This document shows positions 1 to 64,000 of a DNA stretch of 64,000 nucleotides, piece by piece. The position numbers and the translations under genes were made by a program. The DNA lies in the NCBI GenBank assembly GCA_963920705.1, contig OY987231.1, positions 17,027,024 to 17,091,023 of the forward strand. The letters are read 5' to 3'. The stretch comes from Odiellus spinosus (lineage: Eukaryota > Arthropoda > Arachnida > Opiliones > Phalangiidae). How positions within the stretch are numbered: the stretch's first letter is position 1; each line of letters starts with the position of its first letter. Below the pieces are notes generated by a model that was not told the DNA's origin, ran no database searches, and saw only the letters and a list, made by a program, of their open reading frames with translations.

Positions 1-1395
1 AATCAATTTAGTTGAAGCTCATCCTCTCATTAACATAAGCCTCTTTTGAATAATTTTAATTCAGGTCTACCTTAGAGTTATTTTTGTACATATGAAAGAA
101 AAAAGGGTTCATATATCACTAAAGTTTGATGGCAGCGAACAAAAAAACATTTTTAAAGATATAGTTTCATGATTATTAAATGTTTTTTGTTAACAAACTA
201 GGAGTTCAATTAGTGCTTCGAAGAGAGATTAATTTTAAACGGGTCAATAAGAAAGTAATAAATTGATCATTTACAATGGTAATTATACAGAAAATGATCA
301 TTTACAATGGTAATTATACAGAAAATTATCATTTACAATGGTAATTATACAGAAAATTATCATTTACAATGGTAATTATACAGAAAATGATCATTTACAG
401 TGGTAATTATACGGAAAATGATCATTTACAATGGTAATTATACGGAAAATGATCATTTACAATGGTAATTATACAGAAAATGGTCATTTACAATGGTAAT
501 TATACAGAAATTGATCATTTACAATGGTAATTATACAGAAAATTATCATTTACAATGGTAATTATACAGAAAATGATCATTTACAATGGTAATTATACAG
601 AAAATGATCATTTACAATGGTAATTATACAGAAAATGATCATTTACAATGGTAATTATACGGAATTTGATCATTTATAATCGCAAAATTATGATTTTTTT
701 AATTTTGAATCATAAAAATACGATATTTTATAATTTACCACAATAATTTAGAAATTCAAAGATACTGTATTTGATAATTTATCACAGTAAATTACAATGA
801 TAAAATTAGGGTATTTACAAATTTATAAATTACTGTTATATATTTAAATTACGTACGGTAATTTACTGACTCATGCACACTCATAAAGTTTGCATATTGG
901 TACATATATTATTTAAATTATAATTAAAAGTGATTTAAAATTATTCCAACTGTATATATAATCTTTGAAAATTGGTAACTTCCTTATTTATGAGCCGATT
1001 TGTATATAATTGGGCTCATTTTAAAGACATCAATTAGATGTATTCCAATAATTTGATATTAAGGTAAAATTTCGATGAGACTAATCCCTTAAAGAAATAG
1101 AAACCTATATAGATCCATTAGTAAATTAAAAACTAGACTGAAAGCAGTGGCGCGTTTAAAACCACCACTAGCAATCTATATATACGTTACGTATAAAATA
1201 TAACGGGGTAGGCTTTTAGAAAGTATCTTTATAAATTGGTAACCCTCCTTCCGGAAAAACGGCGAAAAAAATGAGATATTATCTTATACGAACCATTACC
1301 CCCAGTAGCTGTGGTGATGGCGGGCGGTAAAAAGTTTGAAAAAGATTCCTATTTGTAATATTTAAGCGTTTTCGTTACGTTACGTATTCTTATAG
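1..1395. other. Intronic DNA upstream of the first visible TMTC3 exon
   Basis: No coding exon is visible here. Because the exon at 1396 begins inside the TPR region, the membrane-spanning N-terminal half of the protein must lie to the left of the window. Apart from the minisatellite at 262-682, the stretch is AT-rich and shows no repeat or gene that I recognise. Confidence 0.6.
262..682. repeat. Minisatellite, 31-bp unit, 13 copies
   Basis: The core TTTACAATGGTAATTATAC recurs every 31 bases, thirteen times, with a degenerate fourteenth unit (catttataatcg) at the right edge. Units differ only by rare substitutions, such as tgatca/ttatca and cagaa/cggaa, so the array is young or homogenised. 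It lies in the intron upstream of the first visible TMTC3 exon. No protein reading is implied. Confidence 0.97.
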
Positions 1396-1478
1396 GTCAT
1401 TGGCGAGGCGTTACGATTGAAATCCGATTATATGGATGCGTTTATTAGCAAAGGCCAAGTACTGCAGCGAATGAACAA
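1396..1478 (+). CDS. TMTC3: TMTC3 exon (first visible)
   Basis: The acceptor tattcttatag precedes GTCATTGG and the donor is AACAA|gtaaat. The reading is VIGEALRLKSDY...ISKGQVLQRMNK, matching human YREAISLRP...ISRGELLLKMNK. The exon ends two bases into the final Lys codon, which the next exon completes with A. Confidence 0.85.
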
Positions 1479-4400
1479 GTAAATAGATTTTTTTTTTGTT
1501 TAATTAACCGTGTTTTACTCTGAACTTCGCCACTTTAACGCTCGTTAATCATAGCAAATAGCTAGGCTTTCATTGTTATGTTTGACAATGTCAGCTCTTT
1601 TCAATCCATGTGAAGTTTATCAAAACGACTCAGCTTTTTAGAGAGAATGCAACCTAATAAACAAGTGTTTTTTATCGATTTCTTATCGTTTAAATAGGCC
1701 TAATCAACCAGTAAAAAAAATACAAACAAATATTAAACTGGGAATAAAAATTTGTCAGTAAAATAGGCTTAGCTGGAATTTCTTCGCATTGATGAATCAG
1801 CGACCAATTGAATGTTATTGGAAGTCTCATAGAGATCTCGCCTTAATAACAGGCCTTTGCTCATTGGTTGATGACTCTTCAATGTGAAGAAATTCTGGAT
1901 CTCCATGAATTCAGCTAAGCCTATTTTCCTTGTAGTTTTAAATTTATTTCTAGTTTAATATTTGTTTGTTAAAAATTTGACTACTAGATGTTAGGTTAGG
2001 GAGATGAGGAAAATGTTTGAGATTCAAGTACATTGTGGTATTGAATAATAAAAGAAAGCTTAGTCTTAGCACTCATTTTAATTTTTAAATGTATAAGGAA
2101 TTAACGTTTACCCTTAGTACACCTGAGAATATTAGGGAAGCTGGAAATATCAAGGAAAATTAATTTGAAAAATGATATATTAAGGAAAATTAATTATCCA
2201 AATGTTGTTTGAACCCTGGCCTGGTTCTACTAGTTTAACCTGCGACATGGATTAATTAATAATTGGGAACCTATTAATTAATCCAAGCCTGAGATAAGCA
2301 ACCATTTCATCTAGTGGCGAACTGTAAAACTAAACAGGAGTATGAAAATCTCTTATCCACAAACGTTTTGCCTTAAAACTATTGGATTGACGCAAAATGT
2401 TTCTCCCAATTTGATTGATATTTGCAGACTGTGGCGCGTTTGACAAATGAGAGTTTAGGCCTTTTATAAACTTCCGATTCGGACGTTATAACAAAGCTAT
2501 TAGAGTACAGCTAGTTAGGAATTCCACCACCAGGTTAGTAGGTTAGATAGTGGACATTGTGGCCTAATCTTTGTATTCGTTGGTAGTACAAGTACTAGCG
2601 TATACTTTTCCCAAAGGTGGTTCTAATATACTCGTGATTGTATTTAACTAAGTGGCTTTGATGTTTTGAGTGACGTCATATCTGTTCCGTAACTCGTCGC
2701 GTAGCAGCGGCAATACCTAACCAATTAGGGAAATCATTGTAGAATATTATAGAGCTACTTACAACGTTATAGGAGTGAAATTCTTAGAGATTGTCTTTGA
2801 TCTATTTACCAGAACGAAGGAAGCCAAAGCGATGTACGCCGAAGCGTTGCGTAGGGAAGAAAGCAACGCGGATTTGTATAACAATGTTAGATATGTCTAT
2901 ATGTATGGCCGTATCCAGGGATTAATTCTGGGATTTATTCCTATATATATAGTACGGTTTGGTGCTCTTAGATACCGGCAAGAATGAAGAAGCTCTGTCC
3001 TGTTTCACCAAAGCTTTAGATATCGACCCGAATCACGAAGTACGCCGCTATTTCATTAATTAAAGGGAGATTGAAGCGCACTTGTATACGTTAATTAGCC
3101 AAAATCAAACCTTATTTACTAGTTTTCTTCTTTCCAAAATTTGATAGGAAGGATTAGGATGATCTACTTTCTAAACCTTTGAAGTGAGGCTATCTCCATA
3201 TTTTTTCGAAGACCTATGCGAATTATTTTTACTTTCATCATACTATTTAAAACCCATATTTAAAATTTTACACCACTGCCTTGACCCGTTTTTAAGGAAC
3301 TTGGTAATTAATAATTTGGAAAAATTTTAGTTAATTATCATTCTGTAACGTAATTAACATCAACTTTCTAATGAAAGGCGGGAGGTTCTGTATTATGGAA
3401 ATCAAACATATCACGTGATATAGTGTTCACGTTATATAGTGGGAATTTTTTGTTTTCAAAAATTTCCAAGAAGGCGATTATAATTTTTTCCTTTCGTATT
3501 TCTATTTAAATTTTGAATCTTTTCCCGAAAATTCTACTCAAATTGCATTTGGAACTCATCGAAAAAATCCTGACAGCCTCAATTTAAATTAGGAGTTTGA
3601 GATTAGATTTAAGAATTCATCTTATAGTTTAAATATCGAGATATCTAAATCTTCATCATAATTTGTGAACATTACTAAATGTTTGTAAACTGTTCCATAT
3701 TTGCTTAAATTTTAAAAACTCCCCTATAGTTCGTAAAAAAATTCCCAATATTTAAAAACTGTAGTCATAGTTAACCATTATAATTCCTTGAGTGAAACCA
3801 TAAGCAGATTAAAAATACAGAAAAAGGGGTTATCTTTAATTTTTAGACATTCTAGTTAAGCCTAATTTTGCGTTTCATTCTCCCTTTAATCTTTTACTCT
3901 CGTAAATTTTAAACAATTCCTTCAACTTTGCCGCTTCCTATTTTCCAGAACTCGATATTAAATTTGGTTCTCTTCGTTCAGAAGTCTCGCTCGCCTTCCG
4001 CCAAACAAATTGCGATTAAAAGGTCAGTAATTTTCCCGTTTTAATCAAAATTTTGATATCTCCCCCCCGTTTTCGGTAGAATATTAGAAACGTCTTCCTT
4101 TAATTTTTCAATTATTCCGCGCCAATTTATTAATTTCCCCCTCCGGAAAAGAGGAGAGATCGGAGAGATCCCCAAAAAGATAAATAGGTCATCATTCGGA
4201 TCAGTTGAACGAAAATATATATCTCTTTAAGTTGCGGTATTTTTCTATACCCGCTCTCCTATCTCCGCCTTTATAGAGTTTCTAGTTTCACTATCGATTA
4301 TTTGTTAAACTCGGGGCCGACGCGGAAGCATTTTTAAATTCGCATTCGAGTGTTTTTTTCATCTTTCAAAAATATATATAGAGAAAGAGAAGAGAGACGG

Positions 4401-7400
4401 ATCACGTTCCCATATATACAAAGAAATGTTAGTCTTTCCCGTCTCTCAGTTAACATTTCATAAGTTTATAACTTAACGCAGTATAAGTATGATAGATTAT
4501 AATTTCGCTAAACTTTAATTAATTAAGTTTAAAAAAAAATTAATCATCATTAAAGGAAAACTTGGGGCTAAAAATGGAACAGCTTTTGAATTTATTTTCG
4601 GTATCATCTTTCCAAAATGTTTAAATGAATTTTTAAAGTTTGGTCGAATTAATATAAAATCGGACCAATCATTATTTCAGCCTTCAACAGCGCCGGTAAT
4701 GTACTTAGGTTGGCATTTGACGAATAAGACCTTAGTGGTCAAACGCAGGCCTATTCTTTTACTGTTAGGACATTACTGTTAATGGCTGAAATAATATGAT
4801 TGGTACGAATTTATATTTACTTTTATTGAATTTTACCAAACTTTAGAAATTAAACACCAAAAATGTGTCTAAAAATTCTGAAAAAATCTCTAATACATTT
4901 TTTTGGCATGGTGATTCCAAAAATAAATTCAAAAACCGCTTCCATTTTTAGCTCCAATTTCCCTTTAAATGATAAAATACGTATCCTTGCATATCTAAGG
5001 ACATGGTTGGTAGAAACGTATTATTTCTGAGTTAGAATTGAATTAATTCTTCGTAGAACTGTGTAGAACATTCAAAATCCATGGACGAAATAGACATATG
5101 ACTTTAGTTTTAGTTGCAGCATATAACTTAAAAAGCTTGATGCCCCTTATATAAAGTTATCTCTATGCTTTGGTCTCTTAGCAACAGAGGTTAATCTATC
5201 ATTTCGCATACCGCGTAAAAATTTAAATAAGTCGTAAAGTTAGTGAAGTTTAAATTTAATTCAAATATATCTTCCATACGACGTTAATAAAATGTTAAAA
5301 TTGAATTCTAATAAAAAAAGTTAACATTGCTTTCTCCACGAAAAATTTAAACTTTCAATTGTTTTCGAGTGAAAGAAACACTTTTTTAATATCGTACGTA
5401 GTCCAGAAGTCTATAAGCTTGTTTAGCAATTTGTATCGAGAAAGAAAAGACGAATTGAGGTTTGGAGATGTGGCCTAAGCCTTTCACAGTTGAAAAGGTC
5501 TAACAAAATTTGGCAAAAGCTTATAGTACACCTCAATTCTATACTCTTGATCCCAACAAATCTATCTTTGAAAAGAAGGTTAGGCGCGTGAATATCAAAT
5601 TGCTTTTCAATACGGTCCAGTTGCTACCTCAATTTGCAATTTTAAAGGAAAAGTGGAAAATATCCTGTAACCCTTACGTGAAAAGGAGAACCCAGTTATT
5701 TTCAATAATTTCAAACTATAGTCTATCCCGCCATGCCTTGATATATTTGTTTATTGAAGGATCAAGATAACCTATAGCTTTATACGTGCTGCTATTTCAA
5801 TATGTACCTTTAGTACAATTAAATTTATTATATGAAGAAAGGGTTCTAAATAAGGAAAATCATTTCTGAGATTGATCTTTGTACTCGCATATCACATTGA
5901 GTAATACATAAAAGCGTATGTCCAGCATAAGTACGCGTGAAACACAGTCCAAAAAACCAGACCATGGCGCGCAAGACAGATAGCCCCGATTAATATCACC
6001 ATCCATTGAGAATGTCTGGAAAATTAATAATAAACGTTGATCCAGTATCGCCAATAGATCTTAGATTTTATAGAAAAGGTGACCCCGACGGTCTTTGATC
6101 AAGAACGTATTTAATTTCGAAAAGAGGGACTAAACGTTCAGTACGTCGACATGTCTTAAGAGACGAAATCAGGTTAATTAGCTTTTAGATTTAACTTTAG
6201 AATAAATAAGTCCTAGCTCCACTTATGATTTTAATTAATGATAAGTTTATGAACGAGGGTATCTTTAAACTTAATTTTAATATAAGTGGGTTAATTACAG
6301 TGAGATTAAATTAAAGTTGCGTTTCATATCTTCCCTTTAAATATAATTTCCATCATTCCCGGGTTTTCTGTTTCCCAATAGATGCGTATAAGGTATACTC
6401 GTCAAATAAGAGTTCAGTATTTCAGCTGTTCTCGCCATATCCGATACGTGTATATAAGCTTATGGTTATGGAGTATAGGTCAACAATATATATGGACGCG
6501 CGTAAAAGAAATATTCTTCAATCTAATATTATTTTTGCCAAATATAACTCGATGTAAGGGTGCATCGTGTCCCTCCTGATCATTTCTTTCTTTTTGCCCC
6601 TTTTTTTTTTATTTCTTTCTTCCGAGTTCCTATTCTTCTTATTTATTTTTGTCGCACCCCTTCGCGGACAGACTGGAGGAAGCGGCTTCCAGAGGGAGAC
6701 AAAATGAAACTCTATATTTCCGACTGGGCATGTCGTCTTTGGAAAACAAAGATAAAACAGCGGCGGAAAGATGGTTTAGAAAAGCGATAGAGGTATATTA
6801 TTCTCCTTCCTATTCTTATAAGGCGCGTTTTCACGTTTCAAACTTATTATATTATTCAATCTAGTTGCCTTAAAAAATTTTTGAACTTAATCATTTTTCA
6901 AATCGGTTATTTTTCGAAAATCCGCTTTCCGAATAACTCATAAATTTTTAGGGCATTAAATACGGGTTTTATTTAAAATCCATAGACTAGGATATGAAAA
7001 ACACTTCTTATAAAGCCACGTTCACACTTAAAATACATTTTAAAACAATTTTTAATCTTAAAATCTACTTTTCAAGCTAAAACTTTAATTTTTAAGTTGA
7101 TCCCAAAATTTTGGCTTTAACTTTCTGTAAACGGCTAAAAATGCGACTAAATCAGTCGTACATTTCTGTTGCGCCTTATATGCTCAGAAAATGCATGATT
7201 CTGTAAAGGATAATGTTAAAATTAGGCCATTTTTGGTCTCCGTGAGCGTGTTCTAAAAGAAAGTAATTTTATTTTACACTGAGCATTTTACCCCAATTCC
7301 GAAAAAACACAATCTGTGTCTAGCCTTTTACTGCAGTAACGATTCCACTAACGGAACAAGTTCAACAAGACAAAAACCCAATTTATAAACGTGAAAAGTT

Positions 7401-9286
7401 CTAAGTTGGGAGTTATTTTCTCCTTTAAGACAACTGCCTGTGTTCTACAGTTTATTTAATTCTTAGTGTAATTTTTAAATACAATTCAATTATTCGAGCT
7501 GGTTAAATGTGAAATTACGATCGTGTTGGCGATTATGAAAATGCCCCTTTACACTTTTCCTTATTACTTTTCTTGGGAAGCAATTTTTCAAGAAGTCTGT
7601 TCTCTATGTTCGCCCTCCGCGCGCGCACGACGAAACAAATGCGAAATGAACTCCATACGTCCGAGATTATTATTAACTTCGGGCCAACTGCCTAATACTT
7701 TATTATTACACTCGTATCTTCGATTTTTCCCATTTCTTTCGGATATATATATAGATTCAACCCAAATTTCGAAGCGCTCTCTATAATCTAGCCTTGCTTT
7801 TGTCCGAGCAAGATAGAAACGCCGAAGCGTTGCTTATTGTTAAACATCTTTTAAATGTACGTATTTTTATTATCGTTCTTTGGACAAAGTAATAAAATAT
7901 TCATGGATTTTAAGTTCAATCTCATTTTTATTTGATTCGTACAGTATCATCCTGATCATAACAAAGGCCTGTTATTGCTGGGTGATCTTTATTTTACTTT
8001 CGTTAAGAATTTGGAAAAGGCCCAACGGGTAAGTGACTGTTTAATTACCCGCGTCTTGTCTCTAACACGCTGTTAGATCCGGTAAGCCTACGGCTCTTTT
8101 AACTGTCCTTTTAGTGACGGGTAAAAGACGCGGCCTTAGAAACGAATTCCTCTCGTTTAATCTAAATCTTAATGTCAATACACCTTGTCTTGTTGTTGAG
8201 TAATAGTAAATGAACACTTGTTCGGTAATTCAACGAGCTTAATTCCGAGATGTCAATGAGGAAAATGCTACCACTCAGTGTATAGCTTATTAGGTTAGGG
8301 AAACCGAACGGTATCCCATAGAAATTTAAATTGGTTGGGAAAACCCTTAGAAATTTCAATCGCCTTCAGCTAAACGCGAATACGAGACCGAGTGGCGAAT
8401 AAACGAGGAGATATTGGAAAGACTGAGAACGCGTGTTAGACATTCTTTGATTACCCCACAAATACTCGTGTATCTTACAAGAGCTTTTCCTTAATATTGA
8501 TTCAGTAAAGTTTTACATCAAAATCAGTACAATAAAAATTATAAAATATTTTTGCGTGAAACTAAAAAGCGTGTTTAGCTTCAGAAGCAAAATTAAACTG
8601 AGGTGTGAGAAAAAAAAGAACAGACGAATATTGGTATGCGATGATGATACCACCCATCTTGTACTGTATCTTCAATGAAGTTCTTAGATACATAAATGTG
8701 TTCTTGCTTTAAAGGGTCGTTTACACGAGAGAAATTGCCGAGAAAAAAATAGCTCACATCATTTTTGTGCCCGTTTTCATATTTTACCCATAATAAAAAA
8801 AAAAAAAAATACTAGAAAGAGCCAGCGATATTTAAGATAACTTTAAGCTATATATTTGACTTTTTGTCTCTTGCTTCAGCGATATCGTTTTTGAAAACCC
8901 AGTTTTTGAAAACAATTCGTATACCTTGCACATTATCACGTCTTACACGAATCTATTAGCCCAATTAAAATCGGTGTGAAACGAATCTTTGCCTTTAATT
9001 ACAGTGCTACGAAAAGCTACTTGTCTTGGATCCTTATAACGTCCACGCTCGTCACAACTTGTGCGTCGTCATATTGGAGAAAGGTAACCTGGAAGACGCG
9101 GAACGTTGTTTTACCAAAGCGTCCACTTACCATCCCGACGTCGAATACATCCGCCATCATTTGGACGTAGTTCGTTCATTGGTGAACAAACGCGCTACCA
9201 ACAACGATACGGTACATAGCAAGTCCAGAAAGGCCAATCGACGAAGCTTAATAGACGAAGAGTTCCAACTATCACAAACATTCTAA
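1396..9286 (+). CDS. TMTC3: TMTC3-like protein O-mannosyltransferase, C-terminal TPR half (8 exons, 5' end outside window)
   Basis: TMTC proteins are ER-membrane enzymes with an N-terminal multi-spanning catalytic half and C-terminal TPR repeats. TMTC1-4 are known to O-mannosylate cadherin ectodomains. Only the TPR half is here. Joining 1396-1478, 2813-2885, 2953-3039, 3949-4022, 6672-6792, 7755-7856, 7945-8028 and 9005-9286 gives one open frame of 301 codons plus stop, with all splice phases compatible. About six TPR units can be seen, with signatures such as NADLYNN, EEALSCFTKALDIDPNH, FRSALYNLALLLSE, YHPDHNKGLLLLGDLY and RHNLCVVILEKGNLEDAERC. These line up in order and spacing with human TMTC3 ([36 protein letters not shown]) as I recall it. 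The tail after the last TPR is basic (KSRKANRRS) and ends SQTF. TMTC1, 2 or 4 are less likely but not excluded. Confidence 0.9.
1640..1999. mobile_element. TTAA-type foldback MITE, family K1 (AGRGAGAATGCAACC), right end degraded
   Basis: It starts AGAGAGAATGCAACCTAATAA and carries the family's inner palindrome: ataggcttagctgga on the left and tcagctaagcctatttt on the right. The right end has decayed to tgttaggttaggg. The left target sequence is TTTT rather than TTAA. It sits in the intron between TMTC3 exons 1396-1478 and 2813-2885. Confidence 0.85.
2249..2284. repeat. Perfect 13-bp inverted repeat
   Basis: GGATTAATTAATA (2249-2261) is repeated inverted as TATTAATTAATCC (2272-2284) with a 10-base loop. 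It is AT-rich, so it may be chance or the remains of a foldback element. It is intronic. Confidence 0.6.
2813..2885 (+). CDS. TMTC3: TMTC3 exon
   Basis: The acceptor tctatttaccag is followed by A, which completes the Lys codon, and then TKEAKAMYAEAL...NADLYNN. This aligns without a gap to human PLKAKEAYLKAL...NADLWYN. The donor is AAT|gttaga. Confidence 0.87.
2953..3039 (+). CDS. TMTC3: TMTC3 exon after a 67-bp intron
   Basis: The acceptor is cctatatatatag and the donor GAA|gtacgc. The reading is YGLVLLDTGKNEEAL...TKALDIDPNHE, a canonical TPR second half (human LAIVHIELKEPNEAL...RALELNPKH). The upstream intron, 2886-2952, is only 67 bp. All neighbouring introns except the 88-bp one before 7945 are near 0.9 kb or longer. 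Confidence 0.9.
3064..3885. mobile_element. Candidate TTAA element with AGGGAGATTGAAGCGC ends
   Basis: TTAA precedes AGGGAGATTGAAGCGCA on the left. On the right GCGTTTCATTCTCCCT is followed by TTAA, so the two ends match inverted at 14 of 16 positions. Similarity stops beyond that. The 822-bp interior contains a copy of dispersed repeat D. It may be a composite or a chance pairing of two solo ends. It is intronic in TMTC3. Confidence 0.5.
3371..3583 (+). mobile_element. Dispersed repeat D, copy 1
   Basis: It shares ordered blocks with the copies at 20497 and 42383: atgaaaggcgg, atatcacgtga, aaaaatttcc, then ttttcccgaaaattctactc, then a terminal ctgacagcctcaa immediately before TTAA. It is diverged, therefore old. 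Confidence 0.6.
3949..4022 (+). CDS. TMTC3: TMTC3 exon, divergent TPR linker
   Basis: The acceptor cttcctattttccag leads to NSILNLVLFVQKSRS..., and the donor is AAAAG|gtcagt. It is the weakest exon by sequence, but its length fits the Drosophila segment LLNSAILLQELGG...SRSRL (24 residues) exactly, and its phase (ends with two bases) is the one the next exon needs. The other two frames contain stops. Confidence 0.75.
4554..4964. mobile_element. TTAA-flanked foldback MITE, family K2 (AGGRAAA...GGGGCTAAAAATGGAA)
   Basis: TTAA flanks both sides (4550-4553 and 4965-4968). The left arm AGGAAAACTTGGGGCTAAAA pairs with the right end, whose reverse complement reads AGGGAAATTGGAGCTAAAA. Pairing continues inward through gaatttatttt and ends in an inner palindrome (accaatcattatttcagcc / ggctgaaataatatgattggt). 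The 411 bp are almost wholly self-complementary. It lies in the TMTC3 intron before exon 6672. Confidence 0.88.
6672..6792 (+). CDS. TMTC3: TMTC3 exon
   Basis: A T-rich tract ends in gcggacag, and the exon's first A completes the split Arg codon. The reading is LEEAASRGRQNETLYFRLGM...KTAAERWFRKAIE, matching Drosophila QNEKVYFNLGM...DEAEQFFKRAI. The donor is GAG|gtatat. Confidence 0.88.
7755..7856 (+). CDS. TMTC3: TMTC3 exon
   Basis: The acceptor is ggatatatatatag and the donor AAT|gtacgt. The reading is IQPKFRSALYNLALLLSE...EALLIVKHLLN, among the most conserved parts of the family (human [18 protein letters not shown]). Confidence 0.92.
7945..8028 (+). CDS. TMTC3: TMTC3 exon
   Basis: The acceptor is tttgattcgtacag and the donor CGG|gtaagt, a near-consensus site. 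The reading is YHPDHNKGLLLLGDLYF...NLEKAQR, matching human [16 protein letters not shown]...DILGAKK. The preceding intron is 88 bp. Confidence 0.92.
9005..9286 (+). CDS. TMTC3: TMTC3 terminal exon with stop
   Basis: The acceptor is gcctttaattacag. The reading is CYEKLLVLDPYNVHARHNLCVVI...DAERCF...YIRHHLDVVRSLV, the last TPR (human [23 protein letters not shown]...YIQRHLNIVRDKI). A short basic tail follows and stops at TAA 9284-9286. The tail is much shorter than in the human protein and nearer to the fly protein. Confidence 0.93.
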   Translation, partial: CYEKLLVLDPYNVHARHNLCVVILEKGNLEDAERCFTKASTYHPDVEYIRHHLDVVRSLVNKRATNNDTVHSKSRKANRRSLIDEEFQLSQTF

Positions 9287-9600
9287 AAAGAAAAAAAAAA
9301 CAAGCAAAGACTACAATTCATTCGTGACTTATAAGTGTACTTCCAAACCTGAAAAAAAAAAAAAAAATTCAAAATATTCATTCCCCTGCAAGGATAACTG
9401 AGGAATACTTGAAGGCAAAGTACGGAATTACGCCATGGATTATGACCAACCCGACATCTTCGAGAACACGATATAACTTAGTGCCACACAGCGAGGTAAT
9501 TGTGACGTAAATTATAAATTTTATTCAAGAAATAGAAAAATGACTCTATTAAATAGTAGGTATGCGTTATTTTCACTACATTTGGGTAATTGTTTTTGTA
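9287..9600 (+). other. Probable 3' UTR of TMTC3
   Basis: The sequence is A-rich after the stop. The nearest ATTAAA-type polyadenylation hexamer I see is at 9548-9553. There is no canonical AATAAA close by, so the true cleavage site could be further right. Confidence 0.35.
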
Positions 9601-11211
9601 CCATTGAATGATATGTTTAACGACAAATATTCCACGCAAGCGCGTGTGTATGAAGGGTTTATTTTAAACCATGGAGCAACAATATTGAGAAAGGATGGGA
9701 GAGGTAATGTAAATAGAAAGTTTCACTATATCTTTATAGTCTATATAATAATATTATTGTTCAAAAGCTGTTTGCAAAATAGCTAAATCACGATAAAAAA
9801 GTGTGAATTTTTTTTTGCAAACTCCGTTTGAACAAGAGTATATTAAATTCCGAAACAAAACAGTACTGACATTTCAACATTTATATCTATATATATGTAT
9901 ACCATTCTTATTTTTACCTCTTTCATCGGGAATCCAGGTTATAGTAGAGTTTTACTCAGAACTATAAGGTTTTGTTGCTCTATTCGTAATCTAAATATTT
10001 TCCAACGAACTTGACTTCTGCTTAGGTATAGACCAACGTCGCGTTATAGATTCTAAAAGACGGCTTAAAGAGCTAAAAATCCCAGTACAGGGACGCGATA
10101 TTTTTCCTCCGCGGACATTCTACCATCTACACCACGAAAAATCGATATAACTGCGTGGATATAAGAGTTAAAAGGGGTTAATTCCTTTTGGTGACGTATT
10201 TCCGTTCTAAACTCTGTCTGAAGTTATTCCGCGATGACTGTTTCCGAATCTTTTAGAGACAAAGGACAAATATAATTAAGACTAAAAAGAAAGGACAAAT
10301 TCCAAGAAAAAACAAACAAAAAAAAAACATAGTCTAGTAACTAATCGTTTCTGTATTTTTTTGCAATAGAGTCTTCTCTAACCACATAAATTTATATTTT
10401 TAAAAAACATATTTTATCACTGAAGAAGAAGAAAAAAAAATACGTAATTAAAACACTAATCTAGTCCGATAAATACATTACGAAAGAAACTAATTGTCGA
10501 AAAAAAAAAAAATAATGGATGCCAAATGATCGTTACGTATAGTGCGGTGAAATACGATAATTTATACATAATCAAAAAGGTTAAGTTGTTAATTATTTTA
10601 ATTATTTCATTGGGCTTTCGTGAAATATATTATCAAACATTTTAAAGTCATGACCTAGTGCGTTAAAAATAAGTTTATATTATTATATATTATTATATAC
10701 CTAAATTACTATTATCAAAAGTTAATAACTATTCACTTTTAGAAGTATTCTACTAAGAGAAAACGATTTTTTGGTTTTCTTTTAAATTACTAGATTTTAG
10801 TTACCAAAAAAACGGTTTAACTACATACCCTAGACTCGAATTGAGCTGACCTCTCTTGCGGAAGGACCTAGAACCCTAGTTACCAATATGCTAACCTTAA
10901 AATTTCGGTGGATAGAAGTTCTAATGCGCCTTCTGGTGGTAAGTTTTAGACATGATAAGGTTAAGAACGCGAACCATATTATGAAAGAAATCTAAACTGC
11001 GTGTAAAAATTTGGGTTGTCTCCACAAATTGAGTTCATAGAACGTAGTTTAAGTTGTTTTTGACATCAGCAACACCTCAATAACTCTTACAATACAATCT
11101 TTTTAAATGGAGTAATATACTATCTAGGACTAGGATTGCCCACTTTTCTGTCTGCGTCTCCTATCTCGATTAATTGCTCCACGTTGAGACTTCAACGTGG
11201 AATTTATTTAA

Positions 11212-11385
11212 AGGTCCTGTCACCAATTTATCGTGAAAAAGAAATTGAATTTTCGACATTTTCGGGCGATTAATTTCAAGCCAATTAACAGTTAATTCTG
11301 ACGCAGTATGGCACATGATATGGTTGCGTTCGAGCCGTCTTTTTCGTGAAACTACTTAATCCAGATAGCCTTAGTCTTATCTATT
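11212..11385 (-). mobile_element. Dispersed repeat D, copy on minus strand
   Basis: TTAA (11208-11211) is followed by AGGTCCTGTCACCAATTTAT, the inverted form of the D terminus. Further right, catgatatggttgcg and ttttcgtgaaactacttaatccag are the reverse complement of blocks in the copies at 42383 and 20497. Confidence 0.7.
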
Positions 11386-12813
11386 TTAAACTTATTGTTA
11401 ATCACATTATTTCCACGAAAACAAAAAACATTTTCTGCAATTTTTCTTTTAAATTTTTTAGAAACATTTCAACCCAAATTAAGGCTTTAAAATTTTGAGT
11501 ATATTTTTTTATTTAGTATGAATAAGCTAAAAATATAATTCAAAACGCCTTCTAAAAATGGTGACATCAAAATCATAATTCCATCTTAGTGGAATACTTT
11601 TGTCAGAAAAGTTTATAAACTTTTGATATTAAATACATATAAATATAAATATATATATATAACACGTGTTTATTTAAAAATTTACGTTACTTGGATGTGA
11701 AATATTTAATCATATATATAATATTGCCCAGTGAACGAAAATTAATTCCAGTTGATAAAAAAAAGAGAAAATTCTAAATTTAAATGATCGAAAATGAGGC
11801 CTACAATATGAAATCAGAATGTATATAAATGGTACGAAAATTAAGATTTATTTCTTATCATTAACTAATTATAAATGATAACGGCGGGAAACCCTTATTT
11901 ATTTTTGGTCTTGAATAATTGGGCATCATAAGAAAAAACAAAAAAAAAACAACCCAAAACTATCTTGCCGTGCGTATTCAACGTTATTATATGTATGTAA
12001 AATCGCACGCGCAACATTTTATACAAAAAAATGCCCTAGAAAAAGGGTAAAAATTGTTTCAAATTATTTATAAAAAATATAAATTATTCACGCAAAAGAA
12101 AAAAAAATACAATTATGAACAAATATCTAGGTGAAAACAAGTCAAAATGACAAAATGGATGCTTATAAAAACATGATAAATATAACCATAATTACTATTT
12201 CTAAACACAAATAAATATATCATGTGTTTTATTTGACTATGACAATTTTTACTTCCGCTCTGATCCTTTTGAAATTCGACAAAAACACTAACAGGAAATT
12301 AATAAGGCAAAGAATCTTACCTTGCATCGTAAACTAACACGTATATTTTCAAATTTAGCCCCAGTCTGGAATTACGGATTTTAATTTAGCGGTTTTTGTC
12401 GATCTTTCACAAGAAATTAATTATAGTTTAATTTCTGGTGACTTTGGACCTAAGTTAACTTTTGTAGCAGACAGTACTGTTCTATCATCATTTCCTGTTT
12501 AGCGCATGAATAATTTATTTTTACAGTCACGTCTTTTCTTAGCTACTACTTCCGGCAAAACCTGAAAATGCATGATATTGTAAGGTTAATAAACAGGCAG
12601 TTTAAGTCACATGACGGGCTTGCGCGATCATTCAAAATCTTACTAAAAATCAATAGATGGCACCAAAACTCTATTGGACACAAAATTTCCCACTTCTCCA
12701 TGGACCAACGCGTATAATACTCAGTCCAATGCTATAGCTGAATAACGGGGTGCAAAAAACAACTAGGTAAATAATTGAAAAAAAAACCCAAAAAAAACCC
12801 GAAACCTTTCAAA

Positions 12814-12831
12814 CCCCCCCCCCCCCCCCCC
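12814..12831. repeat. C18 homopolymer
   Basis: Eighteen consecutive C residues sit in an otherwise AT-rich context. Confidence 0.95.
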
Positions 12832-15800
12832 TCCCTACCCGGGGCAGTTTGTATTTAAGATTTGTCAAAAGAAGGTCGCGAGTTTTTTTCTAACTCTTCA
12901 AGTGGAAAAAACGCAATGTGCCTGGCTTCAAATAGCAACGAGATTGAAGTCTTATGATGGCAAGATTAATGGTATTCAAGTTCGACTAATCGTAAGTTAA
13001 ATTCTTAAATAATTTAATTTAAAGTTAGCTCTACAAAACGGGGAAAGTATAAAATATCGCCTAGGCCTGGTATAGGCTGAATTTGAATTCCAAATGTTGG
13101 ATTAGAAAATGAGGTACAGAAAATGGCGGCAATCGACAACTTGAGAAACTTCATTAGTGAAGTTTTATAAAAGTTATGTTTCGTCATTCACCTCACGGGG
13201 ACGAAAATTGGAGATTGAATAAAATACAATGATAATTTTTAAATTAGTAGCTGACCTATAAGTGTAGGAAACAAAGGAAGGCCATAAACCTTCTATATTA
13301 AGTAATTAACACTGAATTATAATTAATTCTTGGTTGGCGTTAGTGACGAATTTTCACTGGAAGTAGGATACATGTATTTTTTTATCAAATGCGAGCTTAA
13401 TCTGACGTCATATTGTCCAGTCTTAATTAGTGTTTATGAATGAGTGATTCATTGAATACATCAATTTAAGAAATTTATTTCGGCGTGCGATAAGAAATTA
13501 GTTTTTAGAGGATTGGGGATGTTAAATTTAAAAAAATTCGTAGAATCTGCGCGCTAGTCAAAATCGGGCGGAGCCTATGGGGGGTCTTACGCCGCGCCTC
13601 ATGTCACGGTTCAATATTCTTGTGTTAAATCTGTTCTTGATGAAACACGCGTTTATATCTTAGATTTCATACTGATAAAAAAATTAAAACTCGCTAAAGA
13701 TGTTAGTTCTTGAAATATTTTTTTATGATCTTTGTTTAGCTGAAAATTGTCATAAGATTTATATTTCTATCAGCATAGAAATGGATAATAAATTCACTCT
13801 CCCTCCAATCCTATTGCGGTGCTGTATTTAGAGGGTTTCTGAATTTTGTCGCCCTACCCTGGAATTTTTTAGGCGACTAGAAAAATAAATATGGCCTTCA
13901 TTAGGAAAAGGCCCTTTCCCCTCCCCTAGATACGCCACTGCCCCATTGTGTTGTAATTAAAATCTGGCGTTATTATTTGGTTAAATTCAAAGTTTTGACG
14001 TTGAAGTTGCTTTTCTTTCTCACCCTGTCCCCAACCCGGGTAAACGGACCCTGCTGTCACCGATCAGAGACCATGCAATGCGTAAGAAATAACATGTAAA
14101 ATGGACAACTCTCTGTCGACTCTCGGGGAAGTTAGATAACTATCTAGCCAACCAATAAAATGAAAACGGGTTTTTTCGGGGGTTTTCTATCTCGCTCTCT
14201 CTGGGCGCTCATCATTTCTTGATTTTACTCCATTCAGGATTTTTATAAGACCCAAGAGTGCCATCATCTTTTCAATTTCGACTTTTTAGCGCCACAGTCT
14301 CGATGTTTTAACAAAAACAAAAAACAAAAAAAGAATCCTTCTAGATTACTTTTTTTAACGATCGTCCTGAACGTCGAAATACTTATTTCGGAGTATAGTG
14401 AATATTTATCCAAAGTTTATAACTATGAATGTATGAAATCGGGTTTCTTTATACAGAGTTGATAATCCTAGGGCTATAGTTTTGAGATACCACATGTTGT
14501 CTTTTGAAAATATACAAAGACAGGGCGATTATTGAAGTTGGAAAGGACATTATTACCAACTTGAAATATTAAATTTACCGACTGCATCGCCATTTTTTCC
14601 ATGAGGAAAAAACCCTATGTGATCAGTTTTCATATTGTTGAGGATCCTTCCCCTTCTGTCCTTATTGGCTTAGCCCCCTGTTAAAAGGTGTAGTCTTTGT
14701 ACTGAATTGATCAATCCGTGACTAAAACTGGATATATTCCGGATCCAGTGACAGATGATTGGCTCTAAAGGCAATGACGTCATTTAAAACTGCACGCTTT
14801 GTCTATGACGTCAAAGGTATCCAATCCATTCATCTAACATCGGAAACGCATCATATTCAGGTTTCCCCCAACCATCTAATCCCTCTGGTTAGTGACAAGG
14901 TGTCATCAAGACCATGTGACCACTTTCTTAACACGGAGATTAAATGCTTGTCTCGGATTAATTACTTCAGAATCAAATGTTTTAACCCCTTATGTGGTTG
15001 CCTATGAAAAACATTCTAGCAATAAGTCACTTGACGCGACTCCCTTCCAGACTATTTACCCATTCTAGAGATATCAAGAAACAAAAAACCTAATACTTGG
15101 TAGATAGAATATTTAAAAAAATTAAAGATTCACTTCTTAGTATATAGATAAGCGTAAGAAGCACAATGACTTCCAAATATGCATTATTAATTATTTCTTG
15201 GATTTGTGCCATGGTAGTGAATTATAATTTGACAAAACATAGACGTTATCGTATCGCCAATAATATTCAAATTATATTCAGTTTTATTTTACTTTTCATA
15301 GAATTGTATTTCGAAAAATACAAAAGCCAAAAAATACTTGGACGTGAAGATTATTTGATATAAATTGCATTTTGCATATTGCTATATTGTAATTCATATT
15401 ATATAGTTTACAATGACCATTTCCTTTCCTATTAAGTTTACAGTAATCAATTCCCCCTAGGGTGGGGTGTAAATTATTCTTTGTTTGCGACAAGTAGTCA
15501 CGTATGATTACTTGAAAAACGCGAGAAGCCCTTACTTGACAATAGGAATGAACAATATATTTTCTGTTATTTTATTTATTTTTGAGATAATGAGTCTTCG
15601 AACAATGCACCAAATGGTCTGACGGAATTCGAAGTTTTCTTGTACAAAATGTTTTTTTTTCTTAAGGAATGAGGACTATATAGATATACTTTCTAAGGAG
15701 AGTACTTACAGTTTGAAAAGCGATTCGTATTCTTGTTTTCTCTGTCTCTTTGATGTTTTATTCCCATCATTACAAACAAAAGTTTCAAGTAAAAGGGGTC

Positions 15801-15880
15801 ATCACTCACGAACTTACAATTAGCGTTAAGAGTGTTCAAAGCTAGCCCTCACGCCGCGCTGCATTACGGACGCTAGGAAA

Positions 15881-15897
15881 GGGGGGGGGGGGGGGGG
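15881..15897. repeat. G17 homopolymer
   Basis: Seventeen consecutive G residues are preceded by acgctaggaaa. Confidence 0.95.
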
Positions 15898-17282
15898 TCC
15901 TCCTTTGGGACGCCAAGCTATATCGTCTTTGTAATTCTACAAAGTGAAAACTTTCTCACGCTATATAGTTGTATAAGGCGTTTGTTTTATAACCTGACAA
16001 ATAATTAGGGAGAAAACAAATCGCTTCTTATTTTCGAAAATTCTAATGTACAAAATCAAAAGTTTTCGTATCTTTGACAGTATTAAAGTCGACTTAAATT
16101 TGGCTACGTACCAAGTTAGGGCTGTCAGGAACTAATAATAATCAAGAAATCACTACAAATCAGTCATTATGGCCACGTATCACGAAAAACATTGCATATT
16201 TTCCCACAAGTCTAGAGATTTAGTCAGAAATGATAAATTTTTTGGGTATGATAAAGAAATTCCGCATTTAAAATCACGTAAATTCTAACACAAAACAATT
16301 TGTGATAACAACAAATCACCGCTTATCATTCTCCAAAATTACAGGGATTTTATAACTCTAATTAACCCTTCGGACTAATTAGTTATTTTTAAACTAGTTT
16401 CTTATTTAATCGGTGTACAGTACGCCAAAAATTAACGAGGAAATGCTAGTTAAAAAGTAAAATATGGTTTATAAAGTCTATTAGGCGTTAATAATAACCA
16501 GACGTACGTTGTATGAACTCGACTTGAGATAAATTCTGAATTCGGTTGTCGAGAGCCTAGCAAATTTAACTTCAAAGAGATAGAGATCAAGAAAGGACAG
16601 TAACTCTATAGATGACCAACCATCTACAGAAGAAACTCGGTTTAGCAGTGTTGTAAAAGAGGAAAAGGTAGTTTTTTTCTTTTTTTTCTAATATAATCGA
16701 TAAGATTCTTCCCTGTCTTTGTTATATAGATCTAGAATATACGGACAAGAAACTTAGTTGCCATCCAAGTAAGCAATAAGTCTCTTGGCAAGCTGATGCG
16801 GATAGTTTTATAGCTTATATAAGACGGTCGAATACCAGTACCGGTACCTGATTGATGAGTGCCAATTTAGGTAACAAGGAAGGATTATAGTGTATTTTTG
16901 TAGAAAGTGAAACTTCCATTTCCTCTTGTCCATAACAATGTCCCTTGATTGGAGGTTTTTCCTTCGTGATAGTCGTTTCGATTCTCGTAAAGTTTGACCG
17001 GTGCGGAAAAAACCTGCCATTGACAGTCGAGTTAACATTTCTTCTTCTTTTTTTTTCTTCCGCCCGACTGACACTGGGATATTTGATGTACTCGTACTTT
17101 TCATTCTTAGAAACTACCAAAATTCCTGTTAGATAATAAATAGGAATGTTAATTTCTCTCACGTTCTTCATTTAAATTTTGGAAAACTTATTGGACAATT
17201 AAAAAATATAGATATTTTAGTGGTTAAATTCTAAAACTAAAAATTTAGTTTTGGCTTTGATCCTCACCCTTTTTAGCTAAAC

Positions 17283-17618
17283 CAGAAGCCGATGAAACCC
17301 TCCTTTGAAGTCTATTACTCCCGGGTCTTGTCTACCCCTCTCTGTAGGGGTTAGTTTCTAAATGCCGATTCGTACGCCTCCTAACGGTAGATATTTTCGG
17401 AGCGGGAGTTCGTCGAGCGAATATCTCTAGCAGCCTTGGAGTTCGTCAAAAAAACGTCGTCGTTTGTGGAGCGAGAGAATTTCAAATTTTCCGTAGACAG
17501 GGGGTATGAAGTAGGACCCCTCCGATCTCGTAAAATTGGGAATTTTACCCATACAGAGAGGAGCGCTATACGGAACATTAGAGTAGTAGACATCAAAGGA
17601 GGGTTTCATCGGCTTCTG
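17283..17618 (-). mobile_element. Foldback MITE, family M7, copy A
   Basis: It begins CAGAAGCCGATGAAACCC and ends with the exact inverse, GGGTTTCATCGGCTTCTG. It is flanked by the exact 7-bp direct repeat gctaaac (17276-17282 and 17619-17625). It is 336 bp and lies in the opposite orientation to copies B, C and D. The ~30-bp inverted ends are followed by a second inverted block (ctctctgta.gggt). There is no coding potential beyond chance frames. Confidence 0.96.
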
Positions 17619-18008
17619 GCTAAACATATAAGAATGATTTTTTTTTATATGTCGATCAGATGTAAATTTAAATTATGCAGACAGAGAAATTAAACCCAAA
17701 TCATTTCGCTACTTATTTTTAGGACCATATCTGAATTTCGATCTAGCTATAATTAAGAATTTTTTAAAGATTTAGATTTTTCGTTTTCCTTGGCGTTTCA
17801 TTTTTCTTTTGCGGCTAATTCCACGGGACTTGTAGTTTACTTTAAACCCACTAGTTCATAATTTTACTGTACTATTTTTGATTTAAAACTTTCTTGGATC
17901 CAATATCAAATTTTAGAGGATGGGTTTTGAATATCTTTTCTCATATTTCTTAGGTATTCATAAATGAGTTCTTTTGTGTAGGGATTTTTTTAATATGTAC
18001 GTGGACAG

Positions 18009-18214
18009 AGTAACGTTCACACTCGTAATTCTAAAAACGTTTTCAAATCTATTTGAATGTTCTAATCAACTTTTCACGCTGATAATTAAAATTTTAGATT
18101 GATGATTTATATATCGAATTAACCACGAATTAAATTTCACGCTTCATAAGTTCATAACCTTTCGAAAACGTTTATAAACTATTTTAAAAGTTTATTTTAG
18201 TGTGAAAGCGGCTT
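18009..18214. mobile_element. Possible foldback MITE with CGTTCACACT ends
   Basis: agtaacgttcacact at the left pairs with agtgtgaaagcggcttct at the right. Inner blocks aaaaacgttttcaaatc and cgaaaacgtttataaac also pair. A similar end, agccacgttcacactt, occurs alone near 7014. No target duplication is clear. Confidence 0.5.
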
Positions 18215-19406
18215 CTATTAAAAATAAGGAGTATTACGAGTTTTGTTACGATGAACCACGCGTTATTCTTGTCCATATACAACATCTCTTCAACAGCTTA
18301 GCTGTATTTCTTCTTTCCCCTAACTTTCATTTACTCTCTTCTCGATGTTGAATAAAATGTAGCTCGATAAATACGTATTAAAAGTCCTATGATCTATACC
18401 TTTCAAAAAGAATATATTTTAATATTTCAGAACGTACCAATTAAAGGGGTAATGAAGATATGCTATTTTAAATGAATATAGGAGCGTTAAATAAATCTCA
18501 ATATTAAAAATCGCGAAATGTTACCTATTTAATTTCGCAACAAAGTTGCTGGCAACCACGAAGGTTTATTAATGCCCCTAATCGTTTTAAATTAACATTT
18601 GACTCGCCTTATTTTTCTCTTTAAGCTAGTATTAATTCCGTATTTTCTGTCTCAAAAAGAAAAAGGGTTTAAGATCTGTAAACGTATTCTATCTGCTTTG
18701 CGTACGCCGTTTCTTTTCTCGTCTGAATTGAAACCGTTAGGATTTCGCAATCACCACCACCCACGAGGCTTTATTCGCCCTAACAATTTGGTTTAAATAT
18801 AGGAAATGGAAGCTAGAGTCTCTTAGGAGAAGGGGTGTGTGGGTGTAATAGGTGGGGGCTTTTTTGGGTAGGGGTTTAGGATTACTTCTTTTTCGGGCTC
18901 TCCGATTTGACCTCAAAAGCAAATTCCTCTTCTTCGTCGGTCTAAGAAAATGGTCTTTTGAATGAATTGCATTGGGTGGAATTTCGATTAGCAGTTATTT
19001 CGGAAGGGACCCGCCATGTAAAGCCCGTCTAAGCCAAGCCAGAGAAAATTGAAAATAAATCTCTTTAAAATGAGTATATGGGGCTACCCAAAATCGATTC
19101 AAACACGCCGTCGAGCCTTCATCCCTTTTTTTATTTTTTCTTTTCCCACCCAACTTCTATTTCTTTCGCGCAAAAAATATTGTAAAATAACGATTTCGGG
19201 TTTTCTACCGATTACTTATTCAATTTTTAAGAAGTATACCGGCACACTATATGGGTAAAAAAGAAAAAAGATTAGATCCGAGCTGATTTAACTTTTTTTC
19301 GCGCTTTCGACACTCCTTAAAATTATACCGTATATACTGTTTATGCGTATTTTCGGATGGTTGAATTTAATCTATATTTTAATACATATTTCTATAGAAT
19401 AAATAT

Positions 19407-19510
19407 CAGGGCTCATAAAAACCTTAAAAAAAACCTGGACTACCAGGAAAAATCAGGTTATTTGAAGGTTTCCAAAAAATCCTGGAACTTTTGACATAAA
19501 TCAGTGAAGG
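19407..19510 (+). mobile_element. Partial hAT-like repeat end (CAGGGCTCATA...)
   Basis: CAGGGCTCATAAAAACC followed by aacctggactaccaggaaaaatcagg resembles the CAGGGTTCGTA...CTGGAAAAGTCAGGG repeats that are common in animal genomes, and the element at 54537. Only the left part is present. Confidence 0.5.
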
Positions 19511-20496
19511 GTACAACCATAATTAACCAAATTTATTGTAAATTAAGATAGCTTTTAACAAATATTGGATTGGCAGCATTTTGGTTTAGGTATATGCCAA
19601 TATCATTTGGTCTTATTTATGCAGTGTTAAGGATAAATTACTCTTCCAAATTCTTCATTGAAAATCAATATCATATTTAAGAATTTTAGAATAACGGTAA
19701 TATACCAATTTACAAAAATAATATTATTTTATATTTCTAGTTCTACTTTATTTTAATCTCGAATACTACCTTACATTTTTAAACTCTCCTTTAGAAAAAT
19801 TAAATTGAGAATCGTGCTTAATCTAGATTGAAAAATAAATAAATAAATGCCTATGTTTCGAAAATGAAAGCAAATCTATTTAGAACCTAGAAAGAGACAC
19901 CGCTTATATTAAATTTCTAAAAACAAAAAAGCAAAGCGATCCAAGTGGAGTAACAGTCTTGCTATACTGTTAGGCTCGATCATTTTAAAAGAAAGAGTTC
20001 CATTAAGGCAAAACAAAAGCGAGTCATAATGACATCAGATAGTATAGGGGAAAGGGGGAGGAGTGTATTTGTTTTTAGCGCCGTGGTAGAATAAAAAGAA
20101 TTGTTTGCCGAATTCTCGCGAGTAGAGTCCCTCTCATTTCTTTAAAGTATTAGTGACGCTAGATTTCCCGTCAAATTATATTAAATTTATGGAGTAGAGG
20201 TACACGTTTAAACTAAATAATCCACAAACATTCGAAAACTATGGATTTCTGTGGATAATCTCCGATTATGGATAAAAGATTAAATAACGTGGATAACTAT
20301 TTAGGAAACTCTCACCACTTTTATGGTATATAAAGGAATAGTTTAAGTTAGGATGTCATATTTTTTGATGGTCTATGGATTAAATTTGACTATATTTAGT
20401 TTTTTAATACTATTAAAATGTTAAATTCAAAATTTAACACCCCTAGGTGGGTTTGTTTTGAAGGAACTTCAAAATTAAAATTCCAAAATTATTTTA

Positions 20497-20760
20497 TTTT
20501 TTCGATTGATGATTTTGTAACCTAATTAACGATAAATTTCATATGAAAGGTAGTACTTTCTGGGTTAAGTACTTTCACTAGAAAGACAGCGCGAAAATAA
20601 CACGTGACAATATGACGTTGTATTGCTGGGCATATAAATTTGTTTTTAAAAATTTCTAGAACATGGCAATTATAAAATATTTATTTTTACTGACTTGGTA
20701 TATATTGGGAATAATTTTCTAAAAATCTCTCCGTAAATGCTACTCAAATTTAATTTAACA
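20497..20760 (+). mobile_element. Dispersed repeat D, copy 2
   Basis: It shares with the copy at 42383: ttcgattgatgat, atgaaaggtagtactttctgg, taagtactttcac, gaaagacagcgcgaaa, acacgtgaca, atggcaattataaaatat and aatgctactcaaattt, all in the same order. Confidence 0.75.
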
Positions 20761-21823
20761 GAAAAAATCAACAATTAAAACTTTATCTATTACTTGTAAA
20801 TTAGGCTTAGTGTATTTTGAAATTTAAAACACGTGGGTATTTAATTTAAAGTTAATTTTTATTATTCTAATTAAGGATTTTTTGACCACGATGATTAGGA
20901 TATTTCAAAGGGATTATTAAATTATTAGAAAGATGGTGTAAATATCTCTTTAAGAACGATTTCCTCCCCTAAAAATCTTGTCAAAATTGCTGAGGTGGAA
21001 CGGAAGAAAATAATAAAATTGGGGTGGAGGAAACATTATGGATTTTTGTGAGGAGAGACAATGACCCTACCCCTGGCGCCCTAGATTTTCTGTTGGATAA
21101 TCTCGCCGCCTCTTTCGCCTCCAGCCAGCAGGCTGCATCGACTCCTCAGCCTCTTTAGTCTCCTCTCTCTCTCCTCTTCCTTCGTTTTTTTAGGGGGCAT
21201 CTTTAAGTTTACTTTTCCGCGATATTTACTGGAAATTTCATTTTTACAAAAGGGTTATTAGATGGAATAGGGCTCGCTCTATATAACATAGTTTAAAAAT
21301 TAAATTGAAAATGTGTATTTCGAAATGAGACGGAGAGTCGTGTGAGAAAATTGAACTGCACGCTCCGTGTACTATGTAAGATGGTTGACATCTTGACTAC
21401 CACTTCGCACGACATTATTAAATTTCTCTATATATGTTAAGAGATTCTTTGCTGTGAAGACAAATACGACAAAAATTTTCAGACATACCCTTTTGTATGG
21501 TATATTTATTGGAAAGGTTAAGTTCACATGTTCTCTGAAATTGGGGCTCGAGACCAATTGCTTAATTAGGGACACCTTCTTTGAAGTTAAATTTGGGGGG
21601 GGGGGTCATAATTAATTTTGTTGCATTGGCAAAAGTATAAACCAAATTTTAATTTAATACTGTCAATTAGTGTTTTTGTCACCAATTTCTCATGATTGTA
21701 TTGTAAAATACATTTTTTTCCACATCCTAGCTGTAAACATTAAAATTATAAATATTGAAGGGTTTATTTTTAAAGTCGTTAAAATGGTATAAAATTTTGA
21801 AAATTGCTTTTTAACAGTATTAA

Positions 21824-22134
21824 AGGGGAATGAAAGGCCGAAACAACCTATTTTTAATCGATTAAAAATGCTAAAATAATGAGAATAACAATAATATACG
21901 CGAGTACGCGTACTCGATCGTGATTGGCGACAAGAACAGCCACGAATATTTAAAATATACAGGTCGTGCTAGCCTAGTTCGCCGAGCTAGGCAGCCAAGG
22001 CTTAGCATCTGCAAGTTTCGAAATTGATTATAAAATAACGAAATATTTTTGGTGAGCTATATTATTGTTTTTCTCATTATTTTAGCATTCTTAATCGAGT
22101 AAAAATGGGTTGTTTTGGCCTTTCATTCTCCCTT
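21824..22134. mobile_element. TTAA-type foldback MITE, family K3 (AGGGRGAATGAAAGGCC)
   Basis: TTAA (21820-21823) precedes AGGGGAATGAAAGGCCG. The right end GGCCTTTCATTCTCCCT is followed by TCAA, a one-base decay of TTAA. The arms pair over about 70 bp (aaacaacc.attttta, tgctaaaataatgagaa). The unpaired centre is relatively GC-rich. Confidence 0.9.
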
Positions 22135-22952
22135 CAAGAAAAATGACCGTGCCTTACAAGTCGGCATAATTTTAAATGAACAAATTGGTGGTAAATGTAT
22201 ATGATAAACACATATATATGAGAAATGTATACGAGTTTCACACTGTATGGTGGACATATTTCAAACAAGTCCTTTGGTATTTTAAAAAGTTTGAAGAAGG
22301 CGTATCTTCACTTAATATAGCACTAGGTATCTAGACGAGTATTTGGAAGTTAATGAAAAAAACGCCCTAGTACATAACGTCCATTCTGTTGCTAGTGTTA
22401 ATATCGGATAGTTTTATCTCGGAGGATAGAAACTCGTATAAAAAAGTCCGATTATTCTCTAGCGACAGTATTCCTTCGTGGCGGCCCGGAAGAATTTTCG
22501 GGTATACGTTTTTCCGGAGAATAAAGAAATTGAAAGCGCCCTGCTTAAACTATTTGTATAGAATGTGAAGAATTTGAGAGCCCTGGTGAAACGCAATCTT
22601 GCTTAGTATAGCGATCAATCTCAAACATGTCGAACTAAATATTTTTCTTCTTTATACATGTACCAATATATATATTCTATTCTTCCCTTTAACACAAACA
22701 ATATACAAAGTTTTTCAAAACTTCCTCAAATAAAATTTTAAACTTATATCAAACAAGCCATGTATGGTGATTGTTTCAAAGAAATATTGTTATAGAAAGA
22801 CCCAAGAGTACCGAATTTATTTTTAGAAAATATTAGAATATTTCTCAGGACCCAAATTTTAAAAGCGCGTAGTTGAAGTGACACTGCCATGGTTTATGTC
22901 TATTTTAGATTATATTTTTAGTTTTTTCATACTATTTGGGTTGATTCCTTAA

Positions 22953-23720
22953 AAGGAGAATGCAACCAAGAATTCATTCAGGTTCCATAAGAATATGGGA
23001 GGGCCGCGATTCAATAACCATCCTCCCAAACTTTGTAGGAAAAGTTCGTCTGCTTCGAATCGATTTTTTAAGTAAATCGCTCCTGACATCTATTATTAAC
23101 CCGCGCCACTAACGACCTTGACATAATATTTTGGGTAATAAAAATGGAGCCGACCGAAAAAAGATCTAAGCGTACAAATGTTGCGAAAATTGCAGACGAT
23201 CTTTTGTTACAAAGTGTGGGAGGATGGTACCAGAGGCTAAAGCTATGCTCCCATATTCTTATGGAACCTGAATGGATTCTTGATGCAACCTAATAACAAG
23301 TGATTTTTTTTATCGATTCCTTATCATTTAAATAGGCCTAATCCACCAATAAAAACTTTACAAAACAAATATTAATATGCCTAATCCACTAGTGAACAAA
23401 TATTAAACTAGAAATAAAATTAAATTTATCCGAAAATTAGTGGGATTCAAGGAGATCCTGAATTGCCTCTATGTAAGGTCTAGGGACCAATGAGCAAAGG
23501 CCCGTCGTTCACGCGAGATCTCCACGAGACTTGCAATTGCATTCCATTGGGTGCTAGCCATTATTCTCCATGAATCCCGCGCTAAGCCTGTTTTCGGGGA
23601 AAGTTTTTAATTTATTTCTAGTTTAATATTTGTTCGTAATTTTTTTCACTATTGGATTATGCCTATTTAAACAATAAGGAAGCGATTAAAAATCACTTTT
23701 TGTTAGGTTGCATACTCCCT
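22953..23720. mobile_element. TTAA-type foldback MITE, family K1, carrying a nested element
   Basis: It is flanked by TTAA at 22949-22952 and 23721-23724. The left end AGGAGAATGCAAC is interrupted by the element at 22967-23282 and then resumes as ctaataacaagtg. The right end is gttaggttgcatactccct. The inner palindrome (gataaggaa / ttccttatc, gaataggc blocks) is conserved. Removing the insert leaves a normal ~445-bp family member. Confidence 0.9.
22967..23282 (+). mobile_element. Nested DNA element with CAAGAATYCATTCAGG ends and 7-bp target duplication
   Basis: The left end CAAGAATTCATTCAGGTTCC continues through ataagaatatgggag. The right end is its inverse with one mismatch, giving ~35-bp inverted ends. 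It is flanked by exact atgcaac repeats (22960-22966 and 23283-23289) that come from the host element's own AATGCAAC end. A 49-codon open frame starts at ATG 23144 (MEPTEKRSKRTNVAKIAD...), runs out of the element and stops at 23291. It could be a leftover of a transposase start. The superfamily is not known. Confidence 0.92.
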
Positions 23721-24879
23721 TTAATTTATATTCAATATAATTATTAAAGTAGAAATGCAATCTTTAGAAATTGAGGCTTTTTTACAGTTTATTTTTATTT
23801 TTAATAGTTTTTCGAGACATTCTGATAAATAGGTCACGATAATTTTCTAGAAATATTTCAGACTTACAGCCCTCTCTAGTTTTGATTACTAAATTAAAAA
23901 CTAGCCTAAATTTAAGCCTTTCGTTTATTATTCTTCACTACTAAACTGCTTCGTAATAATTTTAAATAAAATCTCATAGGAGATAATATTTTGCAAACTA
24001 CTTGCGAATGGAAATAGGGTATATTTAAATAAAATAGAAAAAACAGTCGAGAAAATTCAGCCTGACGCGACGCTGTAATTCGAGGCGCGTTTTTCTCCTA
24101 TTCGCCGTATATATCCCCTCTTTTAGTAATGGTATGCAAATGACAGGCTCGGTTCTCGCTTCTGTATCAAGATTGAATTTGGCTCTCTCCCATCGACATT
24201 ACAAGTTTAAGATAACTTTGTGTATTCGCTCTGCTAAACAGGCAAACTAGGCTAAAATTGGGGCGTATACGTGGGCTGCCTAGAGTCTAGAAAAATTTAC
24301 ATTTTGATTAAAGTTAAAAAAAGATCGTTACATTCTGCTAGTTTTTTTTCGGAGGAGAAATATCATAGTTTCCTTATAATTGAAATTTCCCCTACACGTT
24401 CTGTGATATATCGATAAAAAAATCGTTGGAATTATAGTCCAATTGTTAGATTTCGATGTTTTTTAACAAATACTAATATTCACAGTTGGCTTAATGATAT
24501 TACAAAATTTTACAACTTTGGGAGTTAACTTGCTATAGAAAAACCTTCAAAATAAATATTGTTATAAAATAAATTGAGTTTCGGAAATCGAGAAATCACG
24601 AAAACTAGAGCTTATTTCAACAATAGCTAAGCCAATTTATCGTTGTTAAAAATAAAATTACATTTCGGGCTCTAGGCTAGATATTTCACAAGCTATGACG
24701 TAGATAGCAACGTTTTCTAGCTAAATCTCTCCCATTTTATATATACGCGCGAGAATCAACTACTGTGCTTCTTTAATAGCCACGCAAGCAACCATTGTGT
24801 TGACGTACATAAGATACCGAATGTTTTTACTGTTACGGTAATATTTTCAAAATCATTAGCCATTAATATTATACGGTTA

Positions 24880-24960
24880 ATCGTAATTTTAACGATATTT
24901 CCGAAAATGCTTACTCAAATTCCATTTTGAGTTTCATGAGATATTGGTGATAACACCACT
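24880..24960 (+). mobile_element. Dispersed repeat D, 3' end only
   Basis: The blocks tttccgaaaatgcttactcaa, tttgagtttcatgag and attggtgataacaccact run directly into TTAA (24961-24964), matching the terminus of the copy at 42383. Confidence 0.65.
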
Positions 24961-24964
24961 TTAA

Positions 24965-27900
24965 CCATTTATATAAATTTGCCTTCTCATTCACTTATTT
25001 TTGAATCTGATGTATGCTTTGAATCATGTTTAATGTTTACCGTAGTCGGTGATTGGGGAACGTATTTGAGACCTCCTACGCTGTAAAAAAAATTATCATA
25101 TTTCGTGGGAAATGTTTGTCGGAAATCTTCAGCCGATTTGTGAATCAAATTTTGTTTATTTCTACCCTATTATGCTTTTTTATATGCTTTGAAATTTATG
25201 TAAAGTAAGCTTCTTCATGATATCATAAGAAACATAAAGAGATAAGTATTACAATTCTTACAATATTATTAAATTAACCATACTACTACTTACTTTACTT
25301 AACATATAAATTTCTAAAAGAATAGTCATTCTAATATTTTTTAGCAGGGACTCTTATCTGGTTTAGGTTATTTTTTATAGTAATCAATTAGCGTAGATGC
25401 ATTCCAAACCTCACAGAGAACTAACACATCTTCAATTATATTATTATACTATAACATTTTCCAATATTTAGATTGAAGCATGAATTAAATGAATTCTTTT
25501 AATTTTTTTAAGTATCATTTATTTATTTAGCAATAGTTTATGATATTTACTGCACTTTCTTTGTTGACTTAGTTTTAAAATGGCGCAAAGTTTTACTCGC
25601 CTGAAATATAAATCATCTCACCCTAGTAAAAGAGCTATAAATAATTGAGTTGCTAATATTTAAATTAGTTTCTTTCTCATTTCCTTATAATTTAATCTCG
25701 CGAATCAATTTTTTTCAAACATGTTTGGCGCGTGAAATCCCGCCTTTCTCTGAATAAATGATTAAAATGTATGTCCGTCCAGTATTTTCAAAAAAAAATG
25801 GTTCGCGAACTGAAAATCTAAATAAATCTCTAGATATAAATATCGACGATAAATATAATAATTATTTTTAATTAAATTAAATCAACTTGTTTCATTACTT
25901 CATACTTCCTTTACGGATATTTTTAGTATCTACAAATTCCAAAGGGGTACAATTGCACTAAAGCCGGGCTGATGAACCTTAAGACATAATTAACTTGGAT
26001 TAATTAGATTATCTCGCACGTCTAGAGATTCCTCTCTAAGTCCTAACTCGTGGCCCTAGGCTAGTGGTAGGCGCGTAGAGTAATATTGTCGATTGGAAGA
26101 GGAAAGAGAGAGTACATGTATTTCCAACAAAATTTTAAGTTAACTGAAATCTTGGAGGAATATAATAGAAGGAATGAGGATAATCTAAGTGTTTGGTATA
26201 AGTTGGCGATACCATAGTCGTTCTTCTAGAGCTCTAATCGAAATTGTGTCAGACTCCGTACTTAAAAAAGAGCGATTTGGGGCGGAGGGGGCTTCTGCTT
26301 GATGTAATTTAAGATTACATTCATATAAAACGGTTAATTCTAAATATTTGACGTCCTAATACTTTTAAAACTAAAAAACAAAAAAACAAAAAAAAAAACT
26401 AAGATTTTGAGCAATTGACCCCTAAGTTTATAAATATTTCTGAATTCCTTTTATTGAAGGGATTGTTTATGGAAAGGAGACTGCTCTATTGCCAAGTATA
26501 TTTTTGCTCTGTTTTGACCCGGGCTTTCACTACTCCACAAATTTAGCAAATTTTGGGAATGACCATATCTATTCGCATCCCTCTGACGAGCACTAACCCA
26601 GAATTTTGTATAAGAGCAAGCAAATTGAAGCTAGAACAATACCCTGTGGAGGGTCCTATATCTAGATCTGTGTAACGGTAATTCCCCGCACTAATTCTTC
26701 CAAGCAGAGATCAAAAGGTTTATCAACTCTAGAAAAGAAGTATTTTATAAGGTTCTGAACGTATCTCATAAATATTTTGCCGGTTAATTTGAAACTTTTA
26801 GATTAATTTAATTAAATAAATATATAAGGGGTTCTAATACACTGGTATTTGATAGTCTTTTATTAAAATTTTTATTAGTCGCTTATTTTAGTAGATCCTT
26901 TGAAGATAATATAATATAATTTGAAATATTTCCACTTTACTGCAGTGCGGAATAAGCTATTTGAAAGTGTATGGTATGAAATAAAATTTCTCTTTTCGGA
27001 TGTATTTATAAATATTTTATCACTAAGATAGAAAAAAATAGAGGAATCTTTCCTTAGACTCCATCCAGAGTTTAATTCCCTGGCGTAGCTGACTCCTGAA
27101 TTTTCGTACTCCCTATAACACGTATCAATATTTAAACAGTGCGAACTCGCCAATATCTTTATCTATACTGGGTACGAAAAAAAATATCAAATATTTTTTT
27201 TTTTTACTTTAAAATTAGATTCTAGGGTAAACCAAATCCCCCGAGAAAAGGATAGTCAGTCTTTCTAGCTCGTACATCTTTGGTAATTAAGAAAGTATAG
27301 GAAAGTTATCGGTATTAAACGTTGGGCAACGTATAGCGGAAAACTATTCGTGTAAGGCTGCGAAGTCGTTGTCTTTAAACCCATTATGTTTCCTCCACCC
27401 ACTAGTTTTATCTATAGGGCCGAGGTTTTTTTTCTTCTTCTTCATTCTTTCGCTTTTCCTTTCGGTAAAGGTTCCACCTCAGTGGCTTTAAAAAGAACTT
27501 ATCAGGTAGCTGCCATTTAGCGTGGTTGGCTCCGCTCTCCTCGAATCTACCTATCCTCTAAGGGGAGCGCAAAAACCGCACCAAGTTTTCTTTTGGGCTT
27601 TGCGAACCTCGCGTAATCATTACGGTTAGCCTTTTCCCCCCTTTTTTTCGAGAGAAAAAGAAGCCCTGGCTTCTGATAACGACTCGTGTCCATAATATTT
27701 TCTATGGAGAAAAGCCTAGAAGATATTCCTATTTTCCAACAAAAAAAGAGGATTTTTAAACCTGGAGTTGTTATATAAATTCATGAATTTATTCATTTCT
27801 ACCATGAATATCTAACCGTAGCTTTACTCTTAGCATACGCTACTAGTATAAGGCACGTATCCCAGCCATAAGCCTTTATTTTGGAGGAATACGTGTAAGG

Positions 27901-28011
27901 GTGCCATATGGAGGTTAAACAAACTGAATATGACATAATTTCAGGATCGGGTAGATAAATGTTGAAGTAATGCATTTTTGCTAACGTTTTTATAATTTAA
28001 AACGGTGTTAA
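24965..28011. other. No recognisable gene or repeat
   Basis: The stretch is AT-rich. There is an open frame on the minus strand at 26875-27153, but no similarity, splice context or compositional change supports it as a gene. A weakly palindromic GC-richer patch lies at 27515-27590 (gctccgctctcct / aaggggagcg). Confidence 0.5.
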
Positions 28012-28133
28012 AGGTAGAATTAAACCTAACAACATGTGATTTTTCTTAAACTAGAAATAAATTTAAAGCTTACCCGAAAAATAGGCTTAGCAGGATTCTT
28101 GGAGATTCTGAATGTCTTCCCATTGATGGGTCA
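28012..28133 (+). mobile_element. TTAA-type MITE family K1, left half only
   Basis: TTAA (28008-28011) is followed by AGGTAGAATTAAACCTAACAAC, then ttaaactagaaataaattta and ataggcttagcaggattct. Similarity stops after ttgatgggtca, at the family's centre. The right arm is missing. Confidence 0.8.
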
Positions 28134-30518
28134 TAAATTATTGACTCTATAAAATACTCTTGGTATCATTTTTAATACTATACTTAATTCTAGTGTATCT
28201 GAATATTTGACTCAAATATATTGTTTATTAACACCATTAATTGTTTACTAGTATCATCACTAACCAATATATTTTTTTTCCACTTTCTTTGGTACAGTGA
28301 TTTGATGTAGGATCTTTGCAACGGAATCTGTAATTACGATTAACCACGGAAGCTCGCTTCATCTCCAAACAAGAGTTATCCTTGTAAGTTTTTACGCATT
28401 TATAGTTTCTCCTATTTTCCGTTTATTTAATCCCATGAAAAAAATGCTTCTTGGGGAATGGCAAGGTATTAGCATAATCTCTGTCACACGTATCCGAAAT
28501 TTATATCGGCATCAACTCCATAATTTACGCGTTCTTCGAGTAAACATTCTCTTTCAAAATTTGCGAGAAAAAAATTAAATCTTAATGTAAATGACTCTTA
28601 ACGTTCGAGTAGTTTCTTGTTTACAGTTCGTTTATTTTCCATTCATTAATTATTCACGTGTAGTTTATTTAAGCGAGTATACGAAGATCACATTAAGAAT
28701 TTGTAATGAATGGTAGCTAATGAAGGACACAGATTAATATTAAATGCATCAAGGTACTTAATGAATTCTGATATAGGTATACAGCTACAAATATATGCAA
28801 TTTTCAAACTATATACTTAAGCGTAGTGAAGAAAAGCTTAAGCGGATTGGTACACAATATTAAACCTCTTAGAAAAGAAAGTAAGATTGTGCCAATCCCG
28901 TTGAACAAGATTTCTAAAGCTGGTTTTATTAATAAATTAAGTTAAATCTTAATGAATATGATTAGTTTTCTCGAACCAAACTTTACATTAGGAATATATT
29001 GAAGTTTCCAACAAGACGGTGTTAAGGTATTCCAAAACCTTTCTCCTGTTTACTTAGCGAATGTTTTTAAATCAAAAATGAAAGTTAAATCCTAAACTAT
29101 TGGATTGAAACTCTAGACCTGGAGGTGAGGGGATTAACCTCAGGAAGGGATTGAAACGCCAGACTGCGCTAAATACCTTTTAAAGCGAAAAACTACAAAG
29201 AATTATGTATAAGAGAGCGTACCAGAAGCAAATGCTATATTTCAACGCGCATTGGTACTTATATTCTTGTTGTTAAGTAATTTTAAATTGAATATTACTT
29301 TTATTTTTTCATCAGTTTGATCCTTTTTAAAAACTTATACATCTGTATTTTCAGTCACCAAGTTAATTATATTTAATTCACCAAATAAGGCCCTGGGCAC
29401 AATTCATAGTAAATTATATTGAAATCGTATAAGATGTTAAACTCAAATTCATGGATACAATTAATTTGACACCGTATTTAATTTCGATGAAAGGGAGCAG
29501 TATTTTTGGTGGTGGCTGGCACCTATAGGTTAAAAATTACATGACATGTCCTTCGAGGTTGAGTAAAAATTGGTCCTAATTTTTGAAAAAATAATAAGTT
29601 TGAAAAATTCTAAGCCCATCCACCATGCCCTTTTGTAGGATATAATTTCGACTGGGTTTTGGAAGTGGTTATGGAGAAGTTTTACATATAAATTTCACTA
29701 GGACCACTATACTATCTAGAATACTATACTCTAGAATACAAACATTATAATATTTTGAATAAATAAATACCAATTTGTGTCCAAAATAAATTCTAGTAGC
29801 TACATCCGCCACCGTCTATTGTAAGTTCTGTATTCGTAGTGGCGTAGAGTTTGGGTCACTTCTTGGGTTGAATAAGTTGATGACCCGATTAAAAGGGCCT
29901 TCCTGAAGCGGGATAGACATTACCGGTATATAAATGGTTTTGATTTTGGCCACACTGCAATTTTTGCTGAACGGAGAAAAACTGAGAGGAAATAAAAACA
30001 AACGCATAACTGATATGGTTTTTAGGGGTAAAAAGCGGTTCGCCTACTCCATTTCCTTTCAAACTTTCGCGTCGCGATAACCCTATCGATTGGGCGAGAA
30101 AACCTAAAGACAAAATATATATATATATAAAAATGAGAAGGAAAAGCAAAAAAATAAAAGGCCCCACGGAAATGGTTTATGGAATGCGCTAAACTTTTTC
30201 CCAAGTTTTTACTCGCGGAAGGAAATAAGAATGCTCTTTTGATGTTGTATCTTTTAGAGTTGCCGACGCTTTTTATAAGGCTCGTAAGGTTTATAAGCAA
30301 TAAACATTCGCAGTATGGGGCTAATGATAAGATAACGTATATACAATATTATGGGTATTTACTCCAAGCTATGATAAATCCTGCTGATATTCGAATTTTT
30401 TACTTAAATTAGGTAAATTGAAACAAATAACATAAAAATACATTAATTTCATACTCAAAAGAAAGGGTATCAAGGCAAAATATTTTAAAAATTATAATTA
30501 AAAAATATTTTTCCTTAA
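28134..30518. other. No recognisable gene
   Basis: The DNA is AT-rich and without exons I can support. Overlapping open frames around 29816-30300 on the minus strand are compositional (T-rich hydrophobic runs, a TA dinucleotide tract at 30116-30130) and resemble no known protein. Confidence 0.5.
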
Positions 30519-30945
30519 AAGAGGAATGCAACCTAACAACAAGTGATTTTTTTTATCTATTCCTTATCGTTTAAATACCTCCTAGTCCGACAGTAAAAAA
30601 ATTAAACATATATTAAACTAGAAATAAATTTAATACTTACCCGGAAAATAGGCTTAGCTGGATTCATGGAGATCACCTTAACTACCCATATAAGGACTCG
30701 CGACAATGGCACTGATCGCTGGCTCTTATATGGGGAATCCACATGATCAATTTTATTGGTCGCTAGTCCTTATACGGCCGGGGAGTTCAGGATTTCTCCA
30801 TGAATCTAGCTAAGCCTATTTTGAGGTTAAGTTTTAAATTTATTTCTAGTTTAATATTTGTTTGTAAACTTTTTTACTGTTGAATTAGGCATATTGAAAC
30901 GATAAGGGCTCGATAAAAAATAACTTGTTAGGCTGCATTCTCTAT
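30519..30945. mobile_element. TTAA-type foldback MITE, family K1, complete
   Basis: TTAA is present at 30515-30518 and 30946-30949. The ends are AAGAGGAATGCAACC and GGCTGCATTCTCTAT. The arms pair through ttaaactagaaataaattta and ataggcttagctggattcatgg. The interior includes a second inverted segment (aaggactcgcgacaatgg / ttggtcgctagtccttata). Confidence 0.93.
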
Positions 30946-31715
30946 TTAAAAGCCTATTTATTTTACAGTAGATTTTAATTTATCAACATGATAGTTTTAA
31001 ACTTTGAACGAATGGTTTGTTTTCTCATTACAACAAACCCTTTTTGTTCGTGGAAATGGCGAGAATAACTATATTACGTCATAATAATTATAATTAAACT
31101 AAAAATTATTTATGCTTTACGGTGAAGCCCCTAAATAGGATATATATTTTTAATGCGATTTCATACCAACGCCTGTAGAAATGTTTCACTTTCAGTGCAC
31201 CATTGTCTAATGTGAAAACTAAAACAGGGGTTATATCTATTTAAAGTTAGTAATGAATATATAAGCGTGTTTTTCGGAACTAAAAATGATATATTTCCTT
31301 GAGATTATTTTATTTAATTATATACTCTATATTTCTCATTATCTTGGCTGCAAAATAGTTCAATGTTTGCTTACTAGGATATATTTAAACTCGTATAATG
31401 AAATTTTCTAACCCTTTAGTTTGTAATGGATATCGTCATCAATTTATTATTTATTTAATGGCGAGTCTTTAAATTTTCCATCATTTTCGCTTATCCAAAC
31501 AAAATGTTTTGTAAAGATACCCAAATACAGTCACGTTTTCGGGAAGGATGCCTATTTTGGTACATTTATTTTCACTTTGAATTGGCAACAAGTACAAACC
31601 GAGGCTTCTTTTTGTTTACTAAGACATAAAAGGAGCCTATCACATAGTATGAATTGCAAATTGAAGCTAGATCCAACGTATACAACTTAAGACTTACGAA
31701 TTAATGATTTCGATC

Positions 31716-32175
31716 GAGTTTCAGAAACACGAACTCCAATTGTGGTTGCGTAATAGTGCCACCTATATTTTTTAAACCTTCTAAATTTCACATTAACATT
31801 TAACTGATTAAATTGAAATTAAATAGACACAATTAGATTTAAATTACAATTTAATCTCTTATAGTTATTATTACATTGTGTAGTCCATATATATTGTTTT
31901 TCTCTACTTCATTCAATATTTTGATCGATGTTTGAGAACATACACAATCTCAAATTTGGGCTGCGTATTAGTGCCATCTGTACATTCAAAACCTTAAATG
32001 ATTATATTAAAGTTAAATATACCAATTAACGTAGAATAATTTAAACTCTTAAAGTTATATTTAACTAATTAGATTGTGTAATTCATATGTTTGATGTATA
32101 ATTTAGTTACGTGATTCTTAGAACGTAGTTTGCTATTTGAGAAACACGATCTCAAATTGCCTTTAGAAAGTTAAT
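31716..32175 (+). repeat. Degenerate tandem repeat, ~205-bp period
   Basis: Three diverged units can be seen. Each contains a block like tttgagaaacacgatctcaaatt (near 31720, 31930 and 32130). In the first two it is followed by gcgta.tagtgccacct / tgccatct, and then an AT-rich part with attgtgtagt.catat. The spacing is about 209 and 203 bases. No terminal repeats are seen. Confidence 0.55.
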
Positions 32176-32814
32176 TATAATTTACATAATATCTTTAGAA
32201 GCGCTATATTGGTTCTATAAAACTAGATGTCCTCTTGAGTCTATCAAAATCTATATATTGATCTCTTTCGCCTAGGGATATTTGGTTCTTAGTGAAGCTA
32301 TTTACCACTTTCTACTTTTAAGACTACAGATTTTATCAGGATATTTACTTCCGTACCATACCGGAAATGAATGTTAGGCATAGTGTATAGGTCTATTTAT
32401 CAAAAACGTGGAACTTGTTACTAATTCGCTTTTCTAGTTGTAAGATATCGCCACCAGTCGGAGTTATATGAAATCTGCGCGTCTGGCAATGTTGACCAAT
32501 ATAATGTGAATTTAAATAATTAAGTTATATTTAACTCGAATAGTAATTCCACCAAAGCTTAGGCAAAAATTCTACCCCAATATAATAAACTAAAAAAATA
32601 CTTTCAATCTTTTTAATTTCAAGCCCCATATATCAATCGATGTTCTACAGATCTAACAGAAATTTTAATATACAATGAGTGAATATATAAAATTCCCATT
32701 CGGACTGTTCCACTTGTTTCAATATTTAGCCAAACTGTAGCCGCTACAGTGTCTCGAATCAATTGATTCTTTTACCTATTAACAATATGACACCTATATT
32801 AATAGATAAAGATA

Positions 32815-33250
32815 AGTTCAGTTCAGTTCAGTTCGGTTTCCACTCCCTATGTTAGGTCCCTTTTGGATCAGGGAGGCTCACTAGATAGACTAGGGGCACA
32901 GTGGATAAAATAAAGCACTACCACGTAGCGCGTTTTGTGGGTTTTCTCAATGCCCACCATTTGTCTAGGAGACGCTTCGTACCGTCGAGGATCTGCCTCG
33001 ACGTTTGGTCGGTGGCTAGTCCGAGCCAGCGCAGATAGTCGGGAGTCGCTGTGTCCAACTCCTGGAGCGATATGTTCATAAGCGTCATCTAACGGGAAAC
33101 AGTGGCAAAAGTAAAAACTAACAAAACCTTTTGCGTTGCTGCTATGGTCTAGATAAAGAACATGCAGACACGCAAGTGGTTTTATTAGTTACTACTTTTG
33201 CCACTGTTTGCCGTAAGAGGGCGCTTATCCACGCCATGCTGTGTAATTCA
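32815..33250 (-). mobile_element. LINE 3' end, 5'-truncated, with (TGAAC)n tail
   Basis: Read on the minus strand, an open frame from about 33075 gives NISLQELDTATPDYLRW..., then DGTKRLLDKWWALRK..., and stops near 32938. A short untranslated part follows and ends in the tandem pentamer TGAAC (gttcagttcagttcggttt on the plus strand). A coding tail, 3' UTR and short-repeat terminus is the usual layout of a truncated non-LTR retrotransposon. I cannot assign the clade. The frame continues a few codons beyond the MITE at 33081-33225, so that MITE landed inside it. Confidence 0.7.
33081..33225. mobile_element. Mariner-type MITE inserted in the LINE fragment
   Basis: The ends AGCGTCATCTAACGGGAAAC and, inverted, AGCGCCCTCTTACGGCAAAC continue as agtggcaaaagta..aactaa.aaaacc, giving ~45-bp inverted ends in 145 bp. 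TA flanks each end (33079-33080 and 33226-33227). Removing it joins ...atatgttcaTA to tccacgcc, which restores a continuous minus-strand frame across the junction. Confidence 0.85.
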
Positions 33251-34390
33251 TCTGTATCTCTTAAGGTAGGTGTCCATTGTTTATAGTCCTAGGCCAGAAT
33301 TTAAGTTTGCTTATTGCGTTACGCTACTGCGCGTTAATTACTTTTCTTGAATAATTATACGGTAATTTGAAAATTTTTGAAAAACTGAAAAGGTATTCAT
33401 TACATCGAGTGTACTATAAATATAACGTTGATTTATGGAAACTATTCCGTATCCACGCTCACTAATGTATAAATGAAAGTTGAAAAATAAGGCAATTTCA
33501 TATTCAAATCACCATTTCTCTTCGAAACTTCGTTAGTATATAAAGGTCAAATTTGGAATTTTTCTATATTTTCGTGACTTTTCGTAGTTTTATAGCGCGT
33601 CATTTATCTAAAAAAACAACTTTTCTCCATTAGTTAACGAGAAAAGGATCCTTAATGACTGTTTTGTGTCGACCCATCGTATAAGCCCAAAAGTCGTAAC
33701 GGTAACACACGCGCGATACTGGTGCGTGACCCTGAAAGGTCGCTAGTTGAATTTGGCTCGTTTCTAGTCGATCTAATTAGCCAACGCTCTAGCGCACACC
33801 CCAATCCCATTTACTTGTAGAAAGATTTATTGAGACTGACCTAGAATACGGATTAATCCATTTGATAGAAACTGAATTGTGTGTATCGTATAGGCCTACT
33901 TTCTCGCGCCAAAATCAATGAAAAAATATAAAAGCTTAGTTTTCTTGTTAAAGAGGCAATGGAATTTGCCGACATTTTTAAATAGATTTCTTTAACTAAA
34001 AATATGCTTAATTTATCACGGAACAAGTATTTAAAGTGTTCAAAATTCACTTTGAAAATAGGCCATACTTGTATTCATGGGGGAGTTGATGAATGTATTT
34101 ACAAATATATATTTTAATCATCCCTTTCATAGGGAATTTATGTATTCTGTACGACATAGAAGCGCAACATTTTTTATGAGTCAGATGTCAAGAAACGTTA
34201 AAACCCTTCGTCAATTTAAACTGTATAACATCATACCCTGTATTTGATTGAGTGAAACGGGCAGTAAGAGCTTCTAAAAAACGCTGTCCATCATTTGATA
34301 AAAAAATCGATAAAATATTTTTATTTTAAATTGAATAAAATAACCATAAAAATCAACTTCCTACTAGACTACAAGCGTCTTTCGGATTAA

Positions 34391-34779
34391 AGAGAGAATG
34401 CAGCCTAAAAACAAGTGCTTTTTTAGCGATTTCTTAGAGTTTAAATAGGCCTAATCCACAGTAAAAAAACTTATTAACAAATACTAAACTAGAAATAAAT
34501 TTAAAACTTACACGGAAAATAGGCTTAGCTGGATTCATGGAGATATCCTGAGCTTCCCATATATAAGGACTATCGACCAATGACATTGCTCGATGAATCT
34601 TATATGGGAATGCAGGATCTCCATGATCAATTCAGGATATCTCCATGAATCCAACTAAGCCTATTTTGCTGGTAGGTTTTAAATTTATTTATATTTTAAT
34701 ATTTGTTTGTAAACTTTAGGACTATTTAAACAATAAGGAATCGATGAAAAATCACTTGTTGTTTGGCTGCATTCTCCCT
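34391..34779. mobile_element. TTAA-type foldback MITE, family K1, complete
   Basis: TTAA is present at 34387-34390 and 34780-34783. The ends AGAGAGAATGCAGCC and GGCTGCATTCTCCCT are exact inverses apart from one purine. The inner arms are ataggcttagctggattcat and atgaatccaactaagccta. Confidence 0.95.
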
Positions 34780-34783
34780 TTAA

Positions 34784-37700
34784 TGGGTTATAGACTACAA
34801 GATGAATGCATTTCGTTCCAAAGTGGACAGTGGTACGTCAAGATTCCGATTACAATTTTCTTATTAATGCAATAGATTATTTAAATTCATAATTATATAC
34901 ATTTCGGAATTACGAATCCCCTAGCCCTTTATTTAGTTTATTCATCCACTTTAACTTACCCTAAACTGTAAATCGCCTCCTTGAAGTTGAAGACTTATAG
35001 TAATTCAATAATACGAACAATTCTTTGATTCCGGAAAAATAAAATTAATTTTCTCTTTTACTTTCGTTCTGAAAGGATTACTTAAGAATAGACGGTTTTT
35101 GTGGGATTTCTAATAGACTTTGGGAAGACTGCGATTTATCTTAGGCGTAGAATATATTTGATTCAATAGAAAATGATATTGATGCTGTTATTAAGATATT
35201 TGATGGTAGATGATTTGAAAAGGTTTTGATTAAAGGGAGATAAACCTTTTTTTTTACAGCATTTTTAAAAATGACCAAAACTAGTTAATCTCAATCTACA
35301 TTATATATATAAGAATCTTAATCTACAATATAAGACTCGGTGACGATTCATAAGTTTATGAAATTTGATTTGAATAGAGCTCTAGATTTCCCTATAGACT
35401 TAAAGTCAAATTATATTTTCGTAGGGATTATGATTACTATGCAAAGCTACCGGAAACCCAAATTTTATTTAAAATGACACGCACTAGATGAATTTTAATT
35501 CAAAGATAATTAACCTTTTCTAATTAAAGATTTTCTTCAGATTCTTAAAAAAAAAATCGTAATCAAAAAACTTTAATATCAAATTAAAGAGCTTGTTTTT
35601 AAATGAAATAGTTATAAAGGGATAAGGTTTAAATTCGATTTGAACTGTTAAAATATGCTAATTATTATCAAAGATGCAAAATTATGCTTGAAGAAATTCT
35701 AAATTGAAATGTATACCCTTTTGAATCGTGATCACGGTATTGGTAACTTGGTTCGAACCAAAAGAAATACCGTTCGTTTTTCTGTTAAATTGGTTTATGT
35801 TCATCAGTATTTTCAATTTGTTGAGAATTTTTAGTCTGAAATTTCTCCGAAACGGATTTAGGCTTAGCGAACACAGTTCTAGATTTTAATAATTAACTGC
35901 ATATTAGGCCGAAACCATTGTTGAGTTTGGATAAGGTTTTTACTTAAAATATTAACAGCCCAAATATTTTAAAAATAACTGGTTTTCAGAGTCTATAGTC
36001 CAACTTGTCCTTTTGTACTCTCTATTTTAGTCATCTTGAATATAATTAATAGATAATTTGAAAGTAAAGCGTTTCCTTTATAGCTTTTGACGCTTTGTAC
36101 TCTCAGTTTAAAGTTATATGAAATTACAGAAATAGACCGGTCTTCTAGAGTTTTGATAGCTCCATTACACGATGGTTTGAAAAGCGCCTTACAACAGATG
36201 GTGTCTTCGAAAACATTTAAGAACTGCATCATGGCGAGGAACACTTTGTATCCCTGTCATAATATATATAATACTAGCAAATTAAATTACAGGCGACCAC
36301 AGAGGCAAAGACAACACAGACAAATAAAATTAAAATACATGTACAATTAATTATTAAAAATAATTGCTAATTAGTGAAATAAACAATCAATTTAAGAATT
36401 AAGTAAAAAAATTATGGAGAAATTTAGATTAAAATTTAAACGATTAGATTAGGAATTTAGACGAAGGAAAGGAATTGTAGAAGTCTCAACATCGTCTCTA
36501 CATTTCTGGCTCTACAGTACAAAGATTATAAACGATAAAAAAGCTATACACCATAAAAATGAAGATATATATACATGGGCGGACAACGCCCAGATAAAAT
36601 TTACCTAGATTTGTGTCTCTCTTTTCCAATTATCGAAAACTAACTTCGAATAGACCTTCATGTAACGGAACTCTTTGTACGCGAGCTGGTTTCAAAATAT
36701 AGCGTAGCTAAGCGGCTCTTCAAATAAACTTTGGAGATAATTTTCATCAAGAACGCCCGAATGACGAGCTTAATTTTATATATCCATCGATTTAACAAAT
36801 AGGCCAGACAGTTTAGACGAAGCATTAATTTTAAATCCCGGTCGGCATATGGTGTCGGTTTTATCACCGGGATTTTATAGGACACTCATATGCTCAAGTT
36901 AAGAGCGCCTGGGAAATCAAAATTACCATCCATTTTAGCCTATTTCCTTAAGGTATATACTGTAAAATGGTTTCTGCCTCCTTTAGATGCAAATCTTATA
37001 AATATTTCGAGAAGGGCCGCTTAAACCTCTAGTCACTATCAAAAAGGGTCATCATAGCGGAAACCAAATCCTATTAAGTTTATTTTTATTAGTCTTCATG
37101 TGCATTCACACACGTGGATACATTTGCAAGAATTCTTATAACTTTCCTGAACATAACTCTTTGATTAGAAATAAATTAAAAAATCAGACGTTTTTTTTTT
37201 TTTCAATTTTGAGACGGCGGTTTAATGAGAGTACGAGACTACCAAGCGTGTGAAGAAATAGCTACCACCCCTGTCAAGATTCAGTAATTTGGAATCTTCT
37301 CGAGATGGACGGAATTCTGATAGTAGCGCTTCTATTTTCTTCCTTATAACTACTTCCGAATTTCTCCGATAGGGGGCTTCGATGGGCAACGGCAGACGCT
37401 TGGGTGTCTTAAATAAATCAGTTTACCTAAGTCAGACTTTTAGGTTTGACCATGATGAATAACTTAAAATATATATATATATTAATTAACTGCTACTTCA
37501 TGGTTGAGAAAATCTGTTTATTAAATAACCTTTTTAGAGCTTTTGCACTTATATAGTCTCTTATCAAAATATTAAGAAACCAACAAACAAAAAATTCGTC
37601 CTAGAGAAGCTCGGAACTATATTCAAAAGTTATTCTACGTCAGAGAATTATTCTTTTCGTTTTCGCTTTCTTTTTCTCACCCCATATGGACAGTATTTTA

Positions 37701-40700
37701 GCTTCCTGCAGATAGTACGTACGAAATCTCTCCAAAAACGTTGATTTAATAATCTGTTTTTCTCAATCATGAAGAAGTAGTCTCGTTAATCAATTTCATA
37801 ATGTTGGTAGTTTATAATTTTAGAATAAGCAGTACATATATATTTCTTTAAATCTAATGAGCGTAATTGTGTTTTAAGTAGGAGTGTGTGAACGTACCTT
37901 AAAGCTTCCAAAATTGCAACAGAAGTTCTCTTTAAACACTTTCACCTCACTGAGAATTGGGGGAAATGAAGGCTCTTAGGCGTAGATAATTTGTTTTTGT
38001 AGATTTTTTCCTCGAAAATTTCGAACCTTTTGAAAAAAAAGGGTTTTCGGGGGAAAACGGCTATTTAAGTGGAACCTCTGGACCAATCAATTTGAAAGCC
38101 TATGCTCCAAATTCTTGCCACCCGCTCTTTGCCAAATTTCTCTCCTCATACGCGTGATTAAACTAATGATTAACCATCAGGTGCGATGGAAATATTTTTA
38201 GATCTTAAATTAAGTTTAAATCCGTAGAACAAAAAATGACCTTCTTTGAAGGGAAGTGATATTTTACTTGGAGTACCTAAACTTTATCGGAATACCAGGA
38301 GATTTACTTTTCTCAGGGCACCTTTTCAAACTAGTTTTACAAACTATTGCTAACCTAGGCGAACTTAAGCTAAATATTTCGTTTATTAAGAAAATGTTGA
38401 ACCCTTTGCGCATGTTTTCAAATTTTGGCGAATTTTTGAGGTTTTGCTAATTTTTACCAATTTTTGCAAACGTTTTTGAGTTTGGCGAGTTTAAAATAAG
38501 TTTGAATTATATTTATCTATTTATATATGTAGAAATAGTTTCCTTAGGGAACTTTATTTCGTCCCAAACCGGTTGTTTTAGAATGTGAATGTTAAAAAAG
38601 GCGTTAATAGTTAATTCAAGCAAGGTTGTATACCCTTCTTTATGTGACCATAACCTTCAGTTCGCACTAATATTTAAAATAATATGATATATCAAAGGAA
38701 AATATGCAATCCAGAAATTACGGACGTTTGCAAATATAAAGCCACGTTAAAAAAATCTCCATCGATAAAAGATGCATCTCAGCGTAGAAATTGGCAAAAT
38801 GTCGCAAAATTTTGGTAAAAACGTTCGAAAATCTTCGCAAAATTTATCGATATTACCTTCTATAGACCGAGACTTTTCAAAATTTCTTCCCCTACCAAAA
38901 ACGGCTTTTAAATTCAATTTGTTTAATGAAATTCGGGCATATTCGTATAAACTATACCCTAAACCAACAGAGATTTACCCATAATTTGAAGGTTCATTGT
39001 GTTTTCCCACGACGACTATTGATTCATCAAGCTTAAATACGCTTATATTAGCATTCTCAATGCTAAATCACGGGTGACGGAGTCTTCATTTGCATTTTAA
39101 GCCTATAATTTAAATCACGAGGGTAAGACCACTCCATTCTATACCCCGAAATAGGTACCAATTCGATAGCGAAATGAATAAAGAGAGTCGATATCAGCTC
39201 CAATAACTTGTTATTCCTCTAGACACTCGCGCTACCGCCCTTAGACCTTAATGGTTTCTGTTTTGTAGAGATAGGAAAATCGACAATATAATAAAAAAAA
39301 ATTTTAAGAATATAAATCGGCTATTTTTTGTTCCTTTATTTTTGAATTATCTGAAAAGCGACCTTCACTTACATTCTGGTACAAGAGCAGTTAGAAAAAC
39401 TACTTTTATAACCTATCAGATTATTACATTGTGTATTAATCCGCCTTAGTTTTCGATTGTTACGCAAAATTCCTTTTATCAAAACAATGTAGTAATTCAG
39501 AATTCTGACGCATTATGTTTCTCTGAACTTACTTTGAAATCCAAATACTTCTTTGAATTAAGAATATATGGATTTGTTTTCATAGGGTAATTTTTTTATA
39601 TGTTCTCAATTTTGTATTATTGGTTATCGAAGCTGTTCTCTGAAGTGTTGTAGGGACGTGGGGAGGGGTTACAGACGAAATCCCACTCTAAAATCTTAAA
39701 AATAGCGCCAAATTGGTTCGAAAGGGGTGCCAAGAAGCCAGAGCCCACCAAAGGGACGCCAAGATCCAAATATATACTGTTCACCTCCCCTTCCCCCTCT
39801 CCCAATCAAATAGCTCCTACGCGACTTGTATTTAACCCGATTATTTTAATCGCCCTGATTGGCGTTAAGGAAGTAGTCTTTTTCTCCGATATCAACATAT
39901 TTCGATAGGGTTGACTGATAAATTATTTAGAATTATCAGTTATTAGTTAAAAATCGACTTTCCAATTTTAAGTGAAGTATCTTAATCCAGAAACTCCTGC
40001 CTTTCATTTGAATACATCGTTAATTACGTCCCAAAGTCATTTTACATGAAAAAAAAAAAAGATTAATGGTATAAATTTTTTGCATTTTAATTTTGAATTT
40101 TCTTAAAATTCTGTCAGCCCGGAGGTTTAAAATTAAGAGTACGAAAAAAATTAAAATGTTACGCAAAGGCCTTCGTTAAAAATTGTGATAACAGCATCGC
40201 TGTAAAGTAAGAAAAACATCCTCTTAACGATTAATTATCTCTCAAAAATAATTAGGAATGGAGGCAAAAAGTTCAAAAATTAATTGATTCAATGAAATTG
40301 AATATATTCAATTTTCAACATGTTTTCGCCTTCGAATTAGTTTTTAAAACAAATCTAAGGAATCAGGTGGATTTACTAAGTTTAGGTAAAATTATAATAA
40401 TTAAAGCTTCAAATATTTCAATATAATAATCAGTATTGTATACGGAATTGTATAGAATTTGAGATTTAAAAGTTAGTTATTTTGGGAACTGATTCTAGGA
40501 TTTCAATTAAAATTTACTATATAGGGAGGCATCGAACGGACAAGGGGGAATAAAACGCACTCGTCTTGTTACCCTCATACTGACAATTTAAGTTTATTTT
40601 GACCCAATCCAAAGGGGGTTGGCAGCCCACTGAATCAGACCTGTAACTGGAGATGATGAGCTCATGCGCAGTGACGTCCATGTTTCATCCCCCTTTGTTT

Positions 40701-42382
40701 GTCAGATTCTGGGGTCAGAATAAACGCAATAGGTCTATTGTTTCAAGGTCTTCCTATATTTCTTGAGATTTCGGGCAAAGTGCAGGCAATTTTGGGAAGC
40801 ATCCGTCCCTTCGCTTCGAGAATAACATTCGTACAATTATGTGTTGCGTAATAATTTAGGTTAATTATCTAAAATTCATATAAGCATATGACGAGCGAGT
40901 TTATCGAATATGTCAGTATGAGCGGTAATGAGGAGGAAATGAAGAGTGAAATTCGGAGAAAGTTGTAATAGAATCGAGACTTTATAAAGACAAATATTTA
41001 AGTAAGCGCTCCGTGACTACTATAGCCTCTTTGGAAATCTCCAATCTTAATTTAAGAGTTGGCTAGAGCTTTATCGAAGATATTCACTGAAACGTAAATC
41101 TGTAAGAAGACTAATAAAATCTGCGGAGAGCTTTTCATTAGGCCTACTTTTTAAAGGGACAGTCTTACTGGATCTAAAATTTAATTTCGAATAATTAATG
41201 GACATCTTTAGAAAACTTTGGTGATAAAAAGCACAATCTACGTCATCATGCGAGTCTGCAGGAGGGGGCAAACGGGGAATTTTGACCCCTTGGACTGGCT
41301 ATGCCCCAGTCATAGTAAGAATTGTTTTTTAAAACTAAAATACCCACTACCTAACAGACTTTTACTTTAAATGTGATAAAGAAAATGCTTTCGCTTCGTT
41401 ATTTGAGTTTCTAAAGATATTGTAAACTTTTTATGATGTTCGATAAAAGAACAATTTTGAATCCATCCCGGAAGTAGTGACATAAGTTGGATTAATTTTT
41501 TTTAAAACGTTTTACTTAAAGTGATGGCGTAATCTTAAAACTTTCGTACGTGCTCGGGAAGAGTTGATAAGTTCGAAATTCAATATTTCTGACTAGAGTT
41601 TTCAGTTCGTGCTTCGAAATCAAATAAATTCAAATTAACTAGAATTTTATTTTTTATTTTACTGTAGACAAGATAGCACACCCCGTGTAGGTTTCCTATT
41701 GCAATTTTATATATTATATTTAAAATTGAAGGGCGCACTATATAAATTAAAATATATATATGGTTAACGTCCATAACCGAGTATATTTCCAAAATTAATT
41801 ATTTTTAAAATTAGCTTTCCCGAATTCATACGAAACTTTTAGGGTCTTCTTTTAAAATTTTATCTTTCTTGATCAATATTTTATCCTAATCTAACGTGAT
41901 ACGGTGGTTATTTAAGAAGCGAAGCGAAACAATTCTTAATTAAAAAGTTCTCTAATTATATATTAAAAGTATATAGTCTAAGTAGACTAAGAAAATAAAA
42001 TTTTAATACAAATATTTTCATAAAAAGCCTTCATTCTAAAACCTTCTGTTTAATATAAGTTAATTATTTTCTTATTGTTATATATTTTCTCTCGTAGGCG
42101 GAATATATTTTGAATATTTTATGAACACCCTTCTAGCTATATATTAAGTCAAGCGTCGTCGTGTAAAATTTCTAAAGGTCAAAGGTAGATTTATTAAACT
42201 TCGTTTATAATTTAAATATGATACGAGCTGACAGCTTAAACACGGTGTTTGTTAAATGTGAGGCTGTCACGTTTGTATATAATTTTAAATAACTAAATAC
42301 AAAAAATTTACATCGTTTGTTTGACGTTGCTATAGAAAAAAACACAAAATTAAAATGCCGAAAATATACATTTTTTTTTTTT
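34784..42382. other. Gene-poor AT-rich stretch
   Basis: No exon is supported on either strand. It contains a solo TTAA-AGGGAGATAAACC end at 35230-35246, a scrap of repeat D in inverse orientation at about 39970-40030 (aagtatcttaatccagaaa), and inverted blocks at 40540-40698 (acaagggggaataaaacg / tgtttcatccccctttgt). The latter might be a small MITE, but they have no visible target duplication. Palindromic AT runs are common. Confidence 0.5.
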
Positions 42383-42660
42383 CAATTGATGACGTAGCAT
42401 ATTTATAAAGCGAATAAACCGGAATAAACAATAAGATTCGAATGAAAAGTAGGACTTTCTGGATTAAATACTTTCACGAAAGAAACCACGCGAAAGCCAC
42501 CATATCACATGACAGAACAGATTCAAATGTTGGCTCTATAATATTGATTTTATTTTAAAACATTTATAAAATGACAATTATAATATATATATATTTGAAT
42601 CGTTTTTTTTAACTCCAATTTCATTTGAATATTCCATGAGAATTCGATGACAGCATCTCT
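42383..42660 (+). mobile_element. Dispersed repeat D, copy 3 (clearest)
   Basis: The order of blocks is: caattgatgacg, gattcgaatgaaaagtagga, ctttctggattaaatacttt, cacgaaagaaaccacgcgaa, agccaccatatcacatgaca, atgacaattataat, and gatgacagcatctct ending at TTAA (42661-42664). It is non-coding. The left border is not certain. Confidence 0.75.
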
Positions 42661-42664
42661 TTAA

Positions 42665-45600
42665 ATTATTTATTATACATTAAAGTCTTTAATTTAAAAG
42701 GAATCCAAATATATAAACCACTTAGGAAATATTAAACTTTGAATCATATTAAAAGTTTAAACCTACACTTTTAAACAAATATTCAAGTATAATTGATTAT
42801 ATTGATCTGTTTTATTCCTATGAGGTTAAACATTGTACCCTACATTCATTATATTTACCACTTCTATTGTGTAGGAGGTACGCTTTTATAGTGTTTGGTC
42901 TCTTTTGAATTATTCATGAGACTCAGAAATATAACAAAGTTTAATGTTTCTTAATAGAATTTAAAACTAGGCTAGTGGGATGTTTTTGGGAAGATTACTC
43001 GTAAAATATTATAATTTTCCCCTACTATCGCTACGATATCCCTTCGCCAAGGCTTTATACCTGTCGTTTCGACTACTATCTTCGGTTAAACATCTTAATT
43101 CGCGTTCACAATAGGGCTTGGAATCGATTCAAACAGTTTCGCTGCAGTTGAGTCAACTGGAAACCGTTTTTGTCAAATTAATTTGAATTGATTTCTCGAA
43201 ACCTCTTCGGAACCAGTTGGAACTCGAGTGTTCCAACTAGTTGTAGGTAAAAATTGGTTATCGTAAAAGGCCCTTAAGAAGAAACATCGAAATTAGAAAT
43301 GAAGCCACTATCAAAATCATAAAAATATTTGGAAATCATTATATAATTAGAAAATCAAAATAAATCACGTAATATCCCCTTGAAATCTATAAAATCATTC
43401 GAAATCTCTTGGTCCTTTTATGAATGACCGATCCCGTGGTTTTATCGATCTTTTACAAACTTAGGTAACATCTATTTCTTATACGATAAAGAAAGGAGAA
43501 ATAAGAATTTCTTTAAGCCCGGTTTCTCTACATCTTATAAAACGGGAAAAAAATATTGTAATACTGAAAGAACAAAGCTTTATTCCGTGTCATATAGCGA
43601 ATTTATACGGATTTGAAAAGGCTAAAGGCAAGCGTTTTAATATGTAAATTGATCGCAAACCTATCGCATAAAATAAATCCACCATTGTGCTTTCGAAGCT
43701 TCGAAGACATAGTTTCATTTTAAAGTCGCGTGTTGGTTTAATTTGAAAAAGATACTCAAATTTAATTTAAAATGTAGCTAAATTTAAACCTGTATATCAT
43801 TTTTAAATGATTAAACCTAATTACTAAAATTATTTTTAATTATACCGAAAATAAAAAGTTTAGAAACTAAATATTTCTAATATCATCCATAATTAAAATG
43901 ACTTTCAATTACAAATACATGATAAGTCAAAGAAAAAAAAAAACAATATCATTCCCAAATAATTTTATTTTTGCAACTACTATAGTTGTGAAAGACCAGG
44001 AACTCGTAGACTAAATGGGAAAATTCACGATGTCATAGATATATTTTTTTATGGGAGACTCATTCTAGGTGACGATAAAGGCTAGAAAAGACAACCCATT
44101 TTCATTCCAGATGGGAATGGACGGGTTTAGCCGATCTTAGCCCTGACATCGGGGCAACAGATCTTTAATAAATACTCAAACATTCTCTCTCATTTCTATA
44201 AGTTCCTGCTATGAATTTTTTTTTGAAAGGGTCGTGGAAGAAATATACTTCTTTTCAAGATGATATCTGTGGCTAAATTATATAAAAATGGCATTTCGAA
44301 ATGAAATTGATGGAATTTTTTTAGCTTTATAATGTAGCATCGTATATCAATGGAGCCTGATCCTTTAATGACCATCATTTTGTCTTAAAACGGGAAGAGA
44401 AATATAATGTATATCCTAAGAAAGCTCAATTTACATTTTATTTTATTTTATCAAGAACTAACTTATGTAACCCAAGAACGTGCAAAGGGAAGATTTACTT
44501 TTCCACGAAGTCATAAATTTTATTTCGAAGAACTGCTGCATTCTTATAAGGGCTTAATTTTATGCCACTTGGAAAATTCTAGGAAGTCTGTAAATCGAGA
44601 GAGAAATGACAAGATTTTGATGATTTTGAATACTTCGTTCTGTAAAATGGAATTATGAAAACACTTATTAGAGATCTCTAAAAGCTTTAGCTCTACAGGT
44701 GCTGTAGAACAATTGCCCAGTTAGTAGCCCCATCCACAAATTAACGGATATTTAAAAAATGTACAGGAAATCTGGTAATACCTGATAAGTACTTTTTCTT
44801 ATCATACAAATATCCAGAGATCCCCTCTTAATTTATCTGACAGTGTCCAGTGTCCTGTGCTTATTTCTGTTCCTGCCTGTAATGTGAATGTTCCAGGGTT
44901 CATTTCACTGTAGCCCGGAGTAGTTTACTGCGCTCCCAGCTTCTAAGCACTGGTGAGCTGCCTTGATTCAAAGGATTCTCTCGAAGTGTAAATGTCAGAA
45001 CTTTACTTTTCGTTTTTGAGAGAAATTAAAAACAAGTAAATTTTGCCTCCCAATTCTTAGGTACTTAGTGGGTACCATTTAGTTCCTTTTAATAGTGTAA
45101 AAATAGTACATTACTAATTTTATTAATTAAAGTACTAATTACATCTTTCCATTATTCGAGGCTAAACAATGGCTATACTTTTAACGAACTTGCGGTTTTA
45201 TTTTACATCTTGTTCTCACTACGGTTTCCAAGCAAAAAATCGATTTTTCGGCTTTGACTCTCGCGTACATACAACCATGTATAGCATATTCGTTATTTTT
45301 AAAAGTAAACTTCATTAGCGACGGTCGGATACTAAACATAAACTACATAAACCGAACGAGTAGTGCTTGACTTATATGAGTGTTTGTTTTTCGTCATTTT
45401 TGAGTGAAGTTGAATTTCGTGAATAGGGAAAGCACTCTTTCGTGTCGCGATAAAACTACATTACGTAAAAAAATTAGTTTTTGGTACACAGTCAAGCATT
45501 TTATTATAACATGTTACATAAGGTAATAGTTTAAATGAGAAACTTAATGGTCAATTCATTTCGTGCTCTATATATCTAAAGATTTTGCTTATTGAACTTC

Positions 45601-48067
45601 CAACTCATGTCCTGCAGTTGGTATTTTCGGTTGAAACATCCTGAATTTCGAATCATTTGGGGATATTTTGATCCGAGTGAAGTTAGAGAATAGGCAATGG
45701 ATGAAAGGTAGATTCCCTATGGATAGACTGAAAAGGAACCATATATTCAGTTAGAAAGCTAAACCTAACTCTACGAACATCTAAGCGTCCGTCCCTTTTT
45801 AAACCCAATTTTAGTGATTGAAAGCCTGTAACTATCTTCAACTCGGTAGCCGGCTTCAAACGAAAAGGGTCGCCCATAAAGAGAATACAAATATATCTAT
45901 GTTTTTATCGCTAAATGAACGGCAGCTGGATCTCCCCACCCGCCTTTCACTAAGTTCAAGATAAGTTTACAAAATGAGAAGAGTTGAGGTGGTTTGATAA
46001 ACTCATATAAAGAAGATAGTATAATAATAATTAATCCGTGATATGTACAGCCCTTTTTGAAAGCAATTAGGTGTCGTTTTAATCATAATATCTTGTGTTT
46101 CTTGAAAAATATCTAAGTGAAATAGTTAAATGAAGATATCAAAATCCAGGTCAGAAATTATTTAATATCGTGGTAATACCTCTTGGGAATTGCAAAAAAA
46201 TTTCAAAAAGATTATCATACTGTGTGGAAAAGATTTTTGAATTTTAAGATTGTCAAAATATGTGGAAAGGTTTTTGTAAAGATGGTAAACAATGAGTGAA
46301 AAAGGTTTTCTACATTTTTTTCACATATTTTTTCACCATATGGTAAGATGATATAAATTAAGTTCACGAAAAAGACATGGCCAATTTTAGGAATGAAGGG
46401 AATTTTGATATTTCTTAGAAAATTCTCCTAAAACCTTTTTTTTACCCAATTTTCTTTTTAAATCAGTGTAGTCCTATTTTAAGACTTTTGAAAAACGTGT
46501 GGGATTAGTATCCGATTCTGTTTACACGCGAATTTTTCTTTGAAGAATTTCTTATTTGAGCTTGTAAGTAAGCTTAAAGGAAAAATACGCATCAAAAACA
46601 ACTTTTCAATATCGTAATCATTCTAAAAATTAGACAGTAATTGGAAAATATTCATTGTATAAAACTGTGTCTATATAGTTTTTTTAAGGACAAAAAAGAA
46701 CCAATGAAGTGAACCCATCTTCAAATGTCTATTCTTAAAATTAAAATATCCCACGGCTCGGAATTAAAGTATAAATTTTATAATTTGAGGTAGTAGTTAA
46801 TTAATCACGGCTGAATATATCTGACTTCGTTAAAAAAACAAGCTTTAAAAATTAATTTAAGTAACAAAATATAATTTAAAAATAAAGAGCGTTTTTTTGT
46901 GCACATTTACATGGTTTTTTGTTTTTTTTTAATAAAAGAACAATTAAGTACAAAATTCGGCTGTATACGGTTAAATATAAATGGGCGATGGACGTAATCT
47001 CACTCTTGAAAGATTTTTTAACCTATCTGTTAATCCCAAAATCAATTTTTTTTGAGAATGTAACTCGAATAGCAATGAAAGAAAATTTTCTTAATTGTTA
47101 ATTACTTCTAATGATGTCAGCGGTTATTGTATATAGTAGCGTGCCTTAAATTTTATCTACCTTTTAAATAAAACAAGTAAACATTATGTATCTTCTTTAT
47201 TTTTAAATTAAAGTTATAAGAGTCTTAATTCTTAACCAAATATTTTCTAAAAATTACGAAATATACATTTTTTCCAAATTCTGTCGTTTTGATTCTGAAA
47301 ATAAATTCAAACCATTACTTCATAGTTTCCCTTTAAGGCAAAAATCCTCAAGTAGAGTTTAATGTAGATTTGTAAACAGACAAGAACTGCCAAAGATTCG
47401 AAACGGATTTCGTTCTATGCAAATCTACCGATACACAAAACATGTTTGAATAAGTATGAGTTAAAAGTAAACACCTTTAGTAGTCTTTTTTTTTCAACGA
47501 TATACAAACAAGAACGTAAGAAGTCTTGACTTCTTCAGATAAGAATTAAGCGCATGAGCACATCGTGTAATATTCTAATTTTAGTAGTTTGGAGCAGAGA
47601 CCTTGACATATTGACTTTTAATTCGATACTTTATTTCGAGAGCTAGCTGTTTACCATTTACGACTATCCAGAGTAAATGAGGATTAATATATATTTTGCA
47701 AATCCTTACCTAGAGTTTTTGAAACTTCTTGAACAAGTAGGAGGCCTAAAAAGGAACGGATATCTCCTTTCAAGCTTGAAAATCCATTTTAACTTACTTT
47801 ATTTACTCGTACAGAAGCTAAAGCCAGTTATAATTATCATAAGACTTTAATATAAACTGATGTTAGCTGTCACCAGTTTTTTGGAATTAATATGAATTAT
47901 ATACTCAGTTTTTTTTCAAACTATTAATTCAAAGTTTTAGATCCCTGGACTATCGCATTTTTAAGAAACTAAAAATTTAAGAAATTAAAATTTGGAAAAT
48001 ATATTAAGTAAATTTTTTCCGCTTGATGATTTAAATTAAAATGTTTCTGGAACTTGATTAGAGTTAG
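42665..48067. other. No recognisable gene
   Basis: The open frames at 44407-44658 (plus), 44196-44378 (minus) and 45683-45877 (minus) resemble nothing I know and lack convincing splice or start context. The DNA is AT-rich throughout, with no element that I can bound. Confidence 0.5.
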
Positions 48068-48074
48068 GTTTTAA

Positions 48075-48411
48075 CAGAAGCCGATGAAACCCTCCTTTGA
48101 AGTCTACTACTCTAATGTTCGATATAGCGCTCCTCTCTGTATGGGTAAAATTCCCAATTTTCCGAGATCGGAGGGGTCCTACTTAATACCCCCTTGTCTA
48201 CGGAAAATTGGAAATTCTCTCTCTCCACAAACGACGTCGTTTTTTGACGAACTCCAAGGCTGCTAGAGATATTCGCTCGACGAACTCCCGCTCCGAAAAC
48301 ATCTACCGTTAGGAGGCGTACGAATCGCGCCTTTTGAGAATAACCCATACAGAGAGGGGTAGACAAGACCCCGGAGCAATAGACTTCAAAGGAGGGTTTC
48401 ATCGGCTTCTG
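48075..48411 (+). mobile_element. Foldback MITE, family M7, copy B
   Basis: The ends are CAGAAGCCGATGAAACCC and GGGTTTCATCGGCTTCTG. It is flanked by an exact gttttaa repeat (48068-48074 and 48412-48418). It is 337 bp and differs from copies C and D at only a small number of positions. The open frames across it on both strands are by-products of its palindromic ends. Confidence 0.96.
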
Positions 48412-48609
48412 GTTTTAAATGAGAGGCAGTACATATGCTTCTGGCTCTATAATAGCCACGGGTCTATAGTGATGACGTGAATGTTTTTAATTTTAATTTC
48501 CAAGCATTGTAGATGCCCACCATTTTATTTTTATTTTATTTGTTTATTTTATTTATTTTTTTTTTCACTGTTGGGTTAATTTTTTAAGGCATATTTATAT
48601 TTTTTAATC

Positions 48610-48656
48610 AAAATACTACTCATGATAAATTGGTAACAGAATCACTTTAAGGTATT
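48610..48656 (+). mobile_element. Dispersed repeat D, terminal scrap
   Basis: The sequence tactcatgataaattggtaac followed by agaatcactttaagg matches the D terminus (ggtgacag.atc.ctttaa). Confidence 0.5.
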
Positions 48657-50616
48657 TATAAGCACATTAGCTTGAAATATATTATACGTTTGAGATCTAA
48701 ATTTCGGAGAAGGCCCAATAAAAACGGAATCGCCTCGTATATAACTTAATACATAAAAGGGCAAGTGATATTTTTTGGTGCTCACGTAAAGAATATTTTT
48801 CTTACTTAAAACGACAATAAAAAGCTGTTTTCGTAGTTTTTTTTTATTTTGATGGTCACTGGGACCAGTTTAGACGCAATAAGGATGGCTAAGAACATCA
48901 TAGTAGTCACACCCACATTCTATATTCACAAAGTCAATCCGAAATCCTAATACCCTCTTCAGACGAGGCCAAAAAATCTTGATTCAAAACGCGACTTTAC
49001 TCTGGGTAGCTATTTCCCTTCCACAAGAAGTTGATGACCCAATCCAAGATCCAACTATCAAATTTCTATAGCCACACATGTTTCAGGTGTCGAAATGATC
49101 CAAATAAATCGCAGTTTCGTTCTACGATTTCACCCTATTCTTGAAATCAACTTTTATTACTACATTATCCACAACAATATAAGAGCCACAACTTCTTGAT
49201 AAGAAGGTGTGGCTAAAAATAACTCTTTACTATCACTTTCTTGCCATGGGAGACTTTATTGGCCTTCCTATCGTAGTGATAATTCTTTGAAAACTCTTCT
49301 TTCAACTCGAGACTTCGCAATTTCTTTGGACAAGCGAAGAACGCTTTTTCTAAATTTATAATAAGAACTGTCGGATGGGGTCCGCCGTAATTACATCGCT
49401 GTCAATGCCTCAGTATCATATGCAAATTAGTGGCAAGTTAAAATTATTTTTAAAATTAAGTCTTGTTGTATTTTTTTAATTGGGGAAAGGTTATTGTTCG
49501 CTATAGATTAACAAGCTAATGACACTAGTTTCATTAGTTACACGATAAAAGCGCCCTTTACTTTCAAAATATTCTTAAAATGAGTGTTTTTGGTTCGAAA
49601 AGTTAGACATGGATTCCAGCTAGACCTAGTTAAGAAATAGAATGTACCGAACCATTTATTGAACAAATTTTCCCGCTTTTTATAGTGTTCGTAATATTAC
49701 AATTGCATAGATTAGTGTCTACCTTCTCTCATTATCTCCTTCTGATAATAATACGTACCGTAATTAAGAAATATATTAAATTTGATCTTTTGGGATTCAT
49801 CACTATGGAAAAGAGAGAAGCTTATCTTCGAGTGATTCATCATCTGTTAGGTTCTACTCCGATGCTTGCATAATGTCGCGTACGAAACCATTATTCCTTA
49901 GCCTTTTTTTAGCTAAAAACGAAGCAACACTATTTTCTCAGGGGAATATCCATTGTACAGGCACTCGTGTACTACGAGACTAAATCATATAAATTACGAA
50001 TAAATTCTTTTCACTCAGAAAACCAAAAAAAAAAAAAAAAAATGAAAAGAGCTGTCATATAATCTTTTCTCTAGACATTCCTGGTTTGATTTATAGTTAT
50101 ATATTTCGAGACATAAAAGAATTCTGGCAGCCTTTTAAAGGGTTATTCGAGTTTTTTGGTTGGCTCTTCGAGTATATATTTATAGTAACAATTTTGAAAA
50201 ACGTTTTCACTTAATCTGATATTTGACCCATTGAGCTAGGACGCGTGCGTTATTAAAGATCGTTTAATAAGATTAATAACTTGCCGTCATCAATCCGAAT
50301 AAGCGTCAGAAAAGCTATATAATGTTTATTACTTTATTTTATAGCAAAGATGGTATGATGGTTGATTTCATGACAGCCACATAATTTCGACTACACTAAC
50401 TTAGACCTCGGCCATTCCAGCTATACTTCCTCCGAGACACATTCATTAGCGGAAGGAACCTTTTGCCTTAATTAATCTATAATATATAAAGTCATGCGCT
50501 TTGATGTGTAAATAAACTGCCAGGTAAGAGTACATTTTTTTCTCGCTTATTAACAGAGATTTTATTCTCTTATGTACATATTTATGAAGTAATATCTCTA
50601 TTTTTATTCATTATAG

Positions 50617-50954
50617 CAGAAGTAGATGAAACCCTCCTTTGAAGTCTACTACTCTAATGTTCGATATAGCGCTCCTCTCTGTATGGGTAAAATTCCCAAT
50701 TTTACGAGATCGGAGGGGTCCTACTTCATACCCCCTGTCTACGGAAAATTGGAAATTCTCTCTCTCCATAAACGACGACGTTTTTTTTAACGAACTACAA
50801 GGCTGCTAGAGATATTCTCTCGACGAACTCCCGCTCCGAAAATATCTACCGTTAGGAGGCGTACGAATCGCGCTTTTTGAAACTAACCCATACAGAGAGG
50901 AGTAGACCAGACCAGGGAGTAATAGACTTCAAAGGAGGGTTTCATCGGCTTCTG
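50617..50954 (+). mobile_element. Foldback MITE, family M7, copy C
   Basis: It starts CAGAAGTAGATGAAACCC, two changes from copies A and B that copy D shares, and ends ATCGGCTTCTG. An exact attatag repeat flanks it (50610-50616 and 50955-50961). It is 338 bp. Confidence 0.96.
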
Positions 50955-50961
50955 ATTATAG

Positions 50962-52500
50962 CCATCAATCGGTAATGACGAACGCGTGCTGTCGATATGG
51001 TACTAGAAACAAATTACTTATGTCTCAGGGATTATAGAAAGTCTTTATTTAGATCATGGTATCAATAAGAGATACCACAAGGACACAATTTTAGATTGAT
51101 TTTTACTAGCAGATATATATCGCTGCCTGTTTCCCGGTTTTTCTTGAATTGAAGAATATAGATTAATGATACAAATTGTCAAAATCGTAGGATTAAAAGA
51201 AGTAATTTAAAACTCCTATTAAGTGGAAGAGTACTTTTAATATCTCATTCAAACTAGGCCGTTTTGCCTTTTTCGTTGCAATAATTGCATCTGATCTAGC
51301 GATTTAATTAAAATAAGTGGAACGATAGAAAAGGCAAGAGAGCTCGGCTCTAACAGATAACTGTGTCAAGGCAGTTGCCTTGTAATATACGGAAAGTCGG
51401 AAATTCGCTAGATTTAATATTTTCAGAAATATTTTGTTTGGCTGCGACGCGATGTAGGACAGGGAGATTTGGGCATTCAACCAAGTTAGGGCTCATTCAA
51501 CAAAAATATTAGGATCGCGAACGTGCTCAGGCATATACAATTTTAGTTGGCTCTCTCGATTTATGGCTTTTGTTGGGCTACGGGTTGCAATCCACCCCCA
51601 AAATCATTTTTTTTCTGGACCTTTTTCTTCGTCATTCTATCCCTTTTTAGTATCAAGCTTTTCGCTGCAGGGGGTGTCGAAATATTGGTCGGGGCAATTC
51701 GAAACAGCTAGTGGATGACCTTCTTGATTTTTTTTAGATTGAAACCCAGGATGGTAATGATAATTATCGACACTTTTCCCAATAACGATTTCTTTTTTTG
51801 GAGATTCAATTGTATCGGAAGTAATATTGGTTCATAAGTAAAGCTGTCTATATTTCATAGTGGCTGCGTTTAACAGCCCATACCTGAGATACCACGGCGT
51901 AGTCAGTGTACAATTCTGTACTGTGTTAATGTTAATAGCAAAGGTTGCAATCAGTTAGGTAATCTTGTAGTCGGTGTTCAGATTGTACGCGAGCGATTAA
52001 ACCCTTGGTGGTATCTACCGATTTACTTTCCTGAACGCAGTCAGTATTAATAAGTTTGCTATGGGATTTTCTAATACCAAATTCTACGTATAGAGCCAAG
52101 GTCGCTACGTAGTACGTTTACTTCCAGCCATTATGGATATGTTTTAATATTAACAGCCGCTTTATTAAAGTGGCTACAACCGGAAACAAACTTTATCACA
52201 AAGATACAAATATATTGCATATATTATCAGCATCACCCCTCCCTCACTTTGAGACTTTTGAGAATGTTTGTTTTTTTTACAAAAAATTTAAGAGTTTTGA
52301 ACATATCTCTCCCCGGTTGCATTTTTATTGAATTTTGAACATAATTTTTTGTTAATTTTTTTATTATTTTTACTACAATTTGACTGATTTTTAAGAGTGA
52401 CTAAGTTTATCATTTTTTTCCAGATTAAATTATTTTTAATTTTGTTTTTACACGTATTGCGTATCCCTGGGTAGAATATTTTTAAGCTTTCGACTTTTAA
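50962..52500. other. No recognisable gene
   Basis: A few inverted blocks occur near 51865-52180 (gagataccacgg / cttggtggtatct; gtggctgcgtttaacagcc / aacagccgctttattaaag). They may be an old foldback element, but its borders cannot be set. Confidence 0.4.
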
Positions 52501-52904
52501 CATTTACATCGCTAGTTATCAGCCCAGGGGGAGGTTGTTTCCACCATTTTCGTTGCAGCTGTGTTCGAAGCGAAAAATGTAAATGCTTTTTACAGTGAAC
52601 TATGCTGTGTAGTAGAGATTGTTTCCCGAAATATGTGACGTCGAACGCGAGTCGCGCCTCTCTCGTTGCCATATCTCGTTGCGCGCCACAAAACGAACAG
52701 TCGCTCTCGGGCCAAGATGCTGCGGGGAAGTTCGCGAATTTTGTCCAAGGAGTAAAAAGTCAGTTTCTTTGCCAGTTCGTCCCCTCTCTCGCGTTATGTG
52801 TTCCTAAATAGAAGCAAGCCCTGTAAGACTCTCCTTCGTTCAATGTTCTACAGCGTGAAACTTTCTCCACATGACTTCGCCGTCGCTGAATAACATTGGC
52901 TATC
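52500..52904 (+). promoter_or_regulatory. CpG-rich putative promoter / 5' UTR of a downstream gene
   Basis: This is a local rise in GC and in CpG (cgtcgaacgcgagtcgcgcct, ctcgttgcgcgcc, cgtcgctg) in an AT-rich region. It leads directly into an ATG with a signal-peptide-like reading. Overlapping short open frames here do not look like protein. I see no clear TATA box and did not fix a start site. Confidence 0.5.
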
Positions 52905-52992
52905 ATGAAATCGACGGACAAAATTTCCGATCTGTTCATTGCCGTTTTAATTTTCATCTCGTTATTAATTCAACACATCCCGACTTCGACAG
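52905..52992 (+). CDS. Probable first coding exon with signal peptide, unidentified secreted or membrane protein
   Basis: ATG 52905 opens MKSTDKISDLFIAVLIF... and continues ISLLIQHIPTST: a short charged start, a hydrophobic core FIAVLIFISLLI and a polar, Pro/Thr/Ser-rich end. This is the plan of a signal peptide. It meets a good donor, ACAG|gttagt, after 29 codons plus one base. Composition changes sharply at the donor. What follows is AT-rich, so a long first intron is likely. The gene cannot be named from this exon. It is predicted from pattern only and could be an accident of a CpG-rich patch. Confidence 0.55.
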
Positions 52993-54536
52993 GTTAGTTT
53001 ATCGTTTTTCCTATTGATTAACGAATTATAACGTGGCGTTTACTTTTACATTTGATTGAAATTGGTGTCGAGCTGCTCGTTTTCGATTTTAGGCCTGGTC
53101 TAAAAATGATTATTTAAGCCTTATTTAATTCCAAAATAAAACGTATATTTGATTTATTTTCGTGGAAATTCCATGTTAAATTTAATATAACAAAGTTCCC
53201 AAATCATTTCAAATATACGCTTAAAAATTAGTTTAAATTGGTGTCGAGCTGCTCAATTTAGGCCCGGTCTAAAAATGTTATTTTAATCTAATAACAAAGG
53301 TCGTATTTCAAAGATACACTAAAAACGTATTTGGATTATTATTTTTTTGTTAAGCCTAGTTAAGCCTAATTCATTTTTGTGTTATTACGAGGGATCTTAT
53401 ATTACTGTTAAATTTCGCGAAAACTATGGTGTTAGGTTTTCCATAAATGCCAAGATACTCCCTCTTCCATTCAAAAATAAACAAATACGAGAATCAATTT
53501 AAATTTAATTTGATTTTTCAAGTATCTTTATTTATTTTAATTTTTGAGTATAGTGGAATGATTTAACTTAATTTCAAATATACTATCATATGATTAAAAT
53601 AATATTCAAATAATGCCTTTATCTGAATATATATTAAAATGTAATTAAGACCAAATAATTACGTGAAAAGTACGCTTTTAATAACTGAAACTCGAAAGAA
53701 ATTGCAATCGAAAACATGATAGGTCTTGTCTACAAACCTTTGTGATCGTGGGAAAGGCGATGGGAACGGTTTCGCATTTATTTAAGTGAATTGCGTGGGT
53801 TGCCCCAGGGGTTAATCTCTTCAGTAAAATCTTGCTAAAACACGATTACGTAACTGACTTCAGCGTTTGGTAATACTAAATACGTACTCGGTTACCTAAT
53901 CATTTTAATAGCACAGTTAAAGCTACAGGCTTGTACACTGGCTACGTGTAGTGTTCAATTAGGAGAAATGAGTATGTAAAAGATACCTTATTTCCTGAAA
54001 CTAGTGAATGGACAAGCGAAAACATGATAGGCCTTGTATATAAACGTGACGTGCGCAAGCCATTGAGGCCGTGATATAGACTTTTGGCCGGGTATTGTCA
54101 ACTATGGCCGCCATTACCTCCAAAGCAATGGGATAAAGGTGAATTTCGTGACGTTTCTCACCTTTTATAGCTTTACTCCGTGTTGAGAATATTTTTCTCC
54201 CACGAAAAGAGGGGGATGACACGCCCATCGGTAAAAAGTCTATACCAATTAATATTATATATTGTCGACGTATATGTGTATCAATACTTCCTAGGCGTTG
54301 TTGAAATATTTGATTGAAAATGCGTTCACGACTATTCGTTCTTATTTTGTATAGGTTCGAAATACGTTTATATATATTTCAAGCGTTTTTTTTCCAAATT
54401 TAGTATGTTTTTTTTTTTTTTTTTTTAATTCATTTGGTATATTGTAAGAGTGGGACTTCATGGAATATTGAACGAACCCTAGTAATAAGACTAAAAGCTT
54501 TAAATTCACGAAACACTTCGTCTTCCATTAAAAATG
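52993..54536. other. Presumed first intron of the signal-peptide gene
   Basis: The sequence is AT-rich. A phrase with gcttgtacactggctacgtg at 53931 has a weak second copy at 56302 (gcttgtacaccgactaagtg). ggtgtcgagctgctc occurs twice (53064 and 53241), and gaaaacatgataggtcttgt near 53708 recurs near 54020, so short local duplications are present. Confidence 0.4.
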
Positions 54537-54980
54537 CATGGTTCGTATACGACCTGGAAAAGTCAAGGGAATTTAAAAATTTGAGCAATATCTCAGGGAA
54601 AAGTTAAGGAATTTGAAAATGACCCAAAAAAGTCAGGGAAAAAATGTTTTGGTGCATGTCAAGGAACAGTTTGATTGGCTGAGTATTTAATACTGAAAAT
54701 ATTTGGCTAAACATTTGATTTTGTTCTGATATTCGGAGTAAACTGTCGATTGTGATTAACAATTATCTCAAATACAAATGGCAACTAGGTATTGTCAAAA
54801 GCTCGCTAATAAGAACAAATTCATGTAAAATATTAAAATTGGTCAGTGAAATTATCTAAAGTACACACGCAACCTGACTCAATTCGGGCCTTATCAAATT
54901 GATCCCGCGTTTTATTTCTACTTTAAAAATGGTCAGGGAAAACCTGGAAAGTCAGGGAATTCAAATTTTTACGAACTCTG
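54537..54980. mobile_element. hAT-like non-autonomous element (CATGGTTCGTA...TACGAACTCTG)
   Basis: The left end is CATGGTTCGTATACGACCTGG and the right end TACGAACTCTG (inverse CAGAGTTCGTA). The interior near both ends repeats the words cctggaaaagtcaaggga, gtcagggaa and acctggaaagtcagggaatt. Ends of the form CAGNGTTCGTA are known from hAT-type repeats in many animals. I see no 8-bp duplication, so the copy is old or its borders are slightly off. Confidence 0.65.
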
Positions 54981-55510
54981 AAATTGGACTGGCCTACATT
55001 ATTTATCAAGGCTTGGTTCGAGACCAATACAAAGAATTTCTTCTCGCGAAAACGTGGAAAAACGACTAACTTACCTCTCTTACTACTTCGTGGCAACGCG
55101 AGTTACCGGCTGTCAAGCCGGAATATAATTTGAAAGTTTTCCGTGAATTATGGGACACCGTTATCTGCTTTTAATATGTATCCCATCCCCGTAAAGGATG
55201 GAGCTTTTGAAAAGTGACTCTATCGATTGGGCCTAATATTTTTTGGACCTTCTGCGATTTTAAATAATAGCTTTTCATAAAATCATTTACGACACTTCTG
55301 TTCAAGAGTAGTTAGATAAATGATCAAAGCTGAGGCGGATTGACACACTGTTAGTCTTCATACAGGGAAAAGTAGTTGTTTCCTACTATTTTTGAACACG
55401 AAGTATAGTTCTCGACACTTTAATTTTTTTCTATTTAAGCAAATTGAGATAAATTAAGTTCGGGAAGGCTATGATTATGACGTCTTAGTTAAGTATGATT
55501 AACTCTTTAA

Positions 55511-55874
55511 AGGGAGAATGCAACCTTAACGTTTAAAAAAATGCAAACACATAAACTAGGCATAGAAATAAATTTAAAATTTACCAGGAAAATAGGCTTA
55601 ACTGGATTCATGTAGATCCTGAATTTCTTATCGTTGATGGGTCAGCCACCAATGAGAAAGGCCCGTCGATAAGGCCAGATCTCCTTGAGACTTCCAGTAA
55701 CATTCGATTGGTCGCGAAAAATTTTAGGATCTCCATGAATCCAGCTAAGCCTTTTATGTAAGTTTTAACTTTATTTATAGTTTAATATTTGTTTATTTTT
55801 TACTGGTGGACTGGGCCTATTTAAACGATAAGGAATCGATAAAAAGTAACTTGTTGTCATGTTGCGTTCTACTT
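55511..55874. mobile_element. TTAA-type foldback MITE, family K1, complete
   Basis: TTAA is present at 55507-55510 and 55875-55878. The ends are AGGGAGAATGCAACC and GTTGCGTTCTACT. The inner arms are ataggcttaactggattcat and atgaatccagctaagcc. It lies in the presumed long intron of the signal-peptide gene. Confidence 0.93.
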
Positions 55875-56675
55875 TTAATTTTAGCCACATTTAAGGAAAT
55901 TCCAATCCATGTAACAGGCGATTAATATATTCTCTTAGCCCCAAACGACTCCGGGTCAAAATTTTAAACATTGTAAGGAAATATAGTTTCTACTTCTTGT
56001 TTTGAAGAAATATTGAAAAGTATTAAGCGGTTTCTGTTTTCATAAATCAACCGCAGCTGCTGCGTCTGTAACACAGCAGATATTAAATACTCGCGTCTCA
56101 TTTTTGAATCGTTGCGATCCAAAATCGATACATTTCTTCCAATTTTCCCCAAAAACCAGTATACAGGTGCCACATTTACAAATCCTTCTGTAAAGGGTGT
56201 GATTCTTTCGAAAAATCTATTCGCCAATTACGAGATTAAGTAAGCGACTACAACCTTTGGCAATGCTAATTGGTCCATTACCTAATAGTCGAAGCTTCAG
56301 GCTTGTACACCGACTAAGTGTATTGATCAACCCCTTGTAAAATTCTACACATTATTTATTTTTCTGGAAATACTTTTTCTAAACCTTTATCCCTTGAGAA
56401 GATTATGTTTCAATAACTGGCTCTCTTTGTGTTAAAATATGACCTCATAATCATTCATTAGAAGCCTATATTTTAATAACTTACCAAAGACTAGTTCATT
56501 ATGAGCCCATGTTTCAGTTACTGGTATTATCACTTTCACTGCCAACCCATTTATTTTAGTTTTTTTTTGTCATTTAACACTTTCTCTGCCAACCATTATT
56601 TTAGTTATTGGCCCTAACACTTTCACTATGAGCCCATATAAATATCTCTGACCTTTTCAGACTAGGCCGAGCTTA

Positions 56676-56738
56676 AATCAGATTTAACCGAGGTTTATTG
56701 AACTAAGAAGGCTATGTAAGCCTCGGTTAAATCTGATT
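56676..56738. repeat. Perfect 18-bp inverted repeat (hairpin 1)
   Basis: AATCAGATTTAACCGAGG (56676-56693) and CCTCGGTTAAATCTGATT (56721-56738) are exact inverses around a 27-base loop. Confidence 0.9.
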
Positions 56739-56743
56739 AAACT

Positions 56744-56794
56744 GGCTAATTACGCCTCGTCTTAAGATGCTCTTTAGACGAGGCGTAATTAGCC
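56744..56794. repeat. Perfect 19-bp inverted repeat (hairpin 2)
   Basis: GGCTAATTACGCCTCGTCT (56744-56762) and AGACGAGGCGTAATTAGCC (56776-56794) are exact inverses around a 13-base loop. It begins five bases after hairpin 1 ends. Confidence 0.92.
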
Positions 56795-57636
56795 TCTGAA
56801 TTAAACTCTGAATTAAAAGAGAAGTACAGTTGAAAATAGTGGAAACGTAAAATCTTTACCCTTTTTCATAGTTTTCCCTTATATATGAGGATGATCCAAT
56901 CATTTTATGGTATAAAAACACTGATTCGCTTCTAATATTTTTTCCTTCGAAGATTAAATGACCCTATTAACTCATCGCGCGCCAAAATAGTCGTAAAGTC
57001 AATCAACTATCCAATTAGTTGAAAGTACTTCTAGCTCTCACGCGTCGTAAAGATAGTCTGTGTAAACTTTTAATTGGTACGAAAATCTTAACTGAAAAGT
57101 CTAGCTAATATCTTCTAATTTGCCACATCCTATAATTATAGCCAATTTTTCGTTGGTTGAAAGCCCGATTTGTACATGTATTCCATTAAGATCTGATCTT
57201 AACTTATATTTAGCTCAAGGAGTAAACAAGGTTAAATTTCTATACTCAACTAATTTACGAAACCCTATGAACAAAAATAATCTCATGTGTCCATGAAGAC
57301 ATACTTAAGTCACTTGTAACTTGTTGTAAAACAGACTGCTTTTGCCATCTATTGGAATGCTTTTAGTTTTACGCTAAATGAAAAAATCGAACGAGGTAGT
57401 CGTCGAAAATAATGCTCGCAACAGTAATTGATCAAAAATTGTGAAGTAAATTCCATAGTTTATATTTAATTAATAAAAACCAGGGAAAAATAAAAAACGC
57501 TAGTAAACTTTTCCGTCTATAGTCTTCTTCCTTTAAGTTTTTAAATTTCTCTGATTTCGAATTTAACTAAATCCGCTTGATTCGACGGAGACGAGAATAT
57601 CTAACGCTTCATAATTTAAGAGAGTTAAAGAAAAAT

Positions 57637-57655
57637 CGGGTTGCATTCTCCCTTA
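57637..57655. mobile_element. Solo right end of a K1-like TTAA element
   Basis: CGGGTTGCATTCTCCCTTA carries the K1 terminal word, but no partner left end is found within 500 bp upstream. It may be a deletion remnant. Confidence 0.5.
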
Positions 57656-57793
57656 CAAACTCTTTGGTTTAAAACACATTTTAGGGATTGGTTTTAAATA
57701 AAATGTAAAATAAGGAAATGTGATTAGTTAATGTATTTTTAGTGGGAACCTTTGGGAGCCCTGGTGTAAAGTTTAACAGGGTTATTCTTTCTT

Positions 57794-57795
<2 letters not shown>

Positions 57796-57839
<44 letters not shown>

Positions 57840-57900
57840 CTGAAGCGCGTTCGGACCACGTCGTTAGGGGAGCTAACGAATACCGCTGTACGTATTTAGG
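57796..57900 (-). mobile_element. Possible retroposed sequence with 40-nt poly(A) tail
   Basis: A run of 40 T (57796-57835) on the plus strand is followed by GC-richer, unlike DNA (aactgaagcgcgttcggacc...). Read on the minus strand this is a body ending in ggtccgaacgcgcttcag and then A40. ggtccgaacgc resembles a pol III B box. The left border and any target duplication are not visible. Confidence 0.35.
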
Positions 57901-58253
57901 AATTGACATAGTTATATAATGAAAATGTCAAATTAATATAGGTGTATAGATTCGTGTATGTTCTATTTCCGCTTTTATGCCATTTTCCCTGTAATAATTC
58001 AAAATGGAATAGGCATATTTTATAGAAATTCAGCGCGTAATTTTTCAATTATATCATTTTCAAATATTTTGAAGAGATAATGAAGACGATTATTTTATAT
58101 TTCTGTTAGATTAATAGCGTAAAATATGCGAAAAAAATTAAAACCACACCAAAGGTTTCTCATTAATTTATAATTAGTCATAAAAATTAATATTATCCAA
58201 AAACCTCGTTTGTTAACGAGAAGTGGCATGCTATTTCTCTCCTCATTACTTCT

Positions 58254-58541
58254 ATCAAGGGCCAAATATAGTTTTTAATACAACTAACAATGGACAAATA
58301 TTATTTTTAACACAACTAACAATGGACAAATATTATTTTTAACACAACTAACAATGGACAAATATTATTTTTAACACAACTAACAATGGACAAATATTAT
58401 TTTTAACACAACTAACAATGGACAAATATTATTTTTAACACAACTAACAATGGACAAATATTATTTTTAACACAACTAACAATGGACAAATATTATTTTT
58501 AACACAACTAACAATGGACAAATAATATATTTAAAATAACT
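58254..58541. repeat. Minisatellite, 32-bp unit, 8 copies
   Basis: The unit AACAATGGACAAATATTATT plus tttaacacaact is repeated eight times from 58286, nearly perfectly, with a degenerate unit on the left edge and decay of the last copy. Confidence 0.97.
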
Positions 58542-58640
58542 TAACCGAAACCTTTCGATATAATTAATATTCCGCTCCATGGATTATTTGTTAGTTCTTG
58601 TTTTAACAAGAAAGGATAAAGGTTACACTGATAATTCTTA

Positions 58641-58828
58641 AAGGAAGTGGCGGCTTCCTTACCAGCGCACTTCTCCTCTACACACTACCTTATCAAAGGC
58701 AAGAGAGCGAGGCGTGGCTGATAAGCGTATATCAGTTGGTCCTATGGTTCCTGCCTTTGACAAGTCGGATTTGATGTGCAGCTGTAAGAAGCTTTCGCTG
58801 TGGCGTCTCAAAGACCCGCCACTTGCTT
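58641..58828. mobile_element. Possible MITE with AAGGAAGTGGCGG ends
   Basis: AAGGAAGTGGCGG at the left and CCGCCACTTGCTT at the right are inverses with one mismatch, with TA on each side (58639-58640 and 58829-58830). An inner pair, cttatcaaaggcaa and tgcctttgacaag, also faces inward. The 188 bp are GC-richer than the surroundings. The open frames here are chance. Confidence 0.6.
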
Positions 58829-59017
58829 TAAAAAGAGCGGGGTGGTTTACCAACGTGAATTATTTCATTTTTATTCATTGTACCAAATTTAACCTTCGCG
58901 TACGATGTACAAATTTATTTTGCAATCATTGGAAAAAATATCGTCGAAAACACACTTCAGGGACTTCGGATTTTGTGTCGTTTTCACAGATTTTTTCCAA
59001 AAATTCTTATATAAAAT

Positions 59018-59344
59018 CAGAAGTAGATGAAACCCTCCTTTGAAGTCTACTACTCTAATGTTCGATATAGCGCTCCTCTCTGTATGGGTAAAATTTCCAA
59101 TTTTACGAGATCGGAGGGGTCCTACTTCATACCCCCCTGTCTACGGAAAATTGGAAATTCTCTCTCTCCACAAACGACGACGTTTTTTTGACGAACTCCA
59201 AGGCTGCTAGAGATATTCGCTCGACGAACTCCCGCTCCGAAAATATCTACGTACGAATCGCGCTTATTGAAAATAACCCATACAGAGAGGGGTAAACAAG
59301 ACCAGGGAGTAATAGACTTCAAAGGAGGGTTTCATCGGCTTCTG
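59018..59344 (+). mobile_element. Foldback MITE, family M7, copy D
   Basis: It starts CAGAAGTAGATGAAACCC and ends ATCGGCTTCTG. An exact ataaaat repeat flanks it (59011-59017 and 59345-59351). At 327 bp it lacks about 11 bases in the middle right (around the ctaccgttaggaggcgtacg motif of its sisters). Confidence 0.96.
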
Positions 59345-60740
59345 ATAAAATCAAAGTACCTCAATTGAAGGAAAAATCTCACATTTATAGATCAAGCCGG
59401 ATCAAGCAGTTATTTACTGAGTTAAAAACATTTCTCGTGCAAAAATGTATTAGGAATTAAGTGTGGGATATGCTTGGCTGCGTAATATCCCAATCTAAAT
59501 TCATTACAGTTTAAAAATATCCAATAGGAAAAATATAACTTGCGTTTAAAGATAAGCTACGATGGAACATCTCTCTAATTTATTTTCAGGATAAAATAAT
59601 ATTTCCACAATTTGGTGCTCAATTTAAATTAAGTTGGGTTAGGTTTCGATTTGTTTGAGCCGCGATTTTAAATGAATCTTTAATATTACATGTTCCTATG
59701 TTAAACAATTTGGCTTTTAGGAAACCCTGAACAAAATTTTTCTATTTCGTTAGATTTAGACCTGGGTTGGGTTTTTTTACGTAAACATCGTTTTATTTCC
59801 TTTATATTATACAATTTAACAAATGATTATTTTACCTCGGAGATTTCCTTTGAGAAATACTTGTAAAAGCATATGCCTGAAGTGTTTCTTTGAATAAGGA
59901 ATAGGGTCTACCATTATAAGAGACCGCGCAGGATAATCTTCCCACACCATAAGTTCTAGAACGAATCTAGTCGAGAAGAGAAACATTCTACTTAATTCCA
60001 TTAACGTATCAAGCAATGTAGTATTATTTCCGGATTTGTCCTTTTTTCTTCTTCTTACCAAGATATACATAAAAGTGGCCAGTACATGTGCACTCTATTT
60101 AATATTTTTTTTTTTTTTTTCAAAGAGAAAATGGCAACCGATAGAAAATGGGCGGATTTATACACGATTTCCAACTTTTTATAGGTACCAAAAGTAGTAT
60201 TGCGAACATCTTCTGGAAGAAGAATATTGCGAGAGTTAGGATACACTCAGGGAGTCCTTGTTCTGTTATTTAATTTCTTAGATATAAAGGAGGGATTCGG
60301 ATTTTACGTGATGTACACTCAAACTGATCCTATCTATAGATTATTTTTCTCAGTATGAATTGGGATAAAAATAACGAACAAATAATCCTTTTCGTAAAAC
60401 AAGTGGCTTAAAAGGAATCTTGCAATTACTATTACTAATATTTACTATGTAGAAAATTGAAGGATGGAAAGGTCAAAGGGCAAGTTATGTTTTCAAATGT
60501 ATTTGGTGGTAAGGGTTCCAATCTCTTCAATACCTAGTTTTAGTTCAAACGCTTATGAATTGTGAATTCAGCTTTGATAGTCCTTAAAGAGTTCAAACTT
60601 GTACATCCGTGTTCTCGTGTGATTTGTTTCTTGATCTTGGTATACCATTATTTTATGAGAGTTTTGAGAACTGTCGGAGCAGAATGAAATAAAAACGCCG
60701 TAAGATTTTAGAATTAAACTCAAGGCATGTCTATAGCCCT

Positions 60741-60745
<5 letters not shown>

Positions 60746-60776
<31 letters not shown>
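60746..60776. repeat. T31 homopolymer
   Basis: Thirty-one T residues are followed by atatatat. This is either a simple repeat or the tail of a minus-strand retroposed piece. Confidence 0.9.
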
Positions 60777-60779
<3 letters not shown>

Positions 60780-63700
60780 TATATTAGATTAAGCCCAGCC
60801 ACTTCGAAATTTTGAATACCAATACCCTTTTTATAAGATTAGCATCGAACGATATAAGCCTAATGTATAATGCAGCTTCATTTATAAACATATATGTAAT
60901 GTTATAGAGTCGATGGTCGCTCGCTTCCTACACGTCTCGGGATCGTCCAGGTGAACGAACGTGCAAACCTCTGTCTTTCTCAATGACAGGTGTCCCTTTA
61001 GATAATAGAGAGAAAACCTCTTCATAGTTCTCCGGCTCTATTACGGCGGGGACCCATTATAATATCATTTTTACACTTGAAAACCATTCGTGCGTTAAAA
61101 CCTCGCTCGTCAAAAAAATTGAGGTTTGACGGAAAGGTTTACGAAAGCCCTAGACCTATATAGTAAAGGCAAAAGAACACTTGTTCATGAAAGCAAATTC
61201 ACGTTGCTTGTTTTTTGAGAGCAGCGGGCTTCCATATATACGCCTCTTAAATTAGTTTTTACGAGTTCAATATACTTTCAGAATTACATGCTGCCACAGA
61301 TTTATCACGACATCTAATTTAAATTTGAGCAGAATTGTTGGAAAGATGGTTAAAAAACTATTCGAAGTATTTGTACATCAGGCAGCCCAGTGGTCATATA
61401 ATTCCTATAAAATCCTATATTTTCAAGTATATCCTAAACTATCCTGTATCTCCTTTAATTATTAATATTAAAAATTCCCTGGCACGTGATAAGAACTCGG
61501 ATGTACAAAAGTTTACAATATTTTCACTGTCAAAGAGGAACTGGGGGGGGGGTGACATGAGTTTGAACACGGTGAACTCGGTTGTGCAACGAATTCGATA
61601 GTATCTCACCCCTTGGCCTCATCTCCAGATTTTTGTAAATTCTCTCCTATCTGGCAAACGCACGAGGCGTTCAGTGAGGCATACCGGTAACTTGCCGAAC
61701 GATAAGAGCTTCGTTTTACGCGTAGCTGTGCGGAGCTTCTATCGATATTGAAGTCACGTTCCTGTTTTGGTTAAAAAAGATGTAGCAGTGGAGAAATGAG
61801 GCGTGTGGCTAGATTAGGTTCCGGGAGACGTAGTGAAAATTAATGATTTATTTTTTGACCGATTTTGTGTTGATTGGTCTAATTTTGAGTTATAATATAA
61901 ATTTATATCTTGTTAAATGGAGAATGCAACCCGAACAAAATATAATTTTCTTTAGATTCTTTAATAAGCTTAATAAAGTAGTTGAAAATATATACAAGAA
62001 AATATTAATCGAACTAAAATTTGCAACTTAGGCGATTAGGCGCTTTATTGAAATATACAGGCAACTTTTATTCGTTGGCCGGAGACTCGTTATCGCATCA
62101 ATAGTAGACAATTCTTTAAATATTTTAGTATCATAGAGTAATAAATGAATAACAAAGAGGATCTGTATTAAAGGAAGCCTGAAGAAACAATCTAAATGTC
62201 TATATTCTTAATATAATCTAATTCAATTTAATAAAAACGTCCATTACTTCATTCAAACCTCTATTATTTCGCTTAATTACGCCATAATTAAGTTTTTAAA
62301 GTTGGTATTTTAATTTACACCATTGAAAATAAGATAGTAATAAAAGAAGATAAATGGCTATCCTATTCCGAGCAATAAACTAGTTGAAATTTGTTTCACA
62401 GCAAATTAAATAGTAAGGATTTCCTACGTAGAGAGAACTCGAACTCCTCAGATCTTGCTATCGGGTAATATCTAGCAACGACCTGGTCGCGACTCGCAAA
62501 GGCATAAAATTGAAGGCATCTATGCGAGTTAAAACGAGCAATTTTCTTAGAGAAACATTCTACTAAGAAAAAAGAAAGTCGGGCAAAAGTCCCATTTTGT
62601 AGAACTTTTTTGTACCAAACCCGGAAATTCCGGGGAGTATTGGTAAAGTGAAGAGAAACCTTTAAAGGTTTTTATCTTCAAAAATCCTTTTTATTTTTTT
62701 CGTTTATTAAATTCCCAAACTCTGAAAAGAGACTTATTTTTACTAAGTCACTATTGGTTTACTTGATCGTTAAAATTCAATTGTACGAATGCTCCGTGAA
62801 CCAAAATGGATCCTCCATTATATCTCGAATTTTGTTTCTTACACGTAACAGTGGCTTTTATTTTAAGCCAAGATAAAACAGGAAATCATATGTGTAGTCT
62901 TAAATATTAGCATGCAACTTCTATCTAAAGCATAGGTATATTAATATATACGCGTAGCAGCAGCTCGTGGGAAAAACACACTCGGATTATCTTTTTATCA
63001 AGGTTAGAATTTATATCGAAATAAATTAACTTCCTATTGAAAGGAAGTGTATGATACAAGATCAAATATTAAGTATAATCTATTGGATATATGAAAATAT
63101 AATTTTTTCCTCTAGAGTTAGACCAAGTATAAATTTGCTTGAAACTAACATTGAGAGACTTTCAGTCCTGATGTAAAATTTGAAACTAATAACTTGACCG
63201 AAAATCTATGGCTTTATATGGCTCTGATTTCCCTAGTAAGACTAGAATGTTCTCCAGCGAATTTTATTCAACTAAACATTTTGACCATGAAATAGGATAT
63301 AAAACGTTTCAGAAACGACTGGAACCTTTGTTTGTGTAAATATTCTCCATAAATAGCATCCCACGGGTCCAATATGGGATAATGTATACGATCTCTCGTT
63401 TTGGACTTGGTTATTGATTGATTTTTCGCTATTTAGAAAAGAGCCGTTTGCCACTGACGCGTCAAACATCGGGTGATAAATATATGGGAGCTTATTTAAA
63501 CAAAGGAACGGTATCCTATAAAAATATTTATGACCCGTTTACGTAATAAAATATCTTTGTTTCACGTTCCGGGGCAATTTGTATCCGAATAGGTCAACTG
63601 CGTCAAAGAATCCATTTCCGGTCATTCAGCAATAAGTGATATGTTTGCTTCACTAGCCAATGTATCTTTTCTTTAGGGCTATGTTAGTTATGAATTTGGT

Positions 63701-63794
63701 ATATTACACGGATAGTATCGACATGACATGTTTTTTTTTGTTTCTTTTTTGATTGATTGCGCAGTATGTTACCTAAAAGAAAGAGTTTAGAGCT
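60777..63794. other. No gene firmly recognised
   Basis: A GC-richer patch at 60905-61070 includes a 43-base segment, 60908-60950, bounded by tgttatag and CCAG|gtgaac. It is open in the phase left by the signal-peptide exon (ESMVARFLHVSGSS). This is too little to call an exon. A K1-like solo left end (TTAA, ATGGAGAATGCAACCCG) sits at 61913-61933. A second GC-richer patch lies at 61610-61760. The rest is AT-rich. Confidence 0.4.
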
Positions 63795-64000
63795 TTATTT
63801 ACAGGGGGTGTATTTATTATTTATTATTTATTTTTATTTACAGGGGGTGTATTTATTATTTATTATTTATTTTTATTTACAGGGGTGTATTTATTATTTA
63901 TTTTTATTTACAGGGGGTGCATTTATTATTTATTTTTATTTACAGGGGGTGTATTTATTATTTATTTTTATTTACAGGGGGTGTATTTATTATTTATTTT
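63795..64000. repeat. Minisatellite, 31-40 bp units, running off the window
   Basis: Six units begin with acagggg(g)tg(t/c)atttattatttattttt. The first two carry an extra internal tattattt that makes them ~40 bp, and the rest are 31-32 bp. The array is cut by the window edge. Confidence 0.95.

Follow-up and report, generated by a model that had tools for sequence, protein, structure and literature searches.

A repeat family in the window (the whole stretch of DNA that was analysed, 64,000 nucleotides) carries an exact 7-bp duplication beside each of its copies, and the question is what kind of transposase moved it. The earlier note suggested that this family, M7, may represent an undescribed lineage. 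Our analysis indicates that M7 is most likely no new class but an ordinary family parasitic on a P-element-like transposase. Blastn and alignment placed four copies (327-338 bp, one of them inverted) in the 64-kb window, all at the positions that had been reported for them:

17283 to 17618, minus strand: M7 copy 1, 336 bp, in the opposite orientation to copies 2-4 (blastn, alignment)
48075 to 48411, plus strand: M7 copy 2, 337 bp (blastn, alignment, DNA fold)
50617 to 50954, plus strand: M7 copy 3, 338 bp, left end CAGAAGTAG (blastn, alignment)
59018 to 59344, plus strand: M7 copy 4, 327 bp, with an 11-bp internal deletion, left end CAGAAGTAG (blastn, alignment)

Blastn with these four copies gave no fifth copy in the window; once matches from M7's own internal repeats were excluded, the leftovers were at most 30 bp long with E values of at least 0.2. 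Among the M7 flanks, only those of copies 1 and 2 matched other segments of the window, all of them short (17-51 bp) and none an empty site. Read inwards, every copy has CAGAAGCCG as its right end, while the left end of copies 3 and 4 is CAGAAGTAGATGAAACCC instead of CAGAAGCCG, which corrects the earlier description of the ends. Over the first 38 positions, the two ends match at 36, 36, 35, and 35 positions in copies 1-4, and a weaker similarity extends up to about 72 bp. Copy 2 folds into a strong hairpin as DNA (−84.2 kcal/mol, z −12.8 against 100 shuffles). At 327-338 bp, M7 has no room for a transposase; its longest open frame is 99 codons (copy 2; shorter in the other copies), and the single M7 frame scanned had no Pfam match. 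With several short copies, inverted ends, and no transposase gene, M7 looks like a MITE family (non-autonomous inverted-repeat DNA transposons), as had been proposed. Pairwise identity among the copies is 91.7-94.4% with gaps and 94.3-96.9% without gaps. Copies 1-4 have 7, 8, 6, and 3 private substitutions, respectively, with six more tied columns. "Nearly identical" is thus too strong a description of the bodies (92-94% with gaps, 94-97% without). The claim of recent insertion holds only in part: since the gap-free identity is 94-97%, insertion was only moderately recent, and M7 counts as moderately young rather than very fresh.

Exact 7-bp repeats, different for each copy, flank all four copies as claimed, and a second element in the window is flanked in the same way:

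left 17276 to 17282 and right 17619 to 17625, unstranded: target duplication of copy 1, GCTAAAC, exact repeat
left 48068 to 48074 and right 48412 to 48418, unstranded: target duplication of copy 2, GTTTTAA, exact repeat
left 50610 to 50616 and right 50955 to 50961, unstranded: target duplication of copy 3, ATTATAG, exact repeat
left 59011 to 59017 and right 59345 to 59351, unstranded: target duplication of copy 4, ATAAAAT, exact repeat
22967 to 23282, unstranded: second element, 316 bp, ends CAAGAATTCATTCAGG..., nested in a TTAA-type MITE, one copy in the window
left 22960 to 22966 and right 23283 to 23289, unstranded: duplication of the second element, ATGCAAC, exact 7-bp repeat

The second element has 35-bp inverted ends that are 97% complementary, and relatives of its host TTAA-type MITE show the empty site. 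We did not treat it and M7 as one family, since neither their bodies (best E 0.15) nor their ends (p 0.97 and 0.31) are significantly similar. A frame within the second element (23147-23281) resembled the start of a protein, but it was dropped because it had no Pfam match and overlaps an internal inverted repeat.

Random placement of two 7-bp words 337 bp apart in the window, repeated 400,000 times, gave an exact repeat in about 1.5e-4 of cases. Exact duplications beside inverted ends (12 of 14 positions matching, 60-4000 bp apart) were also scanned for. Seven pairs were found at length 7, five of which are the M7 copies and the second element, whereas five Markov sequences averaged 0.8; the two pairs at length 8 both lie within TTAA-type repeats. 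When the edges are set at CAG...CTG, the duplication is exactly 7 bp in all four M7 copies. Moving the right edge inward by one base gives 8 bp in copy 2 alone, and moving the left edge inward by two bases gives 9 bp in copy 4 alone. The duplications might truly be 8 bp, as in standard P or hAT elements, with the left edge misplaced, and a shift of that edge inward by one base indeed gives 8-bp repeats in copies 3 and 4 and the second element. However, the same shift leaves copies 1 and 2 without an exact repeat (7 of 8 positions), loses the CA...TG symmetry of the ends, and requires the same-base change in two copies, so this reading is highly improbable. A single fixed edge pair fits all M7 copies exactly only at 7 bp; copies 2, 3, and 4 are individually ambiguous, and copy 1 decides between 7 and 8 bp.

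We consider it somewhat probable that the MITE family M7 was mobilised by a transposase of the P superfamily, of the 1360/Galileo type. A cut-and-paste transposase acting in trans would mobilise M7; it would cut the target with a 7-bp stagger, and gap repair would leave the 7-bp duplications. This transposase would most likely belong to the P superfamily, in the 7-bp branch of Drosophila 1360 and Galileo. The M7 ends, CA...TG with inverted repeats of about 38 bp, resemble those of P-superfamily elements, and the 7-bp duplication of the second element in the same window also argues for this reading. On the other side, Repbase expects end sequences to be alignable at positions 1-11, and only 5-6 of these positions in M7 match the D. 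melanogaster P end. The GATGAAA common to the M7 ends and that P end is a weak likeness (p 0.017 and 0.04), and the end of the second element shows no likeness to it (p 0.94). The P element proper, with its 8-bp duplication and matching ends, was ranked low, since M7 has a 7-bp duplication and a poor terminal match (5-6 of 11).

The earlier note had named the P superfamily as a near fit, and this is supported. In Drosophila, 1360 (Hoppel), a member of the P superfamily, made a 7-bp duplication in 274 of 279 insertions with the target motif GTTNAAC, and the flanks typical of the P group are ANAGT/ACTNT (PMC3276498); it is by duplication and motif that we liken 1360 to M7. Galileo duplications are mostly 7 bp, with three 8-bp copies (PMC4168063). 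Galileo also has fold-back ends and non-autonomous copies, a likeness by description and not by end letters; unlike M7, it has inverted ends that are long and internally repetitive, and a stronger target preference (GTANTAC) is stated for it. In Anopheles, where P elements have terminal inverted repeats of 27-32 bp, MITEs derived from P are documented. The P-MITEs of Anopheles gambiae have consensus lengths of 205-675 bp and carry P-type ends; M7 may be a short derivative of this kind, but Anopheles P elements, like the MITEs derived from them, duplicate 8 bp. In the accessible part of one arthropod survey, the P superfamily occurs in all species, and so do hAT and Dada (PMC6327564). If the mobiliser is of P type, M7 would be another 7-bp member of the superfamily, from a branch described in Drosophila in the available parts of the sources, and would help to show whether stagger length follows the phylogeny of the transposases.

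The target-site bias was assessed on five sites, the four of M7 and that of the second element. The duplications resemble GTTNAAC more than expected by chance, with p 3.5e-4 when only the four M7 sites are counted and 4.5e-5 when the second element is included. This also holds when letters are shuffled within each duplication (5.3e-4 and 9.0e-5) and in comparison with local flanks (2.7e-4 and 4.5e-5). Among 64 palindromic 7-bp motifs, GTTNAAC has the top z for the five duplications, but its raw score is equalled by that of ATTNAAT. Two other motifs are enriched besides GTTNAAC: the hAT-like NTNNNAN, with p 0.003 on the M7 sites and 0.0004 on all five, and that of Galileo, with p 0.003 and 0.001, respectively. 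The bias thus fits the 1360 motif but is not specific to the P superfamily.

The alternative that survives best is a hAT transposase with a 7-bp instead of an 8-bp stagger, which we regard as possible but doubtful. hAT ends begin with CA, as do those of M7, which counts for hAT; the hAT end rule is YARNG, and it fails at base 5, which is not G in M7 (CAGAA) or in the second element (CAAGA). An example command given by the Repbase authors extracts hAT families annotated "7-bp TSD"; these families are known from that mention only, and they share the duplication length with M7. Of the ten letters at positions 2 and 6 of the five duplications, nine are the T (position 2) or A (position 6) that fits a shortened form of the hobo motif NTNNNNAN, but hobo itself made 8 bp in 1,196 of 1,198 insertions (PMC3276498). 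An 8-bp duplication is also the standard description of hAT in the available part of PMC3942097, against 7 bp in all four M7 copies, although Repbase annotates exceptions. It was fair to call a strict 7-bp duplication unusual, but the length is documented for 1360, Galileo, and this hAT annotation. If hAT or another superfamily moved M7, duplication length alone would be a poor guide to superfamily; otherwise M7 is a matter of routine repeat annotation.

A 7-bp-duplication lineage that matches no described superfamily is improbable. Within one 64-kb window, the 7-bp length is common to two end types, and six strings taken from the M7 ends had no match in the papers searched, so M7 may be uncatalogued in that literature. 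Nothing that we saw requires a new superfamily: described superfamilies already make 7-bp duplications, and the anatomy of M7 demands no new one, which weighs against the proposed undescribed lineage. It is unlikely, if less so, that the two unrelated end types reflect either a transposase lineage outside the superfamilies or a 7-bp P branch active well outside Drosophila. An exact-pattern scan gave no matches to M7 end patterns in viral contigs, none to a longer exact pattern of the M7 ends in genome contigs, and none to the TTAA-family pattern in viral contigs. Three genome-contig matches to an 18-letter M7 pattern and one viral-contig match to the end of the second element comprised only the pattern and at most two edge bases, and were read as chance. 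Beyond the edge bases, blastn of the elements against these loci gave one 16-bp match (E 0.4), and phages had no match with M7 copy 1. Two papers were set aside: in the parts available, the element flanked by the 7-bp TSD in PMC1852546 is an RTE fragment, and the Tetris duplications in PMC4079207 are 8-10 bp.

M7 is very unlikely to derive from a Mutator-like element (MULE) that makes a short duplication. The available part of a plant screen accepts perfect 7-bp duplications within a range of 7-11 bp, but it gives usual values of 8-11 bp for duplications and 100-500 bp for terminal inverted repeats (PMC4858842), whereas in every M7 copy the duplication is 7 bp and the inverted repeats are about 38 bp long, with weak similarity reaching about 72 bp. 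Dada duplicates 6-7 bp of its target and is listed for all species in the accessible part of the arthropod survey (PMC6327564), but a Dada derivative is barely credible and the earlier suggestion of Dada as a near fit is a poor one: Dada-U6 and Dada-U1 lack terminal inverted repeats, which M7 has, and Dada elements with clearly definable ends sat mostly in small-RNA genes (with occasional off-target copies in fish), whereas M7 lies at four different targets in a window with no tRNA and no Rfam match at the gathering threshold.

Pfam identified no transposase among 30 frames, comprising 29 of the 150 stop-to-stop frames of at least 60 aa and one 45-aa frame from the second element (E limits 0.1, 0.05, and 0.05). 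Single weak matches to YmiD, DUF7044, and Opacity were taken as noise. Elsewhere in the window, there were TPR-repeat matches at 6580-6861 and 8999-9283, under the Pfam curated cut-offs, and the one at 8999-9283 is backed by solved TPR chains.

The four M7 copies lie where the earlier note had placed them, each between the exact 7-bp repeats that it had claimed, and blastn of the four against the window revealed no fifth copy elsewhere in it.

17283-17618: M7 copy 1, in opposite orientation to copies 2-4, flanked by GCTAAAC
48075-48411: M7 copy 2, flanked by GTTTTAA
50617-50954: M7 copy 3, flanked by ATTATAG
59018-59344: M7 copy 4, flanked by ATAAAAT

M7 is a real, ordinary MITE family. Over the first 38 positions, 35-36 agree between its inverted ends, and weaker likeness extends to about 72 bp; its consensus has a G+C content of 47%, compared with 33% for the window. 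Folded as single-stranded DNA, copy 2, the copy used for this test, has an energy of -84.2 kcal/mol; 100 shuffled versions averaged -37.0 (z -12.8). In copies 1-4 the longest open frames span 76, 99, 63, and 69 codons, which is too short for a transposase, and the one M7 frame scanned had no Pfam match. Pairwise identity is 91.7-94.4% by blastn and 94.3-96.9% with gaps excluded, copies 1-4 have 7, 8, 6, and 3 private substitutions over about 337 bp (six columns are tied), and copy 4 has an 11-bp deletion. Judged from these differences, the family is moderately young; recent insertion, as previously proposed, holds to that extent, but the identity without gaps speaks against fresh insertion. 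Copies 3 and 4 have a variant left end in common (CAGAAGTAG) and are the closest pair with gaps excluded, suggesting that M7 splits into two sub-lineages.

A second element has a 7-bp duplication as well, and it is nested in a degenerate fold-back MITE of TTAA type.

22967-23282: second element, 316 bp, ends CAAGAATTCATTCAGG..., 35-bp inverted ends 97% complementary, ATGCAAC on both sides
1640-1972, 23283-23725, 30515-30949, 34386-34784, 55563-55879: degenerate fold-back MITE, TTAA ends in fuller copies
near 28046, 55504, 61913: shorter matches of the fold-back MITE

The second element has no significant similarity to M7. The long alignments of the fold-back MITE are 66-78% alike with strong internal palindromes, and other copies (30511-30577, 1643-1710, and others) display the empty site of the second element. 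Because a C lies at the junction in both target and element, the site of the second element, taken by itself, is compatible with 7 or 8 bp.

With the edges set at CAG...CTG, exactly 7 bp are duplicated in all five elements examined. If the left edge is moved inward by one base, copies 3 and 4 as well as the second element have 8 bp, and copies 1 and 2 no longer have an exact repeat; moving it by two gives 9 bp in copy 4 only, and moving the right edge inward by one gives 8 bp in copy 2 only. A single fixed pair of edges accounts for all elements only at 7 bp. At random placements with M7-like spacing, exact 7-bp repeats were seen in a fraction of 1.5e-4. A further scan looked across the window for inverted ends matching at 12 of 14 positions with an exact duplication next to them, leaving aside duplications of a single letter; five first-order Markov sequences, counted without that filter, served as control. 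Seven pairs were found at 7 bp against a Markov mean of 0.8; five are these elements and the remaining two are read as chance. The two 8-bp pairs are both within TTAA-type repeats, and the 13 pairs at 6 bp (against 1.8) are read, as a class rather than pair by pair, as TTAA-type internal repeats and AT-rich chance pairs.

The five duplications match GTTNAAC at 5, 4, 3, 3, and 4 of six positions, more than expected from 7-mers elsewhere in the window, the five elements excluded (p = 3.5e-4 with the four M7 sites and 4.5e-5 with all five). This enrichment persisted when letters were shuffled within each duplication (5.3e-4 and 9.0e-5) and against the flanking 300 bp (2.7e-4 and 4.5e-5). GTTNAAC has the highest z of 64 palindromic motifs, with ATTNAAT tying on raw score. 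The Galileo motif GTANTAC (p = 0.003 and 0.001), NTNNNAN (0.003 and 0.0004), and the older 1360 motif KTNBWAB (0.011 and 0.005) were likewise enriched. The bias suits a P- or hAT-like integration site, and since several motifs are enriched, it does not by itself choose between the two.

On balance we lean towards M7 having been driven in trans by a P-superfamily transposase of the 1360/Galileo type. Ends of hAT elements as a rule have G at the fifth base. The fifth base of the M7 end is not G, and for this reason and the duplication length of 7 the P superfamily is favored over hAT. Counting against P, M7 ends match the D. melanogaster P end at only 5-6 of 11 positions. In the available text of a D. 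melanogaster resequencing study, 1360 has, like M7, a modal duplication of 7 bp (274 of 279 insertions) with the motif GTTNAAC, and P and hobo, a hAT element, have 8 bp (PMC3276498). Galileo duplications, in the portions available, are mostly 7 bp (PMC4168063; also PMC2775673), as those of M7 are throughout, with the consensus GTATTAC in D. willistoni (PMC4168063). In contrast, Anopheles P elements and their MITEs are described with 8-bp duplications in the available part of PMC1562414, which argues against the P superfamily.

Mobilization by a hAT transposase is unlikely but a live rival, since the Repbase authors mention, in the part available, hAT families annotated with 7-bp duplications (PMC4455052); the NTNNNAN enrichment and the overall target bias are also compatible with it, whereas the 8 bp of hobo differ from the 7 of M7. 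A Mutator-like origin is very improbable: a plant MULE screen admits 7-bp duplications, but the usual values in its accessible text are 8-11 bp with TIRs of 100-500 bp (PMC4858842). Least credible is a Dada derivative, which would have the right duplication length (6-7 bp), but terminal inverted repeats are absent from Dada-U6 and Dada-U1, and those Dada elements whose ends are clear lay in small-RNA genes, according to excerpts of PMC3706591; excerpts on fish report occasional copies outside such genes (PMC8869645), and the window contains no tRNA by ARAGORN and no Rfam family at the gathering threshold. An arthropod survey, in its accessible part, lists P, hAT, and Dada each in every species (PMC6327564), so finding them in the host would not tell these candidates apart. 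Papers retrieved on 7-bp duplications, as far as accessible, deal with Galileo, Dada, and a scattering of other cases. None of six end-derived strings turned up in any paper in a full-text search, and a catalogued relative may exist in Repbase, Dfam, or a supplement.

The window has a CpG observed/expected ratio of 1.16 and only two stop-to-stop frames of at least 120 aa. Taken with its G+C content of 33% and the TPR-like frames below, this suggests an animal host, perhaps an insect. Other features are as follows.

6580-6861, 8999-9283: + strand, TPR-like repeat frames, exon-like pieces of a split gene
260-680, 58252-58541, 63794-64000: minisatellites, units of 31, 32, and about 32 bp
21820-22137: inverted-repeat element starting TTAAAGGGGAATG, arms 91% complementary, apparently TTAA type
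33078-33228: 151-bp near-palindrome, arms 83% complementary, TA near both ends, by eye resembling a mariner MITE
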